This document shows, one piece after another, positions 1-64,000 of a DNA stretch of 64,000 nt. A program made the translations under genes and the position numbers. Within the stretch, counting starts at the first letter, position 1; the number at the start of each line of letters is the position of its first letter. The notes below the pieces were generated by a model, which saw only the letters and a list, made by a program, of their open reading frames with translations, was not told the origin of the DNA and searched no databases. The stretch spans positions 992,001-1,056,000 of the forward strand of contig QAIB01000001.1 in the NCBI GenBank assembly GCA_030418545.1, in the 5' to 3' direction. Origin of the DNA: Xenophilus aerolatus (lineage in GTDB: Bacteria; Pseudomonadota; Gammaproteobacteria; Burkholderiales; Burkholderiaceae_C).

Positions 1-1
1 G

Positions 2-865
2 GACGTGAACCCGAGCATCATCGCCCGCGGCACGCCCGGCATGTCGGGTGCCGACCTGGCCAACCTGTGCAACGAGGCTGCGCTGATGGCCGCCCGCCGC
101 AATGCGCGCGTCGTCGAGATGCAGGACTTCGAGAAGGCCAAGGACAAGATCTTCATGGGCCCCGAACGCAAGAGCATGGTCATGCCCGAGGAAGAGCGCC
201 GCAACACGGCGTACCACGAGTCCGGCCATGCGCTCATCGGCAAGCTGCTGCCCAAGTGCGACCCGGTGCACAAGGTCACCATCATCCCGCGCGGCCGCGC
301 GCTGGGCGTGACCATGAGCCTGCCCGAGAACGACCGCTACAGCTACGATCGCGAGTACATGCTGAACCAAATCAGCATGCTCTTCGGCGGCCGCATCGCC
401 GAAGAGGTGTTCATGAACCAGATGACCACCGGCGCCAGCAACGATTTCGAGCGGGCCACCAACCTGGCGCGCGACATGGTCATGAAGTACGGCATGAGCG
501 AGGCGCTCGGCCCGATGGTCTACGCCGAGAACGAGGGCGAGGTGTTCCTGGGCCGCTCGGTGACCAAGACCACCAACATGAGCGAGACGACCATGCAGAA
601 GGTCGACGCCGAGGTGCGCCGCATCATCGACGATCAGTACAGCCTGGCGCGGCGCCTGATCGAAGAGAACAGCGACAAGATGCACGCCATGGCCAAGGCC
701 CTGCTCGAATGGGAAACCATCGACACCGAGCAGCTGGACGACATCATGGCCGGCCGCGAGCCGCGTCCGCCGAAGGACTGGACACCGCGCGTGCCGCCGA
801 CCGGCAGCGGCGGCAGCGGTGGGACGCCGGCCGTCAAGCCGGACCCGGCGCCCACGGCCGCATGA
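2..865 (+). CDS. ftsH: ATP-dependent zinc metalloprotease FtsH, C-terminal part (5' end outside window)
   Basis: FtsH is a membrane-anchored AAA+ protease that degrades misfolded membrane proteins and short-lived cytosolic regulators. The window starts inside the end of the AAA module (GMSGADLANLCNEAALMAARR, the AAA C-terminal helical region). The peptidase domain follows, with the zinc motif HESGH at about residue 70 of the visible part and the downstream region TTGASNDFERAT typical of the M41 family. The end is a Gly/Pro-rich tail. The reading frame is open from base 2, so the start codon and membrane segments lie upstream. A strong hairpin terminator follows the stop. The identification is secure from both AAA and M41 signatures. 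Confidence 0.97.
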   Translation, partial: DVNPSIIARGTPGMSGADLANLCNEAALMAARRNARVVEMQDFEKAKDKIFMGPERKSMVMPEEERRNTAYHESGHALIGKLLPKCDPVHKVTIIPRGRALGVTMSLPENDRYSYDREYMLNQISMLFGGRIAEEVFMNQMTTGASNDFERATNLARDMVMKYGMSEALGPMVYAENEGEVFLGRSVTKTTNMSETTMQKVDAEVRRIIDDQYSLARRLIEENSDKMHAMAKALLEWETIDTEQLDDIMAGREPRPPKDWTPRVPPTGSGGSGGTPAVKPDPAPTAA

Positions 866-886
866 GCGTGGCGCTGCGCCAGCACG

Positions 887-914
887 ACGGGGCTTCGGCC
901 CCGTTTTTCTTTCT
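887..914 (+). terminator. Rho-independent terminator after ftsH
   Basis: The stem ACGGGGC / GCCCCGT encloses a TTCG tetraloop and is followed by TTTTCTTTCT. It lies 21 bases after the ftsH stop and ends about 18 bases before the folP start, so it should limit read-through from ftsH into folP. Confidence 0.85.
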
Positions 915-932
915 CTCGCCCGGGATCGGCAC

Positions 933-1829
933 ATGACGGTTCCGCGGCCGGACGCCGTGTGGCAGACCGCCCGGCATCGGATCGATCTGCGCCGCCCGCG
1001 GGTGATGGGCATCGTCAACGTCACGCCGGATTCGTTCTCCGACGGTGGTGCGCACGAATCCGCGTTCGCGGCCCTTCGGCACTGCGAGGCACTGCTGACC
1101 GAGGGCGCCGACATCCTCGACATCGGCGGCGAGTCGACGCGGCCGGGCAGCCCGGCGGTGCCGTTGGAGGAGGAACTGGCGCGCGTGCTGCCGGTGGTCC
1201 GTGAGGCGGTGCGACTCGGCGTACCGATCTCCGTCGACACCTACAAGCCCGAGGTGATGCGCGCGGCGCTCGACCTGGGCGCCGACATCGTGAACGACGT
1301 CTGGGCGCTGCGCCGTCCGGGTGCGGCCGAGGCGGTCGCCGCCCATCCGTCGTGCGGGGTGTGCCTGATGCACATGCACCGAGATCCGCAGACCATGCAG
1401 ACGGCGCCCATGCAGGGCGATGTCGTGCCCCAGGTGCTATCGTTTCTGGAGCAGGCTGCGCAGGCGGCATGCGCGCTGGGAGTCGATTCGGCTCGCATCG
1501 TGCTCGATCCTGGCATCGGCTTCGGCAAGACGGTGGCGCAGAATTTCGCGCTGCTCGCGCGGCAGCGCGAGCTGCTCGGCGCGGGCTTCCCCCTGCTGGC
1601 CGGCTGGTCCCGAAAGTCCTCGCTCGGGGCGGTCACCGGCCTCGAGTCGCCGGCAGAGCGCATGGTGCCCAGCTTCGCCGCCGCGCTCATGGCGGTGGAG
1701 CGGGGCGCGCGCATCGTGCGCGTGCATGATGTGCGGCCGACGGTGCAGGCGCTGGCGGTCTGGCAGGCTGCGGAGGATGCGGCGAGCGAAGGCACAGCAG
1801 AACAAGGACGGGAAAGGCAAGAACGATGA
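933..1829 (+). CDS. folP: Dihydropteroate synthase
   Basis: FolP condenses 6-hydroxymethyl-7,8-dihydropterin diphosphate with p-aminobenzoate in folate synthesis and is the sulfonamide target. The 298-residue product has the family signatures [14 protein letters not shown] near residue 28 and GGESTRPG near residue 66, as expected for the TIM-barrel enzyme, and its length fits the family. The ATG at 933 was chosen because upstream codons of the open frame run through the ftsH terminator. The stop overlaps the glmM start by four bases (ATGA), the classic folP-glmM pair. Confidence 0.95.
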
Positions 1830-3178
1830 CACGACAGTATTTCGGCACCGACGGCATCCGCGGCACCGTGGGCAAGGCACCCATCACCCCGGACTTCGTG
1901 CTGCGCCTGGCGCATGCCGTGGGCCGCGTCCTCAAGCGCACCGAGGCGCGCCCGACGGTGCTGATCGGCAAGGACACCCGCATCTCGGGCTACATGCTGG
2001 AATCGGCCCTCGAATCGGGCTTCAACTCCGCCGGCGTCAACGTCGTGCTGCTCGGCCCGCTGCCCACGCCCGGCGTCGCCTACCTGACGCGTGCGCAGCG
2101 TGCGAGCCTGGGCGTGGTCATCAGCGCCAGCCACAACGCCTATCCCGACAACGGCATCAAGTTCTTCAGCGCGCAAGGCACCAAGCTCAGCGACGAGTGG
2201 GAAGAGGCCGTGGAAGCGGCACTGGCCGAACCGCCCCTGTGGGTCGATTCGGCTGCCCTCGGCCGCGCGCGGCGGCTCGACGATGCCGCGGGCCGCTACA
2301 TCGAGTTCTGCAAGAGCACCTTTCCCAACGACCTCAGTCTGCGCGGGCTGAAGCTGGTCGTCGACGCGGCCCACGGGGCAGCCTACCAGGTGGCGCCCAA
2401 CGTCTTCCACGAACTCGGGGCCGACGTGACCAGCATTGGCGTGCAGCCCGACGGCCTGAACATCAACAAGGGCGTGGGTGCCACCCATCCCGAGGCCCTG
2501 ATCGAGGCCGTGAAGGCGCAGGGCGCCGACTACGGCATCGCGCTGGACGGCGACGCGGACCGCCTGCAACTGGTCGACGCCAGCGGGCGCCTGTTCAACG
2601 GCGACGAGCTGCTCTACCTCATGGCGGCCGACCGCATCGCGCGCGGCGAGAAGCCCGTGGGCGTGGTGGGCACGCTGATGACCAACAAGGCGGTGGAGAT
2701 GGCTTTCAGGCGGGCCGAGGTGGAGTTCGTGCGCGCCAAGGTCGGCGACCGCTACGTGCTCGAGGAACTCGACCGCCGTGGCTGGCTGCTGGGTGGCGAG
2801 GGCTCGGGTCACCTGCTGGCGCTGGACCGACACACGACCGGCGATGGCCTCGTGAGCGCCCTGCAGGTGCTGCAGGCCGTGGTGCGCAGCGGCAAGGGCG
2901 TCGCCGATTTGCTGGGCGGCGTGCGGCTCTTTCCCCAGACGCTGATCAACGTGCGCCTCGCCGAGGGCCAGGACTGGAAGAGCAGCGCCGCGCTCGCCCA
3001 GGCGACGGCGCAGGCGGAGGCGGAGCTGGGTGACGCCGGCCGTGTGCTGATCCGGGCGAGCGGCACCGAGCCGCTGCTGCGTGTCATGGTCGAGGCGCGC
3101 GATGCCGCGCAGGCCGAGGCCTGTGCGCGGCGCATCGCAGCCACCTTGGAACCCGCCACGGCGCCGACGGCGCGCTGA
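1826..3178 (+). CDS. glmM: Phosphoglucosamine mutase
   Basis: GlmM converts glucosamine-6-phosphate to glucosamine-1-phosphate for UDP-GlcNAc, the precursor of peptidoglycan and lipid A. The 450-residue protein begins with YFGTDGIRG, carries the phosphoserine loop ISASHN with the catalytic serine at residue 102, and has the metal-binding DGDADR motif near residue 243. The sugar-phosphate contact GEGSGH and the C-terminal phosphate loop RASGTEP are present. It is translationally coupled to folP by an ATGA overlap. No terminator is visible directly after it. Confidence 0.96.
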
Positions 3179-3251
3179 AGGCACCGTCCATGCCGGCCGC
3201 ACGGGTCCAGGCCGTCCAGAGCCGACCTACGCGCGGCTTCACAAAGCAAGT

Positions 3252-3279
3252 TTGGCAGGCCGTCTTTTGCGGGTAGGCT
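3252..3279 (+). promoter_or_regulatory. Possible sigma70-type promoter for the GNAT gene
   Basis: TTGGCA at 3252-3257 and TAGGCT at 3274-3279 are separated by 16 bases, about 70 bases upstream of the GTG start at 3350. The same hexamers occur upstream of the arr homologue (36910-36938). This is a pattern match only. Confidence 0.35.
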
Positions 3280-3349
3280 CGGGCCTGGCCGGCGATGCGC
3301 ATGCCGGCACGACGGTACAGCACTTGCCGCGTCTTTTTCTGGAGCCCGT

Positions 3350-3829
3350 GTGATCGAGATTTGCCTAGCCGACTACTGCAACCCCGTGCATGCCCGCTGG
3401 TTGGTGGAGCTCCTGGACCAGTACGCCTGCGACCCGGCCGGTGGAGGCACACCGCTGGACCCGGCCGTCAAGGCCGCGTTGCCCCAGGCGCTTGCCCAGC
3501 GACCGCAAGCCTTCAGCGTCCTGGCCTTCGACGCCGATCAGCCCATTGGCCTCATCAACTGCATGGAGGGTTTTTCCACCTTCGCTTGCCGGCCCCTCGT
3601 CAACGTGCACGACGTGGTCGTGAACGCCGGTCATCGCGGCCAGCGTGTGGCGCATCGCATGCTGGCGCGTGTGGAGGAAGAAGCGCGTCGACGGGGCGCG
3701 TGCAAGCTCACGCTCGAGGTGCTTTCGGGGAATCGGTCGGCGCTGCAGGCCTATGTGCGCGAAGGGTTCGCTGGTTATCAGCTGGATCCGGCGTTCGGTG
3801 CGGCGCTGTTCCTGCAGAAGCCGCTTTAA
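3350..3829 (+). CDS. GNAT family N-acetyltransferase
   Basis: This is a 159-residue acetyl-CoA-dependent N-acetyltransferase of unknown substrate. The acetyl-CoA loop is visible as GHRGQRVAHRML (about residues 94-105), followed by the C-terminal strand region LEVLSGNRSALQAYVREGF that matches the family pattern N-x-x-A-x-x-x-Y-x-x-x-G-F. The start is GTG, placed by a GGAG box five bases upstream. It is preceded by a possible promoter and followed immediately by a reverse-oriented copy of the GCTAT...ATAGC element, whose tail abuts the stop. Confidence 0.85.
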   Translation: MIEICLADYCNPVHARWLVELLDQYACDPAGGGTPLDPAVKAALPQALAQRPQAFSVLAFDADQPIGLINCMEGFSTFACRPLVNVHDVVVNAGHRGQRVAHRMLARVEEEARRRGACKLTLEVLSGNRSALQAYVREGFAGYQLDPAFGAALFLQKPL

Positions 3830-3884
3830 CAGAAAGCGCCCTGCAAGCCTGCCAAGTCGGTGCAGCAGCTATCAAAAATATAGC
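3830..3884 (-). repeat. GCTAT-N7-ATAGC element, copy 1 (reverse)
   Basis: Read on the minus strand from 3884 this is GCTATATTTTTGATAGC, then a GC-rich body, then a T-rich tail (GCTTTCTGTT) that ends against the GNAT stop codon. It matches the head and tail layout of six other copies in the window and is the only copy facing its upstream gene. Confidence 0.7.
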
Positions 3885-4111
3885 GGCGCGGAAGAACTCC
3901 GGCGGCGTCGCGTGCCGACTGTGCCGGGCCATCGCCTTGCCCGCGTGTGCGCGCTCGTCGGCAGCTCGCCGCCGCCCGGCGATGCAGCGGACGCTTTCGT
4001 CTATGCGAATCCTTAACAGTTCTCTACACGCTTCACAGAGGACAGCTTCCCACAACTGCTGCAAGTCTGGCGTGCTCGCTATGTTCAACGAGAGGTGGAG
4101 GCGCGAAGGCA

Positions 4112-4614
4112 GTGAAGATTCTCATCCACAGCTCGGTTTTCTACCCGGCTGTCGGCAACATCGCGAACCACACCCGCATGCTGTCCGCCGGGTTCGTACG
4201 GGCCGGCGACCAAGTCAAGGTGGTGACCCGACAGGCGCAGGACGACGCGCGAGCCCCTCGCACGCTGCCTCAATCGGCAACCGCACGATGGTCGTGCCCT
4301 CGATGGGCCCCGAAGGCTTCGGCATCGTCGCGCTCGAAGGCCCGGCCTGCGGGTGTCGCATGATCGTCTCGTAGGCCAGCGGCCTGCCGGAAGCTGTGGC
4401 CGGCCACGCGGACACTTTCTCCACGGGCGACCGGGTGGCGCTGCACCCACTGCTCGAACGCGCGCTGGACGAGGGCGAGCCCAGCACATCGGAGCGCGGT
4501 CTGTTCCTGGACCGCCACATGCGCCCGCATGTGGCCAGCCAGTACCTGGGCGTGTTCGAACGCGTCGTCGGCCCACGGTTTTCCCGGGGCGAACAGGCAG
4601 GGCAGCCTTGCTAG
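4112..4614 (+). pseudogene. Glycosyltransferase family 4 remnant (internal deletion, frameshift, nonsense codon)
   Basis: A GTG start at 4112, eleven bases after GGAGG-like sequence, opens a normal glycosyltransferase N-terminus (VKILIHSSVFYPAVGNIANH) for about 45 codons. The sequence then jumps frame to a typical GT4 C-terminal donor-binding region (VVPSMGPEGFGIVALEG) and is interrupted by an in-frame TAG at 4372 where the family usually has an Asp. It resumes with GLPEAVAGHADTFSTGDRVA and ends at 4614. The total is about 165 codons, against roughly 350-400 in the family, so the middle is missing. It was probably once part of an exopolysaccharide locus with the next gene. Confidence 0.8.
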
Positions 4615-5180
4615 AACGCGGCAGCATCGCCGGCCTGCGCCTGCCCGAGCGCACGCTGTGCCTCCCCAACACGACGGCCCGGGTTCGGATAGCGCAGCCA
4701 TCGGCAACTTCCTCGCCGAGCGGGGCGTGGGTGCGACCTTCTTCGTCGTTGGCAAGTGCGCCGAGCAGCGTCCCGACGCGCTGGCCGGCCTGCATGCGGC
4801 GGGCCACATCATCGGCAAGCACACCTACGACCACCCCGACATGCCCTACTACGTGGCCGGGGGGCGACGTTCGCGAGCAGATCATCCGCGCCGACGGCCT
4901 CATCCGCCGCGACAGCCGCGACGGCCGGGTCTTCCTGCGCGCGACCTACGGCAAGTGGTCGCCCGAAGTGGCCGACGACCGAACATCGAGCCACGCAGTT
5001 TGCTGGGCCACGTGGCCCCGTGTACTGGGAAGTGCCCGATATCAACTGCCACTGCTGGCGACTGGGCCAGTCGGTGGAGGCGGCCGAGCAATACATGGCG
5101 CAGTTCGAGCGCCATGGCAGGGGCATCGTGGTCGTGCCCGAATCCGATCCAAGCTGCTCCCGGCCTGGACGACGGCGGGT
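4605..5180 (+). pseudogene. Polysaccharide deacetylase (NodB-type) remnant with several frameshifts
   Basis: Fragments in all three frames assemble into one deacetylase. LPERTLCL is in one frame and DGPGSDSAAIGNFLAERG with GATFFVVGKCAEQRPDALAG and HTYDHPDMPYY in a second. GDVREQIIRADGLIRR with VFLRATYGKWSPEVADD returns to the first frame, and GPVYWEVPDINCHCWRLG lies in the third. The TFDDGPG metal motif is damaged to HDGPG, while HTYDH is kept. At least three frameshifts exclude a functional product. It follows the broken glycosyltransferase directly, and both look like one decayed polysaccharide unit. Confidence 0.8.
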
Positions 5181-5186
5181 TTCCAT

Positions 5187-5243
5187 AAGAAAAATGCCGC
5201 CGGCCCTTGCGGGGCGGGCGGCAGATGCTATGGAAAATATAGC
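5187..5243 (-). terminator. GCTAT...ATAGC element, copy 2, acting as terminator of the acyl-CoA operon
   Basis: On the minus strand the head GCTATATTTTCCATAGC (5243-5227) is followed by a strong GC hairpin (GCCGCC...GGCGGC, with GGGCC/CCGCC inner pairs) and then ATTTTTCTTA. It begins 16 bases after the stop of the acyl-CoA dehydrogenase gene and in the same direction, so this repeat copy also has the form of an intrinsic terminator. Confidence 0.75.
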
Positions 5244-5259
5244 AAGCCGACGGGGCAGC

Positions 5260-6531
5260 TCAGAAGCGCGTGACCGGCGGCGCGCTTTCGCGCTTGTCCG
5301 TCGAGTACTTGCCCAGCTCCCACTTGGCGATCGCGTTGCGGTGCACCTCGTCCGGGCCGTCGGCGAAGCGCAGCGTGCGAGCCTGCGCGTAGGCGTAGGC
5401 GAGCGGGAAGTCGTCGCACATGCCGCCGCCGCCATGGACCTGCATGGCCCAGTCGATCACCTGGCAGGCCATGCTGGGCGCCACCACCTTGATCATGGCG
5501 ATTTCGCTCTTGGCCACCTTGTTGCCGGCCACGTCCATCAGCCACGCGGCCTTGAGCGTGAGCAGGCGGGCCATGTCGATCTTGCAGCGCGCCTCGGCGA
5601 TGCGCTCCTGCGTCACGGTCTGCTGCGCCACCGTCTTGCCGAAGGCCACGCGCGAGGACGCGCGTCGGCACATCAGTTCGAGCGCGCGCTCGGCCAGCCC
5701 GATCAGGCGCATGCAATGGTGGATGCGACCGGGGCCGAGGCGGCCCTGGGCGATCTCGAAGCCGCGTCCCTCGCCCAGCAGGATGTCGGAGACCGGCACG
5801 CGCACATTCTCGAAGTACATCTCGACGTGGCCATGCGGCGCGTCGTCGTAGCCCATCACGTTGAGCGGGCGCACGATGCGGATGCCCTTGGCGTCGGCCG
5901 GCACCAGCACCATGCTCTGCTGCGAGTGCTTGGGGGCTTCAGGGTCGCTCTTGCCCATGGTGATGAACACCGCGCAGCGCGGATCGGCCGCACCGGAGAT
6001 CCACCACTTGTGGCCGTTGATGACGTACTCGTCACCCTGGCGCTCGATGCGGGTGCAGATGTTGGTCGCATCGCTCGAGGCGACTTCGGGCTCGGTCATC
6101 GCGAAAGCCGAGCGGATCTTGCCGTCGAGCAGCGGCTGCAGCCAGCGTTCGCGGTGCTCGTCGGTGCCGTAGCGGGCGATGGTTTCCATGTTGCCGGTGT
6201 CGGGCGCCGAGCAGTTGAAGACCTCCGAGGCCCATGGCACGCGGCCCATCAGCTCGGCCAGCGGTGCGTATTCCATGTTGGTCAGGCCGCCGCCCTTCTT
6301 CTTGGCGATCTCCGCCGTGTCGTTGGGCAGGAACAGGTTCCAGAGGTCCTGTGCACGCGCCTTTTCCTTCAGGCGCTCGATGACCTGGAGCGCGGACCAG
6401 CGCTTGCCCGCCGCCGTGTTGGCGGCCAGCTCGGCCGTGTACTCGGCTTCGGCCGGGAAGATGTGCTCGTCCATGAAGTCGCTCACGCGCTTCTGGAGCT
6501 CCTTGGTTTTGGCCGAAAAGTCGAAGTCCAT
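5260..6531 (-). CDS. Acyl-CoA dehydrogenase (ACAD10/11- or LvaC-like)
   Basis: This is a 423-residue FAD-dependent acyl-CoA dehydrogenase family protein. The family motifs [14 protein letters not shown] (about residue 155) and the C-terminal [13 protein letters not shown] region are present, and the length is normal. AGGAGACACC precedes the ATG and supports the start. It is the last gene of a minus-strand operon and lies 37 bases after an APH-fold kinase. That kinase/dehydrogenase pairing is also found fused in eukaryotic ACAD10/11 and as separate LvaA/LvaC proteins, where the pair removes a 4-hydroxyl group through a phosphorylated acyl-CoA. That role is inferred from context, not from residues seen here. 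Confidence 0.88.
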
Positions 6532-6568
6532 GGTGTCTCCTGGGGTGGGGTAGGGAGTGGGAAAGGCG

Positions 6569-7675
6569 TTACGCCTTCTGGGCGAACTGCCAGGCCATCG
6601 CGGCCATGGGCCGCGCGCCGCGCGCGGAAGCCACGGCCTGCTCGCTCGAGGCCGTGCCCGCCTCGACCCGCTTGGCGATGCCTTGCAGGATGGCGGCCAT
6701 GCGGAACAGGTTGTAGGCCTGGTAGAAGTTCCAGTCGGGCGCGAGCGCCTCGGGTGTGCTGATGCGGGTGCGCTCGCAGTAGCGGCGGATGTACTCGGCC
6801 TCGGTCGGGATGCCGAGCGAGGCGACGTCGACGCCACCGATGCCGCGCCCCGTCGTGGGCGGCATGTGCCACGACATGCAGTGGTAGCTGAAGTCGGCAA
6901 GCGGATGGCCCAGCGTCGACAGCTCCCAGTCGAGCACGGCGATGATGCGCGGCTCGGTCGCATGGAACATCACGTTGTCCAGGCGGTAGTCGCCGTGCAC
7001 GATCGAGACCTTGCTCTCGTCGCGCGCGCTGGCCGGCATGTGCGTGGGCAGCCAGTCGATCAGGCGCTCCATCTCCTCGATGGGCTGCGACAGTTCGCCG
7101 GCACCGTCGGCCGAGGCCTTGTACTGCTTGCTCCAGCGACCGATCTGCCGCTCGAAGTAGTTGCCGGGCTTGCCGTAGTCGGCCAGGCCGCGCGCGGCGA
7201 AGTCGACCGTGTGCAGGGCCGCGATGACGCGGTTCATCTCGTCGTAGTAGGCCGCGCGTTCGGCGTTGCTGAAGCCGGGCAGCGACTGGTCCCAGAGCAC
7301 GCGGCCTTCCATGCACTCCATGACGTAGAAGGCGCGGCCAATGACGGATTCGTCCTCGCACAGGCAGTACATGGCGGGCACGGGCACGTCGGTGCCGGCC
7401 AGGCCCTTCATGACCTTGTATTCGCGCTCGATGGCATGCGCGGAGGGCAGCAGCCTGGCGACCGGGCCTGGCTTGGCGCGCATCACGTAGCTGCGCTGCG
7501 GCGTGACCAGCTTGTAGGTGGGGTTCGACTGCCCGCCCTTGAACATCTCGACCGTCAGCGGGCCCTGGAAGCCATCGAGATGCGTGCTCAGCCAGCCGGC
7601 CAGCGCCTCGGTGTCGAAGGCATGCTGGGAGGAGACGGCGCGCGTGCCGATGAAGTTGCTGAAATCCTGCGTCAT
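6569..7675 (-). CDS. Aminoglycoside-phosphotransferase-fold kinase (LvaA / ACAD10-11 kinase type)
   Basis: This 368-residue protein has the APH/choline-kinase fold. The catalytic loop HGDYRLDNV (about residue 228) and the metal-binding aspartate in [11 protein letters not shown] (about residue 249) are intact, and the N-terminal nucleotide-binding region [10 protein letters not shown] is visible. ATG at 7675 ([10 protein letters not shown]) is preferred over an upstream in-frame ATG because homologues of this family start near there; the ribosome site is weak. In this gene order the likely substrate is a 4-hydroxyacyl-CoA rather than an antibiotic. The assignment rests on neighbours. Confidence 0.85.
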
Positions 7676-7714
7676 GTCTCGAAAGCTTGTTGTTCGTTCA
7701 GGGCGCCGCATGCG

Positions 7715-8434
7715 TCAGTCGTCGGCCTGCGAGATGCGCATGAGCGCATCCCGGTCGAGCACCACGAGGCCTGCCGGCTCGATGCGGATCGCACCTTCGC
7801 GCTCCATCGATTTCAGTTCCTGGTTGACGCGCTGGCGCGAAGCGCCGAGCAGTTGCGCCAGCTCTTCCTGCGCCAGCTGCAGGCCGATGCGTGTCTGGCT
7901 GCCGTCGGCCAGGTTGGGCACCCCGTAGCTGCGCACCAGGTGCACCAGCTGCTTGGCCAGGCGTGCGCGCAAGGGCAGGGTGTTGAGGTCTTCCACCAGC
8001 CCGAACAATGTGCGGATGCGCCGCGCCTGCAGGCGCATCAATGCTTCGTACAGCTCGACGTGCGAGGACAGGATCTTCTGGAAGTCGGCGCGCGCGACGC
8101 ACAGGATGGTGGTCTCGCCATGCGCATAGGCGTCGTGCGTGCGACGGTCCCCGTCGAACATCGCCACGTCGCCGAACCAGATGCCCGGCTCGACGTAGGT
8201 CAGCGTGACCTGCTTGCCCGACACGGCCGTGGAACTCACGCGCACTGCGCCCTTCGCGCAGGCGATCCACGAGTCGGGTGGATCGCCGCGTGCGGCGATG
8301 AGTTCGCCGTCCTTGTAGCGTCTGACGAAAGCGCATCGGAGGATGTCGTGCCGCAGCGAGGGTGAAAGTGATGTGAACCAGCGACCACCGTTGATCGCTT
8401 CTCTTTCTTCGATGGTAAGAATGGGGTCGTCCAT
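7715..8434 (-). CDS. Crp/Fnr family transcriptional regulator
   Basis: This 239-residue protein has a cyclic-nucleotide-binding-like beta-roll (about residues 30-140, with GIWFGDVAMFDG at the position of the phosphate-binding cassette) and a C-terminal winged helix (QEELAQLLGASRQRVNQELKSME). No Fnr-type N-terminal cysteine cluster is seen. The ATG at 8434 is preceded by GGAAAAGAC. Sitting in the middle of the acyl-CoA operon, it probably controls that operon in response to a metabolite. Ligand and operator are unknown. Confidence 0.9.
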   Translation of the reverse strand: MDDPILTIEEREAINGGRWFTSLSPSLRHDILRCAFVRRYKDGELIAARGDPPDSWIACAKGAVRVSSTAVSGKQVTLTYVEPGIWFGDVAMFDGDRRTHDAYAHGETTILCVARADFQKILSSHVELYEALMRLQARRIRTLFGLVEDLNTLPLRARLAKQLVHLVRSYGVPNLADGSQTRIGLQLAQEELAQLLGASRQRVNQELKSMEREGAIRIEPAGLVVLDRDALMRISQADD

Positions 8435-8517
8435 TGGTCTGTCTTTTCCGCGACTGGATGAGAGAGGGTTGTCGCACGAGCGACCGGGGCCGTTCGCCGT
8501 GCTGCGCCGCGTGCGGC

Positions 8518-9297
8518 CTATTCGTACTGCGGCTTGCTCTTGGCGAGGAAGGCCGAGATGCCGATGCCGGCGTTGGCATGGTGCAGGTTGCGCACGAAGT
8601 GATCGCGCTCGCTCGCAAGCTGGGTGTTCAAGTCGACGCCACGCGCTTCGCTGACGAGTTCCTTGATGCTGGCGAGCGCGTTCGGTGCACGTTCGGCCAG
8701 GCCGTGGGCGAGGGCCATCGCCGTGCTCAAGGCATGGCCCGCGTCGGTCAGCTCGTTCACCAGTCCCAACTCGTGCAGTCGCGTGGCGGCAATGCGTTCG
8801 CCCTTCATGAGCCATTCGCTGGCGAGCTGTCGCGGCAGTGCCCGTGCAAGGTGCCAACTCAAGCCGCCGTCCGGCGACAGAGCGACGTTGCTGTACGACG
8901 CGGCGAAGATCGCATCGCGTGCGGCGACGACGAAGTCGCAGGCCATCGCGAGCGAGAAGCCGGCGCCCGCGGCAGCACCCTCGACGGCGGCGATCACGGG
9001 CTTGGGGAAGGTGCGGATGGCGTCGATCCAGCTGTGCAGCCCCTCGATGCTCTCGGCCTGCACCTGCGGGTCGCGTTCGCGATTGGCCTGCAGCCGCTGC
9101 AGCGAACCGCCGGCGCAGAACCACGCGCCTTCACCGACGATGACGACGCAGCGCACCTCCGGGTTGCTTTCCGCGCCGCCCAGCGCCTCGATGCCGGCGG
9201 CGTAGATCTCCGGCCCCAGCGCGTTGCGCTGGCTCGGATTGGACAGCGTCAGCACCATGGTGCGGCCTTCGCTGGTGCTCTTCAGTTCTGCGGTCAT
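8518..9297 (-). CDS. Enoyl-CoA hydratase/isomerase family protein (alternative oxepin-CoA hydrolase type)
   Basis: This is a 259-residue crotonase-fold protein. The oxyanion-hole segments are visible as FCAGGSLQRL (about residue 60) and EGAAAGAGFSLA (about residue 105), and YSNVALSPDGGLS lies where active-site acids normally sit. In Comamonadaceae, proteins of this look are often annotated as alternative oxepin-CoA hydrolases of phenylacetate catabolism, but a plain enoyl-CoA hydratase in a beta-oxidation-like operon fits equally well. It lies 40 bases downstream of the 3-hydroxyacyl-CoA dehydrogenase gene. Confidence 0.88.
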   Translation of the reverse strand: MTAELKSTSEGRTMVLTLSNPSQRNALGPEIYAAGIEALGGAESNPEVRCVVIVGEGAWFCAGGSLQRLQANRERDPQVQAESIEGLHSWIDAIRTFPKPVIAAVEGAAAGAGFSLAMACDFVVAARDAIFAASYSNVALSPDGGLSWHLARALPRQLASEWLMKGERIAATRLHELGLVNELTDAGHALSTAMALAHGLAERAPNALASIKELVSEARGVDLNTQLASERDHFVRNLHHANAGIGISAFLAKSKPQYE

Positions 9298-9337
9298 CGG
9301 TGGGCCTCTGTCTCGCGTGCGCCTGACGTGACGCGTG

Positions 9338-10858
9338 TCATTCTTCTTCGTGCCTGAGGCTCAGGCCCAGCGCGCCGCGGCGGCGCAGCCAGGGGCTCGG
9401 GCGATAGCGCGGATCGCCATACACGGTCTGCATGTTGAACAGCACCTCCAGCATGTTGGTCGGTCCGTACAGATCGCCCATCGCCAGCGGACCTCGGGGA
9501 TAGCCGAGCCCCAGCGTGACCGCCGTTTCCAGGTCGGCGGGCGTGCAGATGCGCTGCTGGCAGATGTCGGTGGCGATGTTGACGATGGTGGCGAGCACGC
9601 GCTGCGTGACGAAGCCGCCGCTGTCACGTATCACGCTGACCGCCTTGCCGTCGCGCGCGAAGAGCGCATGTGCGGCATCGCGCATGTCGCGCCGCGTGGC
9701 CGGGTTGGTGGCGAGCACGCGGCGCTTCGTTGCGGCGTCGTCGACCAGCATGTCGATGCCCACGGTGCGGGTGGCATCCAGGCGCTCCACCGCCGCGACG
9801 GTCGTGATGTCGAAGCCCAGTGGCGCGACGACGACCAGCGCTTGCGACGACGGTGCGGCGCCGGTCTCCAGCTGGCCGCCGAGCGTGTGCACCAGCCGCA
9901 GCAGCTCCGCACGGCGCGTGGCGCGCGGCGGGACCCACACGGGTGGCAGCGTGTCGACGGCGGGCGCCGCGGGCTCGTCGGGCACCGCAGCCGCGCCGTC
10001 GGCGTAGCGGTAGAAGCCTTCCCCCGTCTTGCGGCCCAGCGCGCCGGCCGCCAGGCGCTGCGCGGTGATCACGCTGGGCCGGAAGCGTGGCTCGTCGTAA
10101 TACTGCCGGTAGATCGATTCCATCACGGGGTGGGACACGTCCAGCGCCGTGAGGTCCATCAACTCGAAGGGGCCGAGCTTGAAGCCGGCCTGGTCCTTGA
10201 GGATGCGGTCGATGGTGGCGAAGTCGGCCACCCCTTCGCCGACGATGCGCAGGGCCTCGGTGCCGTAGCCCCGGCCTGCATGGTTGACGATGAAACCCGG
10301 GGTGTCCTGCGCCAGGACGGCGCTGTGGCCCATCTGGCGCGCGTACTCGCGCAGCCGGTCGCAGACGGCCGCTTCGGTCTTGAAGCCGGCGACCACCTCG
10401 ACCACCTTCATGAGCGGCACGGGGTTGAAGAAGTGGAAGCCGGCGAAGCGGCCCGGGTGGCGAAGGCCGGCGCCGATGGCGGTCACCGACAGCGACGACG
10501 TGTTGGTCGCCAGCACCGCCTCCGGCGACACGATGTCCTCGAGGTCCTTGAAGAGCTGTCGCTTGACGTCGAGCTTCTCGACGATCGCCTCGACCACCAG
10601 GTCGCACCCCTTGAGGGCCGAAAGCGCCTCCACGGGACACAAGTGTGTCGCATAGACGTCACGTTGCGCCGGATCGAGGCGTCCTTTCTCGACCAGCTTG
10701 TCCCATTGGGCGACGATGGCGGACGCCGCCTTCTGCGCCGCACCCTCCTGTGCATCGAGCAGGTAGACGGTGCTGCCGGCCTGGGCGGCGATTTGCGCGA
10801 TGCCCCGGCCCATGGCGCCGGTGCCCACGATGGCGATGGTCGAAAATTTCACGGTCAT
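9338..10858 (-). CDS. 3-hydroxyacyl-CoA dehydrogenase (PaaH-like, 506 aa)
   Basis: It oxidises 3-hydroxyacyl-CoA to 3-ketoacyl-CoA with NAD+. The N-terminal Rossmann motif GTGAMGRGIAQ (about residues 12-22), NTSSLSVTAI, and the catalytic-region signature HFFNPVPLMKVVEVV (about residues 141-155) are clear. Two C-terminal 3HCDH domains follow, the second ending in GLGYPRGPLAMGD. The 506-residue length is that of PaaH-type enzymes and not of the bifunctional FadB. It is the promoter-proximal gene of the minus-strand operon and is divergent from the FimV-like gene with a 47-base gap. Confidence 0.93.
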   Translation of the reverse strand: MTVKFSTIAIVGTGAMGRGIAQIAAQAGSTVYLLDAQEGAAQKAASAIVAQWDKLVEKGRLDPAQRDVYATHLCPVEALSALKGCDLVVEAIVEKLDVKRQLFKDLEDIVSPEAVLATNTSSLSVTAIGAGLRHPGRFAGFHFFNPVPLMKVVEVVAGFKTEAAVCDRLREYARQMGHSAVLAQDTPGFIVNHAGRGYGTEALRIVGEGVADFATIDRILKDQAGFKLGPFELMDLTALDVSHPVMESIYRQYYDEPRFRPSVITAQRLAAGALGRKTGEGFYRYADGAAAVPDEPAAPAVDTLPPVWVPPRATRRAELLRLVHTLGGQLETGAAPSSQALVVVAPLGFDITTVAAVERLDATRTVGIDMLVDDAATKRRVLATNPATRRDMRDAAHALFARDGKAVSVIRDSGGFVTQRVLATIVNIATDICQQRICTPADLETAVTLGLGYPRGPLAMGDLYGPTNMLEVLFNMQTVYGDPRYRPSPWLRRRGALGLSLRHEEE

Positions 10859-10905
10859 CTTTTAAATGTGTCCCAAAGATGTACTTTGTTGATGTTGGTG
10901 TCAAA

Positions 10906-13224
10906 ATGTGTCTACTTTTGACTTCTTCCTTGCAGCCCTCGATTGTGCGATTCCGTCACGCTGCGGCGACCCTGTTTGTACTCGGGTTCGTGCTTCCCGC
11001 GTCCGCGCTGACGATCGGGCGCCCGCAGGGTGCGGCGTGGATCGGCAAGCCGCTCAACATCGTCATCCCCCTCACGCTGGATGGCAACGAGGTGGGTGGC
11101 TCGCTCTGCCCGCAGGTCGAGGTGGTGCAGGGCGATGCCGCCATGGACGAGCGGCGCGTGAGTGTCTCGCTCGAGCCCGGCGCGGCGCCGGACGCCCCCC
11201 GGCTGCGCGTGCGCACCAGCCGGGCGGTGGAGGAACCCATCGTCACGGTCACGGTCAAGGCCGGTTGCTCGGCGACCTCCACCCGGCAGGTCGTGCTGCT
11301 GGCCGACCCGCCGCCTGTGGACGCGGCGCTGCCATCCTTCGAGGCACCGGGCGAAGCCGCCCGCGCCGCCGTTGTTGCGGCGCCTCAGCGTCCGCCGGCG
11401 CGCGTCGCACGTGCAGCGCGGCCCGACGGCGGCGGCGGCGAAGGGGGGGCCGAACGGCGCCGTGCAAGCGCACCCGCCGCGGCGCGAAGCGCTCGCAGCG
11501 TCGCTCCCGAGCGCCAGAACGCCGAAGCCGCCGCACGTCGGCGCGCGGCGGCTTCGGCGCGCGCCAGTGTGCCTGCCGGCGCTTCGTCGGGCGGGCGCCT
11601 CCAGGTCGATGCGCTGGCACCGCTTGCTCCGCGCGAGGCGGCAGCGCCGGCACCGTCGGCCGCCACGGGACGACAGCCATCGTCGTCGGGTCAGACCCCC
11701 GCGCCGGCGACCGCCCAGCCGCCGACTCCTGCGGCGAGCGAGCCGGTACGCAACGAGGCCGCGGCGGCGGTCGCGCCCCAGCCCGCGGCGAGCGCGCCTT
11801 CGGTGGTCGCGCCGACGCCGGAGGCGGTGCGCGACGCGCAGCGTACGGTGGCGCTGGAACAGGCGCTGGCCTCCCTGCGCGAGCAGACTGCCCGCAACGA
11901 GCAGACGCTGCTCGAGATGCGTCGCGAACTGGCCGCGGCACGGGAGAGCCGCTACAGCAATCCGGTGGTCTATGCGCTGGTGCTGTTGCTGCTGCTTGCC
12001 CTGACTGCCTTGGTGTGGATGTGGCTGGCGTCGCGTCGTGCCGCACAGTCGGTGTGGTGGCCCGAAGGGGGCGGGGCTGCGCCGGCGCGTTCGTCTCAGC
12101 TGGGCGCGCTCGACGATGCCGCCGACACCTACCCGGGCGAGAACAACGCGGGGGCCGAGCGCGCTCTCGCAGGGGCCGCCGCAGCTTCGGCCGTTGCGTC
12201 CGGTGCCGCGGCGCACGGGGTGCCCAGCGGATTCATCGACCCGGACGCACCTCGCAGCGCGGAACACTCCGGCTCCGACCTGCGGCATGCGGATTTCGAC
12301 GCCCCTGCGCTGCCGGGGCAATCGCAGCCGACCTCCCGCTCGGTGAACACCGAGGAGCTCTTCGATGTGCAGCAGCAGGCCGAGTTCTTCCTTTCCCTGG
12401 GCCAGCACGAGCAAGCCATCGCCGTGCTGTCCGAGTACGTGGCCGACCATCCGGACACCAGTGCGCTGGCCTACCTCGAATTGCTGCGCATCTTCCACAG
12501 CCTGGGCCGCATGCTGGATTACGAGCGGGTGCGCAGGCAGTGCCAGCAGGCACTGAACGTGCGCGTGCCGTCCTTCGACGATTTCCACCAGGACGCCGGC
12601 CGGCCCCTGGACCACCACAACGAGGTGCTCCAGCGCATCGAGGAGCACTGGCCGGGGCCCGAGTCGCTGCCGGTCATCGAGGAGCTGCTGTTCCGTCGCC
12701 CGGGCGAGGACGGCCAGCCGACCTTCGACCTGGCGGCCTACCGCGAACTGCTCATGCTCTACGCCATGGCCCAGGAGCAGCCGGTCGACGGAGATTCGCA
12801 GCGTCCGTCGCTGGCAGAGGTGCTCATGCGCCACCAGCAGCACGAAACCATGCCGATGGCCTTGCCCACATCGGCGGTCGAGTTGCCGACTGCGCCGCAG
12901 TCGCTGGCACGCGACACCTCGCTCGTGGAGCCGCGCCACACGGATTTCCAGCCGACACGACCGCCGCACCCGCTCACGGCGTCGCTGGACTTCGACCTGG
13001 ACGACCTGGACATGGCCGGCGTCAACACCATTCCAGCGGCCTTGCGTCGTGCCGAGGCCGAAAAAGCGAAGGCGGTGCCGGTCATCGAGCCGGCGGTGCT
13101 GGACCAGCCCACCACGGAACTCGCATCCGCATCATCGGATTCGCCCTCGGCGCAACTGCCGGACCTGGAGCTCTTCGATCCCGAGATCGAGGAATCGATC
13201 AAGCCCGGCTCGCTCAAGCGTTGA
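10906..13224 (+). CDS. FimV/HubP-like membrane protein
   Basis: This 772-residue protein has an N-terminal signal-like hydrophobic stretch and the FimV-type N-terminal beta domain (LTIGRPQGAAWIGKPLNIVI). A long low-complexity Ala/Pro/Arg linker follows, then a coiled coil (EQALASLREQTARNEQTLLE), one membrane segment (VVYALVLLLLLALTALVWMW), an acidic cytoplasmic part with TPR-like helices (EELFDVQQQAEFFLSLGQHE) and a short C-terminal tail. No LysM domain is seen. Such proteins organise the cell pole or type IV pilus machinery. The start is uncertain: ATG at 10906 or an in-frame GTG at 10945 that gives a more canonical signal peptide. It stands alone on the plus strand. Confidence 0.8.
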   Translation: MCLLLTSSLQPSIVRFRHAAATLFVLGFVLPASALTIGRPQGAAWIGKPLNIVIPLTLDGNEVGGSLCPQVEVVQGDAAMDERRVSVSLEPGAAPDAPRLRVRTSRAVEEPIVTVTVKAGCSATSTRQVVLLADPPPVDAALPSFEAPGEAARAAVVAAPQRPPARVARAARPDGGGGEGGAERRRASAPAAARSARSVAPERQNAEAAARRRAAASARASVPAGASSGGRLQVDALAPLAPREAAAPAPSAATGRQPSSSGQTPAPATAQPPTPAASEPVRNEAAAAVAPQPAASAPSVVAPTPEAVRDAQRTVALEQALASLREQTARNEQTLLEMRRELAAARESRYSNPVVYALVLLLLLALTALVWMWLASRRAAQSVWWPEGGGAAPARSSQLGALDDAADTYPGENNAGAERALAGAAAASAVASGAAAHGVPSGFIDPDAPRSAEHSGSDLRHADFDAPALPGQSQPTSRSVNTEELFDVQQQAEFFLSLGQHEQAIAVLSEYVADHPDTSALAYLELLRIFHSLGRMLDYERVRRQCQQALNVRVPSFDDFHQDAGRPLDHHNEVLQRIEEHWPGPESLPVIEELLFRRPGEDGQPTFDLAAYRELLMLYAMAQEQPVDGDSQRPSLAEVLMRHQQHETMPMALPTSAVELPTAPQSLARDTSLVEPRHTDFQPTRPPHPLTASLDFDLDDLDMAGVNTIPAALRRAEAEKAKAVPVIEPAVLDQPTTELASASSDSPSAQLPDLELFDPEIEESIKPGSLKR

Positions 13225-13254
13225 CCCAGGCGGCCCGCCGCAGCGGGCGCGGCC

Positions 13255-14262
13255 TCAGCGACGAACCTGCAGCGCGCCCGGGTTGACGATGTTGGTGGGA
13301 TTGCCCCGGATGAAGCTCACGACATTGTCGAAAGCCTGGCCGAAGTACATCTCGTAGCTCTCCTGCTCCACATAGCCGATGTGCGGCGTGCAGATGCAGT
13401 TCTCCAGGCGCAGCAGGGCATGGCCTTGCAGCGGCGGCTCGCTCTCGAAGACATCGATCGCCGCCAGGCCCGGCCGGCCGCGGTTCAGGGCTGCCAGGAG
13501 CGCGTCCGGTTCGACCAGCTCGGCGCGCGAGGTGTTCACGAACAGGGCCGTGGGCTTCATCCGCATCAGGTCGTCCAGGCCCACCAGGCCGCGCGTCTCG
13601 TCGTTCAGGCGCAGGTGCACCGACAGCACGTCGGCCTGCTCGAACAGTGCTTCGCGGCTTGCGGCCACCTGGAAGCCGTCGGAGCGTGCCTTGCTGCAGC
13701 TGCCCTCGCGGCCCCAGATCACCACCTGCATGCCGAAGGCCTGCCCATAACGGGCCACGAGCTGGCCGATGCGGCCATAACCCCAGATGCCCAGCGTCTT
13801 GCCCTTGAGCACCGAGCCGAGCCCGAAATTGGGCGGCATCGCCGCGGACTTCAGCCCCGACTGTTGCCAGGCGCCATGCTTGAGGTTGCTGATGTACTGG
13901 GGCAGGCGCCGCATGGCGGCCATGATCAAAGCCCAGGTCAGCTCGGCGGGGGCGAGCGGCGAGCCGCTGCCTTCGGCCACCGCCACACCGAATTCGGTGC
14001 AGGCATTGACGTCGATGTGCGAGCCGGCCCGGCCAGTCTGCGAAATGAGCTTGAGCTTGGGAAGCTTCTCGACGAGTTGCCGCGTGATCTGCGTGCGCTC
14101 TCGGATGAGCACGATCACGTCGGCGTCCTTGAGCCGGACCGAGAGCTGCCCGATGCCCTTGACGGTGTTGGTGTAGACCTTCGCCGCGTAGGCGTCGAGC
14201 TTGGCGGCGCAGCGCAGCTTGCGCACGGCATCCTGGTAGTCGTCCAAGATCACAATGTTCAT
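13255..14262 (-). CDS. D-2-hydroxyacid dehydrogenase family protein
   Basis: This is a 335-residue NAD-dependent dehydrogenase of the D-isomer 2-hydroxyacid family. The NAD-binding motif GIWGYGRIGQLVARYG is near residue 154. The catalytic triad is present as Arg in HLRLNDET, Glu in IDVFESEP and His in CTPHIGYV. The start ATG at 14262 gives MNIVILDDYQ and is preferred to an ATG nine codons upstream. The 2-oxo/2-hydroxy acid substrate cannot be told. It is convergent with the FimV-like gene, whose stop lies 30 bases away. Confidence 0.9.
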   Translation of the reverse strand: MNIVILDDYQDAVRKLRCAAKLDAYAAKVYTNTVKGIGQLSVRLKDADVIVLIRERTQITRQLVEKLPKLKLISQTGRAGSHIDVNACTEFGVAVAEGSGSPLAPAELTWALIMAAMRRLPQYISNLKHGAWQQSGLKSAAMPPNFGLGSVLKGKTLGIWGYGRIGQLVARYGQAFGMQVVIWGREGSCSKARSDGFQVAASREALFEQADVLSVHLRLNDETRGLVGLDDLMRMKPTALFVNTSRAELVEPDALLAALNRGRPGLAAIDVFESEPPLQGHALLRLENCICTPHIGYVEQESYEMYFGQAFDNVVSFIRGNPTNIVNPGALQVRR

Positions 14263-14386
14263 GGCTGCCCATTGTGCCTTGCGCATGACAGGCGTTTGGC
14301 GTGTGCAGCCGACGGCACAGCCTGCTGCTGTGCCATTCGGAGTCGGCCGCGGGCGCGGTGCCGGATGGCCGCGCGGGGCGGCGCGC

Positions 14387-14731
14387 TCAGTGCAGTTGCT
14401 TCGGTGAAGCCGTTGTGGCGGCGGCCTCGAGGGCCGCGAGGCGGTCCAGTTCGGCGCATACGTCGGCCATGCGGCCCGAAATCACGACGCGGCCGTCATT
14501 TCCGGCGGATTGGCCGCGCTCCACGATGCGCACCACGCGCACCACACCGTGCTGGCGTGCCGGTGCTGGCAGGGCAGCGGCACCGTTGCGGACGCCGCAT
14601 GCCGGCCGGACCGCCACGTAGCGCAGCCCTGCCGACGCCCTGCGGCGCGAGTCGCGCGCCGGCATCCAGCGGCTGGCGAGCGATTGAAGGGGGGTGAACA
14701 AATCGGCGATTGCGAGCAGAGCGATTCCCAT
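14387..14731 (-). CDS. Conserved hypothetical protein upstream of lexA
   Basis: This 114-residue protein has no recognised domain. The N-terminus is hydrophobic and helical (MGIALLAIADLFTPLQSL), the centre is basic (RDSRRRASAGLRYV), and the C-terminal third forms a strand-helix unit (GRVVISGRMADVCAELDRLA). AGGAGTTCAC before the ATG supports the start, and codon use matches its neighbours. It follows lexA in the same direction after 114 bases, so co-transcription is possible. I could not assign a function. Confidence 0.6.
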   Translation of the reverse strand: MGIALLAIADLFTPLQSLASRWMPARDSRRRASAGLRYVAVRPACGVRNGAAALPAPARQHGVVRVVRIVERGQSAGNDGRVVISGRMADVCAELDRLAALEAAATTASPKQLH

Positions 14732-14845
14732 GTGAACTCCTGAGATCAAGGGGTGGAACACAGGCAGGATTCACGGAGGGACAGCCGCAGCAGGGTGATG
14801 GCCACTCGCCATACGCCCGCCACCTGATACGGCTGTTGTGTGGCG

Positions 14846-15547
14846 TTACATCAGCATCGTGTTGCGAATCAGCCCGACGGCCAGGCCCTCGATCTCGAAG
14901 GGCTCGCCGGGCTCGACGACGATGGTGGGGTAATCGGGGTTCTCGGCGTGGAGCTCGACCACGTACCTGGTGCGCTTGAGGCGCTTGACGGTTACTTCCT
15001 CGCCCAGGCGGGCCACGATGATCTGGCCGTTGCGTGCTTCCTTGGTGGCCTGCACCGCGAGCAGGTCGCCGTCCATGATGCCGGCGTCGCGCATGGACAT
15101 GCCGCGCACCTTCAAGAGGTAGTCGGGCTTGCGCTGGAACAGCGTGTTCTCGACGTAGTAGGTCTGGTCCACGTGCTCCTGGGCCAGGATGGGAGAGCCA
15201 GCTGCCACCCGACCGATGAGCGGCAGCGCCAACTGCGCGATGCCGGGCAGGGCGAGAGACAACTGGCTGCCGTCGCGATGGCGTGACTCCTGCAGCGAGC
15301 GCAACGCATCGCCGCGCAGGCGGATGCCGCGCGAGGTGCCGCTCACCAGTTCGATGACACCCTTGCGTGCCAGGGCCTGCAGGTGCTCCTCGGCGGCGTT
15401 GGCCGACTTGAAGCCCAGCTCGGCGGCGATCTCGGCCCGCGTGGGCGGCGCGCCGGTGCGCGCGATGGCGGCCTGGATGAGGTCGAGGATCTGCTGCTGG
15501 CGAGCGGTAAGCTTCGCGGCGAAAGGCGAGGCGGGCAGGTTGAGCAT
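14846..15547 (-). CDS. lexA: LexA repressor
   Basis: LexA represses the SOS regulon and cleaves itself when RecA is active. The 233-residue protein has the winged-helix start ([34 protein letters not shown]) and the S24 peptidase domain. The self-cleavage site is Ala116-Gly117 in GRVAAGSPI, the catalytic serine is Ser151 in GMSMRDAG, and the lysine is Lys188 in VTVKRLKR. The ATG at 15547 follows AAGGAG. Two LexA-box-like palindromes lie 64-98 bases upstream, as expected for autoregulation, in the space shared with the divergent asparaginase gene. Confidence 0.96.
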
Positions 15548-15610
15548 GCGAACGGCTCCTTGGCGTGTGAGCTGAATTCGGCGGCTTGCGGCCGCCGCTG
15601 GGTGCATCCA

Positions 15611-15626
15611 CTGGGTGTTCATCCAG
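15611..15626. promoter_or_regulatory. LexA-box-like palindrome 1
   Basis: CTGG-N8-CCAG (extended ACTGG...CCAGT) lies between lexA and the asparaginase gene. It fits the CTGK-N8-MCAG layout of proteobacterial SOS boxes, with a perfect dyad. Confidence 0.6.
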
Positions 15627-15629
15627 TAA

Positions 15630-15645
15630 CTGTATTTTTAACCAG
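15630..15645. promoter_or_regulatory. LexA-box-like palindrome 2
   Basis: CTGTATTTTTAACCAG (CTGT-N8-CCAG) starts three bases after box 1 and has the A/T-rich centre usual for LexA operators. The two boxes are 19 bases apart start to start, so two dimers could bind side by side. Confidence 0.7.
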
Positions 15646-15670
15646 TTTCCATTCGATTGGCAAGCAAACG

Positions 15671-16654
15671 ATGAAGGCAGGCGAAACCAAGGCGGGCGCG
15701 GCCGCCCATGTGGTGGTGCTGGGTACAGGCGGCACGATCTCGGGCCGTGCCCGGGCGGCGGGTGACAACGTCGGGTACACGACCGGCGAGGTCCAGGTGT
15801 CCGAACTGATCGACGGCCTGGAGGTGCCGGGCGTCGCGCTGTCTGCCGAGCAGGTGGCCAACATCGACAGCAAGGACATGGACTTCGGCGTGTGGCGGAC
15901 CCTGGCCCAACGCTGCGCCCACTGGCTGGCGCAGGAGGAAGTGACGGGCGTGGTCGTCACGCACGGCACCGACACGCTCGAGGAGACCGCCTTCTTCCTG
16001 CACGAGCTGCTGCCGGCCTCCAAGCCGGTGGTTCTCACCTGCGCCATGCGGCCCGCCTCGGCGCTTGTGCCGGACGGCCCGCAGAACATCCTGGATGCCG
16101 TTGCGCTGGCCGCCACGCCTGGGGTGCAGGGCGTCACCGTCGTATGCGCGGGCACGGTCCACGGCGCGCCCGACGTGCAGAAGGTGCACCCCTACCGGGT
16201 CGATGCCTTCTCCTCGGGCGACATGGGGCCCATCGGCTACATCGAGGAAGGACGGTTGCGTCAGGCGCGAGACTGGCCCGCAGCGTCCGCGGGGCGGGCG
16301 CAGGCGGTCATGAAAAACATGGCGGCGGCCGCCCCCTGGCCGCGCGTGGAGATCGTGACGAGCCACGCCGGCGCGGGAGCTTCGCTGGTCGATCTGCTGG
16401 TGCGGGAGCGCGAAGCCGGCGCCGCCGATGCGGTGCAGGGCCTGGTGGTCGCCGCCACCGGCAATGGCTCCGTGCACGCCGCGCTGGAGCAGGCGCTGCT
16501 GCGCGCGCAGGCTGCGGGCATCCGCGTCGTGCGGGCCACGCGTTGTGCCTTCGGCCGCATCGTGCCGGGCGCCGCGCATGCGCTGCCCGATGCCGGCGCG
16601 CTCAGCCCGGTCAAGGCGCGCATCGCACTGATGCTGTCGCTCATGCAGGGCTGA
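15671..16654 (+). CDS. L-asparaginase (type I/II family)
   Basis: This 327-residue enzyme hydrolyses asparagine to aspartate and ammonia. The catalytic threonine loop LGTGGTISG (Thr22) and the second motif VVTHGTDTLEETAFFLHELL (about residue 95) are intact. The C-terminal region GLVVAATGNGSVHA is typical of the family. No signal peptide is seen, so it should be cytoplasmic. It is divergent from lexA across the double SOS box, so LexA may also affect its transcription. That is inference. Confidence 0.92.
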   Translation: MKAGETKAGAAAHVVVLGTGGTISGRARAAGDNVGYTTGEVQVSELIDGLEVPGVALSAEQVANIDSKDMDFGVWRTLAQRCAHWLAQEEVTGVVVTHGTDTLEETAFFLHELLPASKPVVLTCAMRPASALVPDGPQNILDAVALAATPGVQGVTVVCAGTVHGAPDVQKVHPYRVDAFSSGDMGPIGYIEEGRLRQARDWPAASAGRAQAVMKNMAAAAPWPRVEIVTSHAGAGASLVDLLVREREAGAADAVQGLVVAATGNGSVHAALEQALLRAQAAGIRVVRATRCAFGRIVPGAAHALPDAGALSPVKARIALMLSLMQG

Positions 16655-16669
16655 GGCCTGCGTCGGGCA

Positions 16670-16695
16670 GAAAAAAGCCACCGCATGCGGTGGCT
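16670..16695 (-). terminator. Rho-independent terminator after adk
   Basis: On the minus strand AGCCACCGC-AT-GCGGTGGCT is followed by TTTTTCTG. It lies 22 bases past the adk stop, in the convergent space with the asparaginase gene. There is no T-run on the plus side. Confidence 0.85.
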
Positions 16696-16717
16696 GTGGG
16701 CAGGGAGCGCGGGCGCT

Positions 16718-18263
<1,546 letters not shown>

Positions 18264-18276
18264 GGGTCGCAGTTGC

Positions 18277-18459
18277 TCAGAGCCCGAGTTCCTCGTCGGT
18301 CAGGGTGCGCGCCTCGCTCTCCAGCAGGATCGGAACGCCGTCGCGCACCGGGTAGGCCAGTCGCGCGCTGCGCGAGGCGAGTTCCTGCTTTTCGGGGTTC
18401 CAGGTCAGCGGGCCCTTGGTGACGGGGCAGACCAGCAGTTCGAGCAGCTTGGTGTCCAT
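18277..18459 (-). CDS. Trm112 family protein
   Basis: This 60-residue zinc-ribbon-like protein has the hallmark [14 protein letters not shown] at the N-terminus and [18 protein letters not shown] at the C-terminus. Trm112 relatives activate methyltransferases in eukaryotes and archaea; the role of the bacterial form is unclear. Only one cysteine is visible, so metal binding is doubtful. It is placed between lpxK and kdsB, as commonly seen in betaproteobacteria. Confidence 0.9.
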
Positions 18460-18540
18460 GTCAGCCTCCGCAGAGCCGCCTCAGGGAGGCGATGGCCCCC
18501 TCGGGGGGCAGTGAAGACACGAAGTGCGAAACGTGGGGGC

Positions 18541-19506
18541 TCATTCTTCAGATGATAGTCGCGCGTCCAGGGCCGCGAAGAAGGCCGGCTCGGGTGCGAA
18601 CACGAGCGGCACGGCCAGCGCGTCGGGCGCCACCTGCCACAGCTTGCCAGCATCCTTTTCGGTGCAGATCAGGCGGTAAGGCCCACCAGACGGGCGCGAC
18701 CAGCTATCGAAATCATAGTGGTCGGGCAGTGGGATGCACTGCGCGGGCACCACCCCGCGCGCGCGCAGCATGTCGAAGAAGCGCTGCGGCTGCGCGATGC
18801 CGGCCAGCGCAATCACGTTCGGCTCGCGCGCGAGTTCGGCCAGCGGCACCCGGCGGCCGTCCCGTCCGACGGCGTGGTCGGCCAGCGCGCGCCGTGCCGT
18901 GAAGCCGGCGAAGGCCGGGCGCTCGCCCGTGTGGAGCACGATGTCGCAGGCGCGTGGCCAAGGCTCGCGCAGCGGCCCGGCGGGGAGCAGCCAGCCGTTG
19001 CCGACGCCCCGGTCGTCGAACACGCAGATCTCGACCTCGCGCCGCAGCGCCAGGTGCTGCAGACCGTCGTCGCTCACGATCACGCGCAGTTCGGGGTGGG
19101 CGGCCAGCAGGCGCCGCGCGGCGGCCACCCGGTCGCGGTCCACCACCACGGGCGCGCCGGTCGTGCGATGCACCAGCAGCGGCTCGTCGCCCACGTCGCG
19201 CGGGTCGCTGACGGCATGCACTTCGCGGCCGTCCTGCGTGCGGCGACCGTAACCGCGCGAGACCACGCCCACCGCCAGGCCGCGCGCCTGCAGATGACGC
19301 ACCACGGCCATCACCACGGGCGTCTTGCCGGCGCCCCCTGCGATGACATTGCCCACCACGACCACGGGCACGCCGACCCCGTGCGAGGTCTTCCAGCCAC
19401 GCCGATAGGCCAGGCTTCGCAGGGCGGCGATCGCGCGATAAAGGAGGGAGAACGGCCACAGCAGGCGAGCCAGCAGGCCGCGGTGCAACCAGGCGCGTGG
19501 CAGCAT
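18541..19506 (-). CDS. lpxK: Tetraacyldisaccharide 4'-kinase
   Basis: LpxK phosphorylates lipid A disaccharide at the inner membrane. The 321-residue protein has an N-terminal amphipathic/membrane segment ([20 protein letters not shown]), the P-loop [14 protein letters not shown] near residue 51, and the C-terminal [13 protein letters not shown] and [10 protein letters not shown] motifs. The stretch [16 protein letters not shown] is encoded by DNA that resembles the GCTAT...ATAGC element (see findings). It lies 23 bases downstream of exbD. ATG at 19506 is the likely start. Confidence 0.94.
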
Positions 19507-19529
19507 CGCGGTGGGCGGCCCGGCGCGGC

Positions 19530-19964
19530 TCAGCGTGCGGCCTGCGCCGCCGTCTGGGTGGCGAAGGTGATCTGCATCAGGCCGGCGCGCCGCGCGGCCT
19601 CCATCACCGTGATCACCGACTGGTGCGCAGCGGTGGCGTCGGCGCTGATGATGACGACGTTGTCCTTGTTGCCGCCGGCGACGGCGGCCAGTGCCGCGGT
19701 CACGGCATCGACGCTGCGCTCGGGCAGCACGGTCCTGTTCACCGCATAGCGGCCGTCGGCGCCGACAGCCACCACGATTTCCCTGGGCCTGTCGCGCTGC
19801 GCCTCGGCATCGGCCACGGGAAGGCGCACTTCCATCTCGGTGAACTTGCTGTACGTGGTCGACAGCATCAGGAAGATGAGCACCACCAGCAGCACGTCGA
19901 TGAAGGGGATCAGGTTGATCTCCGGCTCCTCCTGCGAGCCATGGCGAAAGCGCATGCGGCTCAT
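19530..19964 (-). CDS. exbD: Biopolymer transport protein ExbD/TolR family
   Basis: ExbD partners ExbB in using the proton motive force to drive TonB or Tol-type outer-membrane processes. The 144-residue protein has a short cytoplasmic start, then the single membrane helix with its conserved Asp ([19 protein letters not shown], Asp near residue 23), then a periplasmic domain. It lies nine bases downstream of exbB. No tonB is in this operon; here the pair sits with LPS genes, a common betaproteobacterial arrangement. Confidence 0.94.
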
Positions 19965-19973
19965 CGTCGCAGC

Positions 19974-20606
19974 CTACTTGCGCACGGCGGTCAGATGGCG
20001 CGCGAAGCGCTCGCCGGCGAGCTCGAGGTTGAGCAGGTACTCGTCCACGCGGGAGCGGAAGTAGCGCCAGAAGATCAGCGTCGGGATGGCGACGATCAGG
20101 CCGAAGGCGGTGTTGTAGAGCGCGATCGAGATGCCGTGCGCCAGCTGCGCGGGGTTGCCCGAGCCGGCGGCGCCGCTGGCCGGCGACTGGGAGCCGAAGA
20201 TCTCGATCATCCCGATCACCGTGCCCAGCAGGCCCAGCAGCGGCGCGGCAGACGCGATGGTGGCCAGGGCGGGCAGGTAGCGCTCGAGCCTGTGGGCCAC
20301 GGCGCGGCCGGTCGATTCCATCGCCACCCGCACGTCTTCCTCGGTGCAGCGCGGATTGGCGTTGACGGCGCGAAAGCCCGCCGCCAGCACCTGGCCCAGT
20401 GCCGAGTTCTGCTCCAGCTTGGTGACCACGTCGGGCCCGGGGATGCCCACCTGCGACACGCTCATCGCCTCGCTCAACAGCTTGGGCGGCAGCACCTTGG
20501 CGGTCTTGAGGCTCACGAAGCGTTCGATGACCAGCGCCAGCGCCAGCACCGAGCAGAGAAGCAGCGGCCAGATCGGCCAGCCTGCAGCAACTATGATCGA
20601 AAACAA
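19974..20606 (-). CDS. exbB: MotA/TolQ/ExbB proton channel family protein, TTG start
   Basis: This 210-residue inner-membrane protein forms the proton channel with ExbD. The first helix is [20 protein letters not shown]. The conserved TolQ/ExbB region [20 protein letters not shown] (about residue 117) and the last helix near [18 protein letters not shown] are present. The start is a TTG at 20606, which gives [11 protein letters not shown], the usual N-terminus of the family. GGAGGGA lies about six bases upstream. A longer in-frame ATG start would add 19 residues without family match. Confidence 0.92.
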
Positions 20607-20921
20607 GGGGGTCCCTCCGGGCCGGCGGCCACGCAAATGCGCGGCGATTATGACCGAGCCCACCCAGCGGACACGGTGCCTCGCACTGTCGGACTTCGCT
20701 CACAGTTTCTGTGGACAACTTTGTGACTAACCCCCTTGGCAACTCTGCGAAAGCCACGCCAGCCGTGGCCTGCACCAGATCGACCGAATTTTGAGCAGCA
20801 CTTTTTCCAATCAGATCAAGCACTTGCACGGCAACACGTGGCTGCCGTGCCGGTGGGCACGCGGCCCGGGGGTGGTGGCGCACCGTTGTGGACGATGCGA
20901 GGCTCCGGCAGGAGCGGCGCG
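20607..20921. other. Divergent intergenic region exbB / xseA
   Basis: These 315 bases hold the 5' sequences of both divergent genes. I see the exbB ribosome site next to 20606, the xseA GGAG box at 20911-20914, and a moderately AT-rich core near 20700-20830 likely to carry the promoters. I find no convincing hexamer pair, repeat or small gene. Confidence 0.5.
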
Positions 20922-22244
20922 ATGAACGATTTCGAGCACGGTCGTGGCCTGCGGGCAGAGGCAGGCCCGCGCATCTGGGCTGTCGGCGCGCTGTGCCGCG
21001 CCGTGGCCGACGCGCTCGATGCGCGCTTCAATCCCGTCGCGGTCCAGGGCGAGATCTCCGGCTTCTCGCGCGCCGGCAGCGGGCACTGCTACTTCTCGCT
21101 CAAGGACGCCGCGGGCCAGCTGCGCTGCGCGATGTTCCGGCGTGCTGCGTCGCTGCTCGACTTCACACCGCGCGACGGCGACCAGGTCGAGGTGCGTGGC
21201 CGGCTCGCGGTCTACGAGCCGCGCGGCGATCTGCAACTGGTGGTCGAAAGCCTGCGGCGCGCCGGGCAGGGCGCCCTGTTCGAGCAGTTCATGCAGCGCA
21301 AGGCCAAGCTGGAAGCGGAAGGCCTGTTCGACCCCGCACGCAAGCGCAGCCTGCCCACCATGCCCCGGCGCATCGGCCTGGTCACCTCCCGCGGCGCGGC
21401 AGCGCTGCACGACGTCGTGACCGCGCTACGCCGCCGGGTGCCGCACATCCCGGTGGTGCTCGCGCCGGCGGCGGTGCAGGGCGCCCAGGCGCCTGCCGAA
21501 CTGGTGCAGGCGCTGGAGTCGCTGTACGTGCTCTCGCCACCGGTCGACCTCATCCTGCTGGTGCGTGGCGGCGGCTCCATCGAGGACCTGTGGGCCTTCA
21601 ACGACGAGACGCTGGCGCGCACCATCGTGCGCAGCCCGGTGCCGGTGGTGGCCGGTGTCGGGCACGAGACCGACTTCACCATCGCCGATTTCTGCGCCGA
21701 TGTGCGCGCCCCCACGCCCACCGCGGCGGCCGAGCTCGCGTCCGCGCCGCGCGAGCTGTGGCTCGGTGCGCTGGAGCTGATCGAGGAGCGGCTGCGCGAC
21801 GCCATCGGCGGCCGGCTCGACGCGCAGGGCCAGCGCCTGGACCTCGCGGCGGGGCGTCTGGGCCGTCCGTCCGCCATGGTGGCGCGCCAGCGCATCGAGC
21901 TCAGCCATGCGGCCCAGCGCATGCACCATGCGGCGCTATCGAAACTGGAGCGCGCCGCGCAGGCGCAGCGAGCGCTCCAGGCCGATTGGCATGCCAGGTT
22001 CGAGGCGGCCTTGTCGCAGCGCCACGACCGGCTCTCGCGTGCGGCGCTGCGTCTGGAACTGCTCGACCCGGCCCTCGTGCTGCAACGTGGCTATGCCTGG
22101 CTGGCCGACGCCGACGGGGTGCCCATCACCCGCGCCGCGCAGTTGGAGCCGGGGCAGCCGGTGCGCGCCGAGCTGTCCGACGGTGAAGCCTTCCTGACGG
22201 TCGATGCGGTGGGCACAAGCCCACGTCCGACGCGACCCGAATGA
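20922..22244 (+). CDS. xseA: Exodeoxyribonuclease VII large subunit
   Basis: XseA is the catalytic subunit of the single-strand-specific exonuclease VII. The 440-residue protein has an N-terminal OB-fold ([22 protein letters not shown]), the catalytic-domain motifs [13 protein letters not shown] and [13 protein letters not shown], and [13 protein letters not shown], followed by a coiled-coil-rich C-terminus. GGAG seven bases before the ATG at 20922 supports this start over longer forms. The small subunit xseB is not adjacent. sodB follows after 47 bases. Confidence 0.96.
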
Positions 22245-22291
22245 ATCCTTTCTAGAATCGTTCGTCCTTCAACCAACCCACGAGCAACAAG

Positions 22292-22873
22292 ATGGAACAC
22301 GTCCTGCCACCCCTCCCGTATGCCCTGGACGCGCTGGCGCCCGAGTACTCGAAGGAAACCATGGAGTACCACTACGGCAAGCACCACAATGCCTACGTGG
22401 TGAACCTCAACAACCTGCAGAAGGGCACCGAGTTCGAGAGCATGACGCTCGAGGAGATCGTGAAAAAGTCCAGCGGCGGCATCTACAACAACGCCGCGCA
22501 GATCTGGAACCACACCTTCTTCTGGAACTGCATGAAGCCGCAAGGCGGCGGCGCGCCTACCGGCGCGCTGGCCAAGGCCATCGACGCCAAGTGGGGCAGC
22601 TTCGACGCCTTCAAGGAAGCTTTCGTCAAGTCCGCCGTCGGCAACTTCGGTTCGGGCTGGACCTGGCTGGTCAAGAAGCCCGACGGCTCCGTCGACATCG
22701 TCAACACCGGTGCAGCAGGCACCCCGCTGACCACCGACGACAAGGCCCTGCTCACCGTCGACGTCTGGGAGCACGCCTACTACATCGACTACCGCAACCT
22801 GCGTCCCAAGTTCGTCGAGACCTTCCTCGCGAAGCTCGCCAACTGGGACTTCGCGGCGAAGAACTTCGGCTGA
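22292..22873 (+). CDS. sodB: Iron superoxide dismutase
   Basis: SodB converts superoxide to peroxide and oxygen in the cytoplasm. The 193-residue protein has the metal ligands His27, His74, Asp156 and His160 (DVWEHAYY) and Gln70 in [11 protein letters not shown], the position that marks Fe-type enzymes. The sequence is complete. A TAGAAT hexamer at 22253-22258 could be a -10 box, giving sodB its own promoter after xseA. An efficient terminator follows 20 bases after the stop. Confidence 0.97.
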
Positions 22874-22893
22874 GCCCGGCTCCCGCCCCGACG

Positions 22894-22921
22894 AAAAAGC
22901 CGACCCTTGGGTCGGCTTTTT
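22894..22921 (+). terminator. Bidirectional terminator sodB / DUF192
   Basis: AAAAAGCCGACCC-TT-GGGTCGGCTTTTT is symmetric, with A-tracts and T-tracts on both sides, and sits between the convergent sodB and DUF192 genes. It can serve either strand. Confidence 0.9.
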
Positions 22922-22942
22922 CATGGGCGATCGGCGGGCGTG

Positions 22943-23410
22943 TCAGCGGCGCGCTTCGAACAGCGGTCCGCCCAGCTTGAAGCCCTTCTTGATGTTCTTC
23001 TTGGCGAACCAGCCCTGGTTCATCTCGAGCACATAGCGCACCGGCTCGCTCGAGCAGTGGTTGTCCGTGGTCTGCGGCTTCATGTCCTCGATGTTCACGA
23101 TGCGGCCGTCGTCGGCCACGAAGGCGGCCGACAGCGGGATCAGCGTGTTCTTCATCCAGAAGCACTGGGGGGAGGGCTGCTCGAAGACGAACACCATGCC
23201 CTCGGACTGCGGCATCTCCTTGCGGAACATCAGGCCGATCTGGCGCTGCTCGGGCGTGGCCGCGACCTGCGCATCGATCTGGTACATGCCTGCGGAGATG
23301 CGGACGCGCTGGAGGTCCATCTGCGGCTGCTGGCCGAAGGCCGTGCCGGCCGCCAGCAGGGCGGTGCCGAGGATGGCCGTGCGAAGGGAGGCGGGGAGCG
23401 AAAGAGACAT
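22943..23410 (-). CDS. DUF192 family secreted protein
   Basis: This 155-residue protein has a signal peptide (LRTAILGTALLAAGTAFGQ) and the complete DUF192 domain, recognisable from RQIGLMFRKEMPQSEGMVFV, CFWMKNTLIPLSAAFV and VRYVLEMNQGWF. The biochemical role of DUF192 is not established. ATG at 23410 is chosen because it begins the signal peptide. It is transcribed alone, with terminators on both sides. Confidence 0.88.
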   Translation of the reverse strand: MSLSLPASLRTAILGTALLAAGTAFGQQPQMDLQRVRISAGMYQIDAQVAATPEQRQIGLMFRKEMPQSEGMVFVFEQPSPQCFWMKNTLIPLSAAFVADDGRIVNIEDMKPQTTDNHCSSEPVRYVLEMNQGWFAKKNIKKGFKLGGPLFEARR

Positions 23411-23567
23411 GGGGTTGGATCCTGCAGCGGCCGATCCGGTCGGTGGCCGCGGAAGCGCTGATTGTGGCCGAGCCATCGGCGCCGGTCGGCTCATGCACGA
23501 ATGGACACAGGGCGCGCCACCGGGTCAGCCGGGGTTCAGGGTGGGAGGGCCCTGGCGACGGGCAAAG

Positions 23568-23592
23568 AAAAAGGCGCCCGGAGGCGCCTTTT
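23568..23592 (-). terminator. Terminator after the small secreted protein gene
   Basis: GGCGCC-cgga-GGCGCC is flanked by AAAAA on one side and TTTT on the other. On the minus strand the stem is followed by TTTTTCTTTG, 24 bases past the stop at 23616. Confidence 0.85.
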
Positions 23593-23615
23593 CATGGTTC
23601 AGACCGGCGTCCGAA

Positions 23616-23939
23616 TCACTGGGGCGTGCCACCCTGGGTGCTGCGGCGCTTCAGGCTGCCGTCCTTGTTGCGACGACGCTGGTCGCGGCTCTCGGCGCGC
23701 TTTTCGCCCGACTGGGCAGCCTTGTCGGTGCCGATGGCGCCGCCTTCGGGGGTCTTGTTGATGTCGCCGCCGGCCGCCTTGACCTGGCCTTGGGGCTTGG
23801 CGTCGCGCTTGGCTTGCGCCTTGGCTTGGCCGGGGGTGTTGGTCACGGGGGCTTGCTCGGCCGAAGCGCCGGGCGGGTTCTGGGCGTAAGCGCCAGCGGC
23901 GAACAGGCCAGCGACCAGGGCAGCGAGAAGTTTGCTCAT
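23616..23939 (-). CDS. Small secreted basic protein, conserved in Comamonadaceae (function unknown)
   Basis: This is a 107-residue protein with a clear signal peptide (MSKLLAALVAGLFAAGAYAQ). The mature part is low-complexity, rich in Lys, Gln, Ala and Gly (GQAKAQAKRDAKPQGQVKAA), and ends in a strongly basic tail (RAESRDQRRRNKDGSLKRR). No domain is recognised. It has its own terminator, so it is a stand-alone gene. Its composition suggests an unstructured periplasmic protein. Confidence 0.7.
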   Translation of the reverse strand: MSKLLAALVAGLFAAGAYAQNPPGASAEQAPVTNTPGQAKAQAKRDAKPQGQVKAAGGDINKTPEGGAIGTDKAAQSGEKRAESRDQRRRNKDGSLKRRSTQGGTPQ

Positions 23940-24278
23940 TACGGATTCCTCTGTGGAAGTGATTGGAAAACGCCTCCCGACCAGCAGAAGGTTTGCCAAC
24001 AACGAGACGGGGGTGCCGGTCGTTGACAAATCTCTCGCCTCCTCAGGGTGCCGCAAAATTCTACGGCCATTCATCCGGGGGCAGCGGCACGAATGTCGCG
24101 GGGCCGCCACTGGCGTTTTCGAGGTGGCTTGGCGCGTAATTCGACAGCCGCCGCCCAATTCATTTTTTTCGGACTGGCGTGCCATCCGCCACATTCCCCG
24201 GCGACTTGAATTCCGGGGGCGAGGCGCCAAATCCTGTGCCTGCGCCATGGCGTGGCGCCGCTCTATAGAATGAATTTC
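23940..24278. other. Divergent intergenic region before clpS
   Basis: These 339 bases separate the small secreted protein gene from clpS. A TATAGAAT stretch at 24264-24271 is a good -10 candidate for clpS and lies only a few bases from its start, implying a very short leader. I see nothing else: no repeat and no gene. Confidence 0.5.
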
Positions 24279-24635
24279 ATGGCCACGAAAAAACCCTCCA
24301 CGCCACCTCCGGCGCCCGTCCAGCCTCAGCGGGACGACAGCGATTCCGTGGTGCTGGAGCGCCGTCCGCAGAAGACGGCGCCGCCGAAGATGTACCAGGT
24401 CGTGATGCTCAATGACGATTACACCCCGATGGAATTCGTGGTCGTCGTCATCCAGGAGTTCTTCAACAAGGACCGCGAATCGGCCACCCAGATCATGCTC
24501 AAGATCCATCTGGACGGGCGCGGAGTTTGCGGTGTGTACCCGCGCGACGTCGCCGCGACCAAGGTCAATCAGGTGATGGAAGCCGCGGTGCAGGCGGGCC
24601 ACCCGCTGCAGTGCGTCAGTGAACCGGTTGAATAA
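24279..24635 (+). CDS. clpS: ATP-dependent Clp protease adaptor ClpS
   Basis: ClpS delivers N-degron substrates to ClpAP. The 118-residue protein has a flexible Pro-rich N-terminus, then the folded core with [17 protein letters not shown] (the Asn-Asp residue-binding site) and the final [15 protein letters not shown] at 24279 (MATKKPS) was chosen; an in-frame ATG at 24270 would add three residues. clpA follows 60 bases downstream, the standard clpS-clpA pair. Confidence 0.96.
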
Positions 24636-24695
24636 ATCCGGTTCCAACCCATCTGAAGTCTCAGTCTCAATTCACAGCAAGGCAAAGGAAATCAC

Positions 24696-27014
<2,319 letters not shown>

Positions 27015-27060
27015 CCCTCGTCGCGAGCCGGACCTCCCCGGGTCCGGCCCGAGGCCACGA

Positions 27061-27095
27061 AAGGCCGGTAGCATCGCGCTGCCGGCCTTTTGCTT
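27061..27095 (+). terminator. Rho-independent terminator after clpA
   Basis: AAGGCCGG ... CCGGCCTT forms the stem and TTTTGCTTT follows. It lies 47 bases after the clpA stop, and element copy 3 begins right behind it. Confidence 0.8.
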
Positions 27096-27096
27096 T

Positions 27097-27155
27097 GCTA
27101 TCGATTCGATAGCGGGTCGCGCCCGGTGGACGGGCGCTGCAGGCATATTTCGCTT
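27097..27155 (+). repeat. GCTAT-N7-ATAGC element, copy 3
   Basis: The head GCTATCGATTCGATAGC is a perfect palindrome. It is followed by the body GGGTCGCGCCCGGTGGACGG and GCGCTGCAGGC, and the tail ATATTTCGCTT. It lies downstream of the clpA terminator and directly upstream of the cardiolipin synthase gene, in the same direction as both. Confidence 0.75.
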
Positions 27156-27167
27156 GGAAACTTCGAC

Positions 27168-28613
27168 GTGATCCTGCCTGCCATCCCGCCCGAGTGGAAG
27201 ACCGCGATGTCGGTCGCGTGGAGCGTCTACATCGCGGTGCTGTCGATCTGGATCGTGATGCAGAAGCGCGCGCCGGTGTCGACGGTGGGCTGGATCCTGT
27301 CGATGGCTGCGCTGCCCTACCTGGGCTTTGTCATCTACTACTTCTTCGGCCCGCAGCGGCTCACGAAGCAGCGCCTCAAGCGCCTGCGAAGCCGCGCCAT
27401 CGCCCATGCGCCGGCCGACCTCGCCCTGGTCCGCGACCGCGCCGAGGAGGCGCCCCACACGCTGCGGCAGATGTCGGCGCTGGGCACCGCGGCCTGCGGT
27501 CTGCCGGTCTCTAGCGCCACCGGCGTGCAACTGCTCTCGGGCGGGGCCGCCGCCTTCGATGCCATCTTCGAGGCCATCGCCGCCGCGCAGGACCACGTCC
27601 ACCTCGAGTACTACATCTACGAGCCCGACCGCATCGGCACGCGCCTTGCGCAGCTGCTGACCGAACGCGCGCGCGCCGGCGTCACGGTGCGCCTGCTCAT
27701 CGACGCGCTGGGCTCCAAGCGCATCGGCCGCCGCTTCATGGCGCCGCTGCGCGAGGCCGGCGTGCACATCGCGCTCTTCCACGACAGCCGCATCGGCCGC
27801 CGCCTGCGGCCGGTGACCAACTACCGTACCCACCGCAAGATCGTGGTGTGCGACGGCCACACCGGCTTCACCGGCGGCGTCAACATCACCGACGAGGAAG
27901 ACGCGCGCACGCGCCCCGACGCCTATCACGACGTTCACCTGCGCGTCGAAGGCAGTGCCGTGCGCTGGCTGCAGACCACCTTCCTGGAGGACTGGGCCTA
28001 TGCCACCGGCGAACAGCTGCGCGACATCGACGCGCAACTGGTGCGCCTGCTGCCCGACATCGAGGCCGGGCCGATCCCGGTGCAGATCGTCACCAGCGGC
28101 CCGGACAACCCGCTCGAGGCCATCCACCGCATGCACGTGTCGGCCATCCATGCGGCGCAGGAGCGCTGCTGGCTCACCACGCCGTACTTCGTGCCCGGCG
28201 AGCCCGCGCTGATGGCGCTCACCAGCGCGGCACTGCGGGGCGTCGACACGCGCCTGCTGGTGCCCCGGCGCAGCGATTCGCTGATCGTCAGCGCGGCCGC
28301 GCGCTCCTATTTCGACGAGCTCATCGCCGCCGGCGTGAAGATCTGGGAATACAAGGCGCGCATGCTGCATTCGAAAACGCTGGTGGTCGACGACCACTGC
28401 GCCATGATCGGCACCGCCAATTTCGACAACCGCAGCTTCCGCCTCAACTTCGAGGTCATGGCCGTGGTCTACGGCCCGGAACTGGCGCGGCCGCTCGCCG
28501 CCCAGTTCGAGACCGACCTGCACAGCGCCGCGCCAGTGCGCGCGCATCGCGCGCAGCCGGTCCTGCGGCGCGTGGGCGATGCCTTCGCGCGGCTGTTCTC
28601 GCCGCTGCTCTGA
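27168..28613 (+). CDS. Cardiolipin synthase (phospholipase D family)
   Basis: It joins two phosphatidylglycerols into cardiolipin at the inner membrane. The 481-residue protein has two N-terminal membrane segments (VAWSVYIAVLSIWIVM and GWILSMAALPYLGFVIYYFF) and two HKD catalytic motifs, HRKIVVCDG near residue 222 and HSKTLVVDD near residue 402. Layout and length match the ClsA group. The GTG start at 27168, seven bases after GGAAA, is preferred because longer in-frame starts run back through the repeat element. It could be any of several Cls paralogues. Confidence 0.9.
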   Translation: MILPAIPPEWKTAMSVAWSVYIAVLSIWIVMQKRAPVSTVGWILSMAALPYLGFVIYYFFGPQRLTKQRLKRLRSRAIAHAPADLALVRDRAEEAPHTLRQMSALGTAACGLPVSSATGVQLLSGGAAAFDAIFEAIAAAQDHVHLEYYIYEPDRIGTRLAQLLTERARAGVTVRLLIDALGSKRIGRRFMAPLREAGVHIALFHDSRIGRRLRPVTNYRTHRKIVVCDGHTGFTGGVNITDEEDARTRPDAYHDVHLRVEGSAVRWLQTTFLEDWAYATGEQLRDIDAQLVRLLPDIEAGPIPVQIVTSGPDNPLEAIHRMHVSAIHAAQERCWLTTPYFVPGEPALMALTSAALRGVDTRLLVPRRSDSLIVSAAARSYFDELIAAGVKIWEYKARMLHSKTLVVDDHCAMIGTANFDNRSFRLNFEVMAVVYGPELARPLAAQFETDLHSAAPVRAHRAQPVLRRVGDAFARLFSPLL

Positions 28614-28619
28614 CGCGCG

Positions 28620-29984
28620 TCAGCGCTCGTAGCGGCCTTTCACCTCGCGTGTCGCCACAGCCTCCGGCACATTGCGCGAGCCACCCAGCCACAGTTCCTT
28701 GACTTTCCCCTTGCCGTCGCGCACCAGCCGCGCCGGCTCGCCGAAGCCGGCGTAGCCGTTGGCTTGCGAGGTGAGGGCGCGGTCCTTGCCCTTGACGGTG
28801 AGTTCGGTCGCATCGGTGAAGGGGGCGGTCAGCGAAGGCACGACGGCGAACACGCGGTCCTTCATCGGCACCAGATCGACAGGACCCCACAGGTTCCAGT
28901 AGCGGCCGGACCACGCGCGGGTGGCCGCACCGGGCGCGCCGTGCCGCGCGAAAGCCTGCAGGATCTGCAACACGCCGTCCATCCAGGGCCAGGTGAAGGC
29001 GTCGATCGAATTGGCCAGCAGCGAGATCGCTATGCCCTGCTGCGGCAGTGCCAGGCTGCGCGACAGAAAGCCTTGCAGGCTGCCCGTGTGGCCGACCCAG
29101 TCCCAGCCCTGGTAGCTGCCCTGCATGGTGCCCAGGCCGTAGCCGCCGGGCACGGTGCTGTGCGGCACGGTCCATTGGCGGCGCAGCATCTCGCGTCGGC
29201 TGGCCACGCTCAGCACGCTCTTCTTCGCATCCGGCAGCAGTTGCGCGTAGAAGGCCGCGACGTCGGCGGCGGTGCTCACGAAGCCGCCCGCGGGCGCGAT
29301 CGCGTGCGTCGACTGGTCGCCCGGGATGATGACGCGCCGCCCGAGCAGCAGGCGCCCCGAGTGCCCCGATGCGAGCCGCGTCGTGCCCGGCCCGGCATCA
29401 GGCTGCGTGTGGCGCAGGCCGGCGGCGTCGACGATTTCGCGCTGCATCCAGTCGGCGTAGGGCTCGCCCGTCACGGCTTCGATCACCAGGCCCAGCAGCG
29501 CGAAGCCGTGGTTCGAGTACTTGAAGCGGGTGTTGGCCTCCAGGGGCGGCGCCTCGGCCAGCTGGGCCATCAGCTGCGCCTTATCCAGGAACGGGTGGCG
29601 GTCCATGAACTGGCCGGCGTCGGGGCCGTCGCGCGTCGTGCCGGCGCTGTGCGACAGCAATTGCAAAAGCGTGGCCTGCGCCAGCCGCGGGTGCAGGCCA
29701 TCGACGTGCTTGCCCACCGCGTCGTCCAACTGCAGGCGCTCGGATTCGCGCAGCTTGAGGATGCCGGCGGCGGTGAAGCTCTTCGAATGCGAGGCGATGC
29801 GAAAGCGATGGCGTGTCGTGAGTTTCTGTTTCGTCTGCGCGTTGGCCACGCCGAAAGCCGCATCGAGCACGGTGCGCTGCCCGTGGTCGATGGCGAGGGC
29901 CACGCCCGGCCGTTCGGTGGCGCGGATCTGGAACTCCAGCCAGCGCGGGATGTAGTCGATAGCGGCCTCGAGCCAGCGGTCCAT
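28620..29984 (-). CDS. Serine hydrolase, class C beta-lactamase/penicillin-binding-protein fold
   Basis: This 454-residue protein has the S12-type catalytic residues: SxxK as ASHSKSF near residue 65, YSNHG (Y-x-N) near residue 148, and HTG replacing KTG in WVGHTGSLQGF. A C-terminal lipocalin-like domain follows (about residues 350-454). No signal peptide is seen, so a cytoplasmic esterase or peptidase is more likely than a beta-lactamase. AAGGACG precedes the ATG at 29984. It is convergent with cls (6-base gap) and divergent from sbcB. Confidence 0.85.
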   Translation of the reverse strand: MDRWLEAAIDYIPRWLEFQIRATERPGVALAIDHGQRTVLDAAFGVANAQTKQKLTTRHRFRIASHSKSFTAAGILKLRESERLQLDDAVGKHVDGLHPRLAQATLLQLLSHSAGTTRDGPDAGQFMDRHPFLDKAQLMAQLAEAPPLEANTRFKYSNHGFALLGLVIEAVTGEPYADWMQREIVDAAGLRHTQPDAGPGTTRLASGHSGRLLLGRRVIIPGDQSTHAIAPAGGFVSTAADVAAFYAQLLPDAKKSVLSVASRREMLRRQWTVPHSTVPGGYGLGTMQGSYQGWDWVGHTGSLQGFLSRSLALPQQGIAISLLANSIDAFTWPWMDGVLQILQAFARHGAPGAATRAWSGRYWNLWGPVDLVPMKDRVFAVVPSLTAPFTDATELTVKGKDRALTSQANGYAGFGEPARLVRDGKGKVKELWLGGSRNVPEAVATREVKGRYER

Positions 29985-30066
29985 GGAACGTCCTTGCGGG
30001 GGAGGGTGGAGGGGTGGCCGAGAATACAGGCCGATCACGGGCACCGCCGCCCGCCACTGCACACCC

Positions 30067-31527
30067 ATGGCCGACACCCCTCGCACTTTTCTCTGGCACG
30101 ACTACGAAACCTTCGGCGCGAACCCGCGACGCGACCGGCCCTCGCAGTTCGCCGCCATCCGCACCGATGCGCAGCTCAACGAGATCGGCGAGCCGCTGAT
30201 GATCTACTGCCGTCCGGCGCCCGACTTCCTGCCCAGCCCGACCTCGTGCCTCATCACCGGCATCACACCGCAGCTGTGCCTGGAGCGCGGCCTCCCCGAG
30301 CGCGAGTTCGCCGCGCAGATCGAGCGCGCCTTCTCGCAGCCCGGCACCATCGGCGTGGGCTACAACACCATCCGCTTCGACGACGAGGTCACGCGCTTCC
30401 TGTTCTGGCGCAATCTCATCGACCCCTATGCGCGCGAATGGCAGAACGACTGCGGCCGCTGGGACCTGCTCGACGTCGTGCGCCTGACCTACGCGCTGCG
30501 CCCCGAGGGCATCGTGTGGCCCACGCACCAGGAGGGCGAGCGGGCCGGCAAGCCGAGCTTCCGGCTCGAGGATCTGACGAAGGCCAACGGGCTCGCACAC
30601 GAGGCGGCGCACGACGCGCTGTCGGACGTGCGCGCCACCATCGCCCTGGCCCGCCTCATCCGCGACAGGCAGCCCAAGCTCTTCGAGTTCGCGCTCGCGC
30701 TGCACCGCAAGGACCGCGTCGCGCAGGAGCTGGGCCTGCCCGCCACCCGTCAGACCGCCAAGCCCTTCCTGCACGTGTCGGGCATGTTCCCGCCCGAGCG
30801 CGGCTGCCTGGCCGTGATGTGGCCGCTGGCGAGCCATCCCACCAACAAGAACGAGCTGCTGGCCTGGGACCTGGCCCACGACCCGAGCGAACTGGCCACG
30901 CTCGACATCCCCACGCTGCGCCAGCGCCTTTTCACGCGCAGCGCCGATCTGCCCGAGGGCGTGCAGCGCCTGCCCGTGAAGGGCATCCACCTCAACAAGT
31001 CGCCCATGGTGGTCGCGAGTCTGCGCACGCTGAGCGACGCCATGGCCACGCGCTGGGCGGTCGACCTGCCGCAGGCGATGCGCCATGCCGAGATCGCTGC
31101 CGGCCTGCCCGACATGAGCGCCATCTGGGGCGAGGTCTACGCACGCGAGCCGCAGGGCCCCGCCGACGTGGACGAAGACCTCTATGGCGGCTTCGTCGGC
31201 AACAACGACCGGCGCCGGCTCAACGAGCTGCGCGCGCTGTCGGGCGAGCGGCTGGCGGCCCAGCGCGCGTCCTTCGACGATCCGCGCCTGGAGGAGCTGC
31301 TGTTCCGCTACCGCGCGCGCAACTTCCCCGAGACGCTGAACGAGGACGAGCAGGCGCGCTGGCTCGAGCACCGCGTGGCCAAGCTCATCGACGGGGAGGG
31401 CGGCGCCTTCAACGTCGACCGGTACTTCGCCGAGATCGACACCCTGTCCGAGACCGCCGACGCGCGGGCCGAAGACATCCTCGGCGCGCTCTACGAGTAC
31501 GCCGAGATGGTGGCGCCCGAAAGCTGA
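30067..31527 (+). CDS. sbcB: Exodeoxyribonuclease I
   Basis: SbcB degrades single-stranded DNA 3' to 5' in recombination and mismatch repair. The 486-residue protein starts with the DEDD exonuclease motif WHDYETFG (Asp12, Glu14), contains GVGYNTIRFDDEVTRF near residue 98 and the HDALSDVRATIALA motif near residue 182. The C-terminal SH3-like and helical domains follow, as in E. coli ExoI (475 residues). ATG at 30067 begins the conserved core. The stop lies 11 bases before the next GNAT gene. Confidence 0.95.
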   Translation: MADTPRTFLWHDYETFGANPRRDRPSQFAAIRTDAQLNEIGEPLMIYCRPAPDFLPSPTSCLITGITPQLCLERGLPEREFAAQIERAFSQPGTIGVGYNTIRFDDEVTRFLFWRNLIDPYAREWQNDCGRWDLLDVVRLTYALRPEGIVWPTHQEGERAGKPSFRLEDLTKANGLAHEAAHDALSDVRATIALARLIRDRQPKLFEFALALHRKDRVAQELGLPATRQTAKPFLHVSGMFPPERGCLAVMWPLASHPTNKNELLAWDLAHDPSELATLDIPTLRQRLFTRSADLPEGVQRLPVKGIHLNKSPMVVASLRTLSDAMATRWAVDLPQAMRHAEIAAGLPDMSAIWGEVYAREPQGPADVDEDLYGGFVGNNDRRRLNELRALSGERLAAQRASFDDPRLEELLFRYRARNFPETLNEDEQARWLEHRVAKLIDGEGGAFNVDRYFAEIDTLSETADARAEDILGALYEYAEMVAPES

Positions 31528-31538
31528 GGTACATCGCC

Positions 31539-32078
31539 GTGCACGTGCGTCGCCTCGCGCCCGCCGATGCACCGGCGTACAGAGCCCTGATGCTCGACGC
31601 CTATGCGCGCCATCCCGAAGCCTTCACCTCCACGGTGGCCGAGCGCGAGCCACTGCCGCTGGCCTGGTGGGAGGCGCGCCTGCCCGAGGGCGATGCGCCC
31701 GGCAGCCTGACCGTCGGCGCCTTCGACGCAAATGGCGCGCTGGTCGGTGCGGCCGGTCTGCTCTTCGAGACGCGCGAGCGCTGGCGCCACAAGGCAACGC
31801 TGTTCGGCATGGTGGTCGCGCCCGCGGCGCGCGGCACCGGCCTCGGGCGCGCGCTGGTGGATGCGCTGCTGGCGGCCGCGCGCGCACGGGCAGGGTTGCG
31901 CACGGTGCAGCTCACGGTCACGCAGGGCAACGCCGCCGCGCAGCGGCTGTACGAAGCAGCGGGCTTCCGTGTCTTCGGCATCGAGCCCATGGCGGTGGCA
32001 CACGGCGACGGCTTCCTCGACAAGCTGCACATGGCCTGCGACCTGCAGGCGCCGCGCCCGTCGGGGCCCGAAGCGTAG
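31539..32078 (+). CDS. GNAT family N-acetyltransferase
   Basis: This is a 179-residue acetyltransferase of unknown substrate. The family motifs are MVVAPAARGTGLGRALVDALL (acetyl-CoA loop, about residues 91-111) and LTVTQGNAAAQRLYEAAGF (about residues 126-144). The GTG at 31539 follows GAGGT with nine bases between; another GTG two codons on is possible. It is close enough behind sbcB to share its transcript. Confidence 0.83.
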   Translation: MHVRRLAPADAPAYRALMLDAYARHPEAFTSTVAEREPLPLAWWEARLPEGDAPGSLTVGAFDANGALVGAAGLLFETRERWRHKATLFGMVVAPAARGTGLGRALVDALLAAARARAGLRTVQLTVTQGNAAAQRLYEAAGFRVFGIEPMAVAHGDGFLDKLHMACDLQAPRPSGPEA

Positions 32079-32214
32079 GGGATGCGGCATCCGGGAAGGC
32101 GTTGGGCCGCATGTGCACACCACGTGTGCAACGATTCGTTCAACCCGCGACGGATTCGCCCGCCGCTCGCGTTGAAGCAGGCATGGCCCGCGTTCGGGCC
32201 GAAGGAGCCTGCCC

Positions 32215-32451
32215 ATGTTCCCGTTTCCCCGATCGATTCGCCCGGCCGCGCTGGCTGTCGCGCTGTGCACCCTGGCCCTCGGCGGCTGCGTGGTCGCGCC
32301 GGTAGCGCCCGCGTACGTGGCGCCCCCGGGCGTCGCCTACATCGCCCCGACGTACCCGGCGCCTGGCGTCGGCTTCGTGTGGGCCTACCACGCGCACTAC
32401 GGCTGGGGTTGGCACCATCCCGTTTACGGCTGGCACCGCGGCTGGCGCTGA
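32215..32451 (+). CDS. Small lipoprotein, Pro/Tyr/Trp-rich
   Basis: This is a 78-residue predicted lipoprotein. The signal peptide ends in the lipobox LGGC (Cys near residue 25). The mature part is VAPVAPAYVAPPGVAYIAP followed by an aromatic, His-rich tail (HAHYGWGWHHPVYGWHRGW). Such short YXWXXP-like outer-membrane lipoproteins are common in betaproteobacteria, and their role is unknown. The ribosome site AAGGAG (32198-32203) supports the ATG at 32215. Element copy 4 begins 12 bases after the stop. Confidence 0.75.
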   Translation: MFPFPRSIRPAALAVALCTLALGGCVVAPVAPAYVAPPGVAYIAPTYPAPGVGFVWAYHAHYGWGWHHPVYGWHRGWR

Positions 32452-32463
32452 GCGGGGCAGGCT

Positions 32464-32521
32464 GCTATCGAGTCCATAGCGGCCAGCGCAGACGTGGCGG
32501 GCGCTCCAGGCCCTTTTGTCT
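32464..32521 (+). repeat. GCTAT-N7-ATAGC element, copy 4
   Basis: The head GCTATCGAGTCCATAGC is followed by a GC-rich body (GGCCAGCGCAGACGTGGCGG, GCGCTCCAGG) and the T-rich tail CCCTTTTGTCT. It lies directly behind the small lipoprotein gene, in the same orientation. Confidence 0.7.
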
Positions 32522-32591
32522 CCGAAGATGCTTCTCGCCGCGTTTTTGAGTACGGGGCGACCGATTGCCGCCCGCCGCGCGTTGAAGCTGC

Positions 32592-33197
32592 ATGCCCCGG
32601 TGCCGCTGCGCCGGCCCGTCCTCCCGCTGGTGTCCATTGGCCGAATCCGATGATCCCGACGACGAATTGCTGTCCCGCCTCGGTCGGGGCGAGCCGCAGG
32701 CCGCCCGCGAGCTGGTGGCGCGCAAGCTGCCGCGCGTGCTGGCGCTGGCGCAACGCCTGCTCGGCCAGCGCGCCGAGGCCGAGGAAGTGGCGCAGGAAAG
32801 CTTCCTGCGCGCCTGGAAGCAGGCGCCGAGCTGGCGCCGCGGCGAGGCCCGTTTCGACACCTGGCTGCACCGCGTGGTGCTCAACCTCTGCAACGACCGG
32901 CTGCGCTCGCCGCGCCGGCGCCACGAGCAGGCGACCGACGAACTGCCCGAAGCGGCCGACCCCGCGGCCACGCCCGAGCAGCACTACGCCGACCGGCGCA
33001 TGTCGCAGCGCGTGGCCGCGGCGCTGGTCGCACTGCCACCCCGCCAGCGCGAGGCGCTGGTGCTCTTCCACTACCAGGAGCTCTCGCAGGCCGATGCGGC
33101 GGCCGTCATGGGCGTGTCGGTCGACGCACTCGAGAGCCTGTTGGCCCGCGCACGCCGCGGCCTGCGCGCGCAGCTGGCCAACGGAGGCGCGCCATGA
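32592..33197 (+). CDS. ECF-type RNA polymerase sigma factor
   Basis: This is a sigma-70 family factor of the ECF group, up to 201 residues. Region 2 is visible as ARKLPRVLALAQRLLGQRAE and EEVAQESFLRAWKQAPSW. Region 4 is LPPRQREALVLFHYQELSQA with a helix-turn-helix in AAAVMGVSVDALESLLARAR. The start is uncertain: ATG at 32592, or an in-frame TTG at 32637 that removes 15 low-similarity residues. It opens a five-gene operon whose junctions are all four-base overlaps. No ECF-style autoregulated promoter is evident upstream. Confidence 0.9.
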   Translation: MPRCRCAGPSSRWCPLAESDDPDDELLSRLGRGEPQAARELVARKLPRVLALAQRLLGQRAEAEEVAQESFLRAWKQAPSWRRGEARFDTWLHRVVLNLCNDRLRSPRRRHEQATDELPEAADPAATPEQHYADRRMSQRVAAALVALPPRQREALVLFHYQELSQADAAAVMGVSVDALESLLARARRGLRAQLANGGAP

Positions 33198-33655
33198 CGC
33201 CTGAACGCTTCGCCGACCTGGCCCAGGCCTGGGGCAGCCGCATCGCACGCTGGCCTGCGGAGGAGCGCGATGCCGCCGAGCAACTGCTGCGGCGCACCCC
33301 GATGCTGCAGGCCGTGCTCGATCGCGAGGCGGCGCTCGACCATGTGCTCGATGCGCATACGGTGCCGGCGCCCAGCGCAGCGCTGGTCGCTGCCGTCGAG
33401 GCCGGCGCGCCCCGTCCCGCCCGCGCCCCGGGGCGCCGGCCCCGGACGACGTGGTGGCCGTCGACCGGCTGGTCCGGCGCCGGCGCGGCCGGCCTGGGCC
33501 TCGCCGGTGTTGCGGCGGGCGCGCTGGCCGGTGTGCTGCTGGTGTCGGCCGCGCTCGACGCCGTCGGCCCGATGCATGCCGCCGCGACCGAGTCCGGCTG
33601 GGCACGCACGGCCTTCGACCCGGCGGGCGCGCCCGCGGAAGGAATCGACGAATGA
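33194..33655 (+). CDS. Probable anti-sigma factor (single-pass membrane protein)
   Basis: This is a 153-residue protein with a cytoplasmic N-terminal helical region (MTPERFADLAQAWGSRIARW), a basic Pro-rich linker and one membrane helix (GAAGLGLAGVAAGALAGVLL, about residues 97-116). A short periplasmic tail follows. The ZAS histidine/cysteine motif is absent. The topology and the ATGA overlap with the sigma gene argue for an anti-sigma factor. This is inference from context and layout. Confidence 0.7.
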   Translation: MTPERFADLAQAWGSRIARWPAEERDAAEQLLRRTPMLQAVLDREAALDHVLDAHTVPAPSAALVAAVEAGAPRPARAPGRRPRTTWWPSTGWSGAGAAGLGLAGVAAGALAGVLLVSAALDAVGPMHAAATESGWARTAFDPAGAPAEGIDE

Positions 33656-34206
33656 ACGACCAAGCCCACCACACCACCTTGAGGCGCTGGCTGCTGATGC
33701 TGTCGCTGGTGCTCAATCTGTTCCTGCTTGCCGCCATCGCCGGCGGCGCCTGGCGCTGGTGGGCCGTGCGCGCGCACGACGCGCCGCCCGTCCAGGCCAA
33801 GGCGGCGGAGGGCGCGGCACCGGCGGCCCCGCGTGGCTTGCGCTTTGCCGCCGATGGGCTCTCGCCCGAGCGGCGCCAGGCGTTTCGCGCCGCGCTGCGC
33901 GATGCCCGGCGCGACGTGGCCGAGCTGGTTCGCCAGGGGCGGGAAGGGCGGCGCGAGCTGGCGCAGCTGATGGCTGCCCCCGTCTTCGACCGCGGGGCCT
34001 TCGACGCGACCCTGTCGCTCACGCGTGCCGCCGACCTCGGCGTGCGCGAACGCACCGAACGCGCGGTGGCCGACTTCGGTGCCAGCCTCACGCCGGCCGA
34101 GCGCGCCACCTTCGCGCAGGCCCTGGCGTCGGCCCAGGGCAGCTTTCGCGTGCCGCCCGCCAACCCCGCGACTCCGGCTGCCCCGGCCGTAAGGACAACG
34201 CCATGA
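33652..34206 (+). CDS. Periplasmic heavy-metal-sensor-like (CnrR/CpxP-type) protein
   Basis: This 184-residue protein has one N-terminal membrane anchor (RWLLMLSLVLNLFLLAAIAG). Its helical periplasmic domain (LRFAADGLSPERRQAFRAAL, REGRRELAQLMAAPVFDRGA, SLTPAERATFAQAL) resembles the helical-hairpin metal-resistance sensor family. No obvious metal-binding Cys/His cluster is visible. It overlaps both neighbours by ATGA. Together with the sigma and anti-sigma genes it could form a CnrYXH-like signalling unit. Confidence 0.72.
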   Translation: MNDQAHHTTLRRWLLMLSLVLNLFLLAAIAGGAWRWWAVRAHDAPPVQAKAAEGAAPAAPRGLRFAADGLSPERRQAFRAALRDARRDVAELVRQGREGRRELAQLMAAPVFDRGAFDATLSLTRAADLGVRERTERAVADFGASLTPAERATFAQALASAQGSFRVPPANPATPAAPAVRTTP

Positions 34207-35639
34207 ACACCCCCGACGCCCTGGCCCCGGCCATCGCCCTCAACCGCTTCGGCCTGGGCGCACGGCCCGACGACGGGCCGCCCGCCGACCCGCGGCGCTG
34301 GCTGCTCGACCAGTTCGGCCGCTTCGCGCCGCGGCCTGCCGCGTGGATGCAGCAGTCCGGCACCGATGCGATCCTGGCCGATTACCAGCAGCGCGAGCGC
34401 GCCGTGCGCGACCTGCCCGAGGCCGACCGCCAGGCCGCGCGGCAGGCGATCCGCAAGGACGCACGCGAGGGCTACCTCGCGGCCGTCCACGCGCGAGTAG
34501 CGAGCGCGGTCGACACGCCCGCGCCCTTCGTCGAGCGGTTGGTGCATTTCTGGTCCAACCACTTCGCCATCTCGGTCGAGAAGCCGCAGGTGCTGGCGCT
34601 GGCCGGTGCCTACGAGGCCGAGGCGATCCGCCCGCACGTGCTGGGCCGCTTCGACCAGATGCTGCTGGCCGCGGTGAGGCACCCGGCCATGCTGGTCTAC
34701 CTCGACCAGGCACAGTCGATCGGGCCCGACAGCCCGGCCGCGCGCCGGGCGGCCGAGCGCAACCCCGAGCGCCCGCGCGGCTTGAACGAGAACCTGGCGC
34801 GCGAGATCATGGAACTGCACACCCTGGGCGCCCGCAGCGGCTACACCCAGGCCGACGTGACCGAGTTCGCCCGCGCGCTCACCGGCTGGAGCCTCACGGC
34901 ACCGAACGCGAACGCTGGCGCTGCGCCGATGGCGCAGGACATGGCCGCGGCGGGCGGCTTCCAGTTCCGGCCGCAGCAGCACGAGCCCGGCACGCGCACG
35001 GTGCTGGGCCGCGCCTATGCGGAGGGCGGCGAAGCGCAGGCCCTGGCCGTGCTGCGCGACATCGCCGTCGCGCCCGCCACCGCACGGCACGTGGCGACCA
35101 AGCTGGCGCGCCACTTCGTCGCCGACGACCCGCCGCCGGCCCTGGTCGATCGGCTCGCGTCCAGCTTCCAGCGCAGCGGCGGAGACCTGCCAGCGGTATA
35201 CCGGACGCTGGTCGAATCGCCGGAAGCATGGCGCGCCGGCAGCGGCAAGTTCAAGACGCCGTGGGACTGGACGCTCTCGTCGCTCCGCGCCCTGCGTGCG
35301 CCTGAAGCGGCGATGGGCAACGCCCGCGAGCCCAGGGGCCAGCGGCTGGCGCAACTGCTCGACCAACTGGGCCAGCCCGTCTGGCGACCCGGCTCGCCGG
35401 CAGGCTTCGACGACATCGCCGGCAGCTGGGCCGCGCCCGATGCGCTGGTGCGCCGGGTCGAACTGGCGCAGCGTCTCGCGGCCCAGGCCGGCAACACCAT
35501 CGACCCGCGCGCCATTGCGCCGGCGGTGCTGCCCGGTGCCGCGCTGGGCGATGCGACGCGCACGGCCGTCGCGCGCGCCGAGAGCGCCAGCACCGGTTTG
35601 GCGCTGCTGCTCGTGTCCCCCGACTTCCTCCGGAGATGA
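34203..35639 (+). CDS. DUF1800 family protein
   Basis: This 478-residue protein has the diagnostic DUF1800 patterns ALNRFGLGARPD at the N-terminus, RLVHFWSNHFAISVEK near residue 113, NENLAREIMELHTLG near residue 197 and YTQADVTEFARALTGW. No signal peptide is seen. DUF1800 and DUF1501 genes are almost always adjacent; the pair is thought to act in the periplasm or envelope, but no reaction is established. Unusually, it is linked here to an ECF sigma module by ATGA overlaps. Confidence 0.92.
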   Translation: MNTPDALAPAIALNRFGLGARPDDGPPADPRRWLLDQFGRFAPRPAAWMQQSGTDAILADYQQRERAVRDLPEADRQAARQAIRKDAREGYLAAVHARVASAVDTPAPFVERLVHFWSNHFAISVEKPQVLALAGAYEAEAIRPHVLGRFDQMLLAAVRHPAMLVYLDQAQSIGPDSPAARRAAERNPERPRGLNENLAREIMELHTLGARSGYTQADVTEFARALTGWSLTAPNANAGAAPMAQDMAAAGGFQFRPQQHEPGTRTVLGRAYAEGGEAQALAVLRDIAVAPATARHVATKLARHFVADDPPPALVDRLASSFQRSGGDLPAVYRTLVESPEAWRAGSGKFKTPWDWTLSSLRALRAPEAAMGNAREPRGQRLAQLLDQLGQPVWRPGSPAGFDDIAGSWAAPDALVRRVELAQRLAAQAGNTIDPRAIAPAVLPGAALGDATRTAVARAESASTGLALLLVSPDFLRR

Positions 35640-36856
35640 ATGCCATGCCCGTCCGCTCGAACCGATCCCTGTCCGATCGCCGACATTTCCTGCGCCTGGC
35701 CGCGGCCGGCGCGGGCCTCGCGCTCGTGGCGCCGCACCTGGCGCTGGCCGGCGCGGCCACCTCGCGGCGTTTTGTCTTCATCATCCAGCGCGGCGCAGCG
35801 GACGGGCTGGAGACGCTCGTGCCGTACGCCGAGCCCGGCTACGCGCGGCTGCGCGGCGCCATCGCGCTCGACCCGGCGAGCGCCACGAAGCTCGATGGCA
35901 TGTTCGCGCTGCACCCGGCGCTGGCCGAGTCCGCGAAGCTCTACGCCGCGAAGGAGGCGCTGTTCGTGCACGCCGCCGCCTCGCCGTACCGCGACCGTTC
36001 GCACTTCGACGGCCAGAACGTGCTCGAGACCGGCGGCACCTCGCCCTACCAGGTCAAGGACGGCTGGCTCAATCGCCTCGTCGGCCTGCTGCCGCGCAGC
36101 GATCGCGAAGCCATTGCTTTTGCGCCCACCGTGCCGCTGGCGCTGCGTGGCCGGGCGGAGGTCGCCTCGTACGCGCCTTCGGCGCTGCCGCAGCCTGCCG
36201 ACGACCTGCTGCTTCGCGTGTCGCGGCTGTACGAGGAGGACCCGCAACTACACGCGCTGTGGAGTTCGGCCATGGAAACCCGCGGCATCGCCATGGGCGG
36301 CATGAATGGCGAGGGCGGCGCCAGGCCGCGGCAGGACGCCGCCGGCCTCGGCAAGCTCGCGGCCGGCTTTCTCGCGCGCCCCGACGGCCCGCGCATCGCC
36401 ATGATCGAGACCGGCGGTTGGGACACCCACAGCGCGCAGAACGGCCGCCTCGCCGCGCAGCTGCGCAACCTCGACGCCATGGTCGCCGCGTTGCGCGACG
36501 GCCTGGGCGCGGCGTGGGCCGACACCGTGGTGGTCGTCGCCACCGAGTTCGGCCGCACCGCCGCCGCCAACGGCACCGGCGGCACCGACCACGGCACCGG
36601 CGCCGTCGCCATGCTGATGGGCGGCGCCGTGCAGGGCGGCCGCGTGATCGCCGACTGGCCGGGGCTGGGCGCCGGCCAGCTGTACGAGAACCGCGACCTG
36701 CGGGCCACCACCAGTGTCGATGCGCTCATCGCCGGCGCGGCCGGCGAGTGCTTCGGCATCGACCCCGGGCAGGTGGCGCGCACGCTGTTCCCGCAGGGCG
36801 GCAGCGTGCCGGGCGGGGCGGCGGCGCGGCCGCTGCCGCGCCTCCTGCGCGCCTGA
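35636..36856 (+). CDS. DUF1501 family protein with Tat signal
   Basis: This 406-residue protein carries a twin-arginine signal (SDRRHFLRLAAAGAGLALVA) and the sulfatase-like DUF1501 domain. Motifs include FVFIIQRGAADGLETLVPYA, the SHFDGQNVLE segment, MIETGGWDTHSAQNG and VVATEFGRTAAANGTGGTDHG with metal-ligand-like His and Asp. It should be exported folded through Tat. It ends the five-gene operon, and element copy 5 starts one base after its stop codon. Confidence 0.92.
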   Translation: MNAMPVRSNRSLSDRRHFLRLAAAGAGLALVAPHLALAGAATSRRFVFIIQRGAADGLETLVPYAEPGYARLRGAIALDPASATKLDGMFALHPALAESAKLYAAKEALFVHAAASPYRDRSHFDGQNVLETGGTSPYQVKDGWLNRLVGLLPRSDREAIAFAPTVPLALRGRAEVASYAPSALPQPADDLLLRVSRLYEEDPQLHALWSSAMETRGIAMGGMNGEGGARPRQDAAGLGKLAAGFLARPDGPRIAMIETGGWDTHSAQNGRLAAQLRNLDAMVAALRDGLGAAWADTVVVVATEFGRTAAANGTGGTDHGTGAVAMLMGGAVQGGRVIADWPGLGAGQLYENRDLRATTSVDALIAGAAGECFGIDPGQVARTLFPQGGSVPGGAAARPLPRLLRA

Positions 36857-36857
36857 C

Positions 36858-36916
36858 GCTACGAAATCGATAGCTGCCCGCGCCCGGCGGACGGGCACTG
36901 CAGGCCGATTTGGCAT
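36858..36916 (+). repeat. GCTAT-N7-ATAGC element, copy 5
   Basis: The head GCTACGAAATCGATAGC has one mismatch in the left arm. It is followed by the body TGCCCGCGCCCGGCGGACGG and GCACTGCAGGC, then the tail CGATTTGGCATT. The body is nearly identical to copy 3. It starts one base after the DUF1501 stop, and its tail provides the TTGGCA of the next promoter. Confidence 0.75.
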
Positions 36917-36938
36917 TGGACGCCAACGCGCGTAGGCT
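36910..36938 (+). promoter_or_regulatory. Possible promoter of the arr homologue, -35 inside element copy 5
   Basis: TTGGCA at 36910-36915 and TAGGCT at 36933-36938 are 17 bases apart, 34 bases before the ATG. The -35 hexamer lies in the tail of the repeat element. Confidence 0.4.
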
Positions 36939-36971
36939 CGGCGCCTTTTTCCTGCCCAGGAGCGACGCACG

Positions 36972-37367
36972 ATGGCTGTTCCCGACACCGGCCCCTTCTT
37001 CCACGGCACGCGGGCCGACCTGCAGGTGGGCGACCTGCTCACCGCCGGCTTCCGCTCGAATTACGACGGCCGCGTGGTCATGAACCACATCTACTTCACC
37101 GCCTGGCCAAAGGGCGCCGGGCTCGCGGCCGAGATGGCGAAGGGCGACGGCCGTGGCCGCGTCTACATCGTCGAGCCCACCGGCCCGTACGAGGACGACC
37201 CCAACGTCACCGACAAGAAATTCCCCGGCAACCCCACGCGCTCGTACCGCAGCCGCGAGCCGCTGCGCATCGTGGGCGAACTCGATGCGTGGGAGCTCTT
37301 CGACGAGGAGTACATCCGGCAGCTGAAGGAGCGGGTGAGGGTGGGCATGGGCGAGATCATCAACTGA
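36972..37367 (+). CDS. arr: Arr-type NAD+ rifampin ADP-ribosyltransferase homologue
   Basis: Arr enzymes inactivate rifamycins by ADP-ribosylation. The 131-residue protein matches them along its length: GPFFHGTRADLQVGDLLTAG at the N-terminus with the NAD-binding His, MNHIYFTA near residue 37, VYIVEPTGPYEDDPNVTDKK near residue 64, and FPGNPTRSYRSREPLRIVGE near residue 84. AGGAGCGACGCAC precedes the ATG. Its GC content fits the chromosome. It lies 245 bases upstream of an attC-like site, but its own 3' end carries none. Activity on rifampin is inferred from family. Confidence 0.87.
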   Translation: MAVPDTGPFFHGTRADLQVGDLLTAGFRSNYDGRVVMNHIYFTAWPKGAGLAAEMAKGDGRGRVYIVEPTGPYEDDPNVTDKKFPGNPTRSYRSREPLRIVGELDAWELFDEEYIRQLKERVRVGMGEIIN

Positions 37368-37446
37368 ACGCACGCCGGCGCGCCGCGACCGCGCATTGGC
37401 CGGTACATTCGCCGCACCCATTACCAAGAAACGAACGGAGCACCCC

Positions 37447-37593
37447 GTGGCCAAAGGCGATCAGCGAAGCAACAAGATGGTGAAGAAGCCCAAGAAGGAC
37501 ACCAGCCCCCCGCCCAACCCCTCCACCACGTCAGACCGGCCCACGCCGCCGGTGACGACGGTGATGCCGAAGGGGAAGTTGAAGAACAAGTGA
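37447..37593 (+). CDS. Small basic conserved protein (48 aa, GTG start)
   Basis: This is a 48-residue Lys/Pro-rich peptide (VAKGDQRSNKMVKKPKKDTS, then a Pro/Thr stretch and MPKGKLKNK). Short proteins of this type, with an N-terminal G-x-QRSNKE-like motif, recur in betaproteobacterial chromosomes; no function is known. GTG at 37447 is placed by GGAG six bases upstream. The attC-like site begins 18 bases past the stop. Confidence 0.6.
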   Translation: MAKGDQRSNKMVKKPKKDTSPPPNPSTTSDRPTPPVTTVMPKGKLKNK

Positions 37594-37611
37594 GCGGAGG
37601 GTGGTATCGCG

Positions 37612-37668
37612 AGATAACTGGTCATTCCAGCGGACGCCTTCGGCGCCCGCGGAATCGCGGCGTTAGGC
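37612..37668 (+). other. Integron attC-like recombination site (57 bases)
   Basis: The right end is GTTAGGC at 37662-37668, a perfect R' core (GTTRRRY). The left end TAAC pairs with its GTTA. Between them, ATTCC-a-GCGG-a-CGCC (37624-37638) pairs with GGCG-c-CCGC-GGAAT (37642-37655) around a three-base loop, with one mismatch and one unpaired A at 37629. That gives the imperfect hairpin with an extrahelical base that attC sites need. The 57-base length and the internal CAGCGGACGCC are typical of environmental attC sites. The left core (AGATAAC) departs from RYYYAAC. Confidence 0.6.
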
Positions 37669-37716
37669 GGCAGATGTACAACACCCCAAACGTCACGGCC
37701 CGAGTTCCGCTCCCTC

Positions 37717-38145
37717 ATGAAGATCACCTCGCTCGACCACCTTGTACTGACGGTTGCCAGCATCTCGCGGTCCATTGAGTTCTATCAGCGCGTGCTTGGC
37801 TTCGAACCGAGGGAGTTCAAGCCTGGCCGGTACTCGCTCCACTTCGGAAGACAAAAGATCAATCTGCATGAGGTCGGCCATGTGGTTGATCCCAACGTGC
37901 GCCACGCCACACCGGGATCCGCCGACATCTGCCTCCTGACAGAAACTCCCCTGGAGCAGGTGTTGCAGCATCTTTCCGGACACGGCGTTGCGGTGGTGGA
38001 AGGGCCAGTTCGGGCGACCGGTGCGTGTCGAACCCTCCTGTCGGTGTACTTCTACGACCCGGACGAGAACCTCATTGAAGTGAGCAATGAGGTTCAGACG
38101 CCACTTCCGAGCGACCACCGCAGCCTGCACCCTGGCTCAAGCTGA
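37717..38145 (+). CDS. VOC family (glyoxalase/dioxygenase-fold) protein
   Basis: This 142-residue single-domain VOC protein starts with ITSLDHLVLTVASISRSIEF and continues YQRVLGFEPREF. The C-terminal metal-ligand segment SVYFYDPDENLIEVSNE is also clear. Its closest general resemblance is to small bleomycin/fosfomycin-resistance-like VOC proteins. Codon use is less GC-biased than its neighbours (many gtt, gat, caa and gaa codons), and it follows the attC-like site by 48 bases. Both suggest acquisition as a gene cassette. Substrate unknown. Confidence 0.82.
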   Translation: MKITSLDHLVLTVASISRSIEFYQRVLGFEPREFKPGRYSLHFGRQKINLHEVGHVVDPNVRHATPGSADICLLTETPLEQVLQHLSGHGVAVVEGPVRATGACRTLLSVYFYDPDENLIEVSNEVQTPLPSDHRSLHPGSS

Positions 38146-38267
38146 CTTACGCGATTTGTTGGCTGCTTTGAGGACGGCGAACTCACGCTGGAATGCCGTT
38201 CGTGGAAGCCGTGAACATCCCTGAGCACTTTCGTGCGACCCTCAAGCCGCAACAACACCGAGACCCA

Positions 38268-38978
38268 ATGAACCCAGACGAAATCAAGGCCATCTTCGAC
38301 CAGCAAGCCGCCAGCTACGACACGCAGTGGGCCAAGACGGCGCCGATCCGGGGGTGCCTGCACCTGCTGACGGCGTCCCTCTTCGCAGAGCTGCCGGCCG
38401 ACGCGCGCATCCTGTGTGTCGGCGTGGGCACGGGCGCGGAGCTGGCGTATCTGGCGCAGCGGCAGCCCGGCTGGCGGTTCACCGCCGTAGAGCCGTCCGG
38501 CCCTATGCTCGCGGTCTGCCGGCAGCGGGCCGAGCAGGAGGGCTTTGCGGCGCGCTGTGCGTTCCACGAGGGCTACCTCGACTCGCTCGCAGCGCCCGAC
38601 CTGCATGACGCCGCCACCTGCTTTCTGGTGTCGCAGTTCATCCTCGATGCCCAGGCGCGCGCTGCGTTCTTCCGGGGCATCGCGGGCAGGCTCAAGGTCG
38701 GTGGGTTGTTGGCGAGCTCGGACCTCGCATCCGATGTGGACTCGTCCGACTACGAAGTGTTGCTGCGCGGCTGGATGCACATGATGGCGGCAGCCGACAT
38801 CACGCCCGAAGCCATCGCCCGCATGCGCCGCGCCTACGCGAACGATGTCGGCGTGCTGGCGCCGACGCGCGTCGCGTCCCTCATCGCCGCCGGTGGTTTC
38901 GAGCCGCCCGTGCAATTCTTCCAGGCCGGCCTCATCCACGCGTGGCTGTCCCGGCGCGCAGCGCACGGCGCGGCCTGA
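38268..38978 (+). CDS. Class I SAM-dependent methyltransferase
   Basis: This 236-residue methyltransferase has the N-terminal FDQQAASYDTQW, the SAM-binding motif I ILCVGVGTGAELAYLAQ near residue 47, FTAVEPSGPML (motif II) and CFLVSQFILD (motif IV). Codon use returns to the chromosomal pattern. The start is either ATG at 38268 or an in-frame ATG at 38193 that adds 25 residues of little similarity. Substrate unknown. No attC core was found between it and the VOC gene. Confidence 0.85.
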   Translation: MNPDEIKAIFDQQAASYDTQWAKTAPIRGCLHLLTASLFAELPADARILCVGVGTGAELAYLAQRQPGWRFTAVEPSGPMLAVCRQRAEQEGFAARCAFHEGYLDSLAAPDLHDAATCFLVSQFILDAQARAAFFRGIAGRLKVGGLLASSDLASDVDSSDYEVLLRGWMHMMAAADITPEAIARMRRAYANDVGVLAPTRVASLIAAGGFEPPVQFFQAGLIHAWLSRRAAHGAA

Positions 38979-39133
38979 GCGGTGCCGCGTGTCCACACGC
39001 CGGGCGGGCGGCGCAACGCTTCTGGCATGGGCGCTTCGGAGCCGGCGGGCCGCACGCCGTATTTCCGGTTCCGCCATGTTGAGATCGCCTGCTGCAGGCC
39101 CTCCTCTGTTCGGGCCACCGCAGACTCCGGTCG

Positions 39134-39580
39134 CTAGAGAGCCGCTTGGCCCGACCTCGGGTCTGCGGCGGGGTGCGGCTCCCACCAGGCGAAGGCCGCC
39201 ATGCCAGCCAGCATCGCGACAACGAACACCACCGCCTGCCCGACGCCCATTCCCAGCGCGACCATGGCAGGCCCCGGGCAGAAGCCGGCCAAGCCCCAGC
39301 CGATGCCAAAGACCACGCTGCCGGTCATCAGCCGCCGGTCGACGGCCCGGCTGGTCGGCAACTGCAACGCCACGCCGCGCCACGTAGCATTGCGCAGCCG
39401 CACCCACGCGAAAGCCGGCGCAGCGACGGCGATGGCACCCGCCATGACGAACGCAAGCGAAGGGTCCCACGTACCGGCCAGGTCAAGAAAGCCTAATACC
39501 TTGCCGGGGTCGGCCATGCCCGAAAGCAGCAGGCCAGCTCCGAAGACGAGGCCGGCGAGGAGGGCGGTCAGTATGTTCAT
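39134..39580 (-). CDS. YeeE/YedE family membrane protein (half-transporter, C-terminal type)
   Basis: This 148-residue protein has about four membrane helices. The thiosulfate/sulfur-transport family motifs [19 protein letters not shown] and [19 protein letters not shown] are present, with the conserved Cys in GFCPGPA. It lies 15 bases after a second YeeE/YedE half, so the two probably assemble as one pore. The operon begins with a BigR-like repressor. Import or efflux of a reduced sulfur compound is the likely role. Confidence 0.88.
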
Positions 39581-39595
39581 GAACCGATGCTCCGT

Positions 39596-40033
39596 TCAGG
39601 CGGTGGCCAGCACGTGGCGCACGAGGAAGACGGTCGCGAAGCCCGCGGCCATGAAGCCGAGTGTGGCCGCCAGCGAGCGCGGCGACATCCGCGCCAGCCC
39701 GCACACGCCGTGGCCGCTGGTGCAGCCGCCGCCCAGCCGGGTGCCGAAGCCCACGAGCAGGCCTGCGATCACCAGCACGGCGGTGCCAGCCTCGATGCGC
39801 GGCACCGGCAGCGGCGCGACGAGCGCGTAGACCGCCGGTGCGGCCAGCAGGCCGATGACGAAGGCGAGGCGCCAGCCCCAGTCGTTGCGCGCGGGGCGCA
39901 GCAGGCCGCCGAGGATGCCGCTGATGCCGGCGATTCGGCCGTTGGCGACGATCAAGATCGCCGCAGCCAGGCCGATGAGGGTACCGCCGGCCAGCGAGCG
40001 CCAGGGCGTGAAGTGGAGCCAGTCGATGGTCAT
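39596..40033 (-). CDS. YeeE/YedE family membrane protein (half-transporter, N-terminal type)
   Basis: This 145-residue protein has the motifs [20 protein letters not shown] with GISGILGG, and [20 protein letters not shown], with the cysteines characteristic of the family. ATG at 40033 starts [10 protein letters not shown]; a longer ATG start at 40117 would overlap the repressor gene. It is the second gene of the bigR operon, with its partner half next. Confidence 0.88.
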
Positions 40034-40106
40034 GGTTGCACCCTTCGGCCTGCGGCCTGTCCCGCCAAGCGGGAGCGAGCTTGCCTGGGGCGGCCCGGCG
40101 CGGCGC

Positions 40107-40436
40107 TCATGCTTCATCCTTCGGGCAATACAGCGAATGCAGCAGTGCCACCACCTGCATCAGCGAAGGGTCCGCCAACTGGTAGTAGATGTTCTTGCCT
40201 TCGCGCCGCGTGCTCACCACGCCTTCACTGCGCAGCACGCCCAGCTGCTGCGACAGGGTGGGCTGACGAATGCCGAGCAGGCCTTCCAGCTCGCTCACGC
40301 AGGCCTCGCCCTGCGAGAGCTGGCACAGCAGCAGCAGGCGGTCTTCGTTGGCGAGCAGCTTGAGCACCGCAACGGCGCGGCCGGCGGCCTGGTGCAGGGC
40401 CGCGGGGTCGATGGCATGGGTGTTGACGGAAGTCAT
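40107..40436 (-). CDS. ArsR/SmtB family repressor, BigR/SqrR-like persulfide sensor
   Basis: This 109-residue winged-helix repressor has the DNA-recognition helix IRQPTLSQQLGVLRSEGVVS and YYQLADPSLM. Cys46 (QGEACVSELE) and Cys104 (LYCPKDEA) occupy the positions of the BigR/SqrR cysteine pair that forms a sulfur bridge with persulfides and releases DNA. Cys38 is additional. It is divergent from a persulfide dioxygenase-like gene and first in an operon with two YeeE/YedE genes, the standard BigR gene set. Confidence 0.9.
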   Translation of the reverse strand: MTSVNTHAIDPAALHQAAGRAVAVLKLLANEDRLLLLCQLSQGEACVSELEGLLGIRQPTLSQQLGVLRSEGVVSTRREGKNIYYQLADPSLMQVVALLHSLYCPKDEA

Positions 40437-40463
40437 GGCTCGGCTAAATGTTGGCGGTTCGAT

Positions 40464-40492
40464 CTACTTGTTGATAGTATATAAAAACGTAG
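40464..40492. promoter_or_regulatory. Imperfect inverted repeat, probable BigR-like operator
   Basis: CTACTTGTTGATAG and its partner TATATAAAAACGTAG pair at 10 of the outer 13 positions. The 72-base AT-rich space between the divergent repressor and dioxygenase genes holds this dyad. AGTATA at 40476-40481 reads TATACT on the minus strand, a good -10 for the repressor operon inside the dyad. Confidence 0.5.
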
Positions 40493-40508
40493 AGTGAACG
40501 GAAAACGC

Positions 40509-41405
40509 ATGACTATCGCCGTAACGCAACCCGCCATCCAGGCCTTCCACGACCCGGCCACCGGCACGGTGTCGTACGTGGTGTGGGACCGCGCCACGCG
40601 CCGCGCCGCGATCGTCGACCCGGTGCTCGACTACGACGCTGCGGCCGCGCGCACCTCGACCCGCTCGGCCCAGCGGCTGCTGGCCTGCATCGAGGCTGAG
40701 GGGCTCGCGGTCGACTGGATCCTCGAGACGCACGCGCATGCCGACCACCTCTCGGCCGCGCGCCACCTGCAGTCACGCGTGGGCGGGCAGGTCGCCATCG
40801 GCGCGCGCATCCAGGAGGTGCAGGCGCGCTTCGGGGCGCTCTTCGATCTGCGGGGCGACGCAGCACCCGTCGCAGCGGATTTCGACCGGCTGCTGGACGA
40901 CGGCGAAACCATCTCGCTGGGCGGCCTCATCATCGAGGCGATGGCGGTGCCCGGCCACACGCCGGCCGACATGGCCTACCGCATCGGCGATGCGGTCTTC
41001 GTGGGCGACACGCTGTTCATGCCCGACGTGGGCACGGCCCGGGCCGACTTCCCGGGCGGCGACGCACACACGCTGTACCACTCCATCCGCTGCCTGCTCG
41101 ACCTGCCGGGCGAGACGCGCCTGTACGTCTGCCACGACCATCCGCCTGAAGGCCGCGCGCCGGCCTGGTGCAGCACCGTGGCCGAGCAACGGGCGCACAA
41201 CATCCATGTGCACGACGGGGTGGACGAGGCGGCCTTCGTGGCCCGCCGCCAGGCACGCGACGCGACGCTGGGTGCGCCGGCGCTGATCCTGCCTTCGCTG
41301 CAGGTCAACATCCGCGGCGGGCGGCTGCCGAAGCCGCAGGCCAACGGGCTGGCTTATCTGCGCATTCCGCTCGATGCGATCGGTGGGGCGCAAGGCAAGG
41401 CCTGA
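40509..41405 (+). CDS. MBL-fold hydrolase, Blh / persulfide dioxygenase type
   Basis: This 298-residue metallo-beta-lactamase-fold protein has the metal motif ETHAHADHLSA near residue 77, the ligand His in AVPGHTPADMAY, Asp in FVGDTLFMPD and the final His in YVCHDHPPEG. The Blh/persulfide dioxygenase group oxidises glutathione persulfide to sulfite. The ATG at 40509 is preferred to a GTG five codons upstream. Divergence from the BigR-like gene supports induction by sulfide or persulfide. It converges on the MurA paralogue with four bases between the stops. Confidence 0.88.
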   Translation: MTIAVTQPAIQAFHDPATGTVSYVVWDRATRRAAIVDPVLDYDAAAARTSTRSAQRLLACIEAEGLAVDWILETHAHADHLSAARHLQSRVGGQVAIGARIQEVQARFGALFDLRGDAAPVAADFDRLLDDGETISLGGLIIEAMAVPGHTPADMAYRIGDAVFVGDTLFMPDVGTARADFPGGDAHTLYHSIRCLLDLPGETRLYVCHDHPPEGRAPAWCSTVAEQRAHNIHVHDGVDEAAFVARRQARDATLGAPALILPSLQVNIRGGRLPKPQANGLAYLRIPLDAIGGAQGKA

Positions 41406-41409
41406 GCCC

Positions 41410-42711
41410 TCAATCCTCCGCCGCCCACTCCACCCGCGCCCCCAGCCCCTGCAGGTTCTCCACGAAGCGCGGGTGCGCGCGCCGGATCGGCGTCGCGTGC
41501 TGGATCTCCGATCGCCCCTCGATACGCGCCGCGACCATGAAGAGGGCGATGGCCACGCGGATGATGTAGGGGCTCTCGACCACGGCCGGCGTGAGCGGGT
41601 GGCCGCCGAAGGTGACGATGCGGTGCGGGTCCGAGGCATACACATGCGCGCCGAACTTCGACAGCTCGCCGGTCCAGCCCAGGGCGCCGTCGTAGACCTT
41701 GTTCCAGAACATGGCGTTGCCCTGCGCGCTCACGCCCAGCGCGATGAAGATGGGCAGCAGGTCGACCGGGAAGTACGGCCAGGGCGCGGCCTCGACCTTG
41801 GTCAAGGTGTTGGGGGTGAAGGGCGTCTGCACCTGCAGCGGGCCTGCGCGGTGCGCCCGCGACCAGCCGTCGGCATGCTCGATGCGCACGCCGAACTTGG
41901 CGAAGGTGCGGTCGATGAGCGGGAAATTGTCGGGCGCCGAGTTGCGCACGACCACGTCTCCGCCGGTGATGGCGCCCAGCGCCAGGAAAGTGGTGATCTC
42001 GTGGAAGTCCTCGTCGAAGCGGAACTCGCCGCCGTGCAGTGGCGCGCCGCCGTCGACCACCAGGCGCGAGGTGCCGATGCCCTCGATGCGCGCGCCCATC
42101 ATCCCCAAGAAGCGGCAGAACTCCTGCACGTGCGGTTCGCAGGCGGCGTTGGTCAGGGTCGAGCGGCCGGACGCCGCGGCGGCGCAGAGCACGAAGTTCT
42201 CGGTGGTGGTGACCGAGGCGTAGTCCAGCCAGTGGTGCACCGGCACCAGCTCGCCGCAGCGGCGCACGATGAGCGAGCCTTCCGCGCGCTCGACCTCGCC
42301 ACCGAAATGGCGGAACACCTCGACGTGCGGGTCGATCTCGCGCACGCCCAGGGTGCAGCCCTTGACGTTGTCCTCGAGCCGCGCGACGCCGAAGCGCGCC
42401 AGCAGCGGCGGCACCAGCATGATGGACGAGCGCATTTCCTCGGGCAGTCGGTGCAGGGCGGGGTCGAAGGCGGTGGCGCGGTGCTGCAGCTCGAGCACGC
42501 CGCCGGTCTGGTCCCAGCGCACCTCGCTGCCCAGGGTGCGGAAGATGTCGAGGATCTTGCGCACGTCGGTGATGTCGGGCACGCCCACCAGCCGCAGCGG
42601 ATCGGGCGTGAGCAGCGTGGCGCAGAGGATGGGCAGGACGGCGTTCTTGTTGGCCGACGGCACGATGCGGCCGGCGAGCGGCGTGCCGCCGTGGACGATG
42701 AGGTTGGACAT
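41410..42711 (-). CDS. UDP-N-acetylglucosamine 1-carboxyvinyltransferase paralogue (MurA-like)
   Basis: This 433-residue protein has the MurA fold. The N-terminal IVPSANKNAVLPILCATLL carries the conserved Lys22-Asn23 pair, and DNVKGCTLGVREIDPH has Cys119 at the place of the catalytic, fosfomycin-sensitive Cys115. LPIFIALGVSAQGNAMF lies near residue 336. It diverges from canonical MurA in the loop and the NK motif context, and it stands away from the usual betaproteobacterial murA-hisG cluster. A second copy (MurA2 type) is therefore more likely than the housekeeping enzyme. Confidence 0.85.
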   Translation of the reverse strand: MSNLIVHGGTPLAGRIVPSANKNAVLPILCATLLTPDPLRLVGVPDITDVRKILDIFRTLGSEVRWDQTGGVLELQHRATAFDPALHRLPEEMRSSIMLVPPLLARFGVARLEDNVKGCTLGVREIDPHVEVFRHFGGEVERAEGSLIVRRCGELVPVHHWLDYASVTTTENFVLCAAAASGRSTLTNAACEPHVQEFCRFLGMMGARIEGIGTSRLVVDGGAPLHGGEFRFDEDFHEITTFLALGAITGGDVVVRNSAPDNFPLIDRTFAKFGVRIEHADGWSRAHRAGPLQVQTPFTPNTLTKVEAAPWPYFPVDLLPIFIALGVSAQGNAMFWNKVYDGALGWTGELSKFGAHVYASDPHRIVTFGGHPLTPAVVESPYIIRVAIALFMVAARIEGRSEIQHATPIRRAHPRFVENLQGLGARVEWAAED

Positions 42712-42777
42712 GGGCGCCGACTGTACGCCCGGCCCGCGGGCGCTGGTGACCGCGCCCGTTCGTGAATACCGGCAAGC

Positions 42778-42791
42778 TGACAACTTTGTCA
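42778..42791. promoter_or_regulatory. Palindromic operator candidate before the RND efflux operon
   Basis: TGACAA-CT-TTGTCA is a perfect dyad 65 bases before the outer-membrane-factor gene. TACATT at 42826-42831 is a possible -10 without a matching -35, the layout of an activator-dependent promoter. The response regulator at the end of the same operon (48985-49662) is the natural candidate to bind it. Confidence 0.5.
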
Positions 42792-42855
42792 TCCTGCCGT
42801 CAGCGTGGCGTCCGGGCGTGCTTCCTACATTGGGACCGACGGAACGAGTCACGCC

Positions 42856-44409
42856 ATGCCTGCCTTTCATCCACTGCCCGCCCCGCGGGCTTCCCATCGG
42901 CCTGCCCACGGACGGCGCCTGCTGGCCGCCGCGGCCGCCACGGCGCTGCTGGCCCTCGCCGGCTGCGCGGTCGGGCCCGACTACCAGCGCCCCGCAGTGG
43001 CGGCCGGCGCTTCGCTGCCCGCCTTCAAGGAGGACGGCCCCTGGCGCCCGGCGGCGCCCGCGCTGCCCGATGCCCACACGCCCTGGTGGTCGCAGTTCGG
43101 CGACCCGCAGCTCGACGCCCTGGTCGCCCAGGCCCTGGCCGCCAACCAGACCCTGCAGCAGGCCGACGCAGCTTATCGCCAGGCGCAGGCGGTGGTGCAG
43201 GGCGCGTCGGCGGCCTTCTACCCGACGGTGGGTCTGTCCGCCTCGGGCGGGCGCGGGCGCAGCAAGAGCAACGGGCAGTCGGTGCTGGGCGACACGCACG
43301 CCTGGTCGCTGCAGGCCGCGTGGGAGCCCGACCTGTGGGGCCGCGTGCGGCGCACGGTCGAGGCCGGCAGCGACAGCGCCCAGGCCAGTGCGGCCGACCT
43401 GGCCGCGGCGCGCCTGAGCATCCAGGCTGCGGTGGTCAACGACTACATCCAGCTGCGCATCGACGACCGCCAGAAGGCGCTGTATGCGCGCACGCTGGAG
43501 GGCTACCGCCAATCGCTGCGGCTCACGCAGGCGCAGTACCGCGCCGGCACGGTGATGCGCTCCGACGTGGCGCTGGCCGAGAGCACGCTGGCCTCGGCCG
43601 AGGCGCAGGCGATCGACATCGATCTGACACGGCGCCAGCTCGAGCATGCGCTGGCGGTGCTGCTGGGCAAGACGCCGGCGGAGTTCAGCCTGCCGCCCCT
43701 GGCGGCCGATGCGCCGCTGGCGCTGAAGCTGCCGGTAACACCGCCGGGCCTGCCTTCGCAACTGCTGGAGCGGCGCCCGGACATTGCGGGCGCCGAGCGT
43801 CGCGCGGCAGCCGCCAATGCGCAGATCGGCGTGGCCACGGCCGCCTATTACCCCGACTTCACGCTCAGCGCGAGCGGCGGCTTTGCCGGCGCCGGCCTCA
43901 CGGCCTGGGCCCGCACGCCCGACAAGGTGTGGTCGCTGGGCTTCGCGCTGGCGCAGACGATCTTCGATGCCGGCGCGCGCAGCGCCAAGGTCGACCAGGC
44001 CCGCGCCGCCTTCGACGCCGCCGCGGCCAGCTATCGCCAGACGGTGCTCGCCGGCTTCCAGGACGTCGAGGACAACCTGGCCGCGCTGCACCAGCTGGCC
44101 GACGAGCAGCAGGCGCAGGACCGCGCCGTGTCCGCGTCCAACGACTCGGTGCGCGTGCTGCTGAGCCAGTACCGCGCCGGCACCACCAACTACACGACGG
44201 TCATCACCGCGCAGGCGCTGGCACTCACGGCCGAGCGCACGGCGCTGCAACTGCAGGGCCGGCGCTATGCGGCGAGCGTGGCGCTGGTCAAGGCGCTGGG
44301 CGGCGGCTGGGATGCGGCGCAGCTGCCCGCGATGGCGCGGGCCTCGGCCGAGGCGGTGCCCGCCTCGACGGCGCCCGATGCCGTTGCCGCTGCCAGCCCC
44401 GCGAAGTGA
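42856..44409 (+). CDS. RND efflux outer-membrane lipoprotein (NodT/OprM family)
   Basis: This 517-residue outer-membrane channel has a signal peptide ending in the lipobox LAGC with Cys near residue 37, then AVGPDYQRP, the usual start of mature NodT proteins. Two outer-membrane efflux repeats follow (VAQALAANQTLQQADAAYRQ and LLERRPDIAGAERRAAAANA). It completes the TolC-like channel for the fusion protein and pump encoded next. It is first in the operon, 144 bases from the divergent MurA-like gene. Confidence 0.93.
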   Translation: MPAFHPLPAPRASHRPAHGRRLLAAAAATALLALAGCAVGPDYQRPAVAAGASLPAFKEDGPWRPAAPALPDAHTPWWSQFGDPQLDALVAQALAANQTLQQADAAYRQAQAVVQGASAAFYPTVGLSASGGRGRSKSNGQSVLGDTHAWSLQAAWEPDLWGRVRRTVEAGSDSAQASAADLAAARLSIQAAVVNDYIQLRIDDRQKALYARTLEGYRQSLRLTQAQYRAGTVMRSDVALAESTLASAEAQAIDIDLTRRQLEHALAVLLGKTPAEFSLPPLAADAPLALKLPVTPPGLPSQLLERRPDIAGAERRAAAANAQIGVATAAYYPDFTLSASGGFAGAGLTAWARTPDKVWSLGFALAQTIFDAGARSAKVDQARAAFDAAAASYRQTVLAGFQDVEDNLAALHQLADEQQAQDRAVSASNDSVRVLLSQYRAGTTNYTTVITAQALALTAERTALQLQGRRYAASVALVKALGGGWDAAQLPAMARASAEAVPASTAPDAVAAASPAK

Positions 44410-44441
44410 CGCATCGCCTGCCGGTGCCTCGGAGCCATTCC

Positions 44442-45800
44442 ATGTCCAACAGCGATCAAGACCTTTCACCCATGTCTGCGCCTGAACAATCACAACCCGT
44501 CCACGCTGCGCTTGTCGAAGCGCCGCGCGACGCTTCGACAAGCTCGGCCCGAACGGAAGTGGGTACGACACGTCCTGTGAGCCGCCGTGGCCTGGCGCTC
44601 AGCGCGGTGGCCGTCGCGATCCTGGTGCTCGTCGCCTGGCCAGCCTGGCGCCATGGCGGCCAGGGCGAAGCGCAGGCCGCCGCGCCGGCCACTGCATCCA
44701 AGGTGCCGCCCGTGCCCGTGCACACGGCCGTGGTGAAGAAGCAGAACATGCCCGTCGCCGCGACCGGCGTCGGCAGCGTGCTGCCGGTCGCCTCGGTCAC
44801 GGTGCGCACGCGGGTCGACGGACAGCTCGACCGCGTCGAGTTCAAGGAAGGGCAGGACGTGAAGGCCGGCCAGCTGCTGGCGCACCTGGACCCGCGCACC
44901 TTCCAGGCCCAGCTGCAGCAGGCCCAGGCGGTGCAGGCCAAGGACGAGGCCCAGCTCGCCAACGCGCGGGCCGACCTGCAGCGCTACACCGAGCTCATCA
45001 AGGAAGACGCGGCCACCCGCCAGCAGCTCGACACGCAGACCGCGCTGGTGCGCCAGCTCACGGCCGCCGTGCAGAGCGACGGGGCGCAGGTGAACGCGGC
45101 GCGGGTGCAGCTGGGCTTCACCACCATCGCGGCGCCCATCTCGGGCCGCATCGGCGCGCGGCTGGTGGACCCCGGCAACATCGTGCACGCGGCCGACGCC
45201 AACGGGCTCATCGTCATCAACCAGATCGATCCCATCGCGGTGCAATTCACCCTGCCGGAGAGCGCCTTCCAGTCGGTCAACCGCGCCCTGAATGCCGGCA
45301 GTGCGCCGCTGCAGGTGCAGGCCATCGACCGCGCCACGCGCGAGGTGCTGGCCACCGGCAACCTGACGCTGCTGAACAACCAGATCGACAGCACCACCGG
45401 CACCATCGCGATGAAGGCGCACTTCCCGAATGCGGCCCACAGGCTGTGGCCGGGCCAGTCGGTCGATGCGCGCCTGGTGCTCGGCGTGCAGCAGGACGCG
45501 CTGACGGTGCCCGATGCGGCCGTGCAGCGTGGGCAGGACGGCCTGTTCGCGTACGTGGTCGACGCCGACCACAAGGCGCGGCTGCAGCGCATCGAGGTCA
45601 GCAACAGCGAGAATGGCGTGTCGGTCGTCTCCAAGGGCTTGGCCGAGGGCGACCGCGTGGTCACCGACGGCCAGTACCGCCTCACGCCCGGCGCGCCGGT
45701 GGCCGATGCAAAGCCGCCGACGTCCGCGGGCGGCACGCAGGACGCGCAGCGCGAGACGCCCGCCGCCGGCGCCGGCGGGGCAGGGGGCAGCAAGTCATGA
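44442..45800 (+). CDS. RND efflux periplasmic membrane-fusion protein (MdtA/AcrA-like)
   Basis: This 452-residue adaptor has an N-terminal cytoplasmic extension (residues 1-48), one membrane anchor (GLALSAVAVAILVLVAWPAW), a lipoyl/barrel-sandwich region (SVTVRTRVDGQLDRVEFKEG), a coiled-coil hairpin and beta-barrel domains. Residues 24-39 of the extension (LVEAPRDASTSSARTE) are encoded by a dispersed hairpin repeat. CGGAG lies seven bases before the ATG at 44442. The stop overlaps the pump gene by ATGA. MdtABC-like pumps export detergents, bile-salt-like compounds or aromatics; the substrate here is unknown. Confidence 0.92.
   Translation: MSNSDQDLSPMSAPEQSQPVHAALVEAPRDASTSSARTEVGTTRPVSRRGLALSAVAVAILVLVAWPAWRHGGQGEAQAAAPATASKVPPVPVHTAVVKKQNMPVAATGVGSVLPVASVTVRTRVDGQLDRVEFKEGQDVKAGQLLAHLDPRTFQAQLQQAQAVQAKDEAQLANARADLQRYTELIKEDAATRQQLDTQTALVRQLTAAVQSDGAQVNAARVQLGFTTIAAPISGRIGARLVDPGNIVHAADANGLIVINQIDPIAVQFTLPESAFQSVNRALNAGSAPLQVQAIDRATREVLATGNLTLLNNQIDSTTGTIAMKAHFPNAAHRLWPGQSVDARLVLGVQQDALTVPDAAVQRGQDGLFAYVVDADHKARLQRIEVSNSENGVSVVSKGLAEGDRVVTDGQYRLTPGAPVADAKPPTSAGGTQDAQRETPAAGAGGAGGSKS
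44511..44556 (+). repeat. Dispersed hairpin repeat within the membrane-fusion gene
   Basis: CTTGTCGAAGCG (44511-44522) and CGCTTCGACAAG (44531-44542) are perfect 12-base inverted arms, followed by CTCGGCCCGAACGG. This hairpin-plus-tail is a short repeat I recall as widely scattered in proteobacterial genomes. Here it is in frame and adds 16 residues to the protein. Confidence 0.75.
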
Positions 45801-48800
45801 GCATCTCCGCCCCCTTCATCCAGCGGCCCATCGGCACCTCGCTGCTCGGCGTGGCGCTGCTGCTCATCGGGCTGGTGGCCTGGCCCATGCTGCCGGTGGC
45901 GCCGCTGCCGCAGGTGGACTTCCCGACCCTGCAGGTCACGGGCAAGCTGCCCGGCGCCAGCCCGGAGACCATGGCGTCGAACGTGGCGCAGCCGCTGGAG
46001 CGGCAGTTCTCGCTCATCCCGGGCCTGTCGCAGATGACCTCAACCAGCTCGCTGGGCCTGACGCAGATCACGCTGCAGTTCGACCTGGACCGCAACATCG
46101 ACGGCGCCGCGCTCGACACGCAGTCGGCCATCAATGCGGCCACCGGCCAGCTGCCCAAGAACCTGCCGAGCCCGCCGAGCTTCCGCAAGATCAACCCGGC
46201 GGATTCGCCGGTGCTGCTGTACGCGGTGCATTCCGACGTGCTGCCGATGACCGAGGTGGACGACTACGCCGAGAACATCCTGGCGCAGCAGATCTCGCGC
46301 ATCGAGGGCGTGGGCCTGGTCAACGTGTTCGGCCAGCAGAAGCCGGCCGTGCGCATCCAGGTCGACCCGGCCAAGATCAAGGGCCTGGGCCTGAGCCTGG
46401 AAGACATCCGCGGCGTGATCGCCAACACCACCGTCAGCGCGCCGACCGGCACCCTGGACGGCAGCAGCCAGGCCTTCAACGTCTACACCAACGACCAGAT
46501 CCTGAAGGCCGGGCCATGGAACGACATGGTGCTGGCCTGGCGCAACGGTGCGCCGATCCGCGTGCGCGACGTCGGCGTGGCGGTGGACGGGCCCGAGAAC
46601 GCCAAGATCGCCGCCTGGGCCTACCCGGGCGCCGCGGCGCCGGCGGACAGCGGCATCAAGGGCGGCACGGCCATCACGCTGGCCATCACCAAGATGCCCG
46701 GCGCCAACGTGATCGAGACGGTGGACCGCGTGCAGGCCGCGCTGCCCAAGCTCAAGGCAGGCATCCCGCCGAGCGTGCAGGTCGACACCATCATCGACCG
46801 CACGCAGACGATCCGCGCGTCGGTGAAGGACGTGGAGTTCACGCTCATCCTGTCGATCGCGCTCGTGGTGGCGGTGATCTTCGTCTTCCTGCGCAACCTC
46901 ACCGTGACGCTCATCCCCAGCGTGACGGTGCCGCTGGCCATCCTGGGCACCTCGGCGGTGATGTATGTGCTGGGCTACTCGCTGGACAACCTGTCACTCA
47001 TGGCGCTGACCATCGCGGTGGGCTTCGTGGTCGACGACGCGATCGTGATGCTGGAGAACATCTACCGCCACATCGAGGACGGCATGGAGCCGCTCAAGGC
47101 GGCGCTGCAGGGCGCCAGCGAGATCGGATTCACCATCGTGTCGATCTCGGTGTCGCTGGTGGCGGTGTTCATTCCGCTGCTGCTGATGGGCGGCATCGTG
47201 GGGCGGTTGTTCCGCGAGTTCGCGGTGACGGTCACGCTCACCATCCTGGTGTCGGTGCTGGTGTCGCTCACGCTCACGCCGATGCTGTGCGCTAAATTCC
47301 TCAAGAACCACCCCAAGGACGCAGCCGGCCACAGCACCGAGAAGCACGGCCGCCTGTTCCAGCTCTTCGAGCGCGGCTTCGACGCCATGCTGGGCGGCTA
47401 CCGGCGCGGGCTGGAACTGGTGCTGCGCCATCCCTTCGCCACGCTGATGAGCTTCCTGGCCACGGTGGCGGCGACGGTGGTGCTGTTCATCGTCATCCCC
47501 AAGGGCTTCTTCCCGCAGCAGGACACGGGCTTCATCTTCGGCTCCGCCGTGGCGGGGCAGGATTCCTCGTCCGAGGCCATGCACGCGCGCATGCTGGCGC
47601 TGGCCGACATCGTGCGCGAGGACCCGGACGTCACTACCTTCGGCATGCAGGCCGGGGCCAGCACCTTCAACGCGGGCAACTTCTTCATCGCCCTCAAGCC
47701 GCTCGACGAGGGCCGTACCGCCAATGCCGACCAGATCATCGCGCGCCTGAGGCCGGAGCTGGCGCGCGTGCCGGGCATCACCCTGTACATGCAGGCGGGG
47801 CAGGACATCAACGTCGGCGGCCGGCTGGCGCGCACCCAGTACCAGTACACGCTGACTGACACCAACCTGTCGGAACTCAACGACTGGACGCCGCGCATCG
47901 TCGAGAAGCTGCAGGCGCTGCCGCAGCTGGCCGACGTGACTTCCGACCAGCAGAACGCCGCCCCCACGGCCAACGTGACCATCGACCGCGAGAAGGCCTC
48001 GAGCTACGGCATCACGCCCGCGCTGGTGGACGCGACGCTCTACGACGCCATCGGCCAGCGCCAGGTGGCGCAGTACTTCACCCAGCTCAACAGCTACAAC
48101 GTGGTGCTGGAAGTGACGCCCGCGCTGCAGAAGGACCCGCAGCTCTTCGACAAGCTGTTCCTGACCTCGCCCATCAACGGGCAGCAGATTCCGCTGTCGA
48201 CCTTCGTGAAGATCGACACCACCCGCACGGGCTACCTGGCGGTCAACCACCAGGGCCAGTTTCCGGCCGTGACCATCTCCTTCAACCTCAAGCCGGGCGT
48301 GTCGCTGGGCGACGCGGTGAACGCGATCCAGAAGGCGCAGGCCGAACTGGGCGTGCCGCCGACGCTCACCGGTACCTTCCAGGGCACGGCGCAGGCCTTC
48401 GGCGCGTCGCTGCGCACGCAGCCCTACCTGATCGCCGCCGCGCTGGTGGCGGTTTACATCGTGCTGGGTCTGCTGTACGAGAGCTACATCCACCCGCTGA
48501 CGATCCTGTCGACGCTGCCCTCGGCCGGCGTGGGCGCGTTGCTGATCCTGATGGCGGGCGGCTACGATCTGTCGGTGATCGCGCTCATCGGCATCATCCT
48601 CCTCATCGGCATCGTGAAGAAGAACGGCATCATGATGGTCGACTTCGCGCTGCATGCCGAGCGCGACAAGGGCATGAGCCCGCGCGACGCGATCTTCGAG
48701 GCCTGCCTGCTGCGCTTCAGGCCGATCATGATGACCACCATGTGCGCGCTGCTCTCCGGCCTGCCGCTGATGCTGGGCCACGGCGCCGGCTCGGAACTGC

Positions 48801-48988
48801 GCCGCCCGCTGGGCTACGCCATGGTGGGCGGGCTGATCCTGTCGCAGGTGCTGACGCTCTTCACCACGCCGGTGGTCTACCTCTACCTGGACCGCGCGCA
48901 CCACTGGTATGTGCGCCGCAAGGAAGCCCGCGTGTCGCGCCGCGGCGGCCCCGCGCCCCTGGCACCGGAGGCGGCGGCCCATCCATGA
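45797..48988 (+). CDS. RND family multidrug efflux permease (MdtB/MdtC-like)
   Basis: This 1063-residue proton-driven pump has an N-terminal helix starting [20 protein letters not shown], then [20 protein letters not shown]. The proton-relay helix is [20 protein letters not shown], with paired Asp residues near 409-410, and the C-terminal repeat is [20 protein letters not shown]. Full-length, with 12 membrane helices expected. It overlaps both neighbours by ATGA, so the pump and the response regulator are translationally coupled. Only one pump subunit is encoded, unlike the MdtB-MdtC heteromer. Confidence 0.95.
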
Positions 48989-49662
48989 GAGTGCTGATCG
49001 TCGAGGACGAGCGCAAGACGGCCGACTACCTGCGCCAGGGCCTGACGGAGCAGGGCTGCACCGTCGACGTGGCGCATGACGGCATCGACGGCCAGCACCT
49101 GGCCGTGCACTACGACTTCGACGTCATCGTGCTCGACGCCATGCTGCCCGGCCTGGACGGCTTCGAGGTGCTGCGCTCGCTGCGCGCCGTGAAGGGCACG
49201 CCGGTCATCATGCTCACCGCGCGCGACGGTGTGGAGGACCGCGTCAAGGGCCTGCAGGGCGGCGCCGACGACTACCTGGTCAAACCCTTCTCCTTCATCG
49301 AGCTGCTGGCGCGGCTGCAGGCGCTCACGCGCCGCGGCCGTGCGCAGGAGCCCACGCTGCTGCGCGTGGGCGAGCTGCAGGTCGACCTGATCGGCCGCAA
49401 GGTGCACCGCGGCGGCCAGCGCATCGACCTCACGGCCAAGGAATTCGCGCTGGTGGCCCTGCTGGCGCGCCGGCAGGGCGAGATCCTGTCGAAGACCACC
49501 ATCGCCGAACTGGTGTGGGACATGAACTTCGACAGCAACACCAACGTGGTCGAGGTGGCGATCAAGCGCTTGCGCGGCAAGATCGACGCACCCTTCGCGC
49601 AGCCGCTGCTGCACACCATCCGCGGGATGGGGTACGTGCTGGAGGAGCGGGGCGGGCATTGA
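48985..49662 (+). CDS. Heavy-metal-type OmpR-family response regulator
   Basis: This 225-residue regulator has a receiver domain ([20 protein letters not shown], phospho-acceptor Asp near residue 51 in [20 protein letters not shown], Lys in [20 protein letters not shown]) and a winged-helix effector domain ending [16 protein letters not shown]. The sequence is of the CusR/CopR/IrlR subgroup. Its start overlaps the pump stop, so it is part of the efflux transcript. It probably acts at the TGACAACTTTGTCA dyad upstream. Its kinase lies beyond a 105-base inverted repeat. Confidence 0.94.
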
Positions 49663-49672
49663 ATGCGGGCAG

Positions 49673-49777
49673 CCGTACGCGAAGGGCGCGAAGATCACGC
49701 TAAGGACGCAAAAAAATCCAGAAGAATTCGGCTGTCTTTCGCGCTCTTCGCGAAACCTTCGCGCCCTTCGCGTACGG
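49673..49777. repeat. 105-base element with perfect 21-base terminal inverted repeats
   Basis: The left arm CCGTACGCGAAGGGCGCGAAG (49673-49693) is the exact reverse complement of the right arm at 49757-49777. Inside there is an A-rich stretch (GGACGCAAAAAAATCC) and a second hairpin TTTCGCG-ctctt-CGCGAAA at 49737-49755. It lies wholly in the space between the response regulator and kinase genes. It codes for no transposase, so it is MITE-like or a palindromic repeat. Confidence 0.8.
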
Positions 49778-49791
49778 ATGTCCGTCCCCCC

Positions 49792-51171
49792 ATGACCCCA
49801 CGTAACTCCATCGCCATCCGGCTCGCACTCATGTATGCGGCGGTGGCGCTGGTCGTGTTCTCGCTGGTCGGGGTGGCGCTGCACCAAGTGCTCAGCCGCG
49901 AGCTGGCGCGCCACCAGCACGAGCAGGTCCAAGGACGGCTGGAAGACGTGCGCTACCTGCTCGTGCACGGCCGCTCGCCGCAGTTGGCGATCCGCGCCAA
50001 GGACAAGATCGCCGCGCTGGTCAGCAACGGCGGCGAGACGCGCTTCTGGATGTGGAGCGACGACCCGGCCTTCCGCTGGGGCGAGGGCGCAGAGGCGATC
50101 GCCGCGCACATGCGTACCCACTCGGGCGTGGTCGACCTGCCGGTGGGACCGGGCGGCAGCTCGATGGCCGTGCTGTCGGTCGATGTGCCCGCCAACGACA
50201 TCCGCGCGGGCCTGCAGCTCATCGCGGCCGTGAGCGAGGCGTCGTTCTCGCGCACCCTGCGCGCCTTCGAGACTGCGCTCGCCCTGTTGACGGTGGTCGG
50301 TGTTCTCAGCGTCGGTCTGCTGGGCTTCTGGATCGCGCGGCTGGGCCTGCGGCCCGTGCAGCAGCTGTCGGAGGACGCGCAACGCATCGGCCCCGACAAC
50401 CGTGGCCAGCGCTTGGAACTGCCCGACCTGCCGCTGGAACTGTCGCAGCTGGGCGGCTCCTTCAACGCGGCGCTGGACCGGCTCGATGCGGCCTACCGGC
50501 AACTGGAGACCTTCAACGCCGACGTGGCGCACGAGCTGCGCACGCCGCTCGCCAACCTCATCGGCCAGACCCAGGTCACCCTGGCGCGCGAGCGCGACGC
50601 CCCCGAGCTGCGCGAGGTGCTGCAGTCCAACCTGGAGGAGCTCGAGCGCCTGCGCGCCATCGTGGCCGACATGCTGTTCCTGGCGCGGGCGGAGCAGGGC
50701 GAACGGGCGCACCGGCTCACCGAGTCGTCGCTGGCGCGGGAGGTCGACAAGACCGTGGAGTTCTTCGACGTGCTGCTCGAGGACGCGGGCATGCAGGTCG
50801 AGGTGGTGGGCGACGCCGTGGCGCCCATCGAGACCTCGCTCTTCCGGCGCGCGCTGAGCAACCTGCTGCAGAACGCCATCCAGCATTCGAAGGGCGGCGG
50901 CACCATCGTCGCCCATGTCGAGCGGCAGGCCGGCCGCGCCGTGGTGAGCTTCTCCAACCCCAGCGACCCCATTCCCGCCGAACAGCTCGCGCGCCTGTTC
51001 GACCGCTTCTACCGCGTCGACGCCGCACGCCACAACAGCGGCGAGAACCACGGCCTGGGCCTGGCAATCGTGAAGGCGGTGGCGGCGATGCACGGGGGCA
51101 CGGTGTTCGCGCGTTCCGGCGGGGGGGTGACGACGATCGGGTTCAGTGTCGGATTGCTGTCAATAACATAG
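49792..51171 (+). CDS. Heavy-metal-type sensor histidine kinase
   Basis: This 459-residue kinase has an N-terminal membrane helix (IRLALMYAAVALVVFSLVGV), a periplasmic sensor (about residues 30-155), a second helix (ALALLTVVGVLSVGLLGFWI) and a HAMP domain. The phosphorylation motif is FNADVAHELRTPLANLIGQT, and the ATPase domain has NLLQNAIQHSK and GLGLAIVKAV. ATG at 49792 was chosen because the upstream open frame runs through the inverted-repeat element. The last codons (L-S-I-T-stop) are provided by element copy 6. Confidence 0.92.
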   Translation: MTPRNSIAIRLALMYAAVALVVFSLVGVALHQVLSRELARHQHEQVQGRLEDVRYLLVHGRSPQLAIRAKDKIAALVSNGGETRFWMWSDDPAFRWGEGAEAIAAHMRTHSGVVDLPVGPGGSSMAVLSVDVPANDIRAGLQLIAAVSEASFSRTLRAFETALALLTVVGVLSVGLLGFWIARLGLRPVQQLSEDAQRIGPDNRGQRLELPDLPLELSQLGGSFNAALDRLDAAYRQLETFNADVAHELRTPLANLIGQTQVTLARERDAPELREVLQSNLEELERLRAIVADMLFLARAEQGERAHRLTESSLAREVDKTVEFFDVLLEDAGMQVEVVGDAVAPIETSLFRRALSNLLQNAIQHSKGGGTIVAHVERQAGRAVVSFSNPSDPIPAEQLARLFDRFYRVDAARHNSGENHGLGLAIVKAVAAMHGGTVFARSGGGVTTIGFSVGLLSIT

Positions 51172-51205
51172 CAGGCTGCGCGGATGGGACGGGTGCTGTG
51201 GGCGG
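51156..51205 (+). repeat. GCTAT-N7-ATAGC element, copy 6 (diverged), carries a kinase stop codon
   Basis: The head GCTGTCAATAACATAGC starts inside the kinase gene and provides Leu-Ser-Ile-Thr and the TAG stop (51169-51171). A GC-rich body (AGGCTGCGCGGATGGGACGG, GTGCTGTGGGC) follows. The stop codon of the convergent DUF6708 gene (51215-51217) lies just past its end. The body is more diverged than in copies 3, 4, 5 and 7. Confidence 0.6.
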
Positions 51206-51214
51206 ATTCGACGC

Positions 51215-52336
51215 TCAAACTTTCGCCACCCAACGCAGCGGCTCCTCGGGGCCAATGCCACTCTCGCGCCGCTTCTGGCCACAGTCGCCGTTCCACTCCT
51301 CGGGGAAGGTGGGCCAGTAGCACAGGCGTTCGGCCAGGGTGTGCAGCGGCGCCCACAACACATTCAAGCCGAAGTTCGTGGCGGTGGCCGCCGATGTGCC
51401 TTGGCCCACCATCTTGTCGCGCACCAGGGAGCCATGCATCACGGTCTCTTCCATGTGTTGGCCGGGGCTGCTGAAGCCTTTGCGCAGCCAGTTGTATTCG
51501 GCAGGTTTGGGCACCGCGTCCATGCCTTCTTCCATGAAGGTGCGGATGTACTGCCACAGGGCTTCACCGCTGTCGTTGGGTCCGACCCAGATCACATCTT
51601 CGCCCTTGCGTTCCGGATCAGTCGGATCAATAGGTGGCCAATAGAGAAGCAGGTTGCTGTCGATGCCGGCAGACTGCAAGCGCTCTCGCCGGGCATCCTC
51701 GCTGCTTGCCAGTTCTTCGGCAGTCCATGACTTGGGCGGCGCCCATTTCACATGGGCCCTGACGCGATCCCAGTCGAGGACGGCGTTGCCACCGTACTTC
51801 TTGGGGCGCAGCACGTACACCCTGCGGGTGGTGCGATTGAAGCGGTAGCGGGCGCGTAGGGCGGTGAAGAAGGCGGGGGCGAAGATGTGGGGCCAGAAGA
51901 GAAAGTGGACCAAGGCATATGCGCCAGCGAGCGTGGCAAAAAACAAGCCTAATACAAGATGCCAGTCACGAAGGTGTGATGGGCCATCGATCAATAGCAG
52001 AGAGATGAATCCCGCAGGCAACCCAAGCATCAAAACCGCTAGAACGGCAATCATGAAGGTTAATGACCGCTTGTTCTCCTCCGCATTACTTTGCTCAATG
52101 AAGTGCTCATTGAAGTCAAACAGCGTACGACCGATTAAAAGGGAGGGGCGTGCAATCTCCTGCTCCTTGAGCTTCTCCTTGCGCGTGGGTTTGGGGTCGT
52201 TCACACCATACGTACACGGTCCTTCATGAATGCCGCACAGCCTCGTGTACTCGTTGATGTCGGCGTAGTAGCCAACGGCCTTCGCCGTACCGCCTCGACG
52301 CTTTTCAAACTGATAGCCGGATTCATTGAGGAACAT
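51215..52336 (-). CDS. DUF6708-like membrane protein of a T6SS vgrG island
   Basis: This 373-residue protein has two central membrane helices (TFMIAVLAVLMLGLPAGFIS and WHLVLGLFFATLAGAYALVH) and a C-terminal domain with RFNRTTRRVYVLRPKKYGGN and VLDWDRVRAHVKW, the pattern of DUF6708 proteins often encoded next to T6SS effectors in Burkholderiales. GC content is lower than the window average, with several AT-rich codons, which suggests horizontal origin. It lies six bases after the broken VasX-like gene. A role as immunity or accessory protein is inferred from position. Confidence 0.72.
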   Translation of the reverse strand: MFLNESGYQFEKRRGGTAKAVGYYADINEYTRLCGIHEGPCTYGVNDPKPTRKEKLKEQEIARPSLLIGRTLFDFNEHFIEQSNAEENKRSLTFMIAVLAVLMLGLPAGFISLLLIDGPSHLRDWHLVLGLFFATLAGAYALVHFLFWPHIFAPAFFTALRARYRFNRTTRRVYVLRPKKYGGNAVLDWDRVRAHVKWAPPKSWTAEELASSEDARRERLQSAGIDSNLLLYWPPIDPTDPERKGEDVIWVGPNDSGEALWQYIRTFMEEGMDAVPKPAEYNWLRKGFSSPGQHMEETVMHGSLVRDKMVGQGTSAATATNFGLNVLWAPLHTLAERLCYWPTFPEEWNGDCGQKRRESGIGPEEPLRWVAKV

Positions 52337-52341
52337 GTGCC

Positions 52342-53336
52342 CTACTCCATGTCCGCGATGGCATTGGCAAGGCTGCTGAGCATCAATGCTTCGGTGCGAT
52401 GAGGTTGCACCTTGCTGCCACTATTCCGGAAGGGCTCGGCCTGCAGCCACTCGGCCCATTCCTTTTCCTTGAGCTTCTCGATCGCATAGCCGGCCGCCGC
52501 TATGAGGATGCCTGTCACGATGTTGATGCGGGTACACCAGAGGACGACAGTCATGTTCTTGGAGTAGTACGCAGTGGCGAGGCCAGTGCCAATCGCTCCC
52601 GCACCAGCCACAGATCGGCCAAAGTATGCAAACATCAAAAGACCGTTTTCTCGCCTGTACGCTGTTAGCGCATCCACCGCATCCCAAACGACCCCCACCA
52701 CGGCCCCCGCAGCCACCCAGTGCGCCGCGCCAATCTTCAACGCCGCAAGGTCTGCCTCCGAGGCTCGCGCCAGATTGGCCGACTGCTTGTGCACCGTGAT
52801 CTGTGCCTTGATCTCTTCCAGCACATTGCTTTCGTAAAAGCTCGCCCGCCAGCCCTTGAGCGTACCCATCGCATGGGCCACCGCCCCGGCCGCTTGGCTG
52901 CCTGCCCTCGGGTCGTCCTGCTGGTTGGCCGCTCGCCCGAAAGTCGGCAGGAACCCCATCACCTCGATGGCCGCGAAGACTGAAGGTACCCTCCCAAACC
53001 AGCGCGCCCCATGTGAGCCGCACTTCGTTCGGATCGATGTTCTCGGACAAGTCCGGCTGGGTACCCGTGCGGGTTGACCACATGGCCCTGCCACTCTGGC
53101 ATGGCGCCCTCGCGCTCGATGAGCAGGTACAGGTAGCCTTCGCGCAGCAGGCGCACGTTGTAAAGCGCCGTCTGCAGCGCCACGCCGCCAGGCCGGGGAT
53201 CGAGCGGAGCAACAGGTTGGAGCTTGCGCAGCTCGGCCATGCCCGGCTGGCGGGCGCTGTAGGCGGCAGCGTAGCGGGCAATCAGGATGGGCAGGCCCTT
53301 GCGTTCGCAGTTGCTGCAGGGTGAGGGACAGGGCAT
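52342..53336 (-). pseudogene. VasX-like T6SS effector remnant (frameshifts and probable internal deletion)
   Basis: The N-terminus (MPCPSPCSNCERKGLPILIA, ALYNVRLLREGYLYLLIERE) is that of the VasX N-terminal domain and stays open for about 92 codons. The reading then moves to a second frame (LSENIDPNEVRLTWGALVWE) and to a third, which runs to the stop with membrane-associated segments (AHWVAAGAVVGVVWDAVDAL, NIVTGILIAAAGYAIEKLKE). The pieces total about 330 codons, while intact effectors of this group are usually well over twice that. It follows the DUF4123 gene by 18 bases, as an effector should. Confidence 0.7.
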
Positions 53337-53354
53337 TGTGGTTCTCCGGAAGGG

Positions 53355-54437
53355 TCAGGCGGCCTTGGAGGCTTGGGCATACAGACTGATGAAGCGGGAG
53401 TCGGGCTGCTGGCGCAGTTGCGCGAGCACGCGCTTGAGCGCCGCGGCCTCGCGCGGTGTGTGCCAGGGGCGTTCGCAGGTGCCGTCGGGCGCAGGGTCGT
53501 GCCACCAGGTGCAATAGACGTAGTCTTCGAGGTTGGCGCCGCTCAGTCCAAGCCCGTCGGCATCGGCGAGCAGTCGGTCCACGGTGGCGGCGTCAGGCTG
53601 GCTTGCTGCGGGCACGCCGTGGCGGGCATAGCCGGCCCAAATGCGGTTGGCTGCCGCCACGGTGTGCATGGCCCGCCATTGGGCAGAAGTGAAAAGGTTG
53701 CCGGTTGTGCTGCGGGTGCGCACCTGCGATGCCTCTTCGGCACAGAACCAGCGAGCCAGCTGACCCGGCGCGTCATCAGCCGCATATTCAGCAGGTGCCC
53801 AGGGACCCCAGGGCTGTGCCAATGACCACCATTGGGCCGTATCGCCCAACCAAGCACGGCGCTGTTCGGTCGTCAGCAAGGGCCATACGCGCTGCAGGAT
53901 TCGGGCATCCTGGTACTGAAGCAGACGCATTTGGCCGTCGCTGGGCGAGCGCTGATGGTTCAGTGCGCTGCAGTGCGTGGCCAATGCGTCGGCCTTGAGG
54001 GTGGCGAAGATCACGCCCCCCAGGTGCTGCTTGGCGGTGCGAGGCCAACTCTCCTGCCAGGCCAGCGACAGCCACTGCGCGCAGGCCTCACGCGCAGCCT
54101 GGGCGGCCAGCGTGTCACCGGCACTCCAGGGCGCCAGTGCCTCTGGCAGGGGCGCGACACAGGTTGCATGCTCCACGCGGTGCTCGAAGCGGGCGGCCAT
54201 CACCGCGCGGCGCGCGCGGGCGGCATCGGGGAAGTGGGCCTCCAGCAGCTGCGCCAGCGGGTTGTCGGCCCAGCGATTGAGCAGCAGGTACGCGCGCATG
54301 CGCGGGGCCTCGTCGCCGGAGCGGACATCCGCCGCAGCAGTTGGCCGCACTTGGCGGTCCTGGAGGGTTCGCCAGCCCTGCAGCAATTCCTCTACAAGTG
54401 CGAGGTACGGAGTTGGGGTGTCGGCGGCGGGGCTCAT
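53355..54437 (-). CDS. DUF4123 domain protein (T6SS effector adaptor)
   Basis: This 360-residue protein has an N-terminal DUF4123 domain (ALVEELLQGWRTLQDRQV, RMRAYLLLNRWADNPLAQLL, PLPEALAPWSAGDTLAAQAA, QHLGGVIFATLKADALATHC). DUF4123 proteins load effectors onto VgrG. The start ATG overlaps the vgrG stop (ATGA), and the effector remnant follows. It is the only apparently complete member of the vgrG-adaptor-effector trio here, so it may have lost its partners. Confidence 0.82.
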   Translation of the reverse strand: MSPAADTPTPYLALVEELLQGWRTLQDRQVRPTAAADVRSGDEAPRMRAYLLLNRWADNPLAQLLEAHFPDAARARRAVMAARFEHRVEHATCVAPLPEALAPWSAGDTLAAQAAREACAQWLSLAWQESWPRTAKQHLGGVIFATLKADALATHCSALNHQRSPSDGQMRLLQYQDARILQRVWPLLTTEQRRAWLGDTAQWWSLAQPWGPWAPAEYAADDAPGQLARWFCAEEASQVRTRSTTGNLFTSAQWRAMHTVAAANRIWAGYARHGVPAASQPDAATVDRLLADADGLGLSGANLEDYVYCTWWHDPAPDGTCERPWHTPREAAALKRVLAQLRQQPDSRFISLYAQASKAA

Positions 54438-56084
54438 GCGGAAATGGATCCACTGGCCTCTTGATCGGCTTTGCTCTCTTCCTGCGCGCAGGCCTTGAAG
54501 TTCTGCGGCTGCAGCGGCAGCGAAGCCGGCCCCATCTTGACGTGGCTGGCCGCATGCTCGATCCATCGCCCTGTCGTGCCGTGCAGGATGCCGGCGTTGC
54601 TCCACTCCGTGAACGAACCGCCCCCGTTCACGACCACCTTGGTCGGTGCGCTGATGAAGATGCTCTCGGTGGTGCTTTTGATGGTCACCTTCTGCTTGGC
54701 GGTGACGTTGACCTTGGCCGATGCGGTCCCAGGGGAACTGGACCTTGATGCGCCCGAGCTCGTCGGTCCACAGGTTCTGGCCCTCGGGACCGACGACCAG
54801 CGCCACCTGCGGGCCGTGGGTGTGGGGCTTGGCGTGGGTGGGCTGCGGGCGCAGGGGCTCCTTGACGGGGTGAGCGGTCAGGTCCACCTGCACACGCCAC
54901 ACCTGCCTTCTGTCCAGGCTCGCGTCCTTGTTCTGGCTGTCCTGGCCCACGTCCTCGATCAGCAGGTCGGTGTCCAGGACCAGGTATTCGGCATTGGCGT
55001 CTTGCCTGGGGTGCTTCTTCAGCTCGAAGGTGCAGCCCGGCACCATGCCCCGCAGGTTGCCGCTGGCCCTTGCTCTGGCCCCGTGGGTGCGCAGCTGCTG
55101 CATGCGCAAGCGGGCCAGGTGGTCGCCTTCGGCTTGGGGGTCGTTGGCTTGTCCCGTGCCCGCCCGGGGCTGGGCGTAGTGGCTGCCTGCCCGGTCGGCG
55201 TGCCACTGGTAGACCTCGCCATTGTTCTGGCCGGTGGGGCGGGAATCCTTGCGGCCGGTGCTCAGGTCGGCCCTGGGCCTGGTGTAGTCGTAGTCCCGGG
55301 TGCTGTAGCTGCCGCTGGTGAGTTGGTGGTGGGGGACGAAGGCATGGAGGTACTCGGCATCGAGCTTCCAGCCCGGTGCGTGGTATTCGACCTGCTGGTA
55401 GGCGGCGCTGGGGTTCTTCTGGTGACCACCCATGTTGTCGATGAGCACCAGGCGGTGTTTGCCGTCGCTGTGCTCGAAGAAGTAGTTGATGCCCCATTCC
55501 TGGGTCAACCGCTCGAAGAACTGGAGATCGCTCTCGTTGTACTGGGTCTGGTAGTCCCGTGGGGGGTAGGTCTCCACCAGGCGCTTGTCGACGGGGAAAC
55601 CATAGTCGGCGAGCAGTTCATCCAGGATCTGCACCACGCTTTGGTTCTGGAAGATCCTGCAGTCGGTGGTGAGGCTGGTCAGGTGCAGCCAGGGGCGCAG
55701 GACGAGGCGGTACTGGACGTGGCGGCCTTCCTCGCCCCACAAAGCAGCTTCGGTGATGAGGGCATTGATCTCACGCACCCCTGCGCCCACCCGGTCCACG
55801 GAGGCGCCGACGGCACCGGGGAGGAATTCGCCCGAGCCGTCCAGCTCGATCAGGCAGCTGATCTCACGGCCGATGAAGGCGTCGAGGTCGAAGTCGGTGG
55901 CGCCTGAGGCTCCGAGGTTCAGGGCATCCGGGGTCTTCAGGAGCAGCTCGTACTCGAACAGGCGGTTCAGGCCCTCGCGACCGGACAGGCGGACCGGCTC
56001 CAGCGCGGGGGCGCCGAGGTGCAAGGGGACGGCATCGCTGTGGATGCGGAGCGTGCGCAAAGGCACGCCGCGGAGTGCGGACAT
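54434..56084 (-). pseudogene. vgrG: T6SS spike protein VgrG, internal deletion with frameshift
   Basis: About 454 codons from 56084 give a normal VgrG N-terminal half (TLRIHSDAVPLHLGAPALEP, FEYELLLKTPDALNLG, NESDLQFFERLTQEWGINYF, up to GRIKVQFPWDRIG). At about 54718-54724 the sequence jumps frame into the C-terminal DUF2345-type end (KVNVTAKQKVTIKSTTESIF, then FISAPTKVVVNGGGSFTEWS), which runs 95 codons to 54434. The gp5-like OB-fold and most of the beta-helix are missing. The spike cannot be functional as written, unless the gap is an assembly error. Confidence 0.82.
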
Positions 56085-56298
56085 GGCAAGCCTCCCTGGC
56101 TTGAATTGTTGTGATAAGCGCTTGGCCGCCCTCGGCTCGGCACCGCAGGCCATCCTATGGCAATGCCAATGATCCGCCGCCCTGATACCTCCTCGGACGT
56201 GTGGAGCATTTCACGCTGCGGCCTGCAGGTAGTGCCCGCCGATCCGCGCGTGGCGCAGCGGCTTCGCGGAGCGACGGCGAGATGCCATGCAATCCATA

Positions 56299-56325
56299 GC
56301 GCCTCGCCCCAAGCCGGCGAGGCGC
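56299..56325. other. Perfect 10-base hairpin between vgrG and the hydrolase gene
   Basis: GCGCCTCGCC / GGCGAGGCGC encloses a seven-base loop, 18 bases past the hydrolase stop. There is no clear T-run on the minus strand, so it is at best a weak terminator for the hydrolase operon. On the plus side CTTCTTTTCTT follows after nine bases. Confidence 0.4.
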
Positions 56326-56342
56326 GCACGCCGCTTCTTTTC

Positions 56343-57278
56343 TTATGAGCCTCCGGTTGCCGCCCGGTGCCGGTCGATGAAGCGATCGACTGCCGCGGTG
56401 TACCCACCTGCCATGCCCAGCTCCGCATTGATCTGCCCATGGCCGAGCTGCAGCGGCAGCACCTCGGCACTCCCACCCACCGCCCGGAACGCCTGCGCGA
56501 AGCGCTGCGACTGGCCGCAGGCATCGTCGCGGCGTGGCGCGCTGCACACCAGCAGCATCGGCGGGCCACCGGGCGCGAGGCGTGCGGTGGGCGATATCTG
56601 TGCCCACAGCGCCGGGTCCGAGCCGAAGGCGCGGTCGTACAGCGGCAGGTGGCGCCGCTGCATCAGGGCCACGGTATCGAGCGCCGCACTGTCCAGGGCG
56701 ACGGTGGCCCGCCAGGGCAGGACGCCCTGGGCGCGGGCCAGCTCGGGCGCGGCGCTCAGCAGCGCGACCAGGTGTGCACCCGCGGAGTGCCCCATGAGGA
56801 CGACCTGCCGCGGGTCGGCGCCCCATGTCGCGGCCTGCGCCTGCACCAGGGCCAGCGCGCGTGCGATGTCCTCGGCCTGCTGCAGCACGCCGACCTGCGG
56901 CACCAGGCGGTAGCCGACCGAGACGAAGACGAAGCCCCGTTCGCGCACCCAGTGGTCGATCTTCGCGTCGACGACCGAGGCGGCGGCCCTGTCGCCGTAC
57001 ATCCAGCCGCCGCCATGGACCATGACCAGCACCGGCGCCTGTCGCGCCTGGGCCGGGCGATAGACGTCGAGGCGCTGGGACGGGTCCGGCCCGTAGGGCA
57101 GGCCGGCATCGCGCAGCACCCCCGCGGGGACGACAGGTGTGCCGACCTCGAAGGTGCGGCCGCGCCAGCGCGTTGTTCCCTGCGCATGCGGCGCGGCGCA
57201 CAGCCCGGCGAGCAGCAGGCAGGCCAGCGTTGCGGTGATGCGCAGGGCGCGCATCCGCATGTTCGTGGTCGGGTTCAT
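56343..57278 (-). CDS. Secreted alpha/beta hydrolase (carboxylesterase, HSL/BD-FAE-like)
   Basis: This 311-residue hydrolase has a signal peptide (LRITATLACLLLAGLCAAPH). The oxyanion-hole motif is MVHGGGWMYGDRAAAS near residue 82 and the nucleophile elbow is GHSAGAHLVALL near residue 163. The acid probably lies near residue 253 and the His in LQLGHGQINAELG near residue 280. It should be a periplasmic or secreted esterase. Its start overlaps the stop of the desaturase-like gene by ATGA, and GCAGGA precedes the ATG. Confidence 0.88.
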   Translation of the reverse strand: MNPTTNMRMRALRITATLACLLLAGLCAAPHAQGTTRWRGRTFEVGTPVVPAGVLRDAGLPYGPDPSQRLDVYRPAQARQAPVLVMVHGGGWMYGDRAAASVVDAKIDHWVRERGFVFVSVGYRLVPQVGVLQQAEDIARALALVQAQAATWGADPRQVVLMGHSAGAHLVALLSAAPELARAQGVLPWRATVALDSAALDTVALMQRRHLPLYDRAFGSDPALWAQISPTARLAPGGPPMLLVCSAPRRDDACGQSQRFAQAFRAVGGSAEVLPLQLGHGQINAELGMAGGYTAAVDRFIDRHRAATGGS

Positions 57279-57904
57279 GGTCCTGCCTCCTCGATGCGAA
57301 CGGTAGGTGGTGGTGCCGAAGTCCGGCCGCCAGGCGGACCGAAGACCATCGCCAGCCGCGCGCGCCCGCCCTCGGCCTGCCGCAGGTCGCGCGCCAGGTT
57401 CACCCACTCGTGCATGGCGATGCGCAAGGGGTTGTGGGTGCGGAGCGGCGTCGTCAGCCCGTAGCGCGGCGGCACGTCGTCGCGCAGGTCCACGAAGGTG
57501 CCGAAGAGGCGGTCGAACACGATCAGCACGCCGCCATAGTTGCAGTCCAGGTATTCGGCGTTCGATGCATGGTGCACCTTGTGGTGGGTGGGCGTGTTGA
57601 GCACCCATTCGAGCGCGCCCAGGCGCGGCAGCCAGGGCGCATGCAGCCAGAACTGGTAAAGCAGGTTGATGCCCAGGGCCGCGAACACGGCCGCGGGCGA
57701 AAAGCCCAGCCATACCAGCGGCGCGAAGAAGAGACCCGTGCCGGTGAGCTTGCCCGTCCATCCGAGCCGCAAAGCCGCGGCCAGGGTCACGAAGGTCTGG
57801 ACGAGGCCCTCGGCCAGCGCGGCCGTCAGCACCAGCAAGGGCAGGGCGAGCAGCCATGGCGCGAGCTCCGGGCCGAGCGCGTGGCGGAGCGTGTCGAAGG
57901 GCAT
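57275..57904 (-). CDS. Sterol desaturase / fatty-acid hydroxylase family protein, internally shortened
   Basis: This 209-residue membrane protein has the C-terminal half of the family (FFAPLVWLGFSPAAVFAALG, LEWVLNTPTHHKVHHASNAE, LIVFDRLFGTFVDLR) with the last HxxHH di-iron motif. The first two histidine motifs (HxxxH and the earlier HxxHH), normally about 100 residues upstream, are absent. The N-terminus resembles the normal start of the family but joins directly to LAAALRLGWTGKLTG. An in-frame internal deletion is the simplest reading. Without the other ligands the di-iron site cannot form, so activity is doubtful. Confidence 0.75.
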   Translation of the reverse strand: MPFDTLRHALGPELAPWLLALPLLVLTAALAEGLVQTFVTLAAALRLGWTGKLTGTGLFFAPLVWLGFSPAAVFAALGINLLYQFWLHAPWLPRLGALEWVLNTPTHHKVHHASNAEYLDCNYGGVLIVFDRLFGTFVDLRDDVPPRYGLTTPLRTHNPLRIAMHEWVNLARDLRQAEGGRARLAMVFGPPGGRTSAPPPTVRIEEAGP

Positions 57905-57918
57905 GGTTGCGCTTCTCC

Positions 57919-58221
57919 TCAGCCGCCGGCGGCGCGGCGGCCGCGCCGGCTGGCGGCGTAGGCCTCGATCTGTTCCATGGTCACGGCGCCGGTGTGCGCG
58001 CTGTCGATGGCCTCGAAGTTGCGGTAGACCCAAGGCATCCTGCCCTTCGCTTCGTCGCGCGTCAGGCGGCCGTCGACATTGGCGTCGGCGGCGCCGAATC
58101 GCTTGCGCAACTCGGTTCGCATCTGGTCTTGGCGGGCGGGGTCGGGCGCCTGGGCCCGCGCAGGGAGCATTGCGCCAGCCAGCAAGGCAAGCAGGGCGTA
58201 TCGAAGCAGGAGGAGTCTCAT
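57919..58221 (-). CDS. Secreted EF-hand domain protein
   Basis: This 100-residue protein has a signal peptide (LLLLRYALLALLAGAMLPARA) and a calcium-binding EF-hand loop ADANVDGRLTRDEA near residue 45. A weaker second loop-like segment follows (IDSAHTGAVTMEQIEAYA). The C-terminus is basic (SRRGRRAAGG). It sits between a secreted low-complexity protein and the desaturase-like gene with short gaps, suggesting one envelope-related operon. Confidence 0.82.
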   Translation of the reverse strand: MRLLLLRYALLALLAGAMLPARAQAPDPARQDQMRTELRKRFGAADANVDGRLTRDEAKGRMPWVYRNFEAIDSAHTGAVTMEQIEAYAASRRGRRAAGG

Positions 58222-58231
58222 CGGGAGTTCC

Positions 58232-58774
58232 TCAGCGGCAGGCGATCACGGCACCGGCGGCGTTGTAGCAGGTTGCGCTACGTGTCAGGCCGGTGGCGCT
58301 GTCGTACGAGCTGCTGGTCTGCACGCTGTTGCCGGTGACGTTGCTGGTGGCGGTGGTGCTGCGGCTCTGGCTGAGGTTGCCGGCGGCGTCGCGGGTGGCG
58401 CTGCCGCTGCTTTGCACGCTGCCCTTGGCGTTGGCGGCGTTCAGGCCGCTCTGGTGGCTGGCCGAGCCGTCGGCGTTGACGCGGGTGCTGCCGGCGCGCG
58501 CGCCCATCCCGCCGTTCGGGCCCGTCACGCGGGCGCCGCTGGCGACGATGCCGTGGCCCTGGCCATCGGTGCCGAGGGCACGGCCGCGCACCAGGTTGCC
58601 GCCGTTGGCACCCTGGCGGCGCACCATGGCGCCGGAAGACACACCGCCTTCGGCATTCGTGCCGCGGTAGCGCAGGGGACCGGCCTCGGCGCCGGCGGTG
58701 ACGAAGGAGGCTGCCAGGGCGACGGCACCGAGGGCGGCGCAGCGCAGCATGAGGGGATGAGCTTGAATCGACAT
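58232..58774 (-). CDS. Secreted Gly/Ser/Asn-rich protein of unknown function
   Basis: This 180-residue protein has a signal peptide (MLRCAALGAVALAASFVTAG). The mature part is built from loose repeats rich in Gly, Ala, Ser and Asn (GANGGNLVRGRALGTDGQGH, GSVQSSGSATRDAAGNLSQS) and ends with a cysteine pair (SATCYNAAGAVIAC) likely to form a disulfide. No catalytic domain is recognised. AAGGAC precedes the ATG at 58774. It is divergent from a response regulator, with TGTCAT boxes between, so it is a likely regulatory target. Confidence 0.7.
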   Translation of the reverse strand: MSIQAHPLMLRCAALGAVALAASFVTAGAEAGPLRYRGTNAEGGVSSGAMVRRQGANGGNLVRGRALGTDGQGHGIVASGARVTGPNGGMGARAGSTRVNADGSASHQSGLNAANAKGSVQSSGSATRDAAGNLSQSRSTTATSNVTGNSVQTSSSYDSATGLTRSATCYNAAGAVIACR

Positions 58775-58892
58775 GGTCGTGTCCTTGCAGTGGAGGTGGA
58801 TCGGTGGTGGCACGGCGGGGGCTGCCGTGCCTTGACTGTGGGCGCGAGGTGTGAGCGAACGATGCCGGCGTACGGGCGCTCGATGACGATCC

Positions 58893-58927
58893 ATGACACG
58901 GCGCTGCGCCCTGTCATCGTTTGTCAT
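58893..58927. promoter_or_regulatory. Cluster of TGTCAT half-sites between divergent operons
   Basis: TGTCAT occurs at 58912-58917 and 58922-58927, exactly ten bases apart in direct orientation, and its complement ATGACA occurs at 58893-58898. Ten-base direct half-sites are the usual binding geometry of OmpR-family regulators, and such a regulator is encoded 54 bases downstream. Confidence 0.5.
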
Positions 58928-58980
58928 GATTTCGCGCGCCGGGCGGCGGCCGTGCGCCGGGCGCTCGCTACGATCGCGCC

Positions 58981-59700
58981 ATGCCCGAGCCGCTCGCCCG
59001 CATCCTCATCGCCGACGACGAGGCCGACTTGCGTGCGCTGCTGGAGCGCTACCTGGGCGACCAGGGCTACGCGGTGCGCACCGTGGAGGGCGCCGCGCCG
59101 CTGGACCGGCTGCTGGCGCGCGAGCGCTTCGACGTGCTGGTGCTCGACGTCATGATGCCGGGCGAGGACGGCCTGGCCGTGTGCCGCCGCCTGCGCGCGC
59201 AGGGCGAGACCATTCCGATCGTGATGCTCACCGCACGCGGCGACCCGGTGGACCGCATCGTTGGCCTCGAGATGGGTGCCGACGACTACCTGCCCAAGCC
59301 CTTCAACCCGCGCGAGCTGCTCGCGCGCATCCAGGCCCTGGTGCGGCGCCAGCGCATGCTGGGCGCCCACGCGGGGCCGATGGCCGAGGACGGCGAGCTG
59401 CGCTTCGGCGAGCACGTGCTGCACCTCGCCCGGCGCACGCTGCGCAGGGGCGATGCCGAGGTGCCGCTGACCACGGGCGAGTTCGGCCTGCTCGCGGCGT
59501 TCGCGCAGAACGCCGGCCGCCCCCTTGGGCGCGAGCGCCTCATCGAACTGGCGCGCGGGCGCGACCACGAGGCCACCGACCGCAGCATCGACGTGCAGGT
59601 CATGCGCCTGCGCAAGCTGATCGAGGCCGACCCGGCGCAACCGCGCCACATCCGCACCGTGTGGGGAGTCGGCTACGTCTTCGTGCCCGAGCCGGAATGA
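58981..59700 (+). CDS. OmpR-family response regulator
   Basis: This 239-residue regulator has a receiver domain (RILIADDEADLRALLERYLG, acceptor Asp near residue 56 in VLVLDVMMPGEDGLAVCRRL, DDYLPKPFNPRELLARIQAL) and a C-terminal winged helix (VPLTTGEFGLLAAFAQNAGR, RSIDVQVMRLRKLIEADPAQ, TVWGVGYVFVPEPE). It resembles OmpR itself in the effector end. Its stop overlaps the kinase start by ATGA. Probable targets include the divergent secreted-protein operon. Confidence 0.95.
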   Translation: MPEPLARILIADDEADLRALLERYLGDQGYAVRTVEGAAPLDRLLARERFDVLVLDVMMPGEDGLAVCRRLRAQGETIPIVMLTARGDPVDRIVGLEMGADDYLPKPFNPRELLARIQALVRRQRMLGAHAGPMAEDGELRFGEHVLHLARRTLRRGDAEVPLTTGEFGLLAAFAQNAGRPLGRERLIELARGRDHEATDRSIDVQVMRLRKLIEADPAQPRHIRTVWGVGYVFVPEPE

Positions 59701-61034
59701 ACTGGTGCCCGCGCAGCCTCTTCGGGCGCAACGCGCTCTTCATCGTCGCGCTGATCGTGCTGGGCCAGCTGGGCGGCGCGCTGCTGCTGCGGCAGATGGT
59801 GGTCAAGCCGCGCCTGGACCAGGCGGCCGACAGCGTGGCACGCAACGTGGCGGCGATCCGCGCCGGGCTGGTGGCGGTGCCGCCGGGGCAGCGGCAGGCC
59901 TTCGTCGATGCCTTCAATGCGCGGGCGCGGGCGACCGATGGGGGTCGGGACGCGTCGGCCCCGGCGGTGCTGCGGCCGCTGCTCACGCCGCTGGAACGCG
60001 GCTTCGTGCGGCGGGTGTCGGCACGCCTGGCGGGCCAAGGCGTCGACCTCGTCTGGCGCCGCGACCAGGGGGGCAGCCTGGCCCTGCGCCTGCCGATGGA
60101 GGGCGGCGAGCACTGGGTGGTGCTGCCCGGCCTGCTGCCGGAGCGCGAGTTCACCGGCGCCTGGATGGCGGTCAGCGGCGTCAGCGTGGTGCTGGCGATC
60201 GTCGGCGCACTGTGGCTGCAGCGGCGACTCGACCGGCCGTTGGCGCGCGTGGTCGCGGCCGCCCGGACGCTGGCCGGCGGGCAGGCGCCCGCGCCCCTGC
60301 CGGAAGACGGCCCGACCGAGATCGCCACGGTCAGCCGCAGCTTCAACCAGCTCGTCGCCAGTCTGCAGCAGGCCGAGCGCGAGCGGGCGTTGATGCTGGC
60401 AGGTCTGTCGCACGACCTGCGCACGCCGCTCACCAAGCTGCGGCTGGGGGTGGAGATCCTGCACGGCCGCAGCGAGCCCGAGCTGATGGCCAGCATGACG
60501 CGCAGCATCGAAGAGCTCGATGCCATCGTCGGGCAGTTCCTGGATTTCGCGCGCAGCGACGACGCAGAGATGCCTGTGCCGGTGGACCTGGATGCGCTCG
60601 CGCGGGCCGTGCAGGCCGCGGCGGCCGATCACGGCCGGACGCTGCGCGTCGAGGCGACGGCCGGCCCGCTCCCGGTCGCCGCCCGGCCGAAGGCGCTGCG
60701 CCGCGTGCTCGACAACCTGGTCGAGAACGCCTTTCGCCACGGGAGGCCGCCGGTCGTGCTGCGCACCGCGCGCGGGGCCGCGTGGGTGTGGATCGAGGTC
60801 GAGGACCGCGGCCCGGGCATCGACCTGGCGCAAGCCGAGCTGATGAAGCAACCCTTCCGGCGCGCTGGCGACGCGCGCAGCGGCGCCGCGGGGGCCGGGC
60901 TGGGACTGGCGATCGCGGACCGGATCGTGCGCGGCCACGGGGGCCGCTTCGAGCTGCTGCCGGCGGTGGAGGGGGGCTTGCGGGCGCGCGTCAGCCTGCC
61001 GCTCGGCCTGGACGCGCCGCTATCAAAACAATAG
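59697..61034 (+). CDS. EnvZ-like sensor histidine kinase
   Basis: This 445-residue kinase has a first membrane helix (RNALFIVALIVLGQLGGALL), a periplasmic part (about residues 35-150), a second helix (WMAVSGVSVVLAIVGALWLQ) and HAMP. The H-box is LMLAGLSHDLRTPLTKLRLG (His near residue 240), and the ATPase domain has NLVENAFRHG, DRGPGID and AGLGLAIADR. The last codons (L-S-K-Q-stop) come from element copy 7, in the same phase as in the other kinase of this window. It overlaps the regulator gene by ATGA. Confidence 0.94.
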   Translation: MNWCPRSLFGRNALFIVALIVLGQLGGALLLRQMVVKPRLDQAADSVARNVAAIRAGLVAVPPGQRQAFVDAFNARARATDGGRDASAPAVLRPLLTPLERGFVRRVSARLAGQGVDLVWRRDQGGSLALRLPMEGGEHWVVLPGLLPEREFTGAWMAVSGVSVVLAIVGALWLQRRLDRPLARVVAAARTLAGGQAPAPLPEDGPTEIATVSRSFNQLVASLQQAERERALMLAGLSHDLRTPLTKLRLGVEILHGRSEPELMASMTRSIEELDAIVGQFLDFARSDDAEMPVPVDLDALARAVQAAAADHGRTLRVEATAGPLPVAARPKALRRVLDNLVENAFRHGRPPVVLRTARGAAWVWIEVEDRGPGIDLAQAELMKQPFRRAGDARSGAAGAGLGLAIADRIVRGHGGRFELLPAVEGGLRARVSLPLGLDAPLSKQ

Positions 61035-61079
61035 CTGCCGGCGCAGGATCGGCGGGCGCCGCAGGCTCAAAACGCTTGA
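61019..61079 (+). repeat. GCTAT-N7-ATAGC element, copy 7, carries a kinase stop codon
   Basis: The head GCTATCAAAACAATAGC (61019-61035) contains the TAG stop (61032-61034) of the EnvZ-like kinase. The body TGCCGGCGCAGGATCGGCGG, GCGCCGCAGG and the tail CTCAAAACGCTTGAA follow. It is the copy closest in form to the repeat I recall from other Comamonadaceae. Confidence 0.75.
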
Positions 61080-61107
61080 AAGAACCGCGGGGGAAGGGAA
61101 GGTCCGC

Positions 61108-61428
61108 TCAGGCCGGTGCGATGGCCAGCACGCGCCCGTCGCGCGTCACGGTGCACACGGCCTGGGCCCCGTCGTTGCCATCGGTGAGCTGCACCTCGTA
61201 GTTGCCGGTGAAGGTCTGGCGCGAACCGCCGAGCACGATGGTCTGCCAGGGGCGCCGGAAAGCCTTGGCGCCGGCACCGATGCAGCCCATGTTGGCCACG
61301 GCTGGCGCGGCGCCGGCCGCGCCGGGCACCACGGTGTTCCCCAGCATGGGCGAGGAACCGAACCCGGTGCTGGCGTCGCACGCGGCGAGCGTCAGCGGGA
61401 TCAGCGTCAGGGCCATCATGCGCAACAT
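61108..61428 (-). CDS. Small lipoprotein
   Basis: This is a 106-residue predicted lipoprotein: the signal peptide LRMMALTLIPLTLAAC ends in a lipobox with Cys near residue 17. The mature part has a Gly/Ala-rich linker followed by a compact domain (QTIVLGGSRQTFTGNYEVQL, AVCTVTRDGRVLAIAPA) with one further cysteine pair. No family is recognised. It is convergent with the EnvZ-like kinase, with element copy 7 between. Confidence 0.72.
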   Translation of the reverse strand: MLRMMALTLIPLTLAACDASTGFGSSPMLGNTVVPGAAGAAPAVANMGCIGAGAKAFRRPWQTIVLGGSRQTFTGNYEVQLTDGNDGAQAVCTVTRDGRVLAIAPA

Positions 61429-61521
61429 GGGCGCAATCTACCCCCGAGGTATGACAGTCCGGGTAGGCACAGACCCCGAACTGTCGTATTTAGGCATCGT
61501 TGGTGTGACGCCCTCCTCAGA

Positions 61522-61740
61522 TCAGAGCGCCGCGTTGGACCAGGCCATGCGCCGCAGCATCTCGGCCTGGCGGGCGTTCTCGGCTTCGCGCAGGCTGCGT
61601 GCCGCGCGTGCGGCGGTGTAGGCCACGTAGCTCTGCTCCACGCGGTGCTCCCAGTCGCCCAATGGCGCGCCGTCCTGCGGAAGCGCGACGCCAAGGCCCG
61701 CCTTGGAGAGGATCTGGGCTTTCTGAGCGATGGTGAGCAT
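61522..61740 (-). CDS. Small conserved hypothetical protein (72 aa)
   Basis: This is a 72-residue, mostly helical protein (MLTIAQKAQILSKAGLGVAL, then WEHRVEQSYVAYTAARAARS and LREAENARQAEMLRRMAWSN). No domain is recognised. GAAGGTCC about seven bases before the ATG supports translation. It stands alone, 93 bases from the lipoprotein gene. Function unknown. Confidence 0.55.
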   Translation of the reverse strand: MLTIAQKAQILSKAGLGVALPQDGAPLGDWEHRVEQSYVAYTAARAARSLREAENARQAEMLRRMAWSNAAL

Positions 61741-61967
61741 GGCGGTGGACCTTCGGGGTGGAGCGCTGGCGGTGGTGGGACTGCCTCGATACGCGATGGG
61801 TGCAAGATAGCCCGTGTTTGTGACAAGCGGTATCAGCCAGTCGGCGTACAGGCGGTCAGCGGATGCCTACCAGTTCCGTTTTGCGCCGCTTCGTGCATCT
61901 CGGCCGTTCGGGGGGGGCGGTGGCCGAGGCGCGCCCTCGGGATGCATGCACGTTCTATGCTGGACGC

Positions 61968-62792
61968 ATGAGCTCCCTCGATGCGCTGGAGGACTTCGTC
62001 CGCCGACACCCCCGTCTTTTCGTCATCACCGGTGCCGGCTGCAGCACCGAATCGGGCATTCCCGACTACCGCGACGCCAACGGCGACTGGAAGCGCCCGT
62101 CGCCCGTGACCTACCAGGCCTTCATGGGCGAGGAGGCGACGCGCCGCCGCTACTGGGCGCGCAGCCTGGTCGGCTGGCGCACCATCGGCGAGGCCCATCC
62201 GGGCCCCGCGCATGCCGCGCTCGCACGGCTGGAGGCGCAGGGCCGCGTCGGCCTGTTGCTGACGCAGAACGTCGACGGGTTGCATCAGGCCGGCGGCAGC
62301 GAGCGCGTCGTCGACCTGCACGGACGCATCGACACCGTGCGCTGCATGGCCTGCGGCCATCGCTCGCCGCGTGCGGCACTGCAGGAGCGGCTGCTGACGC
62401 TCAACCCGGCCTGGGCGGCGCTGGAGGCATCGGCTGCGCCCGACGGCGACGCCGACCTGGGCGGGCGCGACTTCTCGGGCTTCGAGGTGCCCACCTGCCT
62501 GCTGTGCGGCGGGCTGCTCAAGCCCGACGTGGTGTTCTTCGGCGAAAGCGTGCCACCCGATCGGGTGGCGAGCGCACGCGAGGCCCTCGCGGCCGCCGAT
62601 GCGGTGCTGGTCGCCGGCTCGTCGCTGATGGTGTATTCGGGCTTTCGCTTCGTGCAGGCGGCGGCCACGGCGGGCCAGCCGATCGCGGCCGTGAACCTGG
62701 GCCGCACGCGGGCCGACGAGTTGCTCACGCTCAAGGCCGCGCTGCCGGTGGGCGCTGCGCTCTCGGCCCTGGCCGAGCGGCTGGCCGGCTGA
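61968..62792 (+). CDS. NAD-dependent protein deacetylase, sirtuin family
   Basis: This 274-residue Sir2 protein removes acyl groups from lysines using NAD+. Motifs are VITGAGCSTESGIPDYRDAN near residue 18, TQNVDGLHQAGG near residue 100, the catalytic His in DLHGRIDTVRC and four zinc cysteines (CMACG and CLLCGG). The NAD-binding VVFFGESVP and VAGSSLMVYSG are also present. Length and motif spacing fit the SIRT4-like class of bacterial sirtuins. ATG at 61968 begins MSSLDALEDF; longer starts lack similarity. The promoter may include TTCTATGCT just upstream, implying a short leader. Confidence 0.93.
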   Translation: MSSLDALEDFVRRHPRLFVITGAGCSTESGIPDYRDANGDWKRPSPVTYQAFMGEEATRRRYWARSLVGWRTIGEAHPGPAHAALARLEAQGRVGLLLTQNVDGLHQAGGSERVVDLHGRIDTVRCMACGHRSPRAALQERLLTLNPAWAALEASAAPDGDADLGGRDFSGFEVPTCLLCGGLLKPDVVFFGESVPPDRVASAREALAAADAVLVAGSSLMVYSGFRFVQAAATAGQPIAAVNLGRTRADELLTLKAALPVGAALSALAERLAG

Positions 62793-62798
62793 GTTCGT

Positions 62799-63707
62799 TC
62801 AGCGCAGCCGCGCGGTGTCGATGCAGAAGATGTACGGGAAGCGCGTCGCCCAGTGCAGGTACTTGCGGGTGCCCGATTCCGACAGGCCCCACAGCCGGCC
62901 CTGCGGGTCGACGGTGAGGTCCTCGAGGCCGGCCACCATCGGGTACTCGGACAGCACCTCGCCCTGGCGGCCCAGCCGGTAGAGCTTGCCCCAGCGGCTG
63001 TTGCTGGCCGACACCCACAGCGTGCCATCGCGGTCGAAGGCGGCGCCTTGCGCCTCCAGCGGGACCGGGATGGATTCCTGCGCGCGGTCCTCGGCGATGG
63101 TCTGGCCTTCGTGCGTGTCGAAGAGGCGCAGGTCGAGCCGGAACATGCGGGCCTTGGGCTGCTCCTTGGTCCAGGTGCCGATCCACGCATCGCGGCCGTC
63201 GAAGGTGGCGTAGCTGCCGCGCAGATCGCCCGCGATTTTCAGCGTGCGCGCCGCGCCCTGCGAGCTGCCTGACGCCAGGGCCCGCGGCAGGTCGATGAGG
63301 AACAGCTGCCGCGTGTCGGCCAGCAGCAGCCGGTCCTGGCCCACATAGGCCAGCCCGCCGGAGTGGGTGCAGGTGCCGGGCGGCACGTCGAAGCCGCCGG
63401 TGATGCGGCCGGACGCGGCATCGATGCGGAACACCCGGCACGGGCCGGTGTTGGCCTTGAGGTCCGGCGTCGGCCGGTAGCTGCTGACGTAGAGCACGTC
63501 ACCTGCGCTGGTGAGGCCCTGCGGGACGAAGCTGTCGTCCAGCGCGGGCGCCCAGATGCGGTGCTGCAGCGCAGCGCCGTTGGGCACGTCGAGGGTCGGG
63601 CCGTCGGCCAGGTAGGTCGGTGCCTGGCCGCGCACGGCATCGGTGGCCGTCGTGGCACAGCCCGCGAGTGCCACCAGCGAGACGAGCAAGGCGAGATGGA
63701 TGCGCAT
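62799..63707 (-). CDS. Predicted lipoprotein with beta-propeller-like domain
   Basis: This 302-residue protein has a lipoprotein signal (IHLALLVSLVALAGCATTAT, lipobox LAGC with Cys near residue 17). The body shows repeated propeller-like blades (DDSFVPQGLTSAGDVLYVSS, GGLAYVGQDRLLLADTRQLF, AQGAAFDRDGTLWVSASNSR, GLEDLTVDPQGRLWGLSESG). No catalytic signature is seen. It converges on the sirtuin gene with six bases between the stops. Confidence 0.8.
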   Translation of the reverse strand: MRIHLALLVSLVALAGCATTATDAVRGQAPTYLADGPTLDVPNGAALQHRIWAPALDDSFVPQGLTSAGDVLYVSSYRPTPDLKANTGPCRVFRIDAASGRITGGFDVPPGTCTHSGGLAYVGQDRLLLADTRQLFLIDLPRALASGSSQGAARTLKIAGDLRGSYATFDGRDAWIGTWTKEQPKARMFRLDLRLFDTHEGQTIAEDRAQESIPVPLEAQGAAFDRDGTLWVSASNSRWGKLYRLGRQGEVLSEYPMVAGLEDLTVDPQGRLWGLSESGTRKYLHWATRFPYIFCIDTARLR

Positions 63708-63781
63708 CCGGGGATTCTCCCGCCGGCAAGCGCCTAGCCGCCGTCGGACGGCGGCGCCATCGCGCGGGCCCTGGGGGAGGC

Positions 63782-64000
63782 CTAAGGCTGCATCCAGGAC
63801 GTCGCCGCCGGGCGCCCGTCCAGATGCAGGGCCGCCGTGGTGGGCGGCGTTTCGGCCAGCAGGCGGCCGCGGCGGAACACCATGAGGCGCGTCGCGCGCA
63901 GGCGGATGGCCTCCACGGGGTCGCGCGCCTGCAGCAGCACGAAGCTGGCGTCGGCGCCGGCGTCGATGCCGTAGCGCGGCAGGTGCATCAGCTTCGCAGC
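63782..64000 (-). CDS. Amidohydrolase, cytosine-deaminase-like, C-terminal end (5' part outside window)
   Basis: The open frame enters from the right edge. The visible 72 residues (AAKLMHLPRYGIDAGADASF, VLLQARDPVEAIRLRATRLM, VFRRGRLLAETPPT) match the C-terminal composite domain of CodA-type cytosine deaminases and related amidohydrolases, which form a small beta-sandwich after the TIM barrel. The catalytic residues lie outside the window, so the substrate cannot be judged. Confidence 0.75.
   Translation of the reverse strand, partial: AAKLMHLPRYGIDAGADASFVLLQARDPVEAIRLRATRLMVFRRGRLLAETPPTTAALHLDGRPAATSWMQP

Follow-up and report, generated by a model that had tools for sequence, protein, structure and literature searches.

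We found that a 63-bp composite motif, represented by seven similar elements in a 64-kb window of Xenophilus sp. E41, a member of the Comamonadaceae (the whole stretch of DNA analysed, 64,000 nucleotides), occurs in about 600 copies per genome by extrapolation and is under constraint between its own genome and that of a relative, G013. We tentatively favour its interpretation as a double-stranded DNA recognition tag that is read in trans, likeliest by a putative DNA-uptake apparatus.

The motif opens with a 17-bp dyad head, GCTAT-N7-ATAGC. Its body contains a second inverted repeat, GCGCCCG/CGGGCGC, and is followed by ATTT and CTTGAAA boxes. All seven copies claimed in the first-pass annotation were found at the places given there (Table 1). 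The claimed head is exact in five of them, but the copies at 36858 and 51156 each carry one change in the left arm. An alignment of the seven with 36 further copies spans some 63 columns with hardly a gap, so that the unit extends a few bases past the ends first assigned to it. Conserved columns are dispersed across these positions (column table), with no short core of about 9-11 bp. A 63-column model, R1, was built from 43 sequences (41 exact-head copies plus two others, with all seven window copies included). The search therefore favours head-bearing copies, and genome-wide and control counts weigh more than recovery of the seven. It also revealed a copy on lpxK codons that was missing from the earlier list, as well as a match at 1450..1497 that may be chance or a remnant, because orthologues score no better there. 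The element had no family in Rfam when the window and nine loci were searched. DUF1010 was considered as a translation of the motif, but none of the four open frames that cross copies matched it; a zf-RING-like match, itself weak (E 0.082), was the one hit among them.

Table 1. Motif copies, weaker matches and a host gene in the 64-kb window
Feature	Position	Strand	Score (bits)	Context
Weak motif match	1450..1497	+	22.8	Within pterin-binding enzyme gene 933-1829; one of the 127 copies
Motif copy, weak	3827..3884	-	23.1	Overlaps stop of GNAT-family gene 3350-3829 (+), opposing direction
Motif copy	5178..5243	-	35.3	16 bases past stop of acyl-CoA dehydrogenase-like gene 5260-6531 (-)
lpxK, tetraacyldisaccharide 4'-kinase	18541..19506	-		Gene hosting copy 18668..18718
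Motif copy	18668..18718	-	34.4	On lpxK codons, residues 262-279 (0-based), gene's strand
Weak motif match	21949..21987	+	20.2	Under the cut-off for the 127 copies
Motif copy	27097..27161	+	62.7	82 bases past clpA stop; next called gene 6 bases on
Motif copy	32464..32527	+	51.8	12 bases past called 78-aa ORF 32215-32451 (no match in NCBIfam)
Motif copy	36858..36919	+	55.3	1 base past stop of DUF1501 gene
Motif copy	51156..51220	+	36.8	Includes stop of heavy-metal-type sensor kinase gene (end 51171)
Motif copy	61019..61081	+	48.8	Includes stop of EnvZ-like sensor kinase gene (end 61034)

Across the genome we counted 206 occurrences of the exact 17-base head, compared with one of a reversed control pattern. 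R1 detected 127 copies in 1.2 Mb of the 5.84-Mb genome at a cut-off of about 22.8 bits, with lower-scoring matches, overlapping rows and the L016 row left out of the counts. Gene context was taken from our own caller (amino-acid frequencies converted to a codon prior, then a dicodon model) rather than from annotation. The window copies at 5187, 32464, 36858, 51156 and 61019 contain a stop codon or begin within about 16 bases past one, as had been claimed for five copies, and 3' end enrichment holds when the profile search and distance tabulation are extended to 1.2 Mb. Density per kb was 2.19 in convergent gaps, eight times that in divergent gaps (0.27), compared with 0.74 in tandem gaps and 0.033 in coding DNA; within tandem gaps, the median distance was 15 bases to a gene 3' end versus 28 to a 5' end. 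Ninety-one copies lie between genes and 36 within called genes, 23 of the latter being antisense to the host gene. A single reading frame accommodates 9 of the 13 sense and 19 of the 23 antisense intragenic copies. There was no strong strand or regional pattern across the 1.2 Mb: replication strand bias was weak only (52 copies on the plus strand and 75 on the minus strand), and genomic islands gave no signal as motif-free zones.

Enrichment at 3' ends, strongest in convergent gaps, is what speaks for an RNA element belonging to the 3' ends of mRNAs (an intrinsic terminator or decay block) spread by insertion past stop codons, together with the folding of the copies at 5187 (z -4.3 versus shuffles, the best among window copies) and 27097 (z -2.8). 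The remaining five of the seven window copies, however, fold at z -1.2 to +0.6. The orientation bias reported for six of the seven disappears outside the window, where copies in tandem gaps run 30 with and 26 against the gene, and the tail contains TTTT in only 43 of the 127 copies and TTTTT in 25. Base pairs of the head do not covary within the genome, its inner pairs falling below shuffle, and we rejected an RNA or single-stranded DNA hairpin for the head; covariation of the body stem pairs was likewise not seen within the genome, and these data give no support to a body hairpin. Between genera, body pairs do change together, largely owing to one genome, G033. Some intergenic copies, such as 5187-5243, could function as intrinsic terminators, but the motif differs from them in lacking an orientation bias and a consistent U run and in having intragenic copies; it does not present the GC stem with an immediate U run facing the gene. 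Orientation blindness and the intragenic and antisense copies thus exclude termination as a general role, and the suggested protection from mRNA decay falls with it on the same evidence. We regard the RNA element as very improbable. Gene 3' ends seem to be where the motif is tolerated best.

Selection, which the first-pass annotation had offered beside insertion, is supported by constraint at individual sites. Site comparison required both flanks to align and a fair score of the site's own, leaving 33 of the 127 sites for G008, 18 for G013, 5 for G002 and 2 for G012. Fifteen sites could be aligned in G013 as well as in G008. At these, the fraction of consensus bases kept in high-information columns was 0.954 in G013 versus 0.723 in G008, retention being higher in G013 at 13 sites and lower at none (Wilcoxon p 0.0015). 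Low-information columns of the same sites gave 0.818 and 0.789. Fourfold sites (0.787 and 0.791) indicate that the two relatives are equally distant. The motif is therefore constrained between its own genome and G013, and its retention there but not in the equally distant G008 indicates that whatever maintains the motif has been lost in some lineages. Constraint was also seen in the few-site comparisons with G002 and G012. Gene conversion between copies is not needed, variable columns changing at about the neutral rate.

We followed site sharing across genera at two genes, lpxK and truB, applying R1 to 22 of 30 lpxK loci and 23 of 30 truB loci. Both copies overlie conserved codons and alter gene length little or not at all. 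The lpxK site scored 32.3-44.9 bits in G000, G002, G012 and G013, and in other genera 28.7 (G016), 15.4 (G017) and 12.0 bits (G015, noise level by score); the same codons are 1-2 aa shorter in motif-poor genomes of the same genus. The truB site scored 47.6-54.0 bits in these four genomes and 24.8 (G017), 15.1 (G016) and 13.9 bits (G015) elsewhere, and truB length is equal in motif-free genomes of the genus. With two coding sites common to genera and on conserved codons, a target-specific mobile element, as suggested in the first-pass annotation, is not the explanation that fits best. Insertion (or deletion) of an entire copy does happen as well, since the copy at 1111312 lies within about 26 residues that are missing from G001. 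At the pccA site, 35 of the 63 bases in motif-free G001 still agree with the consensus, so that some motif-free sequences may descend from former copies instead of preserving the ancestral state.

The motif is nearly confined to Comamonadaceae and, in a survey that covered 36 genomes of the family, is patchy even within one genus: scanning 400 kb of the same-genus G001 gave nothing above 13.5 bits. An order-wide R1 scan of 250 genomes (which may or may not include Bordetella) yielded at least 20 matches in four of the seven listed family members and one weak match each in two of the remaining genomes. G033, with 139 matches, uses another dialect, in which GCCGGCG/CGCCGGC replaces GCGCCCG/CGGGCGC in all four copies read. 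Repeats of the BRE type (Hot et al. 2011) were described, in the portions of PMC3110155 covered, from Bordetella and several Comamonadaceae as mostly intergenic with some copies wholly in CDS, about 90 bp long (partial copies 40-60), in tandem arrays and at 1-29 copies per genome. The family and the mixture of intergenic and some coding copies are common to both. By contrast, our motif is 63 bp long, is nearly absent from the scan outside the listed family genomes and has a smallest copy-to-copy gap of 943 bp, which rules out tandem arrays. Compared by description rather than sequence, the motif is unlikely to be BRE.

Could a non-autonomous REP-type repeat have been spread by a single chromosomal Y1/HUH transposase gene and become mostly fixed? 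The gene concerned matches the NCBIfam REP-associated tyrosine transposase below the family cut-off. A motif copy adjoins it in G000, G002, G012 and G013 (E <= 1e-6) and, on the opposite side, in G023 (E 4.8e-6), and all five matches with E < 1e-4 among 21 transposase loci adjoin the gene. Flanking copies thus occur in four of five motif-rich genomes of the genus and in G023; G022, with its 80 matches, showed none. The sequence TCTGACCCC that forms the gene's own end is absent from the 1.2 Mb, possible whole-copy gains or losses were noted at 915448 and 1111312, and the weak strand bias is a lagging-strand excess. Against this, motif-rich G033 has no Y1 match, copies in G008 decay though the transposase gene looks intact, and the lpxK and truB copies sit on conserved codons at the same sites in other genera. 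As a predictor of the motif the transposase failed, being present in 46 of 60 genomes searched. Excerpts of PMC8266576 define a REP as a palindrome of 20-50 nt preceded by a tetranucleotide, which is usually GTAG. Our motif resembles REP/REPIN elements with RAYT (TnpA-REP) in its high copy number, palindromic parts and Y1 gene with some adjoining copies, but it is longer, 36 of its 127 copies are intragenic, its head pairs do not covary, its copies are unclustered, and the column table displays no palindrome after a GTAG-type tag. We consider a REP-type origin improbable.

A site bound by a chromosomal protein of the host, with a role in nucleoid organisation, replication restart or recombination, selected by the host at about one per 10 kb and lost with the protein in some lineages, would accommodate several of these observations: dyad-like arms that do not covary, individual-site constraint that is lost in G008, both orientations with coding sites, and few copies within 1 kb of each other (one such gap observed versus 12.3 expected). 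Spacing is otherwise random, however (CV 0.96 versus 0.99), no strong strand or region pattern exists, and several hundred long sites, patchy within a genus, are much for host selection alone. We know of no host protein that fits the motif, and judge this explanation unlikely, though less so than a REP-type origin.

For a recognition tag, we infer three things: double-stranded DNA is the target of the constraint, the motif has a reader that acts in trans, and the function of that reader is DNA uptake. The 63-bp motif would be read on double-stranded DNA by a trans-acting DNA-binding machine, likeliest the uptake apparatus of natural transformation. Motif-bearing alleles would be taken up and recombined more often, holding the motif near consensus. 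It would be kept at any tolerant site, in either orientation, be it a gene 3' end, a loop or even conserved codons; its dialect would shift between genera, and it would decay in any lineage whose reader is lost or altered. To our knowledge, no uptake sequence is as long as 63 bp.

The motif shares with the DUS of Neisseriaceae and the USS of Pasteurellaceae, as described in the covered parts of PMC3630211, a copy number in the hundreds to thousands, intergenic and intragenic copies (here on both strands and in tolerated frames), inverted pairs at terminators, dialects and absence from some relatives. It differs in that a single unit has built-in inverted repeats and in its length, known uptake sequences measuring 9-11 bp (PMC4212676, in part). 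As the motif lacks such a short core, we do not file it as a member. In G000, a ComEC match lies in an open frame of 882 aa that no stop interrupts. Motif-free genomes, and G008 with its decaying motif, have ComEC just the same, so that it fails to separate motif-rich from motif-free genomes and competence genes by themselves do not follow the motif. The covered parts of PMC4212676 (2014) term natural transformation in Verminephrobacter eiseniae, of the Comamonadaceae, sequence specific, report that Acidovorax temperans takes up DNA of its own species alone, and do not name any motif. In that study A. facilis was transformed too, and A. defluvii and A. delafieldii gave no transformants. Our literature searches found neither a description of it nor a DNA uptake sequence linked with Comamonadaceae; genus names of the family are absent from PMC3733652 and PMC12306157, and a genus-name search of PMC2817692 gave one passage, on Thauera.

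It is conceivable, though doubtful at present, that Comamonadaceae possess a putative uptake system with a 63-bp recognition sequence that molecular drive has written into about 600 places per genome, conserved codons of essential enzymes included; decay in sister species would then mark loss or change of uptake specificity, and dialects would act as sexual barriers. If true, this would add a further, very different case to the genome-wide uptake tags reported for Neisseriaceae and Pasteurellaceae in the literature covered. As selective uptake has been reported in Comamonadaceae (PMC4212676, parts covered), the question of the recognised sequence is directly testable. Even if the reader serves something other than uptake, some activity constrains about 600 extrapolated sites per genome.

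The seven copies in the window described by the first-pass annotation were all present where it had placed them. The window covers C11:992001-1056000 of the own genome (G000). A pattern search of the 5.84-Mb genome for the exact head, GCTAT-N7-ATAGC, found 206 places, compared with one for the reversed pattern, and 43 copies, including those seven, could be aligned almost without gaps over about 63 columns. From these 43 we built a sequence-only profile (R1) and searched contig C11:1-800,000, the window and the fetched locus L016, followed by C11:800,001-1,200,000. After discarding matches below about 23 bits and overlapping ones, we retained 127 copies, nine inside the window; scaling from the 127 suggests ~600 per genome. 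In 400 kb of the same-genus genome G001, the top R1 match reached just 13.5 bits. Rfam searches of the window and loci returned no family for the motif, and no description of it was found in our literature search. The beta-proteobacterial repeat element BRE, compared by description only, differs from it in length, arrangement and range in the passages available (PMC3110155).

Column statistics from the 127 copies revealed near-invariant GCTAT and ATAGC arms (T5 0.83, A13 0.85, other arm positions at least 0.95), an A/T block at positions 8-10, GCGC at 23-26, CGGGCGCT at 35-42, and further conserved columns at G46, C48, TT 52-53, C57 and AA 62-63. Positions 27-28 read CC or AG/AA in roughly equal shares, so that about every second copy is unable to form a full GCGCCCG/CGGGCGC stem. 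In the head, positions lying inside the arms paired below shuffle (0.28 vs 0.39 for 6-12, for example), and no body pair within the genome was clearly above shuffling. When 27 copies from seven genera were aligned, without gaps over 63 columns, both sides of body pairs changed together (15 cells, 0 of 500 shuffles), largely because four of four copies from the relative G033 read GCCGGCG/CGCCGGC. Our reading is that the motif is a putative dyad recognised as double-stranded DNA and occurring in dialects, although it may also act as a hairpin.

According to our own gene caller, 56 of the 127 copies lie in tandem gaps (30 pointing with the genes, 26 against), 27 in convergent gaps, eight in divergent gaps and the other 36 within genes, 13 of them sense and 23 antisense. 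Copy density per kb of element-free sequence was 2.19 in convergent, 0.74 in tandem and 0.27 in divergent gaps, and 0.033 per kb in coding sequence. Tandem-gap copies were closer to a 3' end in 35 cases and to a 5' end in 21. As a raw count, a stop codon fell -25 to +40 bases from an edge in 68 of 127 copies. Spacings below 1 kb were observed once vs 12.3 expected, to which gaps between genes may contribute; beyond that scale copies are randomly spaced. C11:411112-480257 is a 69-kb stretch without a copy above the cut-off and with normal GC and coding score. The fetched locus L004 has two glycine riboswitch aptamers, one at 54.1 bits and one at 31 bits, slightly short of the gathering score; a copy (1451-1517, minus strand) sits on their strand ~23 bases further downstream, at the place expected for an expression platform. 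In the window, a rifampin ADP-ribosyltransferase (Arr) family gene (36972-37367, 161.5 bits) follows a motif copy.

Gene-internal copies mostly share one frame per orientation (9 of 13 sense, 19 of 23 antisense). The lpxK site scored 34.4 R1 bits in the own genome (G000), 32.4, 32.3 and 44.9 in the same-genus G002, G013 and G012, 28.7, 15.4 and 12.0 in the other relatives G016, G017 and G015, and 11.3 in the same-genus G008; an unrelated place in G018 also gave 12.0, so by score G015 and G008 do not rise above noise. Motif-poor or motif-free same-genus genomes (G001, G003-G007, G009-G011) carry homologous lpxK codons at this site but are 1-2 amino acids shorter there, and G008 equals the motif-bearing form in length; thus the motif bearers did not gain a whole 51-60-base unit at this site, barring a compensating loss of as much DNA. 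The region also aligns with a solved LpxK structure, with a 2-residue gap. The truB motif scored 47.6-54.0 bits in G000, G002, G012 and G013, and 24.8, 15.1 and 13.9 in G017, G016 and G015; in G001 and G003-G011 the gene is of equal length with the motif absent, and E. coli-type TruB in PDB is 4 residues shorter. Identity between G000-type and G008 truB is only 76%, vs 92% coding identity in the genes compared, which suggests allele exchange or replacement. In pccA, the own sequence scored 56 and that of G001 2 on a simple matrix; where they differ, the own base is the consensus at 16 positions and the G001 base at 5. As 35 of 63 positions in G001 still match the consensus, its sequence may be a motif remnant. 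Two copies count against overlay: that in an M20 peptidase (1111312) falls within ~26 residues missing in G001, and that in NDH (303801) covers 6 residues missing in the nearest solved relative.

Motif-bearing genes and their positions
Feature	Coordinates	Sequence	Profile or locus
lpxK copy	18668-18718	window	R1
truB	1173879-1174808	G000:C11	L089

G008 and G013 are equally distant from the own genome at fourfold sites (0.791 and 0.787). Over 15 sites aligned in both, consensus was kept in high-information columns at 0.954 in G013 vs 0.723 in G008, with G013 higher at 13 sites and lower at none (p 0.0015); low-information columns gave 0.818 vs 0.789 (p 0.13). The sites had been picked for good G000 matches, which lowers every other genome alike. 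The pattern was found in 7 genic and 8 intergenic sites, and G002 (5 sites, 0.904) and G012 (2 sites, 0.973) side with G013. Copies are thus maintained one by one in G000 and G013, whereas those of G008 are decaying. At 915448, a stretch of 69 bases is missing from G008 and the first head bases remain, which looks like a deletion.

Three 8-kb stretches of Xenophilus sp. E41 (NZ_QPIB01000001.1) are 100% identical to the own contig, and Xenophilus belongs to the Comamonadaceae. Among 60 genomes surveyed (counts at E <= 0.001), five of 14 in the genus had at least 86 matches, three had 1-12 and six none; 12 of 22 other family genomes had matches (1 to at least 86) and 10 none; one of 24 from other families had a single weak match. 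An order-wide draw left 224 of 250 genomes without a match; four of the seven family genomes listed had at least 20 matches and three none, and among the matches listed two genomes of other families had one weak match each. Among the holders are Xenophilus sp. E41, Comamonadaceae bacterium ALPHA2B and two further MAGs. A Diaphorobacter sp. HDW4A plasmid matched at 34.0 bits, and Rhodoferax antarcticus weakly (E 0.03). A phage search gave no motif match; in 21 viral contigs (L230-L250) the head and the first part of the body occur without mismatch, and L230 has three R1 matches. Plasmid NC_009651.1 carries a copy (L311:1504-1558; 19.2 bits, E 2.8e-6 in 3.7 kb) within an integron gene cassette annotated DUF1010, flanked by aadB and a YciI-family gene. 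On plasmid records, the DUF1010 match accounted for all 20 matches listed of 77, a hint that the cassette originated from a Comamonadaceae genome.

A REP-type repeat mobilized by a Y1 transposase would be compatible with the motif copy found beside the Y1 gene in four motif-rich same-genus genomes and the relative G023. However, lpxK and truB show old common sites also away from Y1, G033 has 139 motif matches without a Y1 match, G008 has the Y1 gene while its copies decay, and the motif does not carry the tag of the REP/RAYT family. Its placement, partly inside genes, and its link to the transposase are ambiguous with respect to that family. The single Y1 gene of the own genome scored 68.1 bits as NCBIfam REP-associated tyrosine transposase (cut-off 80) and adjoins what we take, from its translation, to be gltB. 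In the majority of the loci L016 and L131-L150, TGTCCC(C) and (T)CTGACCC(C) ends come after the Y1 gene; the own 1.2 Mb contain no TCTGACCCC.

Cumulatively, orientation-blind placement, tolerance of coding sequence, site-by-site retention, dialects and lineage-wide loss point to a reader that would act in trans on DNA and keep motif copies. This reader could be a DNA uptake system, with the motif behaving like an uptake sequence. Verminephrobacter and Acidovorax temperans are likewise Comamonadaceae. Selective transformation is reported for the former and own-species preference for the latter, and the passages on that selective transformation give no recognition sequence (PMC4212676). Uptake sequences show such behaviour in the passages available (PMC3630211; see also PMC2346458 and PMC2397512); the motif behaves like DUS/USS but differs in size, and we do not file it as a member. 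The presence of ComEC does not follow motif count (52 of the 60 genomes have it), so the predicted difference would lie in a putative receptor. In the motif-rich G016, the ComEC match (C1:1836740-1837544) is in three pieces, reflecting frame errors or a broken gene. Our preferred reading, a tentative one, is that the motif may serve selective DNA uptake.
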